A stretch of 64,000 nucleotides of DNA from the NCBI GenBank assembly GCA_023014335.1, contig JAECYW010000003.1, positions 4,092,001 to 4,156,000 of the forward strand. Direction: 5' to 3'. Below are positions 1 to 64,000 of this stretch, one piece after another. The position numbers were made by a program, and so were the translations under genes. This stretch comes from Galerina marginata (lineage: Eukaryota > Basidiomycota > Agaricomycetes > Agaricales > Galerinaceae). The notes under the pieces were generated by a model. That model saw nothing but the letters and a program-made list of their open reading frames with translations, had not been told where the DNA came from and searched no databases. The stretch's first letter is position 1. Every line of letters starts with the position of its first letter.

Positions 1-2040
1 TCACAATGATGCGTCATGAGTTCCTCCACTCCAATGATACTGCAGCGTTCGTGATACCGAATACATTGGCCTTCGCACTGAAACACCGACGTGGCCAGTT
101 CCAAGGGATCTACTAGGTCGTGCGGCGAAGATGCCGCCTCGGGCTGGTGGGCATTATCAGACAGGTCGGTCTTTTCCACACGAAGGATGTCCCTAAACTC
201 TTCGAGTTTTCTTTCCGAGAGGGAAGAGAGCAATGCAGGCAACATCTTCATCCCATCTCCGAAGTCCTCCGCGGTGACGACGACGTCCGTAGGAGCTTCG
301 ATCAACTGGGCGAATGGCTCAAGCTCGCAGATGTCGAGAGTTCGAGGTAAATACCTCCACTGAGACGGAACGAGCGACCGTTGGTACGTTTGGTATAGAT
401 CATGCACGATATTCCTTCGGGTATCCATTAGGGTGGCTCTCTCCGCCGCGATTCTCTCTTCCTGGAATTGCAGGATTTGCGGTTCCAAGATAGGCAGAAT
501 TCGTTTCCAAACTGATAACGAAGATGAAGTTGAGCTCTAGGAACGGCGACATAAGTAAGAATGGAGACTTACTACGATCTGTAAGCTGTATTGTTGAGCT
601 CAGTTCAGGCTCAAATTTAAGGCGTATAAAATCTCGTTCGTCGTAGCCCATCTCTCTGAGACGGTCGTAAATCCTGTGAAAGACATTAGATAAAGAAGTA
701 GGTCAGTCTTGGAGGACGGCGTACGCTTCCCGACGTCTTTCCACGAGAGTATCTTTGTTGGTTCGACGGTCTCGATCGTCCTTTTTAACCCATTGTTGGT
801 ATTGACGAGCAGACTACCAGAACGGAATAAGGAACGCTATGAAGAATAAGTCAAGTGAATATCAACTTACCGAATGAATCTCTTGCACAATATTTCCTTG
901 TTTCTGCTTAAACTCGTGCAGTTTAGTCTTCGCGTCCTGCTGCCCTATGACCACGTTTTGCTCCAGTGCAGCCACCTTCTGGAGCATCATCTCAACATCT
1001 TCTTTCCAGAAGAAGCGGCTATTACTCCGATTATTTGCCCATGGTCCGGCTAGAATAGAAAAACAAAGTGAGTTAATTATACAACGCACTATGCCAAAAC
1101 ACCAGGAAGAACTGAACGTACTTTCTGTATATGGGACGAGATCGAAAATAGTCTTGTCGAGAATCCGCAGGTCTTTCTTCAGCCTCGATTCCACAAAGAT
1201 ACTGTTCAAGATGGACGGAAATTGCAAAGAAATTAAAGATCGCCGAAGTAGAGGGAAGGCGGAGAGTTCATATGAAACTCACCCGCTTTTCTTGCATTTA
1301 AGACAAAGGCGTCTTCTCAGCATGAAATCTACAGCTTTGACCTGCTTCGCGCCGCAGTTCTTAAAGGCATGAGAATCAGTATGTCAGCTCAGCAGTTAAA
1401 GGAGACAATCACATACCTGACAGGCATTCCCAAAGACTAACGCTGCCCAACCCGGTTCTGTCATGTCGCTGGGCGGCTCCGGCGCACCACGACGTTCCCT
1501 TGCCGCTTTCCAGACAGTGATTGCGCCATGTGATGTTAAAGTCTCTCTGAACATCTTGCTCGTCCTCGCTACGTTGACGATGTCCATTGGATTGAGCCGC
1601 CTAAAAATCTAGAATAGAGAATAACGGAAAGATTCTTTAGACACAAAAATAGTCAGGAAAGCGGAACCCACACCTCGAATAACACGTCAAGAGGCATCGT
1701 GGGGAGGAGACTCAAGTTCTTCTCCTGACGATTCTTGTGCTTTAAGGGCAATTTAGCTTTCGCCGAGGAAGTTGTCTTTGTCCGTTTCGTTGCCGGGGCT
1801 TTCGTCCTGGCTGTCTTTTTATCATTACCTAGGAACAATTCACGCGTTAGAAGAAGAGAAAACCACACAAAAATACAAGTATTCACCATAATCATCGTCC
1901 TCGTCAGAGGAATTAACTTCCACTGCTTTGCTGTCGGAAGCCGTGCCTGCATCTTCGAGGAAGTCATCCCCATCCTCTTCCTCGACGGCCCTTCGTTGAA
2001 GTTGTGGTTTGGCACGAGCTCTCGAGGACCTTGAAGCCAT
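1..2040 (-). CDS. F-box protein (3' end outside window)
   Basis: This is a multi-exon gene read right to left. The chosen start is the ATG at 2040, which begins M-A-S-R-S-S-R-A-R and leads into an acidic, serine-rich stretch. A GT..AG intron (about 1830-1890) follows, then a K/R-rich linker. The F-box runs from L-S-L-L-P-T-M-P-L-D-V-L-F-E across a second intron to I-F-R-R-L-N-P-M-D-I-V-N-V-A-R-T-S. The conserved continuation includes V-W-K-A-A-R and P-G-W-A-A-L-V-F, and then a C-x2-C-type segment ending in R-R-R-L-C-L-K-C-K. Later exons are helical and charged and remain open to the window edge. F-box proteins act as substrate receptors of SCF ubiquitin ligases; the long C-terminal part has no recognised repeat. 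The domain call is firm; the exact exon limits are by eye. Confidence 0.75.
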
Positions 2041-2529
2041 GCTGTTTGGCAAAGCGAGAACTGGGGAATGTAACTTGGAGGTAACCGTCGAGGTGCATCT
2101 TTATTCACAATGAATCTGACTCATCGACGTGGAGTGTTGAGATCTGAGAGGCGCTGACATGACAGGAGAAACGTGAAGCAGCTAAATAAATTCCAAACTT
2201 ATCATTCCCACGAGCTCTGGAATGTACCATCATCTACCATCATCGTTTGCTCAACGTTCAACTTCAAGTTCACCAGAATGGCACCAAGGGCCAGAACAAG
2301 CCTTGCAAAATGATAAAATCTATGCTTTAAGTATGAGATCAAGAAGATTTACCGGTATGACCCATCGCTGAACACCTGGTGAGTCGTGACATCGGGCGCT
2401 GATGGAGATAACACTGATTTAGCCTGAAATAACTTGCCAGATAACAACGTACTTCGGAGAAAAAGGCAGAAAGAAACAGGTCTGCTTCGAGAAACAGCAA
2501 CTAAAGGCCGCCTCGTCGACACACAGTTG

Positions 2530-4780
2530 ATGCTCGGGATGAATATCACTGATAATATCCTCGTATCCGCGAAGCCAGAACATCTTTGGCTTGTCCTTGC
2601 TGGAATTATTGTCCTCTTTTTCATGCATCGCAGCACGCGGGTCGATCCATTGCAAGAGATCCCTGGTCCGTGGTTGGCGAAACATACATCGTTCTTGCTC
2701 GCATACCACGCTCGGACGGGGAAGAGGTATCTATACATTGATCACCTTCACAAAGTATACTCGTTCCTACTCCCGAGAATCGCCACCAATGGTCTCAAAT
2801 TTATGTTTTATTTTATTAGATATATGGCCCTTTCGTGCGCATCACACCATCCCAAATCTCTTGCGCACAACCCGCCGCCCTCCCAATTATCTACGCCCAT
2901 GGCGCTTCGTCTCTCCCCAAAACATCCTTCTACCGTGCTTTCTATTTCAATGGTGCAGCGTCGCTGTTCAGCACCCAGGACCGCGTCAGCCACGCATCTA
3001 AACGCCGCGTCCTTGCGCACCCGTTGAGCTATGCATCGGTTAAGCAGTACGAAGGGTGGATTAGGACGAGAGTGGCCAAAATGGTCGTCAAGCTGGATCA
3101 GAAAGCCCAAGCAGGTGATCGTCTTGGGGTTGGTGCCGCTACAGCTGAGAAATCTTCGGGTAAAGTCGTCCCAGGAGATCGGGCAGCCTCGGATTCAGAG
3201 GTAGATGTGCGCATGTGGATCAACTGCCTCACGTTCGACGTTATTTCTGATCTGGCATTTGGTGAGCCTCTTGGGGTGCTCGATCGCGGTTCGGATGTGC
3301 TCGCTGGAGGTGAGGACGAGGCGCCTGGCATCGCAGCGATGATCGAATCCAGAGGGCGATCAGCCGCCTTTCTCGGACTCTTTCCCTACCTGTTACCTGG
3401 TTCGATCTTGGCACCGCTGGCGAGGTGGGTCCCAGACGCGAACGTGCAGCGTGCTTTCCAAGCTACCGATGTACGTCTTTCTCTTATAAATATATATATT
3501 TCAATTTCTAACATACGGTTTACTACTTGTAAACTTTTGAAGACCGTATCGGAGATCGCCCAGCGTTGCGTCAAGCGCAGACTTCAATCAAGTGCTCCTG
3601 TTGCTCGTCGCGGTGACCTCCTTGATTGGCTTGTGGACGATATACGAACGAGACAATCTCAGTTTCCAGATGGATTGAGTGCTCAAACTAAAGACACTGC
3701 CGAAGCAGAAGTTGGCACGGATGCCATGCTGCTTTTGTGGGTGCCACGTTTTCATCCCTCCTTCATGCCTCTTCCTAATTTCTCGGATACTGATCTGACT
3801 TATCGATGTTCCAGCACGACAGGCGCAGACACTACGGCGGACAGTATAACCGCAATTATCTTCTGGGTGTACTCTACACCTCGTGTCCTAAACAAGCTGC
3901 GCAATGAGGTCAGAAAGGCGTTTTCTACGGCCTTCAACGTCGAGTCCAAAGACGAGAAGGAAAAGAAACCAGCAGACCTTTTATCATGGATCCCTTCGCA
4001 TGACCAGGTACGCCTCCATTTTTTACTTGTTTCAAATGTTTACCTTTCATTCTTAATTCTAAATAACTTCTACGCTACTTTGTTTGTGTTCGAACGAATT
4101 GAAGCTCAAGGACCTCAAATATCTCAACGCGACCATTGACGAGGGCTTGCGCATCTTCGCCACCAACGCTTTTGGCTTGCCCAGAGTTGTTCCCGACGGC
4201 ATGTGTGTGAGCATAGAGGGCACAACATTTTACGCCGGTGTACGTCCACTTCCATCTCCTTCAATTATTTTAAATTTAACACAATCATACCTTGCTGATA
4301 TTGAGCTTGCGGTGGTTGTTGTAGACGGAATTATCCAGCCCAGCATACACAATTCAACACGATCCTGCGATCTGGGGTGCGGACGCTGATACTTTCAGGC
4401 CTGAACGCTGGCTTGAGCCCGGGTCGTCTCAGCTGAAGAAATACCTCCTCACTTTCGGGACCGGCCCTCGCATGTGTATCGGGAAGAAGTGCGTTCAAAT
4501 CCATTCTTGCTGTCTCTCGTTATTAATATTCAATTTACCCTGCTCGCTCCTCCTTCAATTGGTCGCACTTATTTTATTTTAATTGGGATGAATCAACTGT
4601 ATTTTATTGGCATTGGCGTTGACATTTATCACCAGCTTGGCAGCCTTGCAGATGCAAATCCTCGTTGCGACCTTTGTGATGCGGTATGATTTGGTGTTGA
4701 GGAACGAGGAGTTGAGAAGCGTAGAGGGGTTTATGCATAAGCCGGTGGACTTGTGGGCTAAGGTTAGACTAAGCGGATGA
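2530..4780 (+). CDS. Cytochrome P450 monooxygenase
   Basis: Seven exons: 2530-2754, 2820-3470, 3543-3736, 3815-4007, 4105-4239, 4325-4488 and 4636-4780. All introns are GT..AG and restore the frame. The product has one N-terminal membrane helix (W-L-V-L-A-G-I-I-V-L-F-F), then the proline hinge I-P-G-P-W. The I-helix motif is T-G-A-D-T-T, the K-helix ExxR is E-G-L-R, the PERW-like segment is F-R-P-E-R-W, and the heme loop is F-G-T-G-P-R-M-C-I-G, with the ligand cysteine present and split by the last intron. It is therefore an ER-anchored, heme-thiolate enzyme needing a P450 reductase. The general style resembles fungal pisatin-demethylase or benzoate-hydroxylase-like CYPs, but the family and substrate cannot be assigned by eye. 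ATG 2539 is an alternative start. The reading frame appears intact. Confidence 0.88.
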
Positions 4781-5327
4781 GAGCAAAAGGTATTTTTCAT
4801 TGAAATGGACATTAACTGCGTGGGACTCCTCAAGGCTCCTTAACACTTTGAACTACTCCATTTCTCACAAAACAGTCGCACAGACAGCAAGTCAGTGGCG
4901 TTTCGAACTGTGAAGCTTGGGGTATACCGTGTCCGTATTTGTCACTCTCTCAAGAAGCAATTGGTCATGACCATAGTACGAATCCCCCATGAAAGCACCT
5001 GGAAAATTGAGTGCATATCCGTCATGACTGCCCTAAAGTGTGAGCGTAAACGGTTAATAGTGGATGAGAATCGGCGCTGGTCGAAGCCCTCTCCGTCCTG
5101 TCAATAAATAGAACATGACTAATTTATTCGTCGATGATTAAATATGGCGGCCACCCCGATAAGCAAGGGAACAAGGGTAAGTAAAACTAGGCATAAATAT
5201 TGCTACTCTACTTATGTGACACGTCGATTCAGAGAACCAGCTTTACGAAACGTCAATGAGCAAAGGAAGTGGAAAATTAGAAGCGGTAACGTTAGGAGAT
5301 GGAAGACGTCATAATCAACCTTCCAGT
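4781..5327. other. Intergenic gap between convergent genes
   Basis: No convincing coding frame, repeat or RNA gene is seen between the P450 and the CCC1-like gene. The short frames here lack family signatures and splice context. The stretch must contain the 3' ends of both convergent transcripts. Confidence 0.5.
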
Positions 5328-6413
5328 CTAGTGGTCAACTCCTCCCACAGCCCGAGCTATTCCAAAGGCAGACGCCGCTGCAAGACCACCAACCATGAGC
5401 GTGCTGACCGCACCCCAGACATAACCTGCAGGATTCCGCGCTGCTCCTGTTACACGGGCTTTGGCGGCTCCAAATACAAGCAGTATGATGCCAGTAATGA
5501 CAGATGAATATATGAGAGCAATATGCGCTTTCGGGATCGCAAAGTAGGGTATTAGAGGAATGATGCCGCCGAGGAGATATCCAAAGCCTATGGTGAAGGC
5601 AGAGACATACATGCGTTGATTCGGTATTTCCTCTGCAATTGAAATCAGAAAAATATCGAGAAAATAGGAGCATCAAACGTACCTAATCCTTGACCGAACT
5701 TGAGGAGGAAAGTCGTCAAGCCAACCTCTTTAGTAGACTGCCTTTTGGTACTTTCGAGATCTGCGCGTCTATCAGCAAGTCCAGCAGAGCCTGTTCCGCC
5801 ATCCTCGACTTCAAGTAGACGTTTGGCAACGGCGTGAGATGTATTGTTGTCGACGCCTACGGGACCGAGCACTTCTGAGACCTCCCGTTCCATTTCGCCT
5901 GCGCAACTATTGTGAACGCGCTCGGCAGTTTTGTGGCGTAGGTAGCGGTAGTGGTCGCGCTCTGCTTGAGATGCGAGGAACCCGCCGATCCCCATTGAAA
6001 TGGCGCCAGCAATAAGCTCTGCAATTCCACCGAGAACGACAAGCTTTGATTGTCCAAGAGACGAAAGGCCTGCTGTGAGTGCGAAAGGAACGGTCAGGCC
6101 GTCTGAAAGACCAATAATACTAGAAGTTTGCAGAGTAAGAATGAGACGCATTGTTGTCATTAAATAGCTCCAGGACTTACACGTCACGGACGACGTCAGG
6201 GTTAACCAAGCTACGCTCGTTGTGAGTAAGCTCCTTGCAACATACTTCGTCTGAGCGTTCACGCCTAAGGCATTCTGTAGCGGCGGTCGGTGGTCTACCA
6301 TTTTCAGGGGCGGTAATTGGCCACACCGAATTTTTCTCGGCCATGGTAGAGGTATCACGTCGTAGAGGTAAAGGAACAGAAGGCGCTGTAAATTCTGTGG
6401 AAGGAGAAGACAT
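5328..6413 (-). CDS. CCC1: CCC1/VIT1-type vacuolar iron/manganese transporter
   Basis: Three exons, 6413-6181, 6119-5683 and 5632-5328, encode about 324 residues. Splicing restores R-D-V-I-I-G-L-S-D-G-L-T-V-P-F, the family signature of the first membrane helix. A second conserved helix follows, G-G-I-A-E-L-I-A-G-A-I-S-M-G, then the cytosolic metal-binding loop (E-R-D-H-Y-R and E-x3-E-V motifs). The last three helices start at F-G-Y-L-L-G-G-I-I-P-L-I-P-Y-F and end A-F-G-I-A-R-A-V-G-G. The family moves Fe2+/Mn2+ into the vacuole for storage and detoxification. The N-terminus (about 75 residues) is hydrophilic. The upstream region carries several CCAAT boxes, see 6488-6680. The frame is intact and the assignment confident. 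Confidence 0.92.
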
Positions 6414-6487
6414 TGGGAATAGGGACTGAAGGCGTAGCGTATTGAGTATTTATGCAAATGTTCGGTGGGGGATAGTTATTTATAGGT

Positions 6488-6680
6488 AGCCAATCAGAGA
6501 AGATCCATTACACTTAGCCAATCAACCTGTCTCTAACATGAGGCGATCTTGTATGGAATATTGCCTCACCTTGAAATCAAGGCAGGGATTGGAGAGATAA
6601 CATTCGGTTGTGTTCGATGTGACATGGTCGCTATTAATAACTGGCCAATCAGAACAAGTCCATTACTTCATGACCCAATC
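6488..6680 (-). promoter_or_regulatory. Duplicated CCAAT-box promoter cassette upstream of CCC1-like gene
   Basis: Four CCAAT pentamers lie on the + strand at 6490, 6518, 6645 and 6675, upstream of the minus-strand iron transporter. They form two similar units of about 40 bp: each reads GCCAATCAGA, then AAG..CCATTAC, then a second CCAATC. A GATA-type site (GAGATAAC) lies between them near 6593. In ascomycete fungi the CCAAT-binding complex with HapX, and GATA repressors, control vacuolar iron storage genes. The same control here is inference. Confidence 0.5.
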
Positions 6681-7670
6681 GCCGTGATAATGTGTCCAAG
6701 AGGGGCCAGCTTCGAGGTACAGGTTCCGTCACGGAGCTTTTGGTCGACAGCAAGTGGCTCGAAGTTCACTAAGCGGAAGGCCGAGGAATTCGCGGTGCAG
6801 CCACACGGCCGAGTAACCTAACCAAGATCTAACGGCTTTTCCGGGGCGGCAAAGTCTCTTCTGATTTCATCACGCGAGAAGGACCCAAGCTTTACTACAT
6901 TACTTGACTTTGATCTTACCCACTTTGGATCGGGAGTTGGGAGGCAGAGACCGAACATTGCCCTACCCAAAATGGCTGTAGTAAACGCAACTTCCGATTT
7001 TGGATGTTCCCAGTGCGCCACACCGGATTTTACTTCCGTTTTTACCCCATGGGTACAGCCGGTGTTTTCGGTTTATTTTTAGCATCAGGATGAGCCACAA
7101 AACCATTGCCGCACTTCTCAGTGGTCCTTTTGGTACACTTATATTGTAAAACAGTGCAACATGTTAGATTATTTAAATAAAGCTCCACCAAATGCTACAA
7201 CTCGTTGGTGGGCGAAGATTTTTGACTTCTGGCAGAATGTCTGCGCAAAGCAGAAATTGCATCGTACCTGAGATTGCTCGAGTTTTTTCCATTTTTTAAA
7301 TTCAGAAGTTACGTAGGGTCTGATCATACCAGGACTTTATACGGACAGAAAGAAGTGGAGAGCACTGCAGAACAGTATTAACGCTTGAGTACTTGAGTGA
7401 CGGATAGCCGTATGCGTGCGCGTGATGCATTGATGTCTTAGTCGTCACGTCAGTGCGTTGTCGACCTGATCCTCTAGTGAGTGTCCCTCTCCCTCTTTCA
7501 ACAAACTCGAGAAAATCACCATACTTTTCAGCTAACACCAATCATCTTGCTTCTTTTCCACTCCATGGATGTAGTGCGTATTCCTGTGCATTCGGGATGA
7601 TTCATCATTTTGACTTTGTCGAAAGTTATCAGATGATCTCCTCTGGGAGATCTTTCTACTCAATGCAGAC
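6681..7670. other. Intergenic gap
   Basis: About 1 kb with no recognised gene. Short open frames on both strands show no family similarity and overlap one another. It separates the CCC1 promoter region from the decayed F-box/LRR-like gene. Confidence 0.4.
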
Positions 7671-9275
7671 ATGGACGCTGACGGCAACAATGAAGTCCGG
7701 TACATCACTTTCGAAAATTACGACCGCCCAGATATTAGGTCGTGTGCTTTGCCTACCACCATGTATAGCTCGCAGGTTTGCCGGCGCTGATAAAACTTTC
7801 TTCTGGGATCGTCCTTTCTGTGGGGCCGGGTCGTCGACCTAGAGCTTCTATTCATCGCAAACGAGAGCTGGAGAGCAGAAATTCTTTGCAGGACTGGTCA
7901 AGCCTTGCTCCACGTGAAGGGGCGGGTCGACTCGATCAAGCGATTGCAGGACCAACAGCGAGCAGTCTTCTCCTTTCTCGTCTGCGAATGGTCCAGGATC
8001 CAGAAATTTGACATAAGAATTGGTCTCTCCGAGGAATACTGGCCTTCAGGAACCCGTGTATTCTGGGAGCTCTTCCAGCACCCTGCTGAGCACCTCGAAT
8101 TGTTCCATTTGTCGGTGCAACTTAGCCCCAGGCTGATGAATCTCCTTGATAACGAAAAATGTCTCACTACAAGACTTCTATCAGATCACGCGCCTTCCTT
8201 GCGGAATTTTTTTTGCACCAATTTGTGGTTCAATGCTCCGCAGATGGTGATATTTAGCGGCAAAATTCATACCATAGCCATCGACCACTCGGCAGGGTAA
8301 ACTTTACGCCTGCCGTTTTCCTTCTCCGTTCATGAATTTCTCACTGGATTGGCTGAAACACCATGTCTCGAGAGGCTGAGGCTCCATCAAGCGTTGAAGC
8401 GCTCCCTGAGCACGGGAATGAATAGCAAGCCCATACCACAAGTCAGTCTACCATTTCTCAAAGAACTTTGTATATCAGAGTCCCCAATTCAGTCGTGGGC
8501 CAAGCTTTTACAATATATAACACCTGGTGATCAGTTGCGCCGCTTTCAGATAGGCGGATGTTATGCTGATCTGGAAACCCCTATCGAAGAAGAAACCACG
8601 TTCGCCTTGCCCGAGCTCTTTTCGACCTATGCCCAGGCTTGCTTTTCATGCTATCACCCACCTGTAATCCTTATGGATATTGGCAGTGACTCCTTCCGGA
8701 TTTACGAACTTGACTCTGACTACTCACGGAATCGCCTCTACCCTAGTAGTAAACTTGGCATCCGTGTTTCAAGCTGGCGTAACTATGCCAGCAATAATAG
8801 CAACTACCTCATGGCCTTTTTACCTTGGTTTGCTCCCGCTGTTATCCATCTGTACATACGAAAAGCCGGGCTCGGTCCTACTTTGCAAAGTGTTGCCGGT
8901 TTTCCCAGTTTCCCGATTCTCGCCTCGTTCTTCACATCAGTGACCACTGTCCGTTTAGACATGGCAAGCTTGGACGCATTCACATCAACCACAACCCCAG
9001 GTGATAGTGATTGTGTCCTGCCGCTGGGATTCCCTAGTCTTCAACGACTAGAGCTCATGGAACGATTCTGTCACTTGCAAGTGGCGGAGTACCAGCAAGT
9101 CATCGCCGATTTCCTAAGCCAGAGAAAGCGTGCAGGAAAGCCGGTTGCAGTCCTGGATTTCTCATTCAACAATCCAGACCCGCAGCAGAAGGTTCTGTTA
9201 TCCCTCAAATGGCTGGACGGATTTACTGGGCTCAGAATATTGTGGAGGTCCTCTAAGGAGACTACAAAGGAGTAG
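7671..9275 (+). pseudogene. Decayed F-box/LRR-like gene
   Basis: From ATG 7671 one frame gives M-D-A-D-G-N-N-E-V and a degenerate F-box-like stretch (D-R-P-D-I-R-S-C-A-L), then TGA TAA at 7788-7793. The same frame reopens (D-L-E-L-L-F-I-A-N-E-S-W) and runs through leucine-rich text such as W-E-L-F-Q-H-P-A-E-H-L-E-L-F-H to a TAA at 8298. It then continues without a shift as L-R-L-P-F-S-F-S-V-H-E-F-L, A-E-T-P-C-L-E-R-L-R-L, to the stop at 9275. The layout matches the F-box plus irregular-LRR proteins common in agarics. No intron that removes both stop sites in phase was found, so I call it a pseudogene. Unusual splicing remains possible. Confidence 0.5.
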
Positions 9276-9425
9276 GCGAACGTTTCCTCTTGTGGAAGTC
9301 TGAACTACTTACATTGTGTCATAAAGCAAGTTACGTTTACAAGAGTAAGATGCTCGTGACGATTTCTGCACCTCAGGGCCTGGGTTGCACCACCTCGGGC
9401 TGATATTAGCGTCAGAGGAAGATAC

Positions 9426-9475
9426 TGCTGATACCCAAACAGTCAAGCTTTAATCACGATTTTGATTTTACGTAG
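9426..9475 (-). repeat. Fragment of TRL1 3' flank
   Basis: In reverse complement this stretch matches 21205-21245 (common core AATCAAAATCGTGATT, then AAGCTTGA and TGTTTGGGT). The next part of the same flank resumes only at about 10790, so foreign sequence lies between. Confidence 0.45.
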
Positions 9476-9656
9476 AGCGTTCCACCGTCTAACATTAAGT
9501 AATTTGTTTTGAGATCACGAGTACACGCCCTTTCGCACGTGCACGTTGAACCTTTGATCCCATCTTCCGTCAGTCCTTATCGCAACTTGTAAGCGCCGGT
9601 TGTATTCTCCTTCAATTCCAACGCAACCTTGAACCTACTATAAAGCCAAAGTGTCA

Positions 9657-10575
9657 TGAATCAAGATGGAAGATCAGATGGGCCGTCCACGCCGGACTCG
9701 GTTTACAAAGGTGCATCATCTATTGGAATTTTTAAAAACCCGATCGCCAATTCCTGATACTATGATAAATCGATACCGTCGGTTGTCTATGCCAGGAGGA
9801 ACACTACTTTTAACTCTTTGTCATTCCTTCAAAATCGACGAACTGCCTGCATTCTATAAACATGCAATCATCCCTTTCCCGCATACATACCAGGTATACA
9901 TCGGTTTAACCTCTTGGTTTGCCGCTGTCCAATTGAACCCATCTAGGATGCAAAATCGGCAGCCCGTCAGGCGTTTTCGGGCTATTTTAGCACCCAAGCC
10001 TCACCCATCGTCCTCAAATGTGCGACCCGAAGAAAGGACGGAAGTGTTGTCTGGGCTTCTATAAACCCCAATGAATGGAGCTCTGTCATCCGGCCTGATG
10101 ACGGGGAAATTGGCATCTTCGTTGTGGATCACCTTCATGCTCCTTATCTGGCTTCATCCGTCTCTTCTGAGGAAGCGGGTGTTCAAAAGGTGGCCTCTGA
10201 GAATTCCCACTTGATTCAGCATCATTGCTTACCCTACGTTACGATCTTAGGCTGCGCAGAAAATGATCAGACTGCAGATCAGCCTCACGGGGGGTAAAAC
10301 AGAATCGAGCATGATTGGTGCTCCAGCCACTCTCTCAGTGAGTCTGAAAGTCTAGTACCATCTGCTACAGAACTTGCACGACTGACTACTATTATTGCCT
10401 TGTGTAAACATAGGAGTTGAAAGAATTGGTAGGAAAAATCAATCCCCTGTTGAAAGGTGGCCTTACCTTCATTCAATTTTTTTGCAATGGCGAATGGATA
10501 GATATACACGATTCGGGTTATGCTTCTATCATTTCAACAGCGGAGGCTCCAATTGAAATATTAGCTTCTTACTGA
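9657..10575 (+). pseudogene. Unrecognised decayed coding region
   Basis: A frame starting M-N-Q-D-G-R-S-D-G-P at 9657 stops after about 34 codons, but protein-like text returns downstream. Around 10030-10290 there is D-G-S-V-V-W-A-S-I-N-P-N-E-W-S-S-V-I and G-I-F-V-V-D-H-L-H-A-P-Y. At about 10412-10575, in another frame, there is E-L-K-E-L-V-G-K-I-N-P-L-L-K-G-G and F-F-C-N-G-E-W-I-D-I-H, ending in TGA. Several stops and frame changes intervene. I do not recognise the family. It lies inside the interval that interrupts the TRL1 flank repeat. Confidence 0.3.
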
Positions 10576-10789
10576 TTGAGATACAAAGTGTACTAGTAGT
10601 ACTCGTCTTTATTACTAGAGCGAAGCATAACTTTAATTACGACGATCGCACAATTTTGGACCTTCAATTGGACAATTTTTGCTCTCAACTTTGAACGAGG
10701 TGGTTAGCAACCAGCTTTTCACAAATCTTCAGAAAAGTCCAAGGAAAGGGGGGGAGTATATCAAACGACACTGGAAGATCATTAGCCGG

Positions 10790-11370
10790 TGGATGACTGT
10801 GGTTTATCTGGTGGGAACCAAAAGCAGAGCAGACAAGAATGGAATTCAACTTGTACAGGAGGAACAAGAATGTTTAACCTATACCGTATATAATATGTCT
10901 GGGTTTGGGGTAGACACCTCATTCCGAGTCGTATAAGTTAAACTCCAGTAACCTCCCGGGCTAATATAAGGTCAGATTACCTGTAGCCTGTTATCGTACA
11001 CTTAGACTCATATTGTGTCTGAATCAAGAGCTCATAGATACACGAGAGAGAAATGTTGGGTCGAAGTCTGAAAAATATGTTCAAGTTCAAGGGCCCAAGC
11101 TAGAATCATGACCGATGCATGACCAGCCGTAGAATTAAATGAGGGAGGGGAGGAGAGCCTCGATTCTCCAGCTAGTGGCCCGTCTCGAGTTTAAAGTAAA
11201 GCCTCACGCCCGCCTGAGCGCTAGGTCCTGAACAACGGTTACAGTACAATTAAAGCCTCGCCTGCTTCTGATCCAACAGAGAAATTCGAAAAGGATCATT
11301 GCATCTTGTTTTCTGTGGGACAACGATATCGATATCGATGCCGGTATATGTGAGTTATAATCACATAACA
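10790..11370 (-). repeat. TRL1 3'-flank repeat, inverted copy
   Basis: Read on the minus strand, 10890-11110 matches 17790-18010, with GGGCCC, AGACTTCGACCCAACATTTCTCTC-like and TCTGAATTGTATAAG-like landmarks in the same order. 10790-10890 matches the segment near 21172 (CCCACCAGATAAAC). 11310-11370 continues the flank until it is split by the hAT-like element. It is the 3' side of the truncated TRL1 copy at 12380-13090. Confidence 0.5.
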
Positions 11371-11378
11371 TTCTAATT

Positions 11379-11993
11379 TAGGGACTGTCATGGATAGATC
11401 CGGTTCTATCCGCGATCCGAGCCGTGGGTATTTGATAACCACGGATCGGATCGCGGATCAACCACGGATATCCGTGAACCTCACCGTTTCCTGCATTGCT
11501 GATGTGACTCCAACGTCGACTGGACGTCGGTTGCCCAATTTTTGTTCGTTTTTTCTGAAAAAATATGCGTTAGAAAGCTGTAGTTTAGTAGACTTCATTT
11601 CTGCTACTTTCAAAGAAAATAAGTGCTTCATAATGTGTCAGTATAGTCAAAAAGTATCTAAGACCCACAAAGAGTGAGATTTCGTATTTTTAGCCTCAGA
11701 AAATAATGAAGCAAGTAAGTAGATAAAAATATATACATGCAATTACATTCCAGACTATTGTACCTTTCATTTACAAAAAAAATAAAGGGAATCGGTGCAG
11801 AATTGAGCGCAGGACAGGTATTTCGCTTCGCAAGCAAATGTTGAATCCCCTGGATTGATTGGATAACCGTGGGTACCGTGGATAAAAATATCCGTGGTTA
11901 TCAATAAAATAACCACGGATACATATCCGTGGGTAACCGGTTACTCACGGCCGCGGTTATTATCCGGTTATTGCCGATCCATGACAGTCCCTA
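11379..11993. mobile_element. Nonautonomous hAT-like element (MITE), 615 bp
   Basis: The ends are perfect 17-bp inverted repeats, TAGGGACTGTCATGGAT at 11379 and its complement ending at 11993. They are flanked by an exact 8-bp direct repeat TTCTAATT (11371-11378 and 11994-12001), the target duplication size of hAT elements. Just inside both ends are many copies of ATCCGTGG or its complement, the clustered subterminal repeats expected for hAT transposase binding. The interior is AT-rich with no transposase frame, so it would depend on an enzyme encoded elsewhere. It sits inside the 3' flank of the truncated TRL1 copy, so it inserted after that duplication. Confidence 0.82.
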
Positions 11994-12001
11994 TTCTAAT
12001 T

Positions 12002-12379
12002 ATTGATATTGAACTACAGTCGATCTCGTTATCTAACATGCAATTAGAATTACGAACGGTGCGATGAATGAGTAAGTGTACTGGGAATGGAGGTGACGGT
12101 GATGGTGATGGTGCTATGTACAAGATACTTGGGATGGATTCAGATAGTGTGTCAAGAAAAAAAAAGACGGCGCGGATAAATATGCGTGGGGTATGCGAAC
12201 GCCGAAAAAGTGGAAAGCACTATTACTTTACTTCCGTTTTGACTTACTGTAAGTAAGCGCCGTATTAATTGCTGAACCTTTTTGATTTCAAGTCGGTCTG
12301 CTTGGACCTTGGAACATTGTCTATGCCACATCGATGCTGAGCGCTGAGTCCTCCCTTGCAGCCCTCTCATCTTCCTACC
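12002..12379 (-). repeat. 3' flank of truncated TRL1 copy
   Basis: The run of GAATGAGT, GGAGGTGACGGTGATGG and TATGTACAA resembles 21400-21480 downstream of the minus-strand full copy. It contains no gene. Confidence 0.45.
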
Positions 12380-13090
12380 CTACCCGGAAAGCCCCTTCAC
12401 CCGCCCGTACACAACGACCCCATCCAGCGACACCACCTCCGTCGCCGTCTTCTTCCCCGACACAAACCCTCCACCATCGCCTTGGCCTCAACAGCCTGCA
12501 CAGCCCCCGTCTTCGTCCCCACCGTGATATGCAGCCTTTGCTTAACCTCTTCAGGGAGCTTGGCGATGAAGAGTTCGCCTGGGCCATCTTTGGCTTTGGC
12601 TTTGGTGTCGGCGGCGCCAGATAAACCAGCAGAGGAGGGCAGAGGAAGAGCTAGAATCAACGCCCAACTCCTCGAACATAATAGCCATAACCCTCCCCTC
12701 ACACACCACTTTCCCCAACCTCGCCTGGAACAGCGGTGGCACGGGGTTTGTCATACCATGCAGAGCAGCACACCGGTCCCACAACTCCTTGGCCTCTTTC
12801 ACGCCCTTCTTCGTCTCCTCCCCGCCTTCATTCCCATTTCAGTTCGCATTCCCGTTGGTCATGCTATCAGTCGAGTTTTTTTTGCACGATCGTGACATAC
12901 GGCCTCCTCACCGCCCTTCCGTCCTTTTTCAGCCCCTCCCAGAACGCGTGCATCCCAGGCGGTACGTCTTCCATCTCAGCCACAACCCCGAGGCGGGCGT
13001 CGAGGACCGCGGTTATGTCGACTTTGGGGAGGAAGCTGAAGCATCACCAGAAGCAGCGGCGGGAGACCCTTTCTTCCGTTTCGAGTACCT
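12380..13090 (-). pseudogene. Truncated tRNA ligase copy (phosphodiesterase domain only)
   Basis: The minus strand carries the C-terminal part of TRL1: stop codon at 12380-12382 after K-G-L-S-G, the second phosphodiesterase motif H-I-T-V-G-T-K-T, then upstream L-W-D-R-C-A-A-L-H-G-M-T-N and part of the text around the first H-x-T motif. The reading frame is broken several times, as shown by frame changes near 12600-12800. Homology ends near 13090, where the divergent full copy's upstream repeat begins. No ligase or kinase domain remains, so it cannot make a working tRNA ligase. Confidence 0.75.
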
Positions 13091-13094
13091 ATAT

Positions 13095-14242
13095 CCGTCA
13101 TGTCCAGAGCCAAAGTCGACTGTAAGGTGACCGCCCATTCACAATCTTTTCCACACCAAAAGATGGTAGCTGAAAGAGGAATCTTTCAGCTGCCGGCAAC
13201 ATATGGTGATGTGGACAGCGGTATAGCGGCCACCTTAGACTGGTACCCTGGGCGGGCGGTCTATCTGGTGAACCGACTTGAGCATGAGCATGAGGCTGGG
13301 GTTGGGGCAGCATCGTGAAGAGTCGTCTAGAGTAGAAGTATCAACAGTCGATGTCGGCGATAAGCATAGAGTATACTGCTATACTCTAGAGTCGTCCGAG
13401 CGTCGTTTTGAATCTTGAAGGGGCATGATACTCACTTCCAGCCAAAGACGACGAAGTTCCTTGTTCAGGTCTAAGGAAACATGCATGGGTAAGAGACAAA
13501 AGCAGAATAGACCATTCTGGCCCCAGAGAGAGACAGGCCGCGTAATGCGCCGTAGAAGATCTAGAGCGGCTAATTTAAAGTAAAGCACAAACCGTAAACG
13601 CGCTCCCTGATCATGAGTAACGTCGACAGTTCCAGCGTCAAGCAGCAAGGAAAAGGCGGGGTCGAGTATCGAGCCAGAACGAGTCACATCGCATCCGCGT
13701 CTGAATCCGAGTCCGCCCCTGATCATGAGTGACTGAGTGTGAGTTGAAGTTTGTCCGTGTGGTCCCTGACTCTGATCCCAAACCACCACCTCCTCATAAA
13801 AAGCCAGCTGCCTCAAGCGCGTCCACGATTCTCTCCCTCCCCTCTTTTCGTCTGTCCCTCCTCAGGGCTCTCTCCTGCCAGAGCTCGTACGCGTGTACTC
13901 TTACCCTCAGGCAATTCTCGTCCACTCCTGCGTGTTTGAAGAAAGCCAAGGGCAACAGCAAGAAGGCGATCAAGTTGAAGAAGCTGCATCGCCCGTATAC
14001 GCTTAATATCGTGAAAGAGTACACCGCTTCCCCTTCCCCTTCTCTTTCTGCTGATAGTGCCGGTGTTGGTTCGGCAACGACGACTGTAGCTGCTCCTGTC
14101 AGCGCCAGCGCGAGTGTCAGTGTCAGTGTCACGTCAGGTTCGGGTTTAGGCACCGCTGCGACTACTTCATCAACTTCGACCACCACCACCACCACTCCTC
14201 CCACCACGACGCCTCCCACCGCAAACCCAACCAACCCAACGC

Positions 14243-14274
<32 letters not shown>

Positions 14275-17200
14275 GCCACCTCACCCACAATGCCGCCCTC
14301 CTTCTCCCCCTCCGACTCAGACCTAATCGCATCCCTCCACGCCCTCTCCTCAAAATCCCCCAAGCTCGTCAAGTCATCCACATACCCCGCCCCCGCCGAC
14401 CCGTCTATTCAGATAAGAAGTTGGAAGATGAACGAGTTTAAGTATTATGATATCCCGAGTCCTTTTCCTACGCTTGCGCGGGGGCTGTTCACGCGGGAGG
14501 TTGTGGATGAAGCGGATGCGGGGGAGAAGGGGAAAGAGGGACGGAAAGAGGGAGGGAAAGAGGGAGAGGGAGGGAAGAAGGGCAAGAAGTACCAGATCGT
14601 GGTAAGAGGGTACGATAAGTTCTTTAACATCGGAGAGGTTCCATGGACAACCGTACGTTCCCCTCCCCCTCCCCTCCCCTCTCCACCATACTAACCCCCC
14701 CTCCATTTTAGTGGTCCTCCCTAGAAGCACACACCGCCCCGCCCTACACCCTCTCCCTCAAATCCAACGGATGCATCATCTTCATCGCCGCGCTCACCCC
14801 CACCAAGCTCATCGTCACCTCAAAGCACTCTTTAGGACCAGTGGGTAATGCGGAGACGAGCCACGCACAGGCGGGGGAGGCGTGGTTGAGAAGGTATTTG
14901 GAGGGGAAGGGGAGGGGGGAGGAGGAGCTTGCGGGTGTGCTTTGGGAGAGGGGGTGGACTGCTATCGCTGAGGTGAGTAGGGTTTCTCTTTTCTGTCATT
15001 TCGGCTCGAATGGTGCTGCTTGACTCGTATACGTCTGTAGCTCTGCGACGATTCGTTTGAGGAACATGTACTCGGCTACCCGCCTGAAAAGACGGGGTTG
15101 CATTTACACGGGCTTAACGCGCGGTCTAAAGACTTTATCACACAGCCGCACGACGTTGTCGACGCGTTCGCTGAAGAGTGGGGGTTCATCAAGACGCTCA
15201 CTAAGACGGTCAACTCGATACAGGAAGTAAAAGACTTCACAACGGCCTGTGCGGAAAGAGGCGAATGGAACGGCGAGCCCGTAGAAGGATTCGTCGTACG
15301 CACAGTCGTCACCGAACCGCCCACCTCCGGACGGGGCTCCAACGACAAAGGGAAGGGAAAGGAAAAGGAGCTTCCCACAGACACCGCCCGCTCGCCATAC
15401 AAACCCAACTCATCCTTCTTCTTCAAAGTCAAATTCGACGAGCCCTACATGATGTACCGCGACTGGCGCGAAGTGACCAAATCCCTCCTCTCCCAACGCT
15501 CTAAAAACCCCGGCGCTAAACTCGACCCTTCCGCCCTGCCGAAATCGAAGATGAGGAGGGCGGAGACGAAGGTGTATGTGAAGTGGGTGATAGGGGAGAT
15601 ATGGAGGGATCCGGGGGCGTTTGGGGAGTATAATAAGGGGAAGGGGATTATTAGCACGAGGGAGAGGTTTTTGAAGTGGTTGGAGACGGGGGAGGGGAAG
15701 GGGGGGTTGGAGGAGGCGGGTAAGGAGGAGAAAGCGGAGGGGAATGGGGTGGGGAAGGAGTTTGGGAAGACGGTTATCGTTCCTGTTGCTATTCCCGGGT
15801 GTGGTACGCGTCTTTCCTTGTCAAGTCTTATTTTATCTTAATTTATTTATTTATTCTCAGGTAAAACAGCAGTGTCGGTAGCGCTCGCGCATATATTCGG
15901 GTTCGGACACACGCAGAGCGATGACGTCCAAGCCAAGAAACCCGCGCCGGTGTTCATCAAGAACGTGGTCAACCTTCTATCCAAACATGACGTCGTCATC
16001 GCCGACAAGTGCGTCTCCCTCCTTCCTGTCCCTCTCCCTCCCTCTTCCCTGTCCTATCTAATCTAATCTAATCTTCCCTTCGAACCAGGAACAACCACCT
16101 AACCCAACACCGCAAAGCCCTGCGAGACGCCACAGCAGGGCTCACCCCTCCCGTCCGGCTCCTCGCACTCGACTGGTCCGCCGCGCTCAACGCCCTCCCC
16201 CCCGCTACAGCCCACCGCATCTGCTCAGACCGCGTCGCGCAGCGCGGGGCGAACCACCAATCTCTCCGCGTCGACTCCTCTGACGAAGGGAAGAAACACG
16301 AGGAAGTGGTGTGGATGTTCATCAACACCGGGGAAGAGCTCTCCGAGTCTGAAGTGGACGGGGTTATCGAGATGACGCTGGACGAGGGAGAGGGAGTGGA
16401 GGCGCAGGTGAGAAGGGCGGTGAGGGGTGTGGTGGGTGCGCTTGGGCTGGAGCCGCCGAGCGAGGAGAAGGTGAGGGAGGCGTTGAGGGTTGTGGGGGCG
16501 TATAGGCCGAGTGTGATCAAGCCTGATGAGGCGAAAGGGAAGAAAGGGGCTGCTTCTTCCACCGCTGCTTCTGGTTCGGGGCAAGGTGCAGTCGCAGGAG
16601 GAACTGGCAAGTCGCCGCGATACTTCGGCCTCCTCCCCGAAGTCGACATCACCGCGCTCCTCGACGCACGCTTGGGGGCTGAGAAAGGGGACGTACCGCC
16701 GGGGATGCGCGCGTTTTGGGAGGGATTGAAGAAGGACGGAAGGGTGGTTAAAAGGCCGCATGTGACGATCGTGCATAAGAATTCTACTGAGAGTAAACCC
16801 AGTGGGAATGCGAATGCGAACGGGAACGGGAGCGGGAATGTAGGGGAGGAGACGAAGAGAAGCGTGAAAGAGGCCAAGGAACTATGGGACCGGTGCGCTG
16901 CGCTGCATGGTATGACGAACCCTGCGCCTCCTTTGTTCCAGGCGAGGTTGGGGAAGGTGGTTTGTGATGGACGGGTTATGGCTGTTACGTTTGAGGATTT
17001 GGACGTCGATACCCAAGACAAAGCCAAAGCTAAAGCTAAAGACGGCCCAGGCGAAGTGTTCATCGCCAAACTCCCTGAAGAAGTCAAGCAGAGGTTACAT
17101 ATCACGGTGGGCACGAAGACGGGGAGTATACAGGCTGTTGAGGCCAAGGCGATGGTGGAGGGTTTGCGGAAGAATGGGGGTGGGGGTGGGAGTGGGAATG

Positions 17201-17545
17201 GGGGGAGTGCGTCGGGGACGGGGGGAAGTGCATCAGGGACTGGGACGGGGAAGAAGAAGACGGAAACGGAGGTGGTGTCGTTGGATGGGGTGGTGGTTTA
17301 TGGGCGGGTGAAGGGGCTTTTCGGGTAGGGTCGACGGCATGCGTGTGGTCGACGTTTCGACAGAAAATCAAAATCAAAACGTCCAGGACTCTGGCGGTAG
17401 TGTAATTCTCTTTCTCATTTCCCCCACGCATATTTATTCACATCATGATCATCGACATTCCTTGCCCTTCCTCGTCATCCATGCTTTGCTTTGTACATAC
17501 CACCATCATCATCACCACTCCCACTGCACCACTCACTCATCGAAC
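13095..17545 (+). repeat. Inverted segmental duplication, arm 1 (TRL1 copy A)
   Basis: This block, in reverse complement, matches about 21420-25835. Shared landmarks are CAAAGTCGACTGTAAGG at the outer edge (13113 region and 25800 region), AGTATCAACAGTCGATGT.GGCGATAAGCATAGAGTATA, the whole TRL1 gene, and 3' flank text CATATTTATT and TTTGTACATACC. Identity is high in coding parts and lower in flanks. Confidence 0.8.
14290..17328 (+). CDS. TRL1: tRNA ligase Trl1, copy A
   Basis: Five exons, 14290-14652, 14712-14972, 15041-15803, 15861-16008 and 16089-17328, give about 924 residues with every splice in phase. Three domains are visible. The RNA ligase (adenylyltransferase) has nucleophile motif L-K-S-N-G-C-I-I-F near residue 138, motif IV E-G-F-V-V-R-T, and K-V-K-F-D-E-P-Y. 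The polynucleotide kinase has P-loop I-P-G-C-G-K-T-A-V near 457-466. The 2H cyclic phosphodiesterase has H-V-T-I near 736 and H-I-T-V-G-T near 849. The enzyme joins tRNA exon halves after intron removal, and HAC1-type mRNA in the unfolded-protein response. ATG 14290 matches the usual start just before the ligase domain. The frame is open further upstream to ATG 13729, see findings. The gene is normally single-copy. Confidence 0.93.
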
Positions 17546-19438
17546 TGTTCGTAATCGCAATTAAATAAAATCGACTAGAATGCTTTCTAAGTACCATACT
17601 CTATACCTGCATTGATATCGTTGCTCCAACCAATTCCAAACCAAAAATGCGATGATTCTTTTTTTCGATTTCTCTTTTGGATACGGAGAAGGTTTAGTTG
17701 GTTTGTGCACTGCTGTTCAGTGTTCAGTTCAGCTTGGCACTGGTACAAGCCTCTACTTCGAGAGTCAAAACGGGCGACTAGCTACTAGTACCCGCAGCTT
17801 GGGCCCTTCGAGTTGAAGGCATTCTTCAGACTTTGACCCAACGTTTCTCTCTCGCGTATTACTATCTATAGGCTCTTGATTCGGACACAATATGAATATA
17901 TGAGTATATGAGAACAGGCCACATCGACAGCTGATATCGATTTGTGACCATTTATTAGCGTGAGAGGTGTAGTTAAACTTATACAATTCAGACTCGGAAT
18001 GAAGTGTTTATTGAGCCTATGTAGATAGGCGGATAATGAACGAGTCCATCAATAATCATAGGATAACTTTGGAGTAATCCTTCAATCTTCGGTCAGCAAT
18101 CGATGATAACTTGTTTACAGTGAATGATACAAGGTTTTCGGGAATCGTTCGGTGTAAGTGTTCTGATAAAAAAGAACAGAAGCTATACCTTATGTCGGCT
18201 CAGGAATCAGAAGCCGGAACTCAGAAGTTCTAGGTCCTAGGTCGCATTACTCGCCAATGAACATACCTTTAATTGCGGTGTAAGCTCTGAGATTTGGTGT
18301 CCTTCAAGTGTCCTTAGGTCCGTCGTTTCTAACGGGCCTTACACGTTTGGACACGATCCTAACGCAGAGAACGGTGATGAGCGCCCCTGCGCTCTGCGCG
18401 CTCCAACTACAGATTTTGCCGATTTCACGCGATTAGCGCCCTACCGCTTACTTCGCATCCCGTACCGGACATAGCCACTTCCAACCCATTGTTATCTTAC
18501 CGGAGTCCTTTCTGAAAACGCCCCTGTTAAGCCGACAACCGATATATTCATTCCCCCATGCACCACACTCCATTGTTCGTCGTCATTTTGCATGGTTCGC
18601 CTCTTCAGAATTTTACTTCCGCCCCGACTTCTCCTCAATCCCATCTCTCGTCGCCCCGACAAACCTCCTCGAACTCCCACTGTAATTTATTTTGCAGAGT
18701 CAAGACGGCCGGTTTGCCCTCACGAACACTCTCACTTATTGTTAAGCTCATCATTCCTCATTTACTTTCACTTCTCTGACTCATTGGGTCGCATTTTCAT
18801 TTCCTTATTTGAATTTTTATTTCTGAGTTCACTTCTTTCTCATTATTATTTCTACTTCAATTTCCGACGTTTCTACAGTATTTAAACTCTCCTGTATCGT
18901 CGTTTACCTCCAGTGAATCGCACTCCCAATTTACCCTCTCAAACTTTGTCTACTAAGGTTTCTACTTCGCCTCCAGTTGCCCTCGTCGTCTGCAACGTCC
19001 GCCTCAATCTTCAAACTACGTTTTACAGCCGTCTTCGTCATCTACGGCTTCGCTCACGCTCCCGACTTCGACCCTCGACCTCGTACCTCGATTAGTATTT
19101 TTGTTGGACCCTACGAACCCCGAATTGCACCCCAGAACCACTCATTGCAGTCGCTTGTTTGTTGTGTTTTGTACACGGCACTAGCGTATCGTAGGTAAAT
19201 CAACGGAATGGCGTCGGAACGATATATGCTTGTGCTGAAACGGCTCACGAGAAGTCCACAGGCGGCTTTCCTGACATTCTGTGTATACTCAGATAGTATA
19301 GTTTAAGATTTGGCTATCCAACATTTTCCTGACCGAATTGTCAGCAAGACCTGCTACCTCTTGAACCAAATAAATAGCTGAAATATTTTTACAACGAATA
19401 CCATAGTACGTGCAAGCTGAATATGTCCATTTTCTTGG
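17546..19438. other. Intergenic gap with TRL1 flank repeats
   Basis: 17640-18010 is repeated elsewhere: 17640-17750 resembles 21075-21165 in direct orientation, and 17790-18010 resembles 10890-11110 inverted. From 18020 to 19430 short frames overlap on the + strand (18540-19195) with pyrimidine-rich text, but no recognised protein. No gene is called. Confidence 0.45.
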
Positions 19439-20668
19439 CTAGACCAGCGACTTTCCTTCATTACCTCCACCTTCTGCCTTGGGCTTTCTCTTCCTCAACT
19501 TCGGAGGGGGCTCGAGTGCCTCGCGTAAAGTCGATCGGAGAACAACCTTCGGCGGCAGAATGGGCGTAAATCTCTCTGGATGGTTTAACCCCTTGTCAAT
19601 TATTCTTTGCTTCAAACCTAGGCCTGTGGTTCCCCAAACAATATCCTGACTCGCTTGCTTGCCACCGGATTCCCTGCTGTCTCCATACGCATCTTCCATC
19701 CATGGCTCAAACTTGCAGCCCGCCTGAACAGTGCCGACTTGAAGATCTGCGGAGATGAATTCCTCTCCTAGAGCGACGCGCAGGTCCTCCACAGCTTTGA
19801 AAATAGGGTACAGTTTCTGCTCAAAGGCAGACTGGCCGTCAGGTGGCAAATCCCATGAGGCAATTTTCAAGATGCCTCTGAGGTGCTCAATTACTTCAGC
19901 CATCCAGTTTTCAGATGACGATCTTGTTCGCGAGCGAGTGAGAGCACGCCATCTGCCGGACACGGCTTGTTCCTCTGAACAGGAAGTTATTTGATAGTTG
20001 GACAAAGTGATGACAAGGAAAACCTTACCAGAAACTCTGATGTCATTGTAAAGCACCGCAAGAAACTCAGCGCGACTTTTATCCGCTGGATCCCATGAAT
20101 CCAGTTTGGAAACACAGAAACCAACCAACAAGATCGAAAGAACAGCCTGCACGATGAGTGGATTGACCTCGGGTTCAGGTTGTTGCGACTGGATGATGAG
20201 CAAATTGACCATTGGCTCGCTAATTCGCCTGCAAGCTTGCTCGTAGTAGCATGGCATATCCGCCATGGGAACTTCGTGCTTTCCATGCACAAGGACTTCT
20301 GCCAGAGAGGCTGAGGCCTGAAGGATTTCGTCGTTAAGGGCGCTAACTTTGTAAGCGACATCCGAGATGGAAAGGGAATCAGTCTTGGTCGAAAACGCCA
20401 GAGCGCTGGCCAGCTCTCTACCCCGAGTCTCTGAAAGGGCCTTTGACTCGTCCAGCTCGCGCTGGACGTAGGAGAGTTGGTGCTGCAAGCTATTGTTGGT
20501 ATCCTTGAGACGCACACGTTCGTGGTCAAGAGCGAGCCTCAACGTGTGAATTTCCTCCTTAGCCCTCTTATGTTCCAAGTCAAGCTCTGCCAGGGCTTTC
20601 TGAAGGTCTTCCTTTGTCTTGTCCTTTGGCGGGGAGGGATCACTTGTAGGGCCGCACGGCATCGTCAA
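19439..20668 (-). CDS. Hypothetical coiled-coil protein
   Basis: Two exons, 20668-20029 and 19974-19439, joined by a 54-bp GT..AG intron, give about 391 residues. An uninterrupted frame also runs through the intron, but the donor GTAAGG and acceptor TTCAG are good. Residues 15-95 are a strongly heptad-like charged coil (D-L-Q-K-A-L-A-E-L-D-L-E-H-K-R-A-K and neighbours). The middle has a hydrophobic patch V-L-S-I-L-L-V-G-F. The C-terminus is basic and proline-rich (P-P-P-K-L-R-K-R-K-P-K). I do not recognise the family; similar coil-plus-basic-tail proteins are frequent orphans in agarics. It lies in the spacer between the two inverted tRNA ligase copies. ATG 20662 is an alternative start. Confidence 0.6.
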   Translation of the reverse strand: MTMPCGPTSDPSPPKDKTKEDLQKALAELDLEHKRAKEEIHTLRLALDHERVRLKDTNNSLQHQLSYVQRELDESKALSETRGRELASALAFSTKTDSLSISDVAYKVSALNDEILQASASLAEVLVHGKHEVPMADMPCYYEQACRRISEPMVNLLIIQSQQPEPEVNPLIVQAVLSILLVGFCVSKLDSWDPADKSRAEFLAVLYNDIRVSGKVFLVITLSNYQITSCSEEQAVSGRWRALTRSRTRSSSENWMAEVIEHLRGILKIASWDLPPDGQSAFEQKLYPIFKAVEDLRVALGEEFISADLQVGTVQAGCKFEPWMEDAYGDSRESGGKQASQDIVWGTTGLGLKQRIIDKGLNHPERFTPILPPKVVLRSTLREALEPPPKLRKRKPKAEGGGNEGKSLV

Positions 20669-21039
20669 TCTTTATCCCTGGGGAAAACCGGTTTTCCTGA
20701 TGAACAAGCCTGTTCCCGACAGATTTTGGTCAGATAAAGCACTTAGAAAAGGAATGTAAAAGTCGACTAACCAAACAAATCTGAAGCTTCCGATGAAGAG
20801 GCAGACAATGAGAGCCGGGAGCATAGCGATGACACAGGCATGCATATGGTTGGACGAACACCGACAACAGCGGGCAAACTTAAAATAGCATTTGGCGTTT
20901 GCCGGAAAGTTAGGCCAGATCGATAAAAGGCGAGTCCTATACTCGAGTAAATAGGACTCGTAACCCGCCGTGCGGGAGGCAAACAGTACGCGTGAAGCAA
21001 GCTTAAAAAAATAGAAAAAATCTGAAATATTCAGGTCAT
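20669..21039. other. Intergenic, upstream of coiled-coil gene
   Basis: No gene seen. It presumably holds the promoter of the minus-strand coiled-coil gene. Confidence 0.4.
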
Positions 21040-21250
21040 CACCAAACATTTTGTACATACCATCACCATCACCACCAAAATGCAATGGTCCAGTTCGAAT
21101 TTTTCTTTTGGGTCGGGGGCAGGCAATTCGCAAGGTTTGAGCTGTTGTTCAGCCTGGCACTGACCCTGACATCTGGTCTGATTCCCACCAGATAAACTAC
21201 CAGAATCAAAATCGTGATTATTTAAAGCTTGAGTGTTTGGGTAATACCCA
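21040..21250 (+). repeat. Additional TRL1 3'-flank fragment
   Basis: The text TTTGTACATACCATCACCATCACC, AAAATGC.ATG, TTTTTCTTTTGG, GCTGTTGTTCAG and GGCACTG follows the order of 17493-17745 in direct orientation. It therefore faces the 3' flank of the minus-strand copy B. No coding part accompanies it. Confidence 0.5.
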
Positions 21251-21419
21251 CATCCTCCTGGTAATAGGTGGATATCAAATAAACGACTGCAACATCAATA
21301 TCAACGGAGGTCTATGCTACAAAGCATTCTCAGTAATTATTGAACTAAAGACGATGAGGCTAACATGCAATAAGAATTATGAATAGTAATAGTGCTGTGC
21401 AATGAATGAATGAATGGAG

Positions 21420-24400
21420 GTCTGGGAGTGGGGATAATGGTGATGGTAGGTATGTACAAAGAAAGCATGCAATGTCATGATCAGTTGGATGATGCAAAAT
21501 AAATATGTGAGGGGTATGTGACTCGGATATGCGATTAGTACTTTCAAATTGAATGGGTCTTATCTTGTTGAAGTATTGGCCAAGATAAGAGAAGAAAAGG
21601 ACACCCCCACCGTCCGAACCTACCCGAAAAGCCCCTTCACCCGCCCGTAAACGACCACCTCATCCAACAAAATCACCTCCGTTTCCATCTTCTTCTTCCC
21701 GGTTCCAGTCCCCGACGCACTCCCCCCGCTCTCATTCTTCCTCAAAGCCTCCACCATCGCCTTGGCCTCAACAGCCTGTATACTCCCCGTCTTCGTGCCC
21801 ACCGTGATATGTAACCTTGCCTTGACTTCTTCTGGGAGTTTGGCGATGAATACTTCACCTGGGCCATCCTTTCCGGCTCCCAAAGCACCTTTGCCCTTGA
21901 CGTCTGTCCCAGCAGAGGAAGCGCCAGAAGAAGTGGCGAGGGCGACGTCCAAATCCTCAAACGTAACAGCCATAACCCGCCCATCACACACGACTTTCCC
22001 CAACCTCGCCTGGAACAGCGGGGGCGCAGGGTTCGTCATAGCGTGTAGCACCGCACAGCGGTCCCAGAGCTCCTTGGCCTCTTTCACTTCCTTCACTCTC
22101 TTCGTCTCCTCCCCTCCATTCTCGTTCGCATTCCCGTTCGTATTTGCATTGGGTTTACTCTCAGTCGAGTTTTTATGCACGATCGTCACATGCGGCCGCT
22201 TCACCACCCTTCCGTCCTTCTTCAATCCCTCCCAGAACGCGCGCATGCCAGGCGGTACGTCTGCTTTCTCAACCCCCAAGCGGGCGTCGAGGAGCGCGGT
22301 TATGTCAACTTCGGGGAGGAGGCCGAAGTATCGCGGGGACTTGCCGCTTCCACTCCCTCCAGCTCCAACAGCACCCGTTCCCGTTCCAGAACCAGCAGAA
22401 GCAGCTCCTTTCTTCCCTTTCGGCTCATCAGGCTTGATCACACTCGGCCTATACGCGCCCACCACCCCAAGCGCCTCCTTCACCTTCTCCTCACTCGGCT
22501 CTTCCACCCCAAGAGCCTCCACAACGCCCCTCACCGCCCGCCTCACCTGCGCCTCCACCCCCTCTGCCTCGTCCAGCGTCATCTCCACGACTGCATCCAC
22601 CTCGGACTCGGAGAGCTCTTCCCCGGTGTTGATGAACATCCACACGACCTCTTCGTGTTTCTTCCCTTCCGCAGAGGAGGAGGCGGAGGATGAGTCGACG
22701 CGGAGAGACTGGTGGTTCGCCCCGCGCTGCGCGACGCGGTCTGAGCAGATGCGGTGTGCGGTAGCGGGGGGGAGGGCGTTGAGCGCGGCGGACCAGTCGA
22801 GTGCGAGGAGCCGGACGGGAGGGGTGAGCCCTGCTGTGGCATCGCGCAGGGCTTTGCGGTGTTGGGTTAGGTGGTTGTTCCTAGTTCAAGGGGAAGGGAG
22901 ATTAGATTAGATTAGAAGGAGGACGGGGCAGGGATAGCGAGGGGGAAGGGGGAAGACGCACTTGTCGGCTATGACGACATCGTGTTTGGATAGAAGATTG
23001 ACCACGTTTTTGATGAACACCGGCGCGGGTTTCTTGGCTTGGACGTCATCGCTCTGCGTGTGTCCGAACCCGAATATATGCGCGAGCGCTACCGAAACCG
23101 CTGTTTTACCTAAAAGTAAAAAAAAAAGATAAGATAAAATAGACTTAACAAGAAAGAAAAGAAAGGCGCGTACCACACCCGGGAATAGCAACAGGCACAA
23201 TAACAGTCTTCCCAAACTTCTTCTCTGCCCCCTCTGCCCCCTCCACCCCCTCCTCCCTACCCGCCTCCTCCAACCCCCCCTTCCCCTCCCCCGTCTCCAA
23301 CCACTTCAAAAACCTCTCCCTAGTGCTAATAATCCCCTTCCCCTTATTATACTCCCCAAACGCCTCTGGATCCCGCCCGATCTCTCTAACGACCCACTTC
23401 ACATACACCTTCGTCTCCGCCCTCCTCATCTTCGACTTCGGGAGGGAGGAAGGGTCGAGGCGGGCGCCGGGGTTTTTGGAGCGTTGGGAGAGGAGGGATT
23501 TGGTCACTTCGCGCCAGTCGCGGTACATCATGTAGGGCTCGTCGAATTTGACTTTGAAGAAGAAGGATGAGTTGGGTTTGTATGGTGACCGGGCGGGGGG
23601 TGGGCCGTCCTCCTTTTCTTTTTCTTTGCCCTTCCCTTTGTCGTTGGAGCCCCGTCCGGAGGTGGGCGGTTCGGTGACGACTGTGCGCACGACGAAGCCT
23701 TCTACGGGCTCGCCGTTCCATTCTCCCCTTTCTGCACACGCCGTCGTGAAGTCCTTTACTTCCTGTATCGAGTGCACGGTTTTAGTGAGCGTCTTGATGA
23801 ACCCCCACTCCTCAGCGAACGCGTCGACGACGTCGTGCGGCTGGGTTACAAAGTCCTTTGACCGGGCGTTAAGCCCGTGCAAGTGCAGCCCTGTCTTTTC
23901 AGGCGGATAGCCGAGCACATGTTCCTCAAACGAATCATCACACAACTGCAAATGTCAATAATGAGCAAGACAATAGACAAAGAGAGCACGAGCTCAACTC
24001 ACCTCAGCGATAGCAGTCCACCCCCTCTCCCAAAGCACACCCGCAAGCTCCTCCTCCCCCCTCCCCTTCCCCTCCAAATACTTTCTCAACCACGCCTCCC
24101 CCGCCTGCGCGTGGCTCGTCTCCACCCCTCCCACCGGTCCGAGGGAGTGCTTTGAGGTGACGATGAGCTTGGTGGGGGTGAGCGCGGCGATGAAGATGAT
24201 GCATCCGTTGGATTTGAGGGAGAGGGTGTAGGGCGGGGCTGTGTGGGTTTCTAGGGAGGACCACTAAACGGGAGGGGAGGGGGGTTAGTAGAGTGGAAAG
24301 GGGAGGGGAGGGGGAGGGGAAGGGAACGTACGGTTGTCCATGGCACCTCTCCGATGTTGAAAAACTTATCGTACCCTCTTACCACGATCTGGTACTTCTT

Positions 24401-25835
24401 GCCTTTCTCCTTCCCTCCCTCCCCCTCCTTCCTTCCCTCCCCTCCGTCATCCGTGACTTCTCGCGTAAACAGCCCCCGCGCAAGCGTAGGAAAAGGACTG
24501 GGGATATCATAATACTTAAACTCGTTCATCTTCCAACTTGTTACTATAATCGACGGGTCGGCGGGCGCGGGGTATGTGGATGATTTGACGAGTTTGGGGG
24601 ATTTTGAGGAGAGGGCGTGGAGGGCGGTTATTAGGTCTGAGTCGGTGGGGGAGAACGTTGGGGCCATGTTGGTGGGTGAGGTGGGTGAGGATGAGGGTGG
24701 GCTTAAAGGTGGCGTTGGGTTGGTTGGGTTTGCGGTGGGAGGAGTGGTGGTGGTTGTGGTCGAAGTTGAAGTAGTAGTCGCAGCGGTGTCTGAACTTGAC
24801 GTGACGCTCACGTTGGCGCTGACAGGAGCAGCCTGAGCAGGAGACGACGCTGCCGAATCCAAATCCAAATCCGAAGTAGCCTCGACGTGATCGATATCGA
24901 TAACAGCAGCAGTACCACTAGGAGCAGCAGCGTACTCTTTCACGATATTAAGCGTAAACGGGCGGTGCAGCTTCTTCAACTTGATCGCTTTTTTCGAGTT
25001 GCTTCCTTTTTTCTTCAAGCAGACGGGCGAGGATGAGAACTGCCTGAGGTTAAGAGTACACGCGTACGAAGTCTGGCAGGAGAGGGCCCTGAGGAGGGAC
25101 AGACGAAAAGAGGGGAGGGAGAGAATCGTGGACGCGCCTCAGGCCTTTTATGGCGGTGGTGGTGGTTTGGGATCAGAGTCAGGGACCTACAGGGACAAAC
25201 ACTCACTCGGACGAACGCGGACGCGATGTGACTCGTTCTGAGCATGCTATGACTCCATACTCGATACTCGTATTGCTCGATACCCCTCCCCTTTTCATGG
25301 CGTTCTGAGTCTTGACCTAGGGACTGTCGACGTTACTCAGCGAGCGTTTGCGATGCGTGCTCTAAATTGGTCGTTCTGGAGCGCATTTCGTTCGTGGATA
25401 GATAGTCTCTCTCTCTCTCTGGGGCTCAGAATGGTTTATTTCTGCTTTATCTCTTTCCTTAGGCTTGAGCAAGGAACATCGTCTCTGGCTGGCAGCGAGT
25501 ATCACATCCCATCAAAACAACGCTCGGACGACTCTATAGATCTACAGTATAGCAATATACTCTATGCTTATCGCCCACATCGACTGTTGATACTTCCAGA
25601 CCACTCATCACGATGCTGCCTACCCTCAGGTTGCAATTAGGTTCACGAGATGGACCGCGCAAGGTACAAGGTCAATGTAAGGCTGGCCGCCATACAGCTT
25701 CCCAAACCACCATATGTTGCCGGTAGCTGAAAGCTTCCTCTTTCAGTTACACGATATTTTGGTGTAAATGGGCGATTGTGGATGGGCGGCCGCCTTACAG
25801 TCGACTTTGGCTCTGTGCACGCCGGATACAGGTAC
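21420..25835 (-). repeat. Inverted segmental duplication, arm 2 (TRL1 copy B)
   Basis: Partner of 13095-17545, see that entry. The arms are separated by about 3.9 kb that contains the coiled-coil gene. Confidence 0.8.
21620..24667 (-). CDS. TRL1: tRNA ligase Trl1, copy B
   Basis: Five exons in the same positions as copy A: 24667-24332, 24263-24003, 23945-23174, 23109-22962 and 22880-21620, about 925 residues, all phases consistent. Ligase lysine motif L-K-S-N-G, motif E-G-F-V-V-R-T, kinase P-loop I-P-G-C-G-K-T-A-V and both phosphodiesterase motifs (H-V-T-I and H-I-T-V-G-T) are present. Differences from copy A lie mainly in low-complexity linkers: the Thr/Pro-rich N-terminus, the Glu/Gly-rich loop before the kinase P-loop, and the Asn/Gly-rich segment after H-V-T-I. 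No frameshift or internal stop was found, so both copies look functional. The start at 24667 corresponds to ATG 14290 of copy A; unlike copy A, no upstream in-frame ATG was found. Confidence 0.92.
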
Positions 25836-26015
25836 TCTAGACCTCTACATTTTTCTGTTGATGGGAAGTGCGGTGCGATTTAAATTTAACGCAGTGCTGG
25901 CTTGATCGCAGCCTCTATCTAAATTTGGTTGCCTCGTGGCCAGCGTGCTCTGTCCAGATAAACGCCCACCTGCATCGCCCCTCTTCAAGGTTTCCTTCGT
26001 CCTCCCACTAGTTTC
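25836..26015 (+). repeat. Module-gene leader repeat, orphan copy
   Basis: The stretch CTCTAGACCTCTACAT.TTTCTGTTGA through GTTGCCTCGTGGCC, CTGTGTCCAGATAA and CGCCCCTCTTCAAGG matches the 5' leaders at 26240-26440 and 28866-29010. No module coding follows directly. It abuts the outer edge of the TRL1 inverted repeat. Confidence 0.6.
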
Positions 26016-26499
26016 TCTCCTGATAACCGAAATGAAAGCTTTTGGATCTAGGTCGCAATTAGGTTAGGAACGTCAGTCGCCGCTTGCTGGTCAGTTTCGC
26101 CTCCCACTGCCAAGCGACGCTCCTACTACCGGTGGACTTTCGTTGATACAATGATAGATCTAGAGGATCCTTCATAATAATGCCTCATGCTGATTCATGA
26201 AATGAACAGAGCAAGAGCTTCGGCGTTCTGTTCGTGAGTAATACAAGTAGACCTCTACCTTTCTGTTGACGTGGAAAGGCGGTACGATTTAATGTGTGTA
26301 ACGCTATGGCTAGGCCTTTTCATTGATGGTGTTGCCTCGTGGCCGTTTGCTGTGATTGCCTCGTGACCGCGTGCTGTGTCTAGATAACTGCTCGTTTTCA
26401 TCGCCGCTCTTCAAGGTTTCCTTCTTCCTCCCACTTCCTTCCCTCCTACCGACTAGAATCGAAAATCCATCATCTACCTCGCTCAAAGAAGTTTCGATC

Positions 26500-28080
26500 A
26501 TGGACACAATCGATATCCCGTCTCAGGGACGAAAAACCGACAATGAGGGCGGCGACGCGGGTGGTTCTTCTGTATGCCCTATTAGTATTACGCATAACGA
26601 AGAGTCCTGCAAGCCATGGGACGCGGAGAGCGGTACTAGTGGAAGTGTGATACATCAATCGGCAAGTCCGCTTGTGTCTGTGTCTCAGATCCGCTCAATC
26701 CACATACAGGCCCAGATGTTCTCCGAGGCCAGTAACGTATCAATTCGGGACACAGAAATTAACAATGTCGGAGGCGACTTGACGATAAACAATTATATTG
26801 ATTTCTTCATCCTTCAGCCGCCAGGTACGACACTGACTATTTTTGCTTTCTCGGCACTAATTCTTCTTTATCGAAGGACCTTCACGCGTTTATTGTATGC
26901 CCTCATAAATCTTGAACATGGATGGTAGTTAACAATTCGTGATGAATGCGCCAAAGTTTCCTGGTCATTTGACCCAAATTATAATGACTGCGTTCAACCA
27001 GATGGCAGGTGGGCACAAACTTCCCTTCAGCTACCCATGTATGTCCCATAGCTAACTTGGAACAATATGAATCAACTTGGCGTGAATCCAGCCTTTTTTT
27101 GGTGAGCTAGTCGTCATTTGTCCCTCAATATGATCAGAATTATAATGTTCGCGTTCAGCCAGACGATTCGCTGGTAAAATCCGTAAAACCCTCCCATCAG
27201 CTACGCAATGCACGTCCTCATAGCTAACTTGGAACGATAGTCATCAATTTCGGACGAATGGGTAAGCTCGTCGACATTCAGTTACGCGATGTATGTCTTC
27301 GTAGCTAACTTGGAACGATAGCTATCATTTATGGATATATGCGACAAAGCATTTTCGGTGAGCTAGTCGGCATTTAAACCCAATCAAGATCACAATTATA
27401 ATGCCTACGTTCAGCAAGATATCGAGCCGGTACAAACCTCCCTTCAGCTTACCCTATCTATGTCACTTAGCTAACTTGGAACTAGGCACCAACTTGGGGT
27501 GAGAGCGCCAAACCGTCTTTGGTGAGCTAGTCGTCATTTAACCCTAAACATGATGACAATCATAATATCTACATCCAGCCAGACCCCGAGCCGGTACAAA
27601 CATCCCTTCAGATAAGCGATGTATAGCCTCATTTCTAACTTGAAACGATAGCGGTCAACTTGGGAACAATTCGCCAAGCCATTTTCAGTGAGCTGGTCAT
27701 GATTTACCGTTTAATCCCGGGCGTGATCTAACACGATGTCTACACAGGATCTAAAATCAAATATAGTAAGGACTGGTATCTCTAACTCAGTTCTAATTAC
27801 TGAGCACTCTTGGTGTATGGTAGTCTCATGCAGCCGAGAATGTTAAGAGTTTCCTATCCAGTCCCTTTTCGTTTGTGGTCAGTAGTGTTAGCAGAGTTTA
27901 TTTATTGCATATTTACGTTGAACAGCCACCAGTCAAGGAGAGGATCGCAGAAGACGCCCTCAAATACCCGCCTTTACCCTATGTTCCGGTCCTTCTGAGT
28001 AAAACCTCCCTGGTCATAAACGGAGTAATGACGATAGTGTGCGTACTATTCTCTAAATCTCCTGCCCTCATCATGTCCTA
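26500..28080 (+). CDS. Module-family protein, cassette 1 (unrecognised)
   Basis: The first exon starts at ATG 26500 (M-D-T-I-D-I-P-S-Q-G-R-K) and is hydrophilic. It reaches the family motif Q-M-F-S-E-A-S-N-V-S-I-R-D-T-E-I-N-N-V-G-G-D at about residues 71-92. After it comes a tandem array of short exon pairs (26935-27720). The last recognisable exon near 27930-28040 reads I-A-E-D-A-L-K-Y-P-P-L-P-Y-V-P-V-L-L-S-K and corresponds to the C-terminal segment of the cyclin and GATA fusions. The intermediate splice sites cannot all be fixed, and some array units look damaged, so the gene may be non-functional. Function unknown. It is a tandem paralogue of the cassette at 28866-30270. Confidence 0.5.
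26935..27725 (+). repeat. Tandem array of exon-pair units (about 165 bp each)
   Basis: Five units, one truncated. Conserved landmarks: AATTATAATG..TACGTTCAGCCAGA, GAGCCGGTACAAAC.TCCCTTCAG (ends at about 27030, 27200, 27281, 27447 and 27611), GCTAACTTGGAAC.ATAG, TCAACTTGG, and CCATTTTCGGTGAGCTAGTCGTCATTTAACCC. Spacing is about 165-170 bp except for the truncated 81-bp step. Each unit could encode a 57- to 69-nt exon (N-Y-N-V-Y-V-Q-P-D-P-E-P-V-Q-T-S-L-Q) and a 36-nt exon (S-T-W-E-Q-F-A-K-P-F-S). The cassette at 29.3 kb has a single unit. Confidence 0.75.
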
Positions 28081-28865
28081 GTTGGTTTAAGTCTCCTCTG
28101 TCTTTCCCCGATATGTGTTCCACTGTGACCCCCCGAGTATGATTTCTGGGAACATCCAGAGATTGCTTTAGGTAAGGATGAATTCAAACTTGTAAAGGAG
28201 TGTATCCGAAAGGCACTGAACCCTCCTCAGACGCGGAATTGTCAGGCTTAACCTCTCTGATTTTCCTCCAACGACAAAATCAATTAAAACCAAAACAACG
28301 CAAAAAATAGGGGGCAACCGAACAACGAAACACGGAGAATAACAAAAACAAAATAAACATCCACCAAAAACAGTACAAAATTAAAAATTCCGGAAGAAAA
28401 AAATAGGCGTGGGTCAGCTCAGACCCGGAAGGGTCAGGCTTAACTTTTCTAATTTACTCCATTGACGGTATCGAAAACAATACAAAAAAGGGGGGCGCTG
28501 CCCTCAAGCTCAGGACTTGTTGGACTACGAGCCCATTTGCGTACATACATTTCCACCTGCAGACCGGTAGCTTTTCCCATGAGGTTTTTGATGCACCCGG
28601 TACTAGCAACTCATTTAACTTCGGTCTATCGATGTTATCTTTTTAGAAGACTAAGTCTCTTGTAGACGTAGATATAAAATCATAACAATCGTAACCGAGA
28701 AAACCACGGAAAGGACAAAAGCAGAATGGCACTCGGTGTGGTGCTGGCATCTTCGCCGAGCTGACCGTAGATTAGATAAACTGGATCTTATCAGTGGCTG
28801 TGCAATGTGAGAAATCTGGTCGGTTTTGGGGTACCGGACAGTCGACTTTGGGGTGCTGTTCGTGA
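28081..28865. other. Intergenic between module cassettes
   Basis: A-rich 3' flank text (28270-28450, runs such as CAAAACAACGCAAAAAATAGGGGG) and then sequence resembling 30690-30790 (AGATAAACTGGATC..TCAGTGG). No gene seen. Confidence 0.4.
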
Positions 28866-30270
28866 CAAATACATGTAGACCTCTACATATATTTCTGTTG
28901 ACGCATTCATTTCATTTCGATTGCCTCAAGGCTGCATGCTGTGTCCAGATGACCGCTTGTCTGCATCGCCACTCTTGAAAGGGCCCCTCACTCTTCTCCC
29001 TCACTCTCCCACTTCGGAGCAGAATGTTGTCTTTAACATCTCTCCTGCCCGGGCCACCAAGTGGGCTCCGTCCTAAGACTCATATCCTACCATGCGCCAT
29101 CAGTCGTTACGATACACAAGCTCCACTGGCACGGAATGTCAGTAGTAAATTAGCCCTCCTAAGCTTATCCCCCAGATTAGCCTCTGAATACCACATCCAG
29201 GTCGAGATGTTCTCGTCGGCCCATGACGTATCAATACGAGACACAGAAATCAACAACGTTGGAGGTGATTTGACGATCAACCACAATTACAACGTCTTTT
29301 TTCACCCAGAGTTCGACTCGGAGCCGGTACAAATCTCCCTGCAGCTGCGCGGCGTATGTCTCATGGCTAACTCGGAACAATAGGTGTCAACTTGGGACCA
29401 ATTGGCCAAACCATTTTCAGTGAGTTAGCCCTTATTCAACACCAGGCGTGATCTAACACAATGTCTACCCAGAATCTAAAATCAAAGATAGTAAGGACTG
29501 GCATCTTTAACTCGGTTTATCACTGAGTATAATCTGTGTACGGTAGGCTCACGCTGCCGAGAATGTCAAGGGTTTCCTATCCTGTCCATTTTCGTTCTCG
29601 GTAAGTTGTGTTAGGCAAGTCTATTCATTACATATTAACATCAAATTTACACAAAATAGCCCGACATAAATCTGAATGTACGCTTATTCTCGCTCTAGAG
29701 GGCCATCGGTTTGCACTTACTTACATTGCACCACCAATCCAGGAGAAGATCGCAAACGACGCCCTCAAATATCCGCCTTTATTCAATGTTCCTGTACTTC
29801 TGAGTAAAACCTCCCTGTTCAAGGACGGAATCGTAAACCAGTTGTTGTGCGTGCTACCTTCTATATCTTCTCTTCCATGTCTTCATTGTGAAGTTTTGGC
29901 TTACATCTCGCCTGTTTTCCCTCTAGGTCAAGTGTTCGATACGCGTTCTTCTGCGACTAGGCAACTTCAATCTTGCCCGCATCTGGGCAGGATCTTGGAA
30001 GACTTACCTTGGACACACCGGGAAATTGGTTTAGGCGTGCACGGTTTCGAAATGGTGGCCTTTTGGACACGATACGAAACCGCGCTCTGCCTCAATGCAC
30101 ATTTGGTATAACTTCGCGGTTGATTGAGCTCGTGGCCCGAAAGAGTTAACTTCAACTCTGAGGGTCCGAGAGGGTGGTGCGTCACGCCACACCTGGGGGA
30201 CGTCGGGATCGGTATGGGCCGTTCTGGATGTTCCTCCTCCGTTGGTACCAATGAAAGTGGAAATATTACA
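28866..30270 (+). CDS. Module-family protein, cassette 2 (unrecognised)
   Basis: It begins with the shared leader (GTAGACCTCTACAT), then ATG 29024. The first exon contains V-E-M-F-S-S-A-H-D-V-S-I-R-D-T-E-I-N-N-V near residues 61-80, followed by T-I-N-H-N-Y-N-V-F-F and one exon-pair unit (E-P-V-Q-I-S-L-Q-L-R-G, then V-S-T-W-D-Q-L-A-K-P-F-S, both phase 0). Later exons are an 18-nt exon P-D-I-N-L-N near 29663 and E-K-I-A-N-D-A-L-K-Y-P-P-L-F-N-V-P-V-L-L near 29742. The distal part to about 30110 is unclear. Paralogue of cassette 1 and of the tails of the cyclin and RRM-GATA fusions. Function unknown; exon joins partly uncertain. Confidence 0.5.
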
Positions 30271-31048
30271 AAAAAAAAGGGCTACCGAACGACGAAACAC
30301 GGAAAAGGACAAAAACAATTAAAACCAACCTTCAAAAAAGAATGGAAAAATAGGAAATCCAAAAATAGGTTTCGAATGGCTCTTTGCTCCGCAGCTCGGG
30401 TTTGATTTTACTATGAACGCTTTCTCCGTTGCCTGCTTTTACATTTTCAAATTTACCTATTTGTGTATCACTAAAGTATACTATCTTGTTATACGATCGA
30501 ATTTCACAGCAGTAAGCCCATCGTCCATTATTTGGAGTCTTTGTCTCGAACATTCAAACCGAGATCAAGCTTGTAACACCTACGTACTGAGCCATGTCGT
30601 TTGGGTTTAACACTTTCCTGTCGCCCAAATTGCAACTTTTGGGACGGATTTCCATCAATCTCGCATTGGTCGGAGGACTTTATCATGCTGCCTGCAGATA
30701 AGTTAAACTGGATCCCGTCAGTGGGTGTGCGGTTTCTCATGTTGAGAACGCCAAGCAGGGAATACGGCCCCGGACTGGTCGCCGAAAAAAAATCAAACAA
30801 TCCGGAACAGAACAAAAATAGTCAAAGACTAGGTTATCAGCTGTGTCGAGTTAGGCACCACTTTAAAGTTAAGCAGTCCTTAGTGGCTTGATCTCTTCAC
30901 CTTTTTATATCAGCTATATTCCCGTTAAATAAAAGCCTCCGGTGTTATACTGGTTCGGTCGTTCGACGTTCATAGTACTCATATCCCAACTCAGGGTCCG
31001 TTTTCAATAGTTTTAAGGTAATTGATTGACAAATTACTCCAGGTACTT
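30271..31048. other. Intergenic gap
   Basis: A-rich flank text near 30260-30360 as after cassette 1, and no supported gene before the NLR 3' end. Confidence 0.4.
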
Positions 31049-33380
31049 TTATCTGCCGGATGAGTCCATCCTTCCGAGGTACTCTGCAATTCTCTTCCTC
31101 GCGCGTGCTATTTCGATCGGGAAAGCAGCTGAAAACATCCCAAAGTTGCATCGTCGAGCCAAGGTAATTAGCCGTTCAGACCTTCCTGCTTTCCGGAGAA
31201 GCCTGTCCAGCAAATGCAGGCTATACACTACCAGGTCTTCAATTTTTTGATGCTTCAGGAAACTTGGGACCAAGTGATGTTGTATATAATGAAAAAATAT
31301 ATGGCACCATCCGCATGGCAAGCTTCAAGGTTTCTTTTGTCTTTAAAATGGTGTTTTAAAATCGTCGTGAATTCTTGGCTGTACCATTTTTGGCCCCTGG
31401 AAAGTTGATAGCGGCGAAGGTCAATGGAGGTCAATTGTTCGTCAAGTTGGAACAATTCGTTGCACATGGTGTACCAAATGTCCGGGTACGCGTAGCCTGT
31501 GTCGGTAAAGACTATGTATGAGACGGAAAGGAGGGCTATCAGTCGTTTATCTGAGTAGTAAGCTTTTAACTGGCCGGCGGCATGCTTGTCCATCGGTCGG
31601 GTATGGCGTAAGCAGAGCTCAATGGCATCTGAAAGTTGCTAATAGGAATAAAGAATTAGTTGGGTTAGCCAAATTAAAACCACGTATACGAACAGAACGT
31701 TTGATGGAATTCCAAAGGAGTTCTAGATTTGAGTACGCGGATTCGTACCCATCGGATTTGCGAAAACGAAAGACTCCAAAACTGTCAAGGTTTAGAATGT
31801 CTTGTCGTAGCTCTTCGCTTGGTGAAGCTCTATCAAGGTGGCGAGCGCAAACATATATGTCCCGATCCGATACAATATCTGAGAAACTTGTCAGACAATA
31901 AATCGAACATTGGTCCGATGACGCGGGATAGTGCGATGCACATCATGCACTTACTTGGGAAAAATTGAAACATCGCTCGTGCAAATTCAGCATGCCGGTT
32001 TGGCGGGTCGATGTACAATGACTTGGAGCGTGATTTGTCAAGAAAAAAGTCTTCGAGCGATGCGTGATGCAGGCGGAACTCGGAGCCACCCTGAAGGTCA
32101 ATGACTGCATGGAGGTCGCAGAAAGATGTGTTGATGTCTCCTGTGTGCAAGGAAAGCTTGTGCTCCATGTAGTTCACGCCAGGAACGAAATGATGATCTC
32201 TTGTGAGTAGATAAAAACTTAAAACCTTCAATACCAGCTCAATGTTCTGGACCCCGGCGAATACATGGTGGTAAAGTGCATCTAGGTCAGAGAATGGCAA
32301 ATCGTGATCTCCTACTGGGGGGCGTAGACCGAGAACCATTTCCAATCTATCAGCCGGTTTATGTCGAGTAGATCTCACGAACTTTGTAACGGTGGCTGCG
32401 TAAATGAATTGACCCGACGAATTGGTAACGAGTTTTTCCAGCGTTTGCTGACCAGGCCACCCTACCAGCTGCATTTTGAATGGATGGTTTTCTTTGATTT
32501 CGTTAAATTGACTTCGGAGGAAGAGCTCAATATCCGATGACGACTCGTATGTGTCGTCCAGGGGGAAGCGAGATGTCACTTCCGTCAAGTAGCCTGAGCC
32601 AAAAGAAAAGGTTATATCGTGCTCAGGACGACTAGTGATTAGGAAGATTAGCGGCAGGTGGTGGTCTTGCAGTGCTTTTGATATCGTGCGGATGATATCT
32701 ATTTGCCAATCGGGGTCAATGCATTCATCGAGCCCGTCGATGATAATGAGGCGCTTGGACCTGGGGTCCTCAAAATATCCAGACGTAATAAGTGAATCGA
32801 GTGGCTCAACGATGAGAGAGCGGATCTGCGCCATGAGGGACAGGGTGAATATGAGAGGCTCGGCGTCTATGGCTGCCACAATGCTTTCCCTAACTTTACG
32901 ACCAAGAGATCCTGCCTGATAGGCAATGGTGGCGATCAGTGACCGGGGATGATTTCGCGTCGAGTCGAACCTTGAAAAAAAATAACTGGCAAGTAAGATT
33001 TCCTCCTCGAACGCCCAGTCCGCAAGGGTCTGCGCAATAGCTGACTTCCCTGATCCTGCGGGTCCATGCAACCACTTAATGAGAGCACTTCTTGTCATCG
33101 GGTCGAGGCCGAGAATCCAATCCTTGAGTTTCTTTAGGATCGCAACCCTCGTGTTCGGAAAGCACTTGGGCGGGTCACGACGTTCCCCTGAGTTATGGAA
33201 CGCAGAAGGGGAGACTGCCTTCGTCAAAAGGTCAAGGCTCGCTATTGATTTCGATCAGCTAGAAAGTTCAGCAAGCAGCCCTTACTCGCCTTGACTGGGG
33301 TGGATCTGCCTGACATCATTAATCTGCGTAAAGGTCCCTCCAGTGACCAACAGATTATGGGACGACAACATTGGGTTCAT
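31049..33380 (-). pseudogene. NACHT-domain NLR protein with frameshift
   Basis: Start at ATG 33380, exon 33380-33286, intron 33285-33238, then a long exon. The N-terminus is M-L-S-S-H-N-L-L-V-T-G-G-T-F-T-Q-I-N-D-V, the short motif that heads many basidiomycete NLRs. The NACHT NTPase has Walker A G-P-A-G-S-G-K-S-A-I-A and Walker B L-I-I-I-D-G-L-D-E-C. A helical region follows to F-L-R-Y-C. At about 31865 the frame shifts: the expected continuation D-R-D-I-Y-V-C-A-R-H-L-D-R-A-S is one base out. After an intron the frame resumes (A-I-E-L-C-L-R-H-T-R-P) and ends with L-D-R-L-L-R-K-A-G-R-S-E-R-L, stop at 31049; a second frame break lies near 31300. No WD40, ankyrin or TPR repeats. As read, the protein would end after NACHT. 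NLRs of this kind are thought to act in non-self recognition and cell death. Confidence 0.75.
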
Positions 33381-33870
33381 TCCAAAGTAAATGTCCGAGG
33401 ACGGTGGTGGGAAGGAATTTCAGAGTGAGCGGCGAACATGCTGTACTTATCTATGGCTTGTCAATGAGGCTGTCCATGCTTGCCAACTCTGAACACTGCA
33501 ATTCGAGGTATGCGTTTGGTAGGTTAGTTAAATTTGGATCACATCGTGACTAAGTTATCTATGTAGTTTGAATGAACAATCGATGGCGCTGTGCACTTGC
33601 CTGGAAACTATATTTACCCCAGCCACCAAGGGCGAAAGGCAAATCAATCAAATCTGCGTGTCTTTAATTGACGAGGTTCGGAGGTGACGAGTTGAGCACT
33701 GGGATCATTAATTTGATAGCGGGGATCCCACTGTTTGTGTCAATACACCGCAAAGATACGGTCATCTTAATCCGCCACTCTCATCCGCTGAATCTAATAA
33801 ACCACAAATACCGTCAGCAAAGCACGCCAAAAGCAGCAAAGCTCAACGAAAACAAAGCAGCGTACTTATA
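33381..33870. other. Upstream region of NLR gene
   Basis: No gene seen. It lies between the NLR start and the first ATG18 fragment. Confidence 0.4.
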
Positions 33871-34240
33871 CTACTTCGTCAACACGCTCGCCACCCCTCT
33901 CCAAATCGATGTTATACAAATGAAAATACCCCTCGGACGCGAGGACCATCACCTAGGTCCTGAGGCACCGTGCCGGCGGAGGGTTGAGCTGGATGTTAAA
34001 AAAGAAAAAGAACGGGGACCAGATCAGAGGGTATCTCAGGGCTGAACAGAGGAGCAGAAGATGACGCACGAGAAATTTTTTCATCTTCTTCTCGTCGAAC
34101 ACTTTGTAGCCATCCAAGCCTTGCGTAGTCCCTACCGACTCAGGCGGACTGCTCGCACACGCCTCCGCACGATCCACACTCGAGGCCGACAGCGTCTGTC
34201 TCCCGCTTGGCCTACAGTAGGAGGAGGGGGTTTTGTGTGT
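33870..34240 (-). pseudogene. ATG18 fragment 1
   Basis: The minus strand resembles the 43790-44160 part of the intact ATG18 gene: the end of exon 5 (V-F-D-E-K-K-type text), intron 5, the L-R-R-K-S-like start of exon 6, and text near the last exon (ACCCCTCTCCAAATC..TTATACAAATGAAAATA). It is internally deleted and frameshifted. No start, WD40 blade set or FRRG motif remains. Confidence 0.6.
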
Positions 34241-34289
34241 GCTTGGATGACGTTGTGGCCACAAGAAAATTACCAGGCAGTACCAAGCA

Positions 34290-34860
34290 TGACCATCAAC
34301 GAACACTCCCCCCCCTCTCCAAAGCAATACTATACAAATAAAAATACCATACCCCTCCGACGAGAGCACCATCACCTGCGGCATGCTGCCTGACAACGCG
34401 ACGAAGTCCCGGGAAGGCTCCCACATTTTGGTGAGGGTGTTGGGGAGGTACCCGCCCATGGAGTGGGTTAGGGTTTTGGATAGCTGCATGGATTTACGGC
34501 GGAGGCTTGAGCTGGATATGAAGATGAAGATGAAAGGGGATGAATTTGGATGTGGAAGGAGAGAAAGAGGATGACGCACGAGACACTGTTCACTTTCATC
34601 TTCTCGACGAACGCCTCGTACCCGCCCTCCGAGCCCTACGTCGTCCCATCCACCAATTCAGGCGGACTGCTCGCACCCGCACCCACACCATCCACACTAG
34701 AAATTGACGGCGTCCCAGCGCCCCGCTCCCGCTCCCCAGCTTGAAGATATGCACCGTATCATGCGCCGAGCTTACCGCCAACAGCGTGCCCACCAAATTA
34801 AAGTTCATCGAATAAATCTCTTCGGAGCTGATACAGCTTCCCCGCGCCGGGGACACATAC
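34290..34860 (-). pseudogene. ATG18 fragment 2
   Basis: A second, longer minus-strand copy of the distal ATG18 region. It runs from [26 protein letters not shown] near 34830-34740 through exon 6 text ([11 protein letters not shown]) to CGAACACTC near 34300. Upstream of the FRRG position the homology stops. Frames are broken. It lies in tandem with fragment 1. Confidence 0.7.
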
Positions 34861-35569
34861 CCGGATGAACGTTGAAATCCTATTGAGTAAGGCGGTTGTG
34901 GATTTCAATGGCAGGATTGTAATGGCAGGTCGAATGGACCAAGTACTAGTGGCATTCGGGTATCTTGGGCCGAGCCACCCGTTCCAATCACCGGATGTGC
35001 GCCAGACCGGTATTTGCGAGCGCAGCGAGCAATCTTTCTCTAGGGGTGGAACCGGCGGCCAAACAAAGCCAAATTCTCGATTCGCTGATGGAAAATTTTT
35101 GATATTGTTCCTCCTCTGTACGTCTCAATTGTTCTTCGATCTTCTTGAATCTTTGTAGACGGGTATAATTCGTCGCATTCTGTAGACCTAGTTGAAAAAA
35201 TCGGCCGATTTGGTCAAGATTTCACCGATTCAAGGACGATCCTGTTCGCAGGTGTAACTGAACATTACAGCTCTCAATTGTCCTTGTTTCATCGGTTTTC
35301 TGGCTCAGGAAGGTTAATAGATTGCCGTACTTTACTTTTTACATGCATATTGTGTGTAGGGTAAGGAGGGATCTTGAGGGAGGGACAGACACAAAGCAAG
35401 GCAATGCAACGTGTCGCGTGTCTGTCTCTATCCGTCTCTGAACCATGACCCTCGGACAAGTAGGATGTACAATGACCCCAAGACTCGGATGGCGAAGCGA
35501 GCATTGCCTTCGCAGATTGCGGTTACCTAGTATGTAAGATCCATTCTTTTCCAGCAACGCTATGTATGC
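34861..35569. other. Intergenic gap
   Basis: No recognised gene. The minus strand at about 35523-35620 reads D-G-V-V-G-L-V-L-P-R-E-A-G-G-Q-G-L-V-A-A-Y, a protein-like scrap of unknown origin that reaches into the repeat arm. Confidence 0.35.
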
Positions 35570-35878
35570 GGCTACGAGACCCTGGCCTCCTGCTTCCCGA
35601 GGCAAAACCAGACCGACTACTCCATCGTTTGACGGAATAAGTTGAATACCGAGAACTTCGGTATGTCAAGGGCGGACGTCTGAGTCTCTGAGATCTAAAT
35701 GTTTGGTTGGGGTGGTGCCCTAATAGAGTAGTACTGCCTATCCTGGTGCGGCTGTGGCTAGATATGACTGGCATGGGGGCTTTCAACTTCGTCGATTCAT
35801 CCGAGTCTCTCTCTCCCTCTCTCCTTCCATCCGCTCTATCGACAGTCTCCCTCCGGGTCCTTCGGGCGGTCTCTACCA

Positions 35879-37507
35879 ATGTCGACTACTCCCTGCCCAG
35901 GAGCCCCGAGACAACCTCCCGCCGGACTCTCAGTGAGTTCTGCACCTTGTTCGAACTTCTGGCTCGTATATAATCAGCTAATTTTACATCTCCCAAGGCC
36001 GCAGCACCCACTACTCCCGAAACGGATTCTTATCATGGACACGAACACACTGCGAGACTCGCCGCTCGCTTCATCACGCATCTATTCGCCTGCCCCGAGG
36101 AACCGCCCGCTTCGAGCCCGAGTCACTCTCAAGCCAAACTGCCATTCTTTATCGCGTATACTTTGTATCGCACAAAGTTGCACTCCGCCGTCACTTTTAC
36201 CGCCCTCCTTTTACTCCAACGACTTAAGGCGCGCTTCCCATCCGCGCGAGGATCGTCTGGGCACAGACTGTTCATCTCTGCCTTCATGATCGCGTCCAAA
36301 GTCGTGTGCGACGACACCTACTCCAACAAATCTTGGTGTATCGTCGCTCAAAACATGTTCAAGCTGCGAGAGATCAATCAAATGGAGCGAGAGATGTGCT
36401 CGTATCTCGACTGGGAGCTTTGGGTCGACGGCAGGAGCTTGTCTAACTTCGAAAAAGCTGTGACGAAAGACTTCGGAGAGGATAAGGACCGGTGGACATA
36501 TCCTACTTACCCTCCATCCTTCGTATCAAAACGAATGAATCTGGATGGCGAGAAAACCGCCAGGCAAGCCTCTCCTCATGAAGATGCAGACGGAGAGCTC
36601 GGATTTCCTTGGCGTGAAGAGTACTCCGATGTAGATTTAAAGGATCTTCTGCCCAGAAGCATGGATGTGAGTAAGCCTTCTGCTGACTCCAGATCATTGT
36701 CCTTTCTACAGACTAGGAACAAGCAGCCGCTGACCGTCCCGCACAGGTACGCATGTTCTCCAACGCTTGCAATGTTTCGATACGCGACACGGCGATCAAC
36801 AACGCTGGCGGTGATATAACGATACACCACCATCACCACACTCATTTCCACCGAGAGTCGCAGGTACTGTACATGTTTTTCAAGCCTCGTTTGTGGGCGT
36901 GTCTTCTTACAGGAGATTGCTTAGGGCGTTTCGGACCATCAATTCCAGTGGCGCAGTTTGCTTTCGGTGAGTAAACTCTTCTAGGCCCTTAAACGTCGCG
37001 ACAACGATCTGACTTCGCTCTTCTGTGATTAGAGCCCAGGATCTACCATGGTGAGTATAAAGACTTTTGACCTGGATTGTTAAATTCGAGCGTTCCCCTT
37101 AGTTTCACCTCGTTGCCGACACAATCAAGAAACTCCTCCCTCTTGGTTTTTCACAGTCGGTGAGTCTTATTGTCGATTTACATCTGTCTGAAGATGATAC
37201 TTATTTATCTGCCATATAGTCAGAAATAAACTTAAGCGTACGGCCATGCCTTCTCGATAATATAGGTATCAACAACTTACTGGCCCGCTTACAGGAAACA
37301 GCTGCTGAAGACGTTTTCAAATACCCTCGTCTGCAGGGCGTGAGGGTCGTTGAGAGCAAAACGACGATGTGCTTGCCAGGATCCATAATCCAGAAGCCAT
37401 ATATGGTATTCACGCTCTGTTCTCCAATCTCCTCTTTCTTATTTCTGTCGCTTTTTCGTTTGTAGGTCGAGCATCCGGTATTCCTTCTACTGATTGGAAG
37501 AATATAG
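35879..37507 (+). CDS. Pcl-type cyclin fused to the repeated module
   Basis: Nine exons: 35879-35932, 35998-36666, 36747-36863, 36949-36966, 37033-37050, 37103-37159, 37220-37237, 37295-37405 and 37466-37507. Every join is in phase, giving about 367 residues. Residues 30-165 are a cyclin box of the Pho80/Pcl kind (A-R-L-A-A-R-F-I-T-H-L-F, H-R-L-F-I-S-A-F-M-I-A-S-K, D-D-T-Y-S-N-K-S-W, R-E-I-N-Q-M-E-R-E-M-C-S-Y-L-D-W). Such cyclins activate Pho85-like kinases. An acidic linker follows (E-L-G-F-P-W-R-E-E-Y-S-D-V-D), then the module from residue 242: [18 protein letters not shown], a His-rich run, and D-V-F-K-Y-P-R-L-Q-G-V-R-V-V-E-S-K. The module is foreign to known cyclins. The last splice choice is the weakest. 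Confidence 0.75.
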
Positions 37508-38543
37508 GGCCTCGAAAAGTACATGGATCAGCACCTCACCGGCAGGATTATGGCAACGGACACCCTCGGTTAGATGACCTTGATATGAACCCGGAATGAA
37601 ATGGCTTTCACCCGGACACGGCTAATTGAACCAGAAATCACCAAGAAAAAAACGGCTGGACCTCGAAAATTTGAAAGCACCAAAAACTATGCGACGAAAG
37701 ATAAACGGCAGGGCCTGAAAACATTCGAAAAGCATCCAAAACAAGACAACCAGAATAGGCCGGGCCTCAAACATTTGAAAAGCATCCTATAAAAGACAAC
37801 AAAGGATACCGAAAAACAAAAAAGGCGAGAAAAACGATCAAACTAAAAACTAAACAAACAAGAGGATATTCTGCCGTCGTTTGAAATGTCGTCATTCAAT
37901 TCCGAGGTCTTCATCGTGGTCTCATTTTCTCTCCCCCTCTCATCTTCACCTCTTCGCTTTTGTACCGCACATATACCCTCGCTCAACAGTCTTTATCTCT
38001 AACTCGCATCTGTATCATTGTTTCATCCCCGCATTTCATTGCTTAGTGTACTTCTAGTGTTAGACAGCTACAGTCAATTTCATACTTAATCTCAGTCTCA
38101 TTTATCCACTGAATATATATATTTGTATATTTCTCTTCGCGATTGGACAAGGTGGGCAATGATAATGCCTCAGGCTGGGGTTTGTAATGCAGAGACGGAT
38201 CGAAGATATCCATCAGTGGCTGTGCCGTCCGAATATAGACGATTGCGGTTAGGTTGACCAATCAATGAACTTGCCTTAGCCTTCGACGCGACAGCGAACG
38301 ATCTGCTCGACGCGACTTCCAGCTAGCCCACGACTGCCCAGGGTAGGTCAACGGAAGGGACCTATCTAAGGCTTACCTGAACACAGCCAAATTCCAATAA
38401 TTTTGAGCGCTCCGAGTCGAGTATGCATAGCCTTCCCTGTCATTGTCAACGTTTAAATCTCAGTGGCTGTTCGAAGAGCGGCTTGACGATTTCCCGTTCT
38501 TCTCCAGTCTGCGGCTTTTCGTCCTTTCCCATTCCACGAGACA
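37508..38543. repeat. Shared 3' flank and promoter stretch
   Basis: Text such as GAAATGGCTTTCACCCGGACACGG, AAAAAACGGCTGGACCTCGAAAATTTGAAAGCA and TCATTCAATTCCGAGGTCTTCATC recurs inverted at 55950-56290, and again at about 51900-52370. It has no gene, and leads into the RRM-GATA-module start at 38544. Confidence 0.6.
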
Positions 38544-41349
38544 ATGGAGGTCTCTCCTCCTAGACAGCAGACGGTGACCACAACGACCATTTCTACTGGA
38601 CCACCCCTTCCCTCTCCACCCGCAAACTCACCTGCTGATGCTAGCTCTGATTACCGATCTACTGCGAACCTCAACCTGTCAGCCCTACTTGAGAAGGCCT
38701 ATCGCGATACTGAGCACATGCGCATCGAGCTCGAGCAGGCCAGGAAACGCGCAAAAGAGGCAGAGCGCATCCAGCAAGTCCTCGCTTTTGCGGAGACTCA
38801 GACTGCGCCGATCCCTACATCGGTAGCACCTCCTTTTTTGCAAGGCAAGACTTTTGGCAGAGACGGGGGCACAACTATTTCCAATGCCCCCAAGGAATAC
38901 AGTATACTCGTCAGGGATTTAGCACCTGAAACCTCCAACTCGGACCTGTTCGCTGTCTTCTGTAACCCAGTGCTTGGACTCCGGAACGCCCAAGACGCCA
39001 ATTTTATCCGTCCGTTCCTGAGCTGCATAAGCGCGAAGGTAATACTAGATCCAGTGACTGGCCTTTCTCGAGGTCATGGGTTTGTCCGGTGAGTCGATAG
39101 GCTCGTACATCGGCTCTACTACTGACCTCTATGGCTAGTTTCGCTGATAGAAAGGACCAACAACGTGCGATGGTGGAGATGCATGGCGTCTATTGCCTCT
39201 CGCGAGCCAGTAAGATTTCTATTGTTATTATAATGCGTATATAATTAACTCTTTTCCAAATAGTGCGCATTTCATCCACAGCTATCTCCCGGACCCCGTA
39301 CTTGAAGCAGGGATCGAATCGCGAGTTAAGCCCCAACACCTCTGTATTTTAATCGTTTCGTTCTCCCAGTCATTGCCCCTAACTTGTCAATTGTATTCTT
39401 CTCACAGAGCAGACGCCCATCGCTTGAGCCCCTGAAAGTTATGACTGGCGATGGCGACATTCAGCCACATTCACTGTCTCACAGCATTGCCCGCAAAACT
39501 CCCGAATCGGTTAGCAACGCGTCAATGGACCATGGCACTGCTGGCCCCGAGTCCGGGTCAAGGACTGTTAAAAAATGCGCAAATTGCGGAGTAACCAGCA
39601 CCCCGCTCTGGAGGCGGGGCTTGACCGACGAGCTGACATGCAACACCTGTGGGCTGTACTGCAAAGTGGTGCGTATCTATATTTCCATTCTGCACGGATG
39701 AAGCTTGATTTTCTGAAATTCTTTATCATCTCGTTGTTATTTACTTTTTAAACCGGAACAGCACAAACGACCTCGACCTCGACCTCCCCAGAGGAATGTG
39801 CGGCTGCAAGTTTCTCTTGACGAAACCCCGAAACCCACGGTTGGTTTCTCTTTGTTACAAAAAAGACAGCCCGAGTCTTATTGAATCCTCCATTCACAGT
39901 GCACGATCTGCCATACAACGTCAACGCCGCTGTGGAGGAAAGATCACGAAGGCAAAAGAGTTTGCAATGCGTATGCGATTCCCTTTCTTATAATATCCAA
40001 TTTGCCTAACCGCTGGCGCCCTTTTGCTTATACTCTTGTAGCTGTGGTTTATACGAGAAAGTCTGTGGCCCTGGCTCGGCTCGTTCCACTGGGACTGCTA
40101 TAGAGCCAGGTCTCATTCGGAGCCGTAGACGTTCAAGCACCAGAGAAGGATCTTGTCCTGCTGGCGCTGGCCAACAGGACACGACGTCAGCCAGTTCTAG
40201 ACGTGATATTCGCATCCCTGGCCATCTTGCTTCCACCAGTCTCGCTCCAGATTCGCCAGTCAAGACACCCTCTGGCTTCCTTAAAAAGGGTGAGTTGTAC
40301 TATATTTGCCTAACTCTCTCATTTTGAGATCTGATCTGGCTTTGGCGAAATGTTATGTTTTTCATAATTCTAGACAACCCTCATTATCAATTCTCCGACA
40401 GTGAACATACCGATGAAGAGCCCTCCGAATTTCCTTGGGAGGAAGATTCAGATTCAAATCTGGAGAGTAGTGAGAAGGATGCCTGGGACGACTCGGAGTT
40501 CGATGAGGATCTAGGCGACGGGTTTCCGACCAAAAATATGGATGTAAGTCGCCGAATGTAGACCACGGTTCTTTCTGGAGGCTCGGATAAATTCAGTTAC
40601 TGAACGTCAAATACAGGTCCGAATGTTCTCTAATGCTCGCAATGTATCGATACGCGACACTGCGATCAACAACGTTGGAGGTGATATGACGATACACCAC
40701 AATCATTTTTACCAAGAACCACAGGTATAGTGTGCTCTCGTCACATTGTAAGTGAACTGCCCAATTAACGATTGACTTGGACTATTAGGGCTTCACCGAT
40801 TATTTACCCCAGTGGTCCAGTTTGCTTTCGGTGATTATTACTTACTATCTATTAACCCGCTTTAAATGTTCTAATATAACTCGGTCTCGAGCAGTGGTCG
40901 AACCCTGGGTCCAGCATGGTGAGTACGATGATAAACTGCTTCGGTCATTGTACTTAAGTCTTCCTTGTAGTTCCACTTCGCTGCCGAAACAATTAAGAAG
41001 CTCCTACCCCTTGGTTTTTCGCCATCGGTAAGTGTGATCAATGAATTACGATCGTCAGAGGCTAATTATTTATGCCTACGATATAGTCAGAAATCAACTT
41101 GAATGTACGTTCATTTTCTCTCAATGGCCCCATCATATAAATGACATTATTCCAATTTCCAGAAGACAGCTGCTGATGACGTCTTCAAGTATCCGCCCTT
41201 GCATGGCGTAAGGGTCATCGAGAGCAAAACGACCATGTGCCTGCCAGGATTCATAATGCAGACACTGTATGTCCTTTTCCTCCCTGTTTTATTTGCTCAT
41301 TAACCCAGCCTGAACCTGTAGGTCGAGCATCCGGTATTCCTTCTATTGA
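38544..41349 (+). CDS. RRM plus two GATA fingers fused to the repeated module
   Basis: Fifteen exons: 38544-39088, 39139-39209, 39264-39343, 39408-39668, 39762-39839, 39900-39970, 40042-40289, 40374-40543, 40617-40724, 40813-40830, 40895-40918, 40971-41027, 41087-41104, 41163-41266 and 41322-41349. The total of 1881 nt stays in frame (626 residues). A Nam8/Ngr1-like RRM (RNP2 I-L-V-R-D-L at 121, RNP1 R-G-H-G-F-V-R-F at 176) is followed by GATA finger 1 (C289, C292, C310, C313; T-S-T-P-L-W-R-R) and finger 2 (C346, C349, C367, C370; T-S-T-P-L-W-R-K). An acidic stretch precedes the module ([18 protein letters not shown] at 510, [15 protein letters not shown]). It may bind both RNA and GATA DNA sites; this is inference. 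The exon 5/6 donor (GTTGGT) is weak, and the gene could instead be two adjoining genes. Confidence 0.7.
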
Positions 41350-41652
41350 AGGAGAATAGGATCTCGAAGCGCATCGACCAGCGTCTATCAGGCAGGATTA
41401 CGGCAGGGAACCCCGCGATTGGATGTATTGCGGTTCTCTGCGACACTTTGAAAGCACAATTGGCTGACTATCTCGGATGCAGCATATATGGAAAGGAAAA
41501 TCCACAAAATAGGCGGGGAAATGAATCGGAAAGCGGACCTCAGATTATAAAAATAGAAAAAATAGGAAAACACGGTAACTGAAGCAAAAAAAGTAGGGCA
41601 AAATTGAGTTTATATGTGGTTTTAAATCTTCTAATAAGCGCTCTCTTCAAAT
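41350..41652. other. Edge of inverted repeat and 3' flank
   Basis: The first 60 bases continue the arm; the rest shows only weak similarity to the shared flank (AGGAAAATCCACAAAATAGGCGGGG). No gene seen. Confidence 0.4.
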
Positions 41653-42099
41653 TCAACTGGAAGCTTCAACTTCCGGCTCATCCTGATAAACCGCCTCCAA
41701 CCGATGTCCAAACGGATCATACACAAAACACGCATAATAATTATCATGAACCTCCTTTCTCACTCCAGGTTTCCCATCCCCCCTCCCCCCACGCTCCAAC
41801 GCGGCCTCATAAAACTCGTTCACTGCTCTGCGTGTTGGGGCATTGAACGCGAGATGCGTGCCTTTACCGTGCGGGGAAGCATTTTTATTCTCGAACAGAC
41901 AGAACGGCTCGCGCTCGCCCCAGCCGTAGCCTATGGCTTTAGGGTTGGAGGGCTGGTCTTTGTATACGATTGTGATTCCGAGAGGCGCGAAGATGGCTGT
42001 GTAGAAGGGCTCTGCGATTGATATTGAAGGTACGCCGAAGGAGAGATGACCAAGGAGGCTGCGGCGGGCTTTGTTTGTGTCGTAGTAATCGCTGCCCAT
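41653..42099 (-). CDS. VOC-superfamily (glyoxalase/bleomycin-resistance fold) protein
   Basis: A single intact exon of 148 residues. It begins M-G-S-D-Y-Y-D-T-N-K and contains the two-half VOC fold: L-L-G-H-L-S-F-G-V (first metal His), then H-L-A-F-N-A-P-T-R-R-A-V-N-E-F-Y-E-A-A-L, and the closing strand Y-Y-A-C-F-V-Y-D-P-F-G-H-R-L-E-A-V (metal Glu). Length and layout match small stand-alone glyoxalase-like proteins of fungi. The metal ligands are present but the substrate cannot be told. It lies in the unique spacer between the arms and is convergent with the RRM-GATA fusion. Confidence 0.85.
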   Translation of the reverse strand: MGSDYYDTNKARRSLLGHLSFGVPSISIAEPFYTAIFAPLGITIVYKDQPSNPKAIGYGWGEREPFCLFENKNASPHGKGTHLAFNAPTRRAVNEFYEAALERGGRGDGKPGVRKEVHDNYYACFVYDPFGHRLEAVYQDEPEVEASS

Positions 42100-42542
42100 C
42101 GTATATAATTATCTGAATTGAAAACTTGAAGACCTCCGTTGACAAGGGGGTGGCTTTGACTTTTGATGGACACGCACCTTTACTAAAAAAATCAAAATGG
42201 GAAGATGAAGCTGATAAGCCTGAGGTAGAAATCAAACGTAAAACGTTGGCCACCACGTGATGCGATCTTTCAGATTTGAGGTCATGTCAAGTACAGGTTA
42301 GGCATAAAGCAGACACAGTTTATACCAATATACGAAGGCATGCGTCGGAGGTAAATATTTTACTTCGTCTTTAATGCAGGAATCGTTGAACTTGAAAGCG
42401 GAGAGCAACGGATGAGAACGAGCCTCAAAAGGCAGGACCCTGAGTAGCTTAGTCATCAAATCAGGTCGCTGTTGTGCACACTGCTGGTGACTCCTCTTCC
42501 TCCGACTGACCCTCTGCCCGTTTTCCCTCCTGTTCTTTAGCA
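42100..42542. other. Intergenic, divergent promoter region
   Basis: No gene seen. It separates the divergently transcribed VOC gene and ATG18. Confidence 0.4.
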
Positions 42543-44301
42543 ATGGCAGAAAAGACGAACTCGAATATGTTGTTCGCGAACTTCAACCAGGATTTCTCGT
42601 ATGTGTCTTTGGCCGTCGTCGTCTTTGAGCCTTGTTGATCTGAACTGAACCCTTGCCCTTTGACCAGGTGTATCTCGATGGGTACGCGGAAAGGCTACAG
42701 CGTGACGAACTGCGACCCATTCGGACGCGTATACACGATGAGTAGGCGTCGTTCAAGCCACCTCTTTGCCCCCAGACTGACACCTGGTCCACGTTCGCAG
42801 ACGACGGCGCGAGAGGCATAGTCGAGATGCTGTTCTGCACATCACTCATCGTGCTCGTCGGAGCTGCCGACCAGCCACAATCAAGTCCACGCAAACTCCA
42901 AATCGTGAACACCAAAGTACGTCGTCTCCCTCGGCCCCTGCCTCTTCCCCTCCCACCAGCCACAGCCAAGTAAACTCAACACCAGATTCTTCCCATTTGA
43001 AGCGCCAATCCATGATCTGCGAGCTGCTGTTCCCATCCTCGATCCTCGCCGTGAAGCTGAACCGCAAGTCGCTCGTGATCGTGCTGGAGATGGAGATATA
43101 CATATACGACATATCCAACATGCGCCTCCTGCACGTCATCGAGACTACGCCAAATCCAGAAGGTCAGAACCCTTGCCCGTATCGGGTCGAGACTATTCAT
43201 AGTAACCAACCCTCACAGCGATCTGCGCCCTCTCGCCCTCCGCGGATAGCTCCTACCTCGCCTACCCGTCCCCCGTGCCCTCTCCAACACACCCGCTCAC
43301 CACCGCCTCAACAGGCACCAGCACCGGCCCCTCATCCACCTCTCCTACCGCCGCCTCCTCCGCCTCTTCCTCCTCCTCCAGCCCCCTCCAAAACCAATCC
43401 GGCGACGTCCTCCTCTTCTCCACGCGCTCCCTAACCGTAGCAAACGTCATCCAAGCCCACAAAGCGCCCCTCTCCTTCCTCTCCATCAACAGCACCGGCA
43501 CCCTCCTCGCCACGTCCTCCGAAAAGGGCACCGTCATCCGCGTATGGAGCGTGCCGGGCGCGGAGAAGCTGTATCAGTTTAGGAGGGGCACGAGGGAGAC
43601 GAGGATTTATTCGATGAATTTTAATCTTGTGGGCACGTTGTTGGCGGTGAGCTCGGCGCATGATACGGTGCATATCTTTAAGCTGGGGAGCGGGGGTGGG
43701 AGTGGGGGTGGGGGTGGGAGGACCCCGTCGATTTCGAGTGTGGATGGTGTGAGCAGTCCGCCGGAGTCGGTGGACGGGACGACGCAGGGCTTGGAGGGCG
43801 GGTACGACGCGTTCGTCGAGAAGAAGAAAGTGAACAGTGTATCGTGCGTCACCTTGTCTTGCTATATCTCTTCCATACCCTCTGATCTGACCCCTTTCCT
43901 TTTCAATATTCAGCTCAAGCCTCCGCCGCAAATCCATGCAGCTCTCCAAATCCCTCACGCACTCCATGGGCGGGTACCTCCCCAACACGCTCACCGAGAT
44001 GTGGGAGCCCTCGCGGGACTTCGCCTTCCTCCGCCTCCCCACCTCCGGCGCGCGCAGCATCGTCGCGCTGTCGGGGAGCATGCCCCAGGTGATGGTGCTC
44101 TCGTCGGAGGGCTATTTTTATTTGTATAGTATTGATTTGGAGAGGGGGGGCGAGTGTTCGTTGATGAAGCAGTATAAGTGAGTTTGATTTGCTTTTTGGG
44201 GGGGGGTTTTGGGGCTTTGCTGATGTGTTTTATGTAGTTTGTTAGATTCCGGGGATGAGAGTGGGGATTGGCGGATTGAGATGATCGTATTTCTTTTTTG
44301 A
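42543..44301 (+). CDS. ATG18: Autophagy PROPPIN Atg18 (WIPI-like)
   Basis: Seven exons, 42543-42598, 42668-42741, 42801-42916, 43003-43162, 43219-43843, 43914-44177 and 44238-44301, encode 452 residues with all phases consistent. It starts [16 protein letters not shown]. Blade text includes [10 protein letters not shown] and [11 protein letters not shown]. The phosphoinositide-binding motif F-R-R-G sits in Y-Q-F-R-R-G-T. A Ser/Thr/Pro-rich loop (43265-43400) separates blades, and the end is L-L-D-S-G-D-E-S. The family folds as a seven-bladed propeller that binds PI3P and PI(3,5)P2 on phagophore and vacuole membranes with Atg2. Two broken pieces of this gene lie at 33.9-34.9 kb. Confidence 0.93.
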
Positions 44302-44560
44302 TTATCAAGAGGAGCGGTTACCGATACGTAAGGCAAGTGGGATGCCCACTACCAAGTCAATGTTATCCCAATTTCAAATCGAACGTTTGAACCGCACCAT
44401 CGTCTTTCAATTTAGTTTTAGGGTTGTGTCGTGGGCCCGGAACATTGTGCGTGGAGATCAACTAGCTAGTGCTTCGTCCCAAGGAGGCGGAAACCGAATA
44501 AGACGCAACCACCAGGCGATGCATTTTTGCAGTTAACTCTTTTCTGCGGTGCAATTGACG
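44302..44560. other. Intergenic gap
   Basis: Downstream of ATG18; no gene seen. Confidence 0.4.
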
Positions 44561-45325
44561 AAGGGACTCAAGCTTCAAGCTTCAAGCTTCAAGAGTCAAG
44601 GCAGGGTTTCGACGGCGTAGATTTCGAGACCCGCAAACCTGGCATCAATCCCGTCGCCAGTACAATACGCGCGCTCTGCTTTTCAGTATGAAAAAGAAGA
44701 AAGAGGTAATCTACAGTCATTCAATTATAACTACATTCATGCCCACCGTCCTCGACCAGGGTATGTACGATGATAAACGGTCCAAGAAATGAGGAGGCGA
44801 AGACAATTAACCCCCGGACTCGTGTTCACCCCTCGCTACCGCCCTACTCGTTTGCAAGTTTATTTTTTTTTTTGCCTGGAGCAACCACCGGCCCCTGGGC
44901 AATGCGTTTCTGAACTTTGAAGTCAAGGGCGGTGCGCGGAGTCTGAATTCGACTTGACTTGTCCGTGTCAGACTTATTTTCAAGCATTTTCTGGCCGTTT
45001 TAAACTGACAAAGTCCTGCCACCTGAGAATCGGTCTACAGGGCCATTTCCTTTCTTCTTAGACTTTTCTGCAGTGCAATTGACGAAGGGACCCGGTCTAG
45101 GATTTCGACGGCGTGGATTTCAAGGTCGACGAGCCTGTCCATTAGGGATTCCATCCCGTCGAATTGTCGACTCTTCATCTGCTGGTCAGAAGGAAAAAGG
45201 TAAGCTACAGTCGTCCGATTATAACTACATTCATATCTTGTGTACGACGCAAAAAGGTCAAGAAAACTAGGAGACAAAGACAACGACACCCCGGACTCGT
45301 GTCCAAACGTTCACCCCTCGCGAGT
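44560..45325. repeat. Direct duplication, two copies of about 240 bp
   Basis: 44560-44830 and 45060-45325 share, in the same order, TTTTCTGC.GTGCAATTGACGAAGGGAC, GTTTCGACGGCGT.GATTTC, TTATAACTACATTCAT and CCCCGGACTCGTGT..TTCACCCCTCGC. A short CAAGCTT tandem repeat lies at 44571-44593 in the first copy. A minus-strand frame (45289-45035, with M-E-S-L-M-D-R-L-V-D-L-E-I) is not recognised. Confidence 0.6.
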
Positions 45326-45339
45326 TGCGACCCACGAAC

Positions 45340-45596
45340 CTATATGTTGTTCCAGGTTACGGACTTATGTGGGTGGATTCGGCCAGGCAGGCAAATGATT
45401 CAAAACAGACTAATGTGCTCAAAGTCAGTGATGGGAGGATGCACGGCACAGTTAAAGAAAGAAAGACCTCTGGCAGTGAGCCTGGGTAGAAATAAGAATT
45501 GTAGTTGTTAATTATTGTTATATTTCCCCCCGCATTGGTGATGCTTGTCTCGCGCAAGGATACATGATGGGCATTGGAGAACATTTCCATCTGCAC
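45340..45596 (-). pseudogene. Isolated copy of the module motif
   Basis: The minus strand reads M-E-M-F-S-N-A-H-H-V-S-L-R-E-T-S-I-T-N-A, then G-G-N-I-T-I-I-N-N-Y-N-S-Y-F-Y, which is the motif exon of the module family. A plausible acceptor precedes it, as in the fusions (GTGACTAG). No F-K-Y-P-P-L segment was found downstream, so this appears to be a fragment or a diverged short gene. Confidence 0.5.
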
Positions 45597-45599
45597 TAG

Positions 45600-47578
45600 T
45601 CACACCGGAGGCATTTCCCAGGGCATGTAGACTGTACGTGCCTTGCGTTCACCTGTTCCGTACGTTCCACGTACGCTTCCTGACCTACAATAAATGCAGC
45701 GAACCTGCCTCGAGGCGCTTTCAAGCGTGCCCAACCTATTTTCGTGTGACTTGTTGATCATGTTCGGAAGATAAGATAAGATCTCGCAATCAATTATTAG
45801 GTGCCGGTTAGGTACCTTGCATCCGTTTACCTGCAATGTAAGAGACTGGCAGTCAAAGGCTGGTCCACCGATACAGCCAACCTGGCAGAACCAGTTGTTG
45901 TTTGTCGCCTCTTTTTATGTCAGTGAACTTTCACGTTGGTAGTAAACGTGACTTGAATTTAACAGCGGGATTTTACAACCAGCCGAAGTCCTCACTTTGA
46001 TTTAATTGCCTAGTGGACAATACCCATTACTAATTAGATTACGGGCATTTAATAAGCAGATTTTTAAGAGAGCTTGGCGCTAATATACAACCCAAGGGGT
46101 AGGGAAGAAAAAAATCGCGGATATCATGTTATTTTTTGCGTTTAAGGATTCTCGGACCCTCCCCCCCTCCCCCCATTTCCTAATTAGGACATGTTCCTGA
46201 TGACAAATTTATATTAGTCATGTTAAATTGTCAACTTCTTGCGTCGCTCTCTATTTTCTCCGGTCTGTGCAAGGTCTGCGTTTGTCCTGCATTCATTCCC
46301 GCAAGACCACTCTTGTTCATTTTCAGTTGTGTCTGTCATTGGCACATAGGATCTTCTTTTTGTCGTCGACTTTGACCATGTAGTGGCTTAATGTCACACT
46401 AAATTGCAGTCCGGGGCCGCAAAATTGGTAAAATGCCATTTTTTTTCTGGGCAACCCATATCTTGTACAAAAAAAGTCAATGGATGCCGTGTTTATAGGT
46501 CTGGACCATCCATTTGCGTACTTTGAGGGTTGAATTTAACCAAAATGTGCTGTATATATGCGTTTCCACCGGAATTATTGCCATTTATGTGATATTATGT
46601 CATCCAAATAAAATACGTTTAAGGTCTCGCTGGGACCCCCCCCCTCCCGGGATGATGTGCCGGCATTTGCCGATCCCTACCCCTTGATACAACCTGTAAA
46701 TGTGGAAGTCCAAGGAAAAATGCAGATGATTTCTTGGAGCCAAATTCAGTCAATTCGCTGTCTACTTGAACCATACAAATACAGGAATAGGAGATTGGTG
46801 ATATTTATCATATCTAAAACCTATTCTTTGTGCGTTATTGACCTTTGTTCAGTGCAGCAGCACAAACCCCTTTTCAGTCATTTTTAAGAGATTAAATTAT
46901 TCAAAAAACGGGAACTGGTGGTGCTTAAATACATACTATAGGTTTGAGCTAGCCAGTCGACTTACGAGAGTGAGAGCCTGAACTTGGAAGGTACAATTGA
47001 GGCCAAAGAATTCAATTGCGATGATAAAAAGCCAAATTGTGCGCATATAGCCTACTGGTACCTCTTCTCCCGTTTCACCGGCCTTTGTCAGTCATTTGGC
47101 CACTTAAATCTGCTTATAATTTTGGCTTATCTCACAAGATTTCAAGAACAAAATTACATCTGACTTTGAGAAGGGCAAAACTGACCGCACAATTTCAAAC
47201 TTCTTAATAATTGTGATCTGAACATTTTTTGAAGATTAAAAGAAATATACAAGATCTAGAGAAAATGGTGATTAAAATGTCCCTTGCCTGGTTCCGGTGC
47301 TTAGATAAAAAAATTATCAAACGGCAAGGAAATTTAAGCGCGAACACTATTGCTCTGCATTTTTTGAAGTTTCTAATTCGACAGAAGGTAAAAGCGGATG
47401 AATTCACTTATCTTATCTTATCAAGAAGAGATGCCCCTGGGAGTTCGAATGCGTGGTCATGCCTCACGGTTGCCTCGAGGCAAAAGTTAGAGTACAGTGA
47501 GCGTCTGTGGAGTGTACAGGAGACATGAACTCAAGGCACGAGGAATTTACATGCCTTGGAAAATGCCTCCGGTGTCAT
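45600..47578. other. AT-rich intergenic region with a degenerate inverted repeat
   Basis: The outer parts 45600-45800 and 47420-47578 are related in opposite orientation (GCCTCGAGGCA, GGCACG...TACATGCC.TGG.AAATGCCTCCGGTGT). Between them lie homopolymer-rich text (46150-46175 and 46630-46650 C runs) and no supported gene. A possible shorter inverted pair (AATAAGCAGATTT near 46055, AAATCTGCTTATAA near 47106) could mark an old element but is weak. Confidence 0.4.
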
Positions 47579-50500
47579 TCAAGGATGGCTCCGAGCATAA
47601 AGGCCAGCAGGGGTGCTTACCGTTGGATAATTGTTGGGAGGTGAATATTCTGTCGAGTCAGCACCAACGTTGTCATCTTCGCCACAGGACGGATCCATAA
47701 AGCTTTCTTCATTTGCTGTCCACAGGGTCGCATTGTCAGTGTCAGTATCTTCGGACGACGGGTCTTCCTCATTGAAGATAGGTGAATCAGTGGTTTCTTC
47801 CATAGCGCCTTGGCTGACATGCCCTACGAATGGTTTTGCCACTGTGTCCCAAATTCTAATTGTCTTGTCGCCTGAGCCAGAGACAACGCGTGTGCCGTCA
47901 GGCGAAAATGCAACCGACCTCACCCACCCCGTATGACTTCTGAACGGCGCTCTAGTTGGCTTCCCCGTTTCTACATCCCAGATTCGGACTGTGTTGTCGC
48001 TTGAGCCTGAGACTATGCGCCTGCCATCAGGCGAGAATGCAACAGCCAAAACCAGGTCTGTATGACCGAAAAATGGTTCTCCAACTTGCTTTCTTGTCTC
48101 CAAACCCCAGAGCCGAATTGTCTTGTCACTCGAACCCGAGACAATACGCTTGCCGTCAGGCGAAAAAGTGACAGACCGTATCCAACCTGTATGCCCAAGA
48201 AGCGTCTCGCCCACTGGCTGCCCCGACTCTGCATCCCATATCCGAATGGTGTGGTCACCAGAACCCGAGACAACGCGCTTGCCATCAGGCGAAAAGGCGA
48301 CTGATAAAATCAGGCCCGTGTGGCCTCGAAGTGGCTCTGTCATCGGCCTTCCTGTTTCTATGTTCCATACGCGGACTGTGCGATTCCGCGAGCCAGAGAC
48401 TACGTGCTTTCCCTCGGGTGTGAACGCTGTTGCAGTGAAATTACCTGTGTATCCTTGAGATGGATTACCCGCTTCCCGTGCCTTCTGCGTATCCCAGGTC
48501 CGAATTGACTCGTCATCCGAGCTGGAGACTCGCCCCCTCCCGGCCGAGAATCCAACCGACATGACCGAACCTACATGCCCGACGAATGGTTTTGCCACTG
48601 GCCTCCCCGTCTCCGTATCCCAAATTCGAACAGTACGGTCACCAGAACCCGAGACCACCTGTCCGCCGTCAGGCGAAAATGCTACTGATGTGACGAGGTC
48701 CGTATGTCCGTCCAAAACAAGCATGCAGTCTGAAATAAGTGGGTTAGTAGCTAAGAGACGACTGATAAATTTTCACTTACGATCTGTGAACTGCTCAACA
48801 AACTTTACCGCGATTTCCCTGTAGTCGTCTCTATCACTTTTCAAAAGGTCTTGCACTGACGCTTGAATGTCGGTTGAAGGGCTTAGTTTCACGGACGAGT
48901 GGCCCATACCGTTCTCCAAGATGTCCACGATGTTGGCTATAAGCTGATATTTGATCTCAGTCTCAGCCTTGGAACTGTTCAGCGCCTTGATCACTCCTTC
49001 GTCGACGGCTTGGCGTCCATCCCCTAAAGCAGCCATGTGTAAATGATGAAAAATTATTGAGAGATCGAGGAAGCTTGCATGATGTCGCAGTTTGACGCAA
49101 GGTCTGCCAGACAGTAGTATCGTTTGCTCGGCGAATCTCTTCACGAGAGTTTCTGTGTAAATGTACCAGTCGACGGCCTGCCACTCGCTAAGCCCCTCCT
49201 CTGGGCTCTCTTCCAAAACGCAGGGTCATCGTCCAAAGTCGAGCTTTCGGAGTGTACTGCTTTCCTAATTTACCGCTCAATATAAGAGATCCGTGAATCT
49301 TCTGACCGGCGTGGATTTTACGGCCTGACCCAAGATGTGGCCTAGTGAGCAGGTTAGTCGAGGGGAATTACTCAAAAATTGGGTGGATTTACTTGTGCGT
49401 TGGCTTCTTCCCATATTCCCGCCGCGTATGCGTCAACCTCTTGAAGAAAAAGAGCTCGAGCGGCCACCATCCCGGCGTCAACGATTCGATAATTCGATTT
49501 GCTCATTAGGATTGAACACACATTCGAATCGCGCCGTGCGAAGCCCCAGTGCCCCAGCTTCAAAGACCATCCACCTCAGAGGAGGTCGACTACGATCCAT
49601 CGCTGCATTTTCGGCATTTCCTCCTCCACTTAATTCCAGAGATCAACTACGGTGCTTCTCAGGATGATAAAATGATTAGACTCACATATCCACGTGGGTT
49701 CCTGCGAACCAGGCTTCCAATGTTTGTGGGGGTGCTCCCGTCGACCCATCCTCGATCTGCGAACCGCCGACGGCATCAATATCTCTGGCAGGGGTCGCCG
49801 TTCCAGTGGCAGTATCTTCGGAAGACGGGCCTCCCTCATTGAAGGCGGGTGAATGATTGGTTTCTCCCATAGCCCCATGGTTCATAGGTGAAGATCCCAT
49901 TTCTTCAGATTTGGCGGGCGGCGGTCCTGACCCTCCATTGGCGTATGCGGGCAAGAACTTCACTCGTCGCTCGTCAAGTGCCAGCGCATGGCGAAAGTAG
50001 CAAACGTGTTTCATCCCGTCAGTCGTCCGGGGGAACACGTGGCTTCCGCGTGCTATTCCAATGGACGAAACGGTATCCCTAGGAGTCTTGATTTAGCTAT
50101 TTAAAAGTCTAAAACAGACGACACGTACCAGGCTCCAACAAAGTGCACTTTCACATCCTTGTACGAAAATGTCTGCTTGAAACGGTCAGCATTTGACAGT
50201 CTTTCCTGCGTGTCAGTGGACCCAACCCGACTTGCGGTAAGGTAATCGCTTTTTGGGTCAGCATATAGCTGGAAGGCACTGGAGTGGTTATTAGCTTCCA
50301 GGAAATGCAATATCAAGTCCGGGCGCACACTGGGATTTGCATTTTGTTTCCCTTAAGGATAAGGCCGACCTGTAAAATTAAAAGATATTATATAGGCGCT
50401 AGAGGACGCAGGATGTATCTTACTTTGTCGATCATCGCAGAGAGCACTCGGACCTGAAATGCCCCACGAGGAAAAACCTGCATATCCTTCAGTATTGACC

Positions 50501-51116
50501 TACGATAGAGAGCATATTGGTTCAAACTCACCGAACAGAAATATACAATCACCAGGCTCATAATTGTCCGAAAGCCAGCGATATGCAGCCAAAACAGTTT
50601 GTTCAAAATTCCTGAATAAAGGCGATATGGAGGAAAGAAAGAAACACTAAAACGTGCTTCAACGCACCATGCGATTGCCAACTCGATTTTTGTGATAAAC
50701 GACTTGTTTATAGAATGAAAGTGACTTCCAAGAGGGTCGAGCATACGTCCCGTTGCCACTGTTGTACAGGTTCGATGGTTGTCGCCGACCTCCTTCAAGA
50801 TGAGATTATACAATTCGATAACATTTGTATTCTTTTCAAGGGCGTCAGCAGGTCGACAGGCTGAAAGTCTTGTAAACGCATACCTTTTCTCCGAACTGAT
50901 TTGCAATACCGTCTATGCAAACGATCAGGTTTCTACCGCTTGCCTTATGACAGCATTTGCTACGTCGTGCTTCGGAAGGAAGTAAGCAGCGTCAGTGACC
51001 GCCAACCTTTGTCGCTGATTGCAATAACGTTATTCATTATTTATCCATTGGTTGTGCAGAAGATACGTACAACTCTGGTCTTTGATAAGGAGTTCAGGAT
51101 GCTCTGGATCCGCCAT
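47579..51116 (-). pseudogene. DUF2235-WD40 protein, frameshifted
   Basis: Start at ATG 51116 (M-A-D-P-E-H-P-E-L-L-I-K-D-Q-S). The DUF2235 (alpha/beta hydrolase-like) core is recognisable: N-L-I-V-C-I-D-G-I-A-N-Q-F, N-T-N-V-I-E-L-Y-N-L-I, the nucleophile-region motif F-P-R-G-A-F-Q-V-R, H-F-V-G-A-W and F-R-H-A-L-A-L-D-E-R-R-V-K-F. The C-terminus (47579-48724) is an intact run of seven WD40 repeats of about 43 residues with G-H-T-x-x-V-x-S-V-A-F-S-P-D-G units, close to each other as in HET-E-like proteins. The frame is broken near 50770 and restored near 50685, broken again by an apparent 8-bp insertion near 49490, and again near 49215. An acidic segment (P-S-S-E-D-T) occurs twice, near 49840 and 47745. 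Confidence 0.7.
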
Positions 51117-52389
51117 TGAGAAAAGAGTACGATGGATGTCGTATAAAGAAAGGAGTGGTCACTGAATGTCGTTCGTGATTATAAAGAGGCCTGGAGCCTT
51201 ACTCGAGGCAGTTTGCACAGTAGCCGCATGTTGCTAAATGCTGGTGAAGGTGATGACAGACGGACATGCCTTCTATCGGGGCTGCCTTTGTCTTTGGGAC
51301 GAGTCGAGTGCAAGTCCAAGCCGCCCCCCTTCAAGAGCGTCCATTTCAAGTCCTATTTATCAGGACAGCCAAATTTTAGCGTTCTTTATCCGGCAATGCC
51401 CGGAGCCTATTTGGGTCTATGATGCTGTGCCATGCAAGTGCTATCCACGCGTCATGCCTAACTTTAATGCACGTCCGCGTTCGCGCCCTCCACCGTCTCA
51501 AACGACATTGATGCAGATGACACGCCCCCGCTTGTTCCAGACTGCACGTCATTGTTCCCCCACCCAAATATAAAGATCGCAGCGATCTTCCTCAGGTTCA
51601 GGTCATTGTCTTTGTGGTAGTTCGAGGTGAAAAACTTCAGAATGCGTGCAATTCATCAGATTGACAGACGTTTGTAGGTCAGCCTAACGCCACAAAATTG
51701 TACTGACCCAAACAGCTGTTTCTCGCATCCTCATGTTATACATACGGCACATCTAGGGTTCCTACCACGGCCCATGTCGTCGGCAGGTCAACTTCAAGTT
51801 TCTTAAGCTTATCGTGCAGATTGTGAGATATAATTTCCTTGTTAGGCTGGATAGTCTAAGTAGGAATAATGTACAAATAATAGCGCGTACAAGGGAAGAT
51901 TAAGCCAGTATGAAAATGACGAGGGTGACCAAAGGGTGAGGAGATGATACAAAGCAATTTAGTAAGAGCCGCAGGGAAGACTGTTGAGTACAGGGTATAC
52001 GTCCAACAAAGGAAAACAGCTAAGGCTGAGAGATGAGGAGAAGAAACAGGCAAAGACAGTGACAGAGACCTCCGAATTGAACTACCACATACGAACCTCG
52101 GACCTAATTCAGACGACGGAAAAACATCCCATATTTTTCGATTTTTTGGCCACAGGCGGTGGTTATCCTTTTCCCTTTTTTTTTGGTTTGGCTTTCTTTT
52201 ATCGTTTTTTATTTTGGACGTTTTCTGAAATTTCTCGGTCCAGCCCTCTTGGATTTGTTTTTGGTTGTCCGTTCTGAATATTTTCGAATTTCAAAGGTCC
52301 AGCTCCATGCTTTTTTTTTTTTGATCTTTATGTTCAATTTAAGCCGTGTCCGAGTGAAAGCCGATATTCATATAAGGATCATCCAATCG
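51117..52389. other. Intergenic, upstream of DUF2235 gene
   Basis: From 51120 to 51850 no gene is seen. 51900-52370 resembles, inverted, the 37560-38030 stretch downstream of the cyclin fusion (GTGTCCGAGTGAAAGCC, GGTCCAGC.CC.T, ATTTTTTGG..TTTT). Confidence 0.45.
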
Positions 52390-52456
52390 CGGGGTTCCCC
52401 TGCCATAATCCTGCCTGATAGACGCTTGTCGGTGCGTTTCGAGATCCAGTTTTCCT

Positions 52457-55287
52457 TCAATAGAAGGAATACCGGATGCTCGACCTACAGAATCAGACTG
52501 GGTCACCGATGAGTCAATAGAACAGAGAGGCAAAGCACATACAGTGTTTGCATTATGAATCCTGGCAGGCACATGGTCGTTTTGCTCTCGATGACCTTTA
52601 CGCCATGCAAGGGCGGGTACTTGAAGACGTCATCAGCTGCTGTCTTCTGGAAATCGGAATCATGTCATTTATATGATAGGGCAATTGAGAGAAAATGAAC
52701 GTACATTCAAGTTGATTTCTGACTATATCGTAGGCATAAATAATTAGCGTCTGGCGATTGTAATCCATAGATGACGCTTACCGATGGCGATAAACCAAGG
52801 GGTAAGAGCTTCTTAATTGTTTCAGCGGCGAAGTGGAACTACAAGGAAGACTTAAGCACAATGACCGAAGCAATTTGTCACCATACTCACCATGCTGGAT
52901 CCAGGGCTTGACCACTGCTCGCGACCGAGTTATATCAGAACGTTTAAAGCGGGATAATAGATGGTAAGTAATAATCACCGAAAGCAAACTGGACCACTGG
53001 GGTAAATAATCGCGGAAGCCCTGATAGTCCAAGCCAATGGTTAGTCGCGCAGTTCATTTGCAACGTGACGAAAGCACACTATACCTGTGGTTCTTGGTAA
53101 AAATGATTGTGGTGTATGGTCATATCACCTCCGACATTGTTGATCGCAGTGTCGCGTATCGAAACATTGCGAGCATTAGAGAACATTCGGACCTGTATTT
53201 GACGTTCAGTGATTGCATTTTACGGGCATAAAGAAAGATCCATGGTCTAGATTGTACGACTTACATCCATATTTTTGGTCGGAAACGGGTCGCCTGGATC
53301 CTCATCGAACTCCGAGTCGTCCCAGGCGTCGTTCTCACTACTCTCCAAACTTGCATCTGAATCTTCCTCCCAAGGAAATTCGGACGGCTCTTCATCAGCA
53401 TGTTCATTGTCGGAGAATTGATAATAAGGGTTGTCTAGAATCATGGAAGACATGACATTGCGCCAAAGCCGGATGAGCACTTAAAACGAGAGAGTTAGGT
53501 AAATACAACTCCCTTTTCTAGGAAGCTAGAGGGTGTCTTGGTTGCCGAATCTGGAGCGAGACTGGTGGAAGCAAGATGGCTAGGGATGCGCATCTCACGT
53601 CTAGAACTGGCTGACGTCGTGTCCTCTTGGCCAGCGCCAGCAAGACAAGAGCCTTCTCTGGTGCTTGAATGACTACGACTCCGAATAAGACTTGGTTTTA
53701 GCGCAGTCCCAGTGGAACGAGCCGAGCCTGGGCCACGGAGTTTCTCGTATATACCACAGCTACAATAGGATAAGCAAAAAAAGCGTCAATGGTGAGTCAA
53801 AGGGTGACATACGCATTGCAAACTCTTTCGCCTTCGTGATCTTTCCTCCACAGCGGCGTGGACGTTGTATGGCAAATCGTGCACTGAATGGGCGAGCCAA
53901 TAAGAGTGAGGCTGTACTCTTTCGTAACAAAGGCAAAAAGGGAAACCGACCTCAGGTTTCGGGCTTTCGTCGGGAGACAGTTGCAGCGGCACAATCCTCT
54001 GGGGAGGTCGTGGTCGAGGTCGTTTGTGCTGTTCCGGTTTGTAAAGTAAATAACAACGAGATGATAAAGAATTCCAGAGAATCAAGCTTCATCCGTGTAG
54101 AGTGAAAATATAGATACGCACCAGTTTGCAGTACAGCCCGCAGGCGTTGCATGTCAGCTCGTCGTTCAAGCCCCGCCTCCAGAGCGGGGTGCTAGTGACT
54201 CCGCAATTTGTGCATTTTTTAACACTCCCGGACTCGGAGCCTGTAGCAGTACCACGGTCAGTGAGGCGTTGCTAACCGATTCGGGAGTTTTGCGGGCAAT
54301 GCTGTGAGATAGTGAAAGTGGCTGAATGTCGCCATCGCCAGCACAACTTTCAAGGGGCTCAAGTGATGGCCGTCTGCTCTGTGTAAATAATGCGACTGAC
54401 AAGTTAGGGGAGAAGAAAGGAAGAACGAACGACTAAGATACCAACAGATGCGGGAAAAACAGGCCAGAGTTGTTGGGACTCGATTCTGATCAAGCCCTGC
54501 TTCAAATGCGGAGTCCGGGGCGATAGCTGTGGGTGAAATGCGCCACTATTTCAAAAAAAAAAGGGGTGATTACTTGCGCATTTATAATAACAACCGGTAA
54601 CCTTACTGGGCTGCGCGAGAGGCAATAGACGCCATTCATTTCCACCATTGCCCGCTGTTGGTCCGCTTCATCGGTGAAACTAACGAGAAAGTTTGTAACA
54701 GAGCCGATGTACGAGACAAGCTTACTATTGACTTAACCGGACGAACCCATAGCCTCGAGAAGAAATGCCTGTCGCGGGATCTAGCAACGATCTTTGCGCT
54801 TTTGCAGCTTAGGAACGGCGGATAACCTTGGGGTATTGGGGGCTCCGGAGTCCGAGCAGTGGATTACGGAAGACAGCGAACAGGTCTGAATTGGAAGTTT
54901 CAGGTGCTAAATCCTGACGAGTATACTGTATTCCTTGGGGGCATTGGAAATGGTCGTGCCCCCGTCTCCGCCAAAAGTCTTGCTATGCAAAAAAGGAGGT
55001 GATACCGATGTGGGATCGGCGCAGTCTGAGTCTCCGTGAAAGCGAGGGCTTGCTGGATGCGCCTCTGCATCTTCTGCGCATTTCCTGGCCCAGTGTTCAC
55101 GCTCAATGAGCAGGAGCTCAGTATCGCGACAGGCCTCAGCAGGGCTGACCTGGCGAAGTTCGCAGTAGAATGCTGATCAGAGCTAGCACCGGCAGGTGAG
55201 TTTGTGGGTGGAGAGGGAAAAGGGTAGGCCAGTTAGAAGTGGTCCGTTGTGGTCACTGTCTGCTGTTTAGGAGGAGAGGACCTCCAT
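52457..55287 (-). pseudogene. RRM-GATA-module gene, arm B copy, broken
   Basis: Aligned to 38544-41349, it has an extra C right after the start (codon 3 region, near 55279), further indels in the RRM, and a one-base loss near 54265 that puts the first GATA finger ([14 protein letters not shown], itself well conserved with C-N-A-C) out of frame with the upstream exon. The second finger [14 protein letters not shown], the acidic segment, the motif exon near 53190 and the tail exons are still recognisable. As read, no full-length fusion could be made; a truncated product from an internal start is possible. Confidence 0.75.
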
Positions 55288-56370
55288 TGTCTCGTGGAAT
55301 GGGAGAAGAAAAGAGGAAGAGTTGCAGACTGAGTACTGAGGAGGAACGGGAAATCGCCAAGCCGCTCTTCGAACAGCCACTAAGATTTAAACGGTGACAA
55401 TGTCAGGTAATGGCTATGCAGGTCCCATTCGAGCCCTCAAAGTTATTGGAATTTGGCTGTGTCCAGGTAAGCCTTAGATATCTAGATAGCTTAGATAGCT
55501 GCCTTCCGTTTGGACGGGGAAATTAGACCTACCCTGGACAGTCGTGGGCTAGCTGGAAGTCGCGTCGAGCAGATCGTTCGCTGTCGCGTCGAAGGCTAAA
55601 GCAAGATTGATTGGTCAATGTTCCCGCAATCGTCTACACTCGGACGGCACAGCCACTGATGGATATCTTCGATCCGTCCTGCCGCCTGTGGACTCCTGCC
55701 TGAGGCATGATCATTGCCCACCTTGTCCAATTGCTAAGAGAAATATACAAATATATATATTTGGGAGATAAATGCGACTGAGATTATGTACGAAATCGAC
55801 TGCAGCGTCTAACACTAGAAGTACACTAAGCAATGAAATGCGGGGATGAAACAATGATACAGATGAGAGTTGGAGATAAAGGCTGTTGAGCGAGGGTATA
55901 TGTGGCGATACAAAGCGAAGAGGGAAGATGAGAAGGAAAGACCATGATGAAGACCTCGGAATTGAATGATGACTCATTTCAGACGACGGCAGAATATCCC
56001 CTTTGTTTGTTTAGTTTTTATTTTCCCGCCTTTTTGTTTTTTGGTATCCTTTGTTGTTTTTTTTGGATGCTTTTCGAATGTTTGAGGTCCGGCCTATTTT
56101 GGTTGTCTTGTTTTGAATGCTTTTCGAATGTTTCGGCCCTGCCGTTTATCTTTCGTCGCGTAGTTTTTGGTGCTTCTCGACTTTTCGAGGTCCAGCCGTT
56201 TTTTTTGGTGATTTTTGGGTTCAATTAAGTCGTGGGCGGATGAAAGCCATTTCGTTCCGGGTCCATATCAAGGTCATGTAATCGCGGGTGTCCGTTGCCA
56301 CAATCCTGCCGGTGAGGTGCTGATCCGTGTACTTTTCGAGATCCTATTTCCTTCCAATCAGTAGAAAGGA
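55288..56370. repeat. Shared flank between the two arm B pseudogenes
   Basis: Inverted equivalent of 37508-38543, with TATATATATTTGGGAG and GACTGAGATTATGTACGAAAT-like text. No gene seen. Confidence 0.55.
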
Positions 56371-57895
56371 CTACCGGATGCTCGACCTACCAAGAAAAAA
56401 GTTACAGGAATGAGAAAGAGGAGATCGGCGAACAGAGCGTGAATACACGTACAGCTTCTGGAATATGGATCCTGGCAAGCACATCGTCGTTTTGCCTCAA
56501 CGACCATCACGCCGTGCAGACGAGGGTATTTGAAAACGTCTTCAAGCAGCTGTTTCCTGTAATCAGGCCAGTAAGGTTGTTGATAATCTACTTTATTGAG
56601 AAGGCATGACCGTACGCTTAAGTTTATTTCTGACTATATGGCAGATAAATAAGTATCATCTTCAGACAGATGTAAATCGTCAACGAGACTCACCGACTGT
56701 GAAAACCAAGAGGTAGGAGTTTCTTGATTGTGTCGGCAACGAGGTGGAACTAAGTGGGGCCGCTCAAATTCTACAATCCAGGTAAAGAGTCTTCGTACTC
56801 ACCACGGTAGATCCTGGGCCTCTAATCAGAGAAGAGCAAAGTCAGATCGTTGCCGCGACGTTTCAGGGACTAGAAGCGTTTACTCACCGAAAGCAAACGG
56901 CGCCACTGGAATTGACGGTCCGAAACGCCCTAAGCGATCTCCAGTAAGAAACAGGCACAAACGCGGCTTGAAAAACGGTATACAGTACCTGCGGCTCTTG
57001 GTGGAAATGAGTGTGGTGATGGTGGTGTATCGTTATATCACCGCCAGCGTTGTTGATCGCCGTGTCGCGTATCGAGAAGTTGCGAGCGTTGGAGAACATA
57101 CTCACATCCATGCTTGCGGGCAGAATATCCTCTGAATCTACATCGGAGTATTCTTCAAGCCAAGGAAATCCGAGCTCTCCGTCTGCATCATCATGAGGAG
57201 AGGCTTGCCTGGCGTTTTTCCTCGCCATCCAGATTCATTCGCTTCGATACGAAGGACGGAGGGTAAGTAGGATATGTCCACCGGTCCTTATCCTCTCCGA
57301 AGTCTTTCGTCACAGCTTTTTCGAAGTTAGACAAGCTCCTGCCGTCAACCCAAAGCTCCCAGTCGAGATACGAGCACATCTCTCGCTCCATTTGGTTGAT
57401 CTCTCGAAGCTTGAACATATTTTGAGCGACGATACACCAGGATTTGTTGGAGTAGGTGTCGTCGCACATAACCTTGACGCAATCATGAAGGCAGAGATGA
57501 ACAGTCTGTGCCCAGACGATCCTCGCGCGGATGGGAAGCGCGTCTTAAGTCGTTGGAAGTAAAAGGAGGGCGGTAAAAGTCACGGCGGAGTGCAACTTTG
57601 TGCGATACAGAGCGTACGCGATAAAGAACGGTAGCTTGGCTTGAGAGTGACTCGGGGTCGAAGCGGGTGGTTCATCGGGGCAGGGCGAATAGATGCGTGA
57701 TGAAGCGAGCGGCGAGTTTAGCAGAGTGTTCGTGACCATAATACGAATCCTTTTCGGGAGTAGTGGGTGCTGCGGTCTTGGGAGATGTAAATTAGCTGAT
57801 GATGCACGAGCCAGAAGTTCGAACAACATGCAGAACTCACTGAGAGTCCGGCGGGAGGTTGTCTCTCGGGGCTCCTGGCAGGGAGTAGTCGACAT
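56371..57895 (-). pseudogene. Cyclin-module gene, arm B copy, broken
   Basis: Aligned to 35879-37507. Exon 1 has one base lost and two gained, which shifts the phase into exon 2. An extra T in the cyclin box near 57550 gives L-L-L-L-P-T-T then stop. An extra base near 57225 breaks the linker. The segments D-D-T-Y-S-N-K-S-W, R-E-I-N-Q-M-E-R-E-M-C-S-Y-L-D-W, the motif exon [16 protein letters not shown] near 57100, and the tail exons remain clear. Non-functional as read. Confidence 0.75.
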
Positions 57896-58195
57896 GGGTA
57901 GAGGCAGCCCGAAGGACCCGCAGGGAGACTGGTCAATAGAGAGTGGATGGAGGGAGGGAGGGAGAAAGGGAGAGAGATGAAGTGAAAGCCCGGATGCAAG
58001 TGATATCTCGCCAGGCTGCCACAGCCGCACCCGGATAGGCAGTATATTAGGGCACCGCCCCAACCAAACATTAGATCTCAGAACGGTCGCCCTTGACATA
58101 TCGGGGTTCTCGTTATTTAACTTATCCTGTCATAACGATGGAGTAAGTAGTTCGGGGTCTGGTCCCGCCTCAACGGGAAGTAGGGGTCCAGGGTC

Positions 58196-59209
58196 TAGCA
58201 AGTTTCAAGCGTTGTAGCGTCGTAGCCGTTGCTGGAAAACATTGGGAAAACAAGCCAATCAGCAGGAAAATAGAGTTTGCGTGTGTTTGAAAGTGAAGGG
58301 ATCGCCTTCCAAATTTTATCTCAAACTCACACACCCATGACATGGAGAACACCTTCTCCATGTCAGAGTCTCGTTCAGTCCAACTCTCAATATCCACCAC
58401 TTGTTACCACGAATCCAAAGTCCCTTGACCAAACCATCAACTAATCACCCACAGCCAATACATCTCTCGCGCCGCTTGCTCACTGGCAACCTCTCCCTTT
58501 CACTTGGTTTCATCCTCATGTCTGCACTGTCCTCAGACGGCTACGTATTCGTACTGCTGGACTCTTCACTTGGTCAAGCATTTCTGATCTACTATTGTGG
58601 ATTGACCACTGGTTCTTTCTGTTGTGCTAGTTCTTCGCCGCTTCTGCTGGAGCTCGCTCATTGCTGAGAGCGTCGTTCTGATAGGCGTTACATACGAACA
58701 GAGGTACCACGCTAATGTAAATCAGCTTCGGGTAACCGACACCGCCCTCTCGCACTCGTTCCATCGCTCGCCTCTTATACCTTGTCGCGACTCGTGACGA
58801 TTGTATAATCTCATTAAGCAACACTGGTAATCTGGAAAACTTCTGAGTCAATGCAGCGACAACGCCATCATCGCATAGCTACGAGCGCTTTATCTTGCGG
58901 GTATTGGTTAATTTTACAGATGGGGTACGCGCTTGGGTCTCATCTCACGTATTGCAACAGACAGATACCCTACCGTCCGTCATTGTCTCGTGGTCCGACT
59001 TACTGGGACCAAAGCTTTCCCCTGCTTTACGGCTAGTCGCATTGCCGGGATCCAAATAAAACATGGGTAAACTAGTCTATTATTGACACGTCAATATCTC
59101 AACTATCTTCATACAGCTGCTTCGCTTCGCTTGAAATATGGTTATGAATCTTAATCCGAGCGACGTCCATATCATCATACCAGTAGCCGCAATGGAACAT
59201 TGTTGAAAC
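58196..59209. other. Intergenic gap
   Basis: Short frames on both strands (58170-58400 minus, 58520-58667 plus, 58627-58851 minus) are unrecognised and unsupported by splice context or similarity. No gene called. Confidence 0.4.
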
Positions 59210-60902
59210 TTAACGGCCTGCATTCCGGTAGTTTCCATCCTGTGTTTTCTCAACAGCATTACTCTCTGCGTCAGAGCGCTGCATGTCTGTTCGATGCCCA
59301 AAATCGAGTGGGTGAGAAACTGGGCTTAGCCCTCTTGGATCGGCATTGACAGCGCGGAGATGAAGTATGAGATGGCTTCCCTGCGATATCAGGCATTTTA
59401 ATCAACTTGGGATTTGGAAAAATGTGAACTGACATACGGCAAAGCTATAGAATCCACCTAACCAGCTTCGCACAGGACATAAATTGGAGCTTATAGAGTT
59501 TATTAGTGGATAACGTACTAAGTGGAAAGGTCGGCAATGCGGTATATTGATGGGCCGCCTGAGGTTGTCACTAGTTGGAAAAATTACAGCGACTGAGGAA
59601 TCTCCGTGAATCTGATTTCCTGGAATGACAGCCCCAAAACGACGCACCTACTAGGCCAACATAGTATAGTATCCCGTCCGCAATAAACGCTGACATGATA
59701 GCTCCAAAGCGAATATGTCCAAGGCCGACATGATTTTCACGAAATTTGTAAAGAGTCAATGCAAGAAAGACGGCGTGGATTGACATGGTGCTGACCCTAT
59801 ACAATCCATCAGATTTTGTGCCGTTCAATAATCAGAAAAATCTCATACATAGCAGCTTTCCAACATTATTTAGCCTGTGAAAGCTAAGGTTGATGATCAG
59901 ACATCCAGTCACGGACGAAAACGGAGGAGGTGCTGCGATAAAAGAAGCGATGAAGATGGCATAAATAAGGAATGAAAAGCTGATCTGCAGGCCAGTTTAT
60001 TATCATCACACTCGTGATATGCTAGATTAAAACACTCACTGCAGCTCCGATAGACCAGAAAAGGAGTATCCATTTGAAAGCTAGAAAGAAGCCCGAAATA
60101 TTTGTTGAATGAAAGGCGAATCATGATTAGAAATAATTAAGTACCTTGCTCCTTATCCGCATACAGAGCTTTGAGTCGAATTAACCAGACAACGTCTGCG
60201 GTTATCCATAGCACCAACGGTCCTCTGGTGTGCCGGTCAAAAATGCGTAAAGATCAACGGGGATTATACACACAACCTTCAGCGCGGGGAGAGCATTGCA
60301 CCTATGAATTTCTAAAACTAAGATATGCATAAACCATGTGAATTACAGCCGTACGTCTTTGAACTTATGATCAGCATAGCTTCTTGTCAAAGAAATACCA
60401 AGCGCGACCTACCAACGCAGACAGGTGATTTCCAGGAGACACTTTTGTTGCAATTTGTGAGATTAGATTCGAAAAGATGTTTATTCGACAAACCTCCGAT
60501 TATAAACTGACACCTGTTTTCGCGATTCTTACTCAGCTTTTGCGGCAATATATACTGCTGAAAGGACTCACATTAACCACAGTGGTCCGAAATATCGCAG
60601 CAAAATATACAGAATTTTTGGTAGTGTCCATTTTGTTCTAATTGGAGGAATTAAATTGCATGAGTGGAAGCTTGGGCAAATCTACGCGGTACTCACTTCC
60701 AGATCAACTCAACTTCTTGGTCAAAGAAGATTATGACATCGTATACGATCCATGTCAGAGTGGCGACTACGAGTCATGAGTTGATAAGAGCGTAGAAGTT
60801 GACGACAGCTGTCGCACCAGTACTAAGATTCGTCGTTTGATTATCCGATGCAAGTTCAACCAAAGCACTATAGAGCGCGGCAGGGGAGGTTACTTGCGAC
60901 AT
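59210..60902 (-). CDS. DUF6533 seven-helix membrane protein
   Basis: Start at ATG 60902 (M-S-Q-V-T-S-P-A-A-L-Y), exon to 60818, a 51-bp intron removing an in-frame TGA, exon 60766-60697, and exon 60637-60572. Splicing gives the family's N-terminal signature, a helix A-T-L-T-W-I-V-Y-D-V-I-I-F-F-D-Q-E-V-E-L-I-W-K followed by P-K-I-L-Y-I-L-L-R-Y-F-G. Later exons add V-L-W-I-T-A-D-V-V-W-L-I-R-L-K-A-L-Y, F-K-W-I-L-L-F-W-S-I-G-A-A and I-H-A-V-F-L-A-L-T-L-Y-K-F-R. The C-terminal exon has G-S-H-L-I-L-H-L-R-A-V-N, then a hydrophilic tail to the TAA at 59210. The family is expanded in Agaricomycetes and its function is unknown. Some middle exon limits are uncertain. Confidence 0.6.
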
Positions 60903-62208
60903 TAGAAGAGCGGTCAATCGAACTGTTATGTTGAGGGAGTCCAAAGCTACCGTATGTTTTATACAATCTGTTCAAACCTCGCTTCAAATTTCCTGTCTTA
61001 ATGTAGAGAACTTGGACCCAACTTCCTCAATTTGGTCTTTCGAAACAGAAAGTTGATTAGATTAACAGGAAATCAAGGGATGTAATCAAAATGACAGCTG
61101 TCCAGTCAATCTAAAGGATCGCTGTACACCATGGAGAGCAAGAAATCGATGGCGATCAAAGAATGGCGGATCAGATTTGGGGCTCCGTGTTCGATAATTA
61201 AGTGTCCAGCCCAAACGGGGCCAAACGTTAAGCTTCAAGGCTGTGAGACGGTTAATTTTAGAACCAGCGTCACGTATATTTTGCCTTCAGCTCATAGAAA
61301 ACTTCTTGAGTAGCAAAGTCCTTTTCTATCTCAAAAGCTCTTCAGAAATTTATCCAGAGTCCAGACAACGCTCTGAGAGTTCTGGTGCGGGTTACGTTCT
61401 AAATGGTAGATATCGAGAGATATCGGTGCTTATGATCACGGTCAATAATTTGATCCGGTGCGTTCTCGGATCATTTACGACGTCACCGAATGGGCGATAT
61501 CATATCATCGCCTTGGCAGTTACCTTCAATCTCAAATGGCACTGTCAACCTTGCGTTTCGGCCCCATCATGTCAGGAAGACGGCCTTTGAGGTTTCAGCT
61601 ATAGACAGGGCTGCAACATTGAACGGAAGGGTGTAAAAACAAACCCCAGCAGCTCATAGGCTTATGTACTTTCCGAGCTCGCGCAGAATACACTCAGGTG
61701 CGGTCCATTCGGGATTATCTTATCTGATGCTATGGATCCAAAGTGATCGAAATCCACAACCGCCTTTACTTATGAAGATCATTAGATCTCAATGTTCAGA
61801 CGTTCAAAGGGGGTCAGTCACTCAACGACAGCTAGGAAGGGGAAATGCTTTGCGTTTACGGTTTGCGTGTGATGTTGTGTTCTCATACATACCTTGTTCC
61901 TTTTGAGAACTTCCGGGAGGTAAGACATTACATACATAGTCTTCAGTGTCAACGAGCCGCAAGGGGACAGCGAGGTGATGGAAATTAATCCGGCGCTTTT
62001 TAGAAAGGGCTAGATAGCTTAATAAGATGAGCGCTTAATTCAAATAACTGACTAAATAAATAAATTAACTCTCTACTACTACCCAGCCCTAGAATCTTGT
62101 GGATACGTAGTTTACATGAATATAGATGTGGTAAAATACTATTAATGATATACCGTCAAACAGCCTTCGTGTAGGGATATGTAGTGATAAAGTATTCCTA
62201 ACCGCAGC
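60903..62208. other. Intergenic gap
   Basis: No recognised gene. Short + frames (61131-61590, 61664-61906) have no splice support. It separates two genes transcribed in the same direction (minus). Confidence 0.4.
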
Positions 62209-64000
62209 TTACAGATCCAATGTTTCCACCGTCGTCGTGATTGTCGGCATGTTTTCCGACCGTATGGTTCCATCATTCTCCTATACATATTGTATAAGCG
62301 ATGGTCTACTGGCAGGCTGCGCTCATCAAACGTTCTTCGAATCCATTCACTCACCTCAATTTCACGCAGGTTATATTCCTCGTTTTGGAAGGCAAGCTTT
62401 TGTGGTCCTGCAGAAGCTCGTGTATCTTGGAGGCTTCTTCTTCCATTTAGCCTTTTGTGATTGAATTATTAGCTTCAAATTGATTTTTCTGTAGACTAAT
62501 TTTCCTCACATTGCGACTGGATAATGGGAAGTAAAAGCGGGTTCCAGTCAGACATAAAGTATTTTGAAAACGCAGAAACCACCTACAAAATGTGTTTGCA
62601 TACAGCTTAGTAACATTGATATGGAACGCGATCCTGTAGGTGATCATCAGATCCGGATTCTTGCTGGAAGCGACAATTGAGCACGGAAATATTCACCAAT
62701 AAAGATGATCAGGCGCAGCATAAAATGTCACCAGCAGGACGGTTTGAATCAGTGTTACTAGGACTCCACGATGAATCACATATCGCATGAGCTTGTTAAG
62801 AAGGGTTGTTGTCCTGGAATAGGGATTAACATGCTTAGAGCAGAATAGAGAAATTAACCTCCACGAACCTTTCAATGCCAGTCCTCGAAGAAGTGAGGTA
62901 CATACACATGGCGGCAGTCGCTATTATGTCGGTAGCGGCTCCAAAGCCTTTAGCTACGCCGAAAAAGATCTACATTATGTGTTGTTCAGTTAAATTTCGT
63001 TGGATAGACCATGGACTTACGGAAAATGTTCCATTCCTATTGGAGAGTACGCCATGATGGAATACATACATAGATGCTACGCATGCTGCGAATTGTTGGT
63101 CAAGCAATTTCATTGGGTCAGGATTAGGACATACCAATCCCACCGGCTAAGTAGGAGTTGTAGAGTTTGAGTAACACTAGTTTCCGAGGAAAGTTACAGG
63201 ACTTACCAAAGGCGATAATTGCACAACCTGCCTAAAGAAAACGAGAGTTTTAAATACGATTCATCTTTCGGTGGTAAACGACTCACGATGGATCCGAGAA
63301 CGATCCACCTGGTGCTATCTAATCTTTTTACTGCACAAATTGGCAATTCAGACTCTAATCATTAAAAGAAAAACGATGAACTTACCGTTATATAGCTGAT
63401 ATACGAAGAATGCTTGGGAGCTGGATTAACTGTAATTATGACTTGAGCTAATAGAAAGTCAATTATGACCCACATGAAGGTTATCATCGTTGAAACAAGA
63501 CATTCAGCTGACAACTCCCTATGTCAAAAGTTAGTTCAAGAAACAGCATCGTCCAAAGTTAGCCACGCACGGTGTTACAGAGCTGAGAGGTTGAAGTGAT
63601 CCAAAATGTGGTATCTACAAGCAACATAAGTTTATTGTGTTCCCGACCAAAGGAAGAAAAGACTCACGAGGTAGTAGTAAACCGATTGGGCAATCAAAAT
63701 TGAAGAAAGAAGATCCAAAATTCTGGAGAAGTTCTATAAGTTACAAACTCGAGGGCGATGTCAGGAACGTTACTTGCAGCATGACAGCCGCCTAAATTGG
63801 TAAAACTGGAGTCAGAGGAAGGACTCGGACCAGTACCATGTACTAAACATACCGTGAATCGCGCCAAAAACCTGTCCTGTTGAGCTGGGAAGTAAATATA
63901 CGCTTGGACGATGGTGATTCCCCCCAGACTGCGAAGCATTGTCGTGAAGATCAAAAGTGAGCGCCTAATGGTTATGGATCGCCGATCAGAAACCTCACAG
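62209..64000 (-). CDS. DUF6534 seven-helix membrane protein (5' end outside window)
   Basis: Many short exons on the minus strand. Helices are recognisable in order: L-G-G-I-T-I-V-Q-A-Y-I-Y-F-P near 63910; I-F-F-G-V-A-K-G-F-G-A-A-T-D-I-I-A-T near 62960; T-S-S-R-T-G-I-E-R; L-L-N-K-L-M-R-Y-V-I-H-R-G-V-L-V near 62800; and H-I-N-V-T-K-L-Y-A-N-T-F ending at 62587. A 7-nt exon 62516-62510 then joins exon 62451-62355 to give the family hallmark K-L-Y-A-N-T-F-F-A-M-L-N-G-R-R-S-L. The last exon, 62280-62209, ends E-T-L-D-L-stop. DUF6534 proteins are numerous in mushrooms and of unknown function. The first exon lies beyond the window. Confidence 0.72.

Follow-up and report, generated by a model that had tools for sequence, protein, structure and literature searches.

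In a stretch of 64,000 nt of Galerina marginata DNA (GCA_023014335.1, contig JAECYW010000003.1, positions 4,092,001 to 4,156,000 of the forward strand), referred to here as the window, we identified a protein module of about 125 residues encoded by seven small exons, which recurs on the C-terminal side of unrelated regulatory proteins and opens with a motif that may be related to N-terminal motifs of NLRs. Based on these features, we tentatively read the module as a tag of amyloid type, linked to NLRs and carried by captured regulators, which would serve as baits or effectors (probability of about 0.3).

The recurring module of the earlier note, with its motif, tiny exons and terminal DVFKYPPL...ESKT segment, was found in the window as reported, and the module introns modelled in six loci were all GT-AG, with an identical exon order. 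Two separate single-sequence searches of the genome returned identical sites for the motif, namely at least 18 matches; as these searches scored the best candidates, the site counts are lower bounds. Since the ends of contigs C25 and C23 overlap with 99.67% identity, eight C25 matches are duplicates of C23, so that the 18 matches represent 10 distinct sites, seven in the window (26.7, 29.2, 36.75, 40.6, 45.6, 53.1, and 57.1 kb), and C23:4158905, C25:488612, and C2:1972929. Nine of the ten are grouped within a cluster of about 44 kb, while the dispersed C2 copy keeps the exon plan minus one exon. The long sixth exon, used as a query, matched eight of the ten motif sites and nowhere else among the candidates scored. 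The window features were as follows:

26500..26824, plus strand: short N-terminus (ATG 26500), putatively in frame with the module motif exon (from 26710), by sequence reading
27938-28030: exon-6-like segment of the 26.7-kb copy, which is partly degenerate in look, with tandem units at 27.0-27.7 kb
29201..29960, plus strand: module of the 29.2-kb gene (exons 29201-29326, 29384-29419, 29473-29490, 29547-29600, 29660-29677, 29743-29846, 29927-29960; GT-AG exon model)
31833..33254, minus strand: NACHT/NPHP3_N NLR open frame (Pfam PF24883, E 1.8e-21; PF05729, E 2.9e-9)
33312..33371, minus strand: amyloid-like motif MLSSHNLLVTGGTFTQINDV of the NLR N-terminus, read in a different frame from NACHT and lying about 60 nt upstream of it, with a putative joining intron
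35879..36666, plus strand: Pcl-like cyclin portion of the cyc1 fusion (exons 35879-35932, 35998-36666; Cyclin_N E 9.5e-12), ending in the acidic linker ..FPWREEYSD..SMD
36747..37507, plus strand: module of cyc1 (exons 36747-36863, 36925-36966, 37033-37050, 37103-37159, 37220-37237, 37295-37405, 37466-37507; last-exon frame tentative)
38544..40543, plus strand: NAM8-like RRM, double GATA finger and acidic linker of fusion GATA1, in several exons (RRM_1 E 2e-8; GATA E 1.8e-21, two stretches; NAM8 as best PDB match)
40617..41349, plus strand: module of GATA1 (exons 40617-40724, 40789-40830, 40895-40918, 40971-41027, 41087-41104, 41163-41266, 41322-41349; exon model)
45474..45590, minus strand: motif exon of the WD40 fusion, downstream exon 6 not recognisable
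45603..47574, minus strand: transposon-like element of about 1.97 kb inside the WD40-module junction intron, with terminal inverted repeats and a TGA target duplication
47621..49225, minus strand: WD40-repeat gene frames, ending in linker and GTAAGC donor
52457..53192, minus strand: module of GATA2 (exons 53085-53192, 52979-53020, 52891-52914, 52782-52838, 52705-52722, 52543-52646, 52457-52484; linker end 53265)
56983..57114, minus strand: junction of cyc2, where an in-frame deletion has removed the junction intron (..SMDVSMFSNA..) ahead of the motif exon; the C25 copy has an unbroken cyclin frame
36000..41425 (arm 1) and ~52380-57790 (arm 2), unstranded: inverted segmental duplication carrying cyclin plus module and GATA plus module, by inverted pairs

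The shared exon plan, together with an exon identity of 80% versus an intron identity of 50% between the modules of GATA1 and cyc3, ruled out a chance origin of the copies. In six of nine pairs, dN/dS of the module lay at 0.11-0.25, with values of 0.106 for GATA1/GATA2, 0.127 for GATA1/cyc3, and 0.246 for cyc1/cyc3, which indicates that it evolves under purifying selection across differing partners. A wholly pseudogenic cluster was judged unlikely from these ratios; exceptions to this picture are the 26.7-kb copy, which looks partly degenerate, and the copies at 45.6 kb and C23:4158905, in which the exon-6 query recognised no such exon. The module had been described as unrecognised, and this holds for the tail of about 90 conserved residues that follows the motif: a check of three spliced modules against Pfam gave one match of E 0.033, under its cut-off, and otherwise none at E<=10, and a PDB search with the tail gave no match (best E 0.72), so that no membership in a curated family was found there. 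For the motif itself the description may be too strong, as it is possibly a distant form of a known NLR motif, with modest support. AlphaFold on the motif exon yielded no usable model (pLDDT 59).

As partners of the module, we identified Pcl-like cyclins (three), RRM-double-GATA proteins (two), a WD40 protein, a zinc-ribbon-like protein, one protein with a possibly membrane-bound relative, and two short N-termini of no recognised kind. Module exons are predicted to be spliced to the exons of the cyclin, GATA and other partners. The Cyclin_N box of the cyclin partner fits the Pcl type (PF00134, E 9.5e-12; PF08613, E 1.7e-6). The earlier note had placed the module after a Pcl cyclin at 36.7 and 57.1 kb and after an RRM-GATA protein at 40.6 and 53.2 kb. 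These copies are present; however, those at 36-41.4 and 52.4-57.8 kb belong to one inverted duplication, so that cyclin and GATA represent two fusion events, copied jointly, and not four. The motif thought to stand alone at 45.6 kb in fact belongs to the WD40 gene (47.6-49.2 kb) as its 3' end, cut off by the insert in the junction intron. Terminal inverted repeats of this insert were 75% alike over the 60 nt compared, with its ends and the TGA duplication judged by eye from the flanks.

For four partners, the search, which covered partners other than WD40, revealed module-less relatives, with protein identities of 78% for the cyclin (C9), 73% for the RRM (C1), 72% for the partner of the C2 copy (C39), and 76% for the zinc ribbon (C20). 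At the DNA level, the RRM, C2-partner and zinc-ribbon relatives were similar over 399, 1008, and 535 nt, respectively, at 72-74%; for the GATA fingers, no close parent was found (31-54% identity at best). Based on these four relatives, copying at the DNA level probably gave rise to the front ends, which acquired a tail in common. Together with the purifying selection, the relatives support the notion of a portable C-terminal module more strongly than before. Exon shuffling, as originally proposed, holds in part: short weak matches between the cyclin and GATA fusions reach beyond the junction intron into the acidic linker, so DNA-level ectopic recombination would fit better than a clean intron-to-intron exchange.

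A pattern [VI]xGG[TNAMSD]F was detected upstream of the NACHT domain in 14 of 18 NLRs of the genome, which had been picked without regard to the motif. In the window, it matched once in 127,996 residues of all six frames, namely in the window's own NLR, which lies about 3.4 kb from the nearest module copies (29.2 and 36.7 kb). The first c. 22 residues of the module align in register with this NLR N-terminal amyloid-like motif, and profile comparison of the module motif with 19 NLR rows resulted in a probability of 50% (E 1.6e-4, 22 columns), with none of 200 column shuffles as good. This suggests that the two motifs are related, and the module motif may represent a remote variant of the Agaricomycete NLR motif, with modest support. 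Several observations count against an NLR-coupled reading. When the comparison was restricted to the 15 rows picked independently of motif similarity, the match was weaker (28%, E 6.1e-4, 16 columns, one of 200 shuffles as good), and the reversed module profile scored 14.9 to 15.3, close behind the real match. In a plain PSSM test, between 29 and 341 of 5000 shuffles matched the real score, and a different register was favoured by three of the eight module motifs. The GGTF core of the NLR motif is replaced by RDTA in the module, so that the motifs would be related at best, not matched pairs. Also counting against it, four of the 18 NLRs were without the pattern, about 90 conserved residues follow the module motif, and no known cell-death domain was found among the module partners. 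The tail showed no relation to the part of the NLRs that links their motif to the NACHT domain, as 38 of 100 column shuffles scored equally well.

A possible but uncertain alternative is that the module is an ordinary, non-amyloid regulatory or oligomerisation domain, that the fused truncated regulators act as dominant-negative or redirected forms of their parents, and that the motif likeness reflects convergence of short N/G-rich strands. The unlike motif cores, the modest support for the link and the additional conserved residues would all agree with this. So would the partners, as the cysteines of the GATA fingers and the RNP1 stretch of the RRM appeared intact when read from the translations, so that these proteins could still bind their targets. 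Against such a domain speak the in-register match over 22 columns with 19 rows, equalled by no shuffle, and the presence of a motif-bearing NLR within the same window.

In the preferred reading, that of the NLR-linked tag, the N-terminal portions of genes for cyclin, NAM8-like RRM plus GATA, zinc-ribbon-like, possible membrane, and WD40 proteins were copied at the DNA level and fused to the C-terminal module. The captured domain would be a bait or output domain; by templated (prion-like) assembly, the motif would couple it to those NLRs whose N-terminal motif is compatible. Disturbance of the bait could be relayed to the NLR, or, in the alternative direction, an activated NLR could draw the regulator into assemblies; the amyloid assembly, the pairing with an NLR and the role as bait or effector are what we infer from the sequences. 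It is doubtful, though conceivable, that a decoy array outside the receptor exists, in which copied front ends of the fungus's own regulators (cyclin, NAM8-like RRM, GATA factor, zinc ribbon, possible membrane protein) share the amyloid-type tag and NLRs with a compatible motif guard many baits; if true, it would provide the basidiomycete NLR motif group with partners of a regulator type and not an MLKL-like type, a kind not met in the open-licence literature searched.

Effector-side amyloid motifs known so far sit at the very C-terminus. The closest known counterparts are the HRAM-like Agaricomycete NLR motifs (NLR05/08/22/29/44 group, PMC9815663). That paper characterises the group, found at NLR N-termini, by three hydrophobics and a final G[DN]. 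With it the module motif shares a length of about 20-25 residues, spaced hydrophobics and this ending, and the genome's own NLR N-termini align with the module motif in register, with modest support. Unlike the members of this group, module copies do not sit at NLR N-termini: the motif lies in non-NLR proteins, C-terminal to a partner or to a short N-terminus without NACHT domain, and before the conserved tail. Although N-terminal amyloid-like motifs abound in basidiomycete NLRs, few effector-side candidates are given in PMC9815663, the table of which lists no neighbouring or effector-side match for this main group, while its text mentions a few MLKL-like C-termini from two Agaricomycete species with patterns in common with NLR N-termini. 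As in the C-terminal-amyloid effectors paired with NLRs, including the MLKL-like ones (PMC9815663), the module motif lies towards the C-terminus of a protein that is not an NLR, with an NLR nearby that carries a motif of the group, though with a different core. In contrast to them, the partners are regulators, not HeLo, MLKL-like or PNP_UDP proteins, the motif is not extreme C-terminal, and the two sides are not near-identical. In the major integration clade of plant NLRs with integrated domains (PMC5819176), unrelated host-gene copies are likewise repeatedly fused at one site beside a short conserved motif, for which that paper proposes DNA transposition or ectopic recombination. Unlike there, the constant part here is a small module, and no NACHT or NB domain was found in the fusion frames examined, so that the bait would be a separate protein. 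Similarly, in Sordariales NLRs with integrated decoys, as described in PMC12258605, a host regulator domain (a CHK-2-derived kinase domain) was copied and retained; those kinase domains lie within the NLR proteins, whereas the module fusions lie outside. No report of regulators fused to such a tail was found in the open-licence literature searched. With ten module sites and module-less relatives as natural controls, the question is testable, and even without the NLR link the data point to a gene-building route with one conserved tail and many host front ends, the outcome of which resembles plant NLR integrated domains.

Rather unlikely, in our view, is a recombination hot spot that donates 3' exons, with front ends swapped by local duplication and ectopic recombination and selection acting mainly for a stable C-terminus, not immunity. 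It would account for the inverted duplication, the short linker matches common to cyclin and GATA fusions, the element inserted in the WD40 junction intron and the tandem units at 27 kb; however, the module is constrained across different partners, the dispersed C2 copy retains the exon plan except for one exon, and the cyclin domain is constrained as well (dN/dS of 0.099 and 0.112 versus its C9 relative). Amyloid motifs of fungi function in incompatibility. Together with the grouping of paralogs beside an NLR, this would suit a selfish or incompatibility cluster, in which regulators with an aggregating tail poison cells without a matching partner (spore-killer-like or heterokaryon incompatibility), which we consider improbable, as no toxin-type domain was found. 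A separate downstream gene starting at MFSNA and unspliced to the partners was judged very improbable in spite of the methionine as first motif residue in nine of nine aligned copies, since the gap between linker and module exon is just 55-80 nt in six loci, with donor and acceptor in phase 0, and since cyc2 in the C25 copy is a single open frame of 386 residues.

Over 43.8 kb, the window departed from C25 by 14 substitutions and by 133 gap columns, and of the 147 columns, 121 lay within 50-60 kb; based on this concentration, an assembly error probably explains the interrupted cyclin frame at 57 kb. Finally, the linker of the WD40 gene resembled that of the zinc-ribbon fusion, which lies beyond the window.

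Direct reading of the sequence (G000:C23:4092001-4156000 of the 69.3-Mb assembly) confirmed that a recurring C-terminal module has its motif, MFSNAxNVSIRDTxINNxGGD, and its 18-residue final segment at the positions given in the earlier note. Exon-by-exon modelling resolved this module as follows:

exon 1: motif exon, 36-42 residues
exons 2, 3 and 4: 12-14, 6-8 and 18-19 residues
exon 5: 6 residues (8 in the copy on contig C2)
exon 6: about 35 residues (37 in cyc1)
last exon: short, ending in SSIRYSFY or similar

The full plan fits the RRM-double-GATA fusions GATA1 and GATA2, the cyclin fusions cyc1 and cyc3, and the gene at 29.2 kb, with GT-AG ends throughout, while the C2 copy fits with one exon missing and its GT-AG ends kept. 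Introns are in phase 0 except for the last, which is in phase 2 in five of six models and, as modelled, in phase 0 in cyc1. The module had been described as unrecognised, and its spliced versions indeed have neither an accepted Pfam family nor a PDB relative: three of them, searched with E values up to 10, gave a single Pfam match (E 0.033, below its cut-off), and the best PDB match reached E 0.72. An AlphaFold model of the motif exon by itself was uninformative.

The whole genome was searched twice with single sequences, once with a cut-off of E 10, and both times the motif was detected in the same 18 places among the matches listed. Since the ends of contigs C23 and C25 form an inverted overlap (99.67% identity) and eight C25 matches are the same loci as in C23, these represent 10 distinct places among the matches listed, namely nine within one cluster of about 44 kb and one on C2. 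The long sixth exon matched eight of these 10 and no other place among the matches listed; the search scores the best candidates only, and distant copies could be missed. Several NLR matches on C17 and C27 occur in pairs with identical scores and, together with the inverted overlap, this indicates that parts of the assembly may overlap or be uncollapsed. Aligned over 43.8 kb, the window and C25 differ in 133 columns with gaps and 14 with substitutions, and the location of 121 of these 147 columns at window positions 50000-60000 suggests indel errors near the C23 end. The cyclin fusion cyc2, which has lost the partner-module junction intron in frame, is a single open frame of 386 residues on C25 and has a broken frame in the window, which looks like an assembly error.

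Regarding the front ends, cyc1 starts with a Pcl-like cyclin (Cyclin_N, E 9.5e-12) and GATA1 with an RRM, whose best match among solved structures is NAM8 (E 6.4e-13), and two GATA fingers. Both types were seen at two window places each, as claimed before, but the pair is present twice because of an inverted duplication, and a third module-bearing cyclin copy lies on C25, past the end of C23. Stretches 34402-34818 and 43604-44023 are likewise inverted copies (91-92% alike), resembling an Atg18/PROPPIN-type WD40 gene fragment, and similar sequence appears again past the window end. The front end at C23:4158905, beyond the window, is zinc-ribbon-like in our reading; no Pfam match was found for it or for the front of the C2 copy. 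The motif at 45.6 kb, previously regarded as standing alone, needs the following features to be understood:

47.6-49.2 kb: WD40 gene, ending in a linker and splice donor, both similar to those of C23:4158905
45603-47574: transposon-like element of about 1.97 kb between the WD40 donor and the motif, with terminal inverted repeats (75% alike over the 60 nt compared), a TGA duplication and a longest stop-free frame of 104 residues, thus probably non-autonomous

With the element removed, the WD40-to-motif sequence aligns by eye with C23:4158905, so that the motif belongs to the WD40 gene and is separated from it by the insertion.

Relatives of four front ends, lacking the module, were identified elsewhere in the genome:

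C9: cyclin relative, 78% over 160 residues, with a different C-terminus of its own
C1: RRM relative, 73% over query residues 14-86
C39: relative of the C2 partner, 72% over 97 residues
C20: zinc ribbon relative, 76% over 54 residues

In genome searches, none of them had a motif or exon-6 match among the matches listed. No GATA match was found near the C1 relative, and relatives of the GATA fingers in the genome are distant only (31-54% identity). At the DNA level, the fusions resemble the C1, C39 and C20 relatives over 399, 1008 and 535 nt (72-74%), which exceeds single exons, so that the front ends were probably copied as DNA rather than via a processed transcript. The junction intron measures 55-80 nt in six loci, and upstream of it a short, weak similarity between cyclin and GATA fusions extends into an acidic linker (E 1e-4 to 0.6). 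In C39, by our reading, hydrophobic stretches come after the related part; three such relatives lie within about 20 kb (C39:2134960-2155470), so this gene family is also locally clustered.

Module dN/dS, computed in nine pairs, was 0.106 for GATA1/GATA2, 0.127 for GATA1/cyc3, 0.173 for GATA1/cyc1, 0.181 for GATA1/29.2 (dS 2.4, saturated), 0.203 for cyc2/cyc3, 0.246 for cyc1/cyc3, 0.299 for GATA1/C2 (dS 1.9) and 0.405 for cyc1/cyc2, the latter including the final exon, for which the cyclin reading frame is uncertain; 29.2/C2 was not computable. Exon and intron identities were 95.5 and 88.4% (GATA1/GATA2), 84.3 and 75.1% (cyc1/cyc3), and 80.3 and 49.5% (GATA1/cyc3). Between cyclin domains and the C9 relative, dN/dS was 0.099 and 0.112. 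The steps with the best support are structural, namely that front ends were captured repeatedly and became fused to a conserved module.

The genome contains at least 150 NPHP3_N matches (150 scored of 321 candidates). Among 18 NLR N-terminal regions picked from these matches without regard to motif, 14 carry [VI]xGG[TNAMSD]F and four lack it, the pattern having been defined after the rows were seen. In the six frames of the window (127,996 residues) it occurs once, at 33312-33371 in the minus-strand NLR (NACHT/NPHP3_N), and the NLR motif itself is therefore clear. Its apparent kinship with the module motif is less secure. Against a 19-row NLR profile (the 14, the window NLR and four places found via motif similarity, three of them lacking a check that NACHT follows), the module motif matched with 50% probability (E 1.6e-4, 22 columns; none of 200 column shuffles as high), and against the 15 rows unselected by similarity with 28% (E 6.1e-4, 16 columns; 1/200), the reversed module profile scoring nearly as high (15.3 vs 18.6 and 14.9 vs 16.6, respectively). 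A PSSM gave a weaker result, the real score of eight module copies being reached by 29 to 341 of 5000 shuffles and another register being preferred in three copies. The module tail showed no relation to the part of the NLRs that links their motif to NACHT. An Agaricomycete motif group outlined in PMC9815663 has three hydrophobic residues, ends in G[DN] and mostly lies at the terminus of the NLR; a table there gives this group without neighbouring or effector-side matches, and a text passage mentions a few MLKL-like C-termini, in two species, sharing patterns with NLR N-termini.

The module motif may assemble with NLR N-termini, as its modest resemblance to their motif and the presence of a neighbouring NLR would suggest, and the captured domain would act as bait or output, by analogy with plant integrated domains and fungal CHK-2-type decoys as outlined in PMC5819176 and PMC12258605. 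We tentatively assign a probability of about 0.3 to such an amyloid-type tag coupling module proteins to NLRs, a reading which names a directly testable mechanism and accounts for the motif. That the module is an ordinary oligomerisation or regulatory domain is about equally probable, and the evidence separates the two in neither direction. A recombination hot spot with no immune role is unlikely, and a selfish or incompatibility cluster quite improbable. Both the decoy idea and the NLR motif have been described before, whereas no counterpart of the fusions found here turned up in searches of open-licence papers. Within the 26.7-kb gene, repeated units at 26950-27720 (families D4 and D7) resemble, in our reading, the motif-exon end, intron sequence and a piece similar to exon 2, which would suggest that this part is being amplified.
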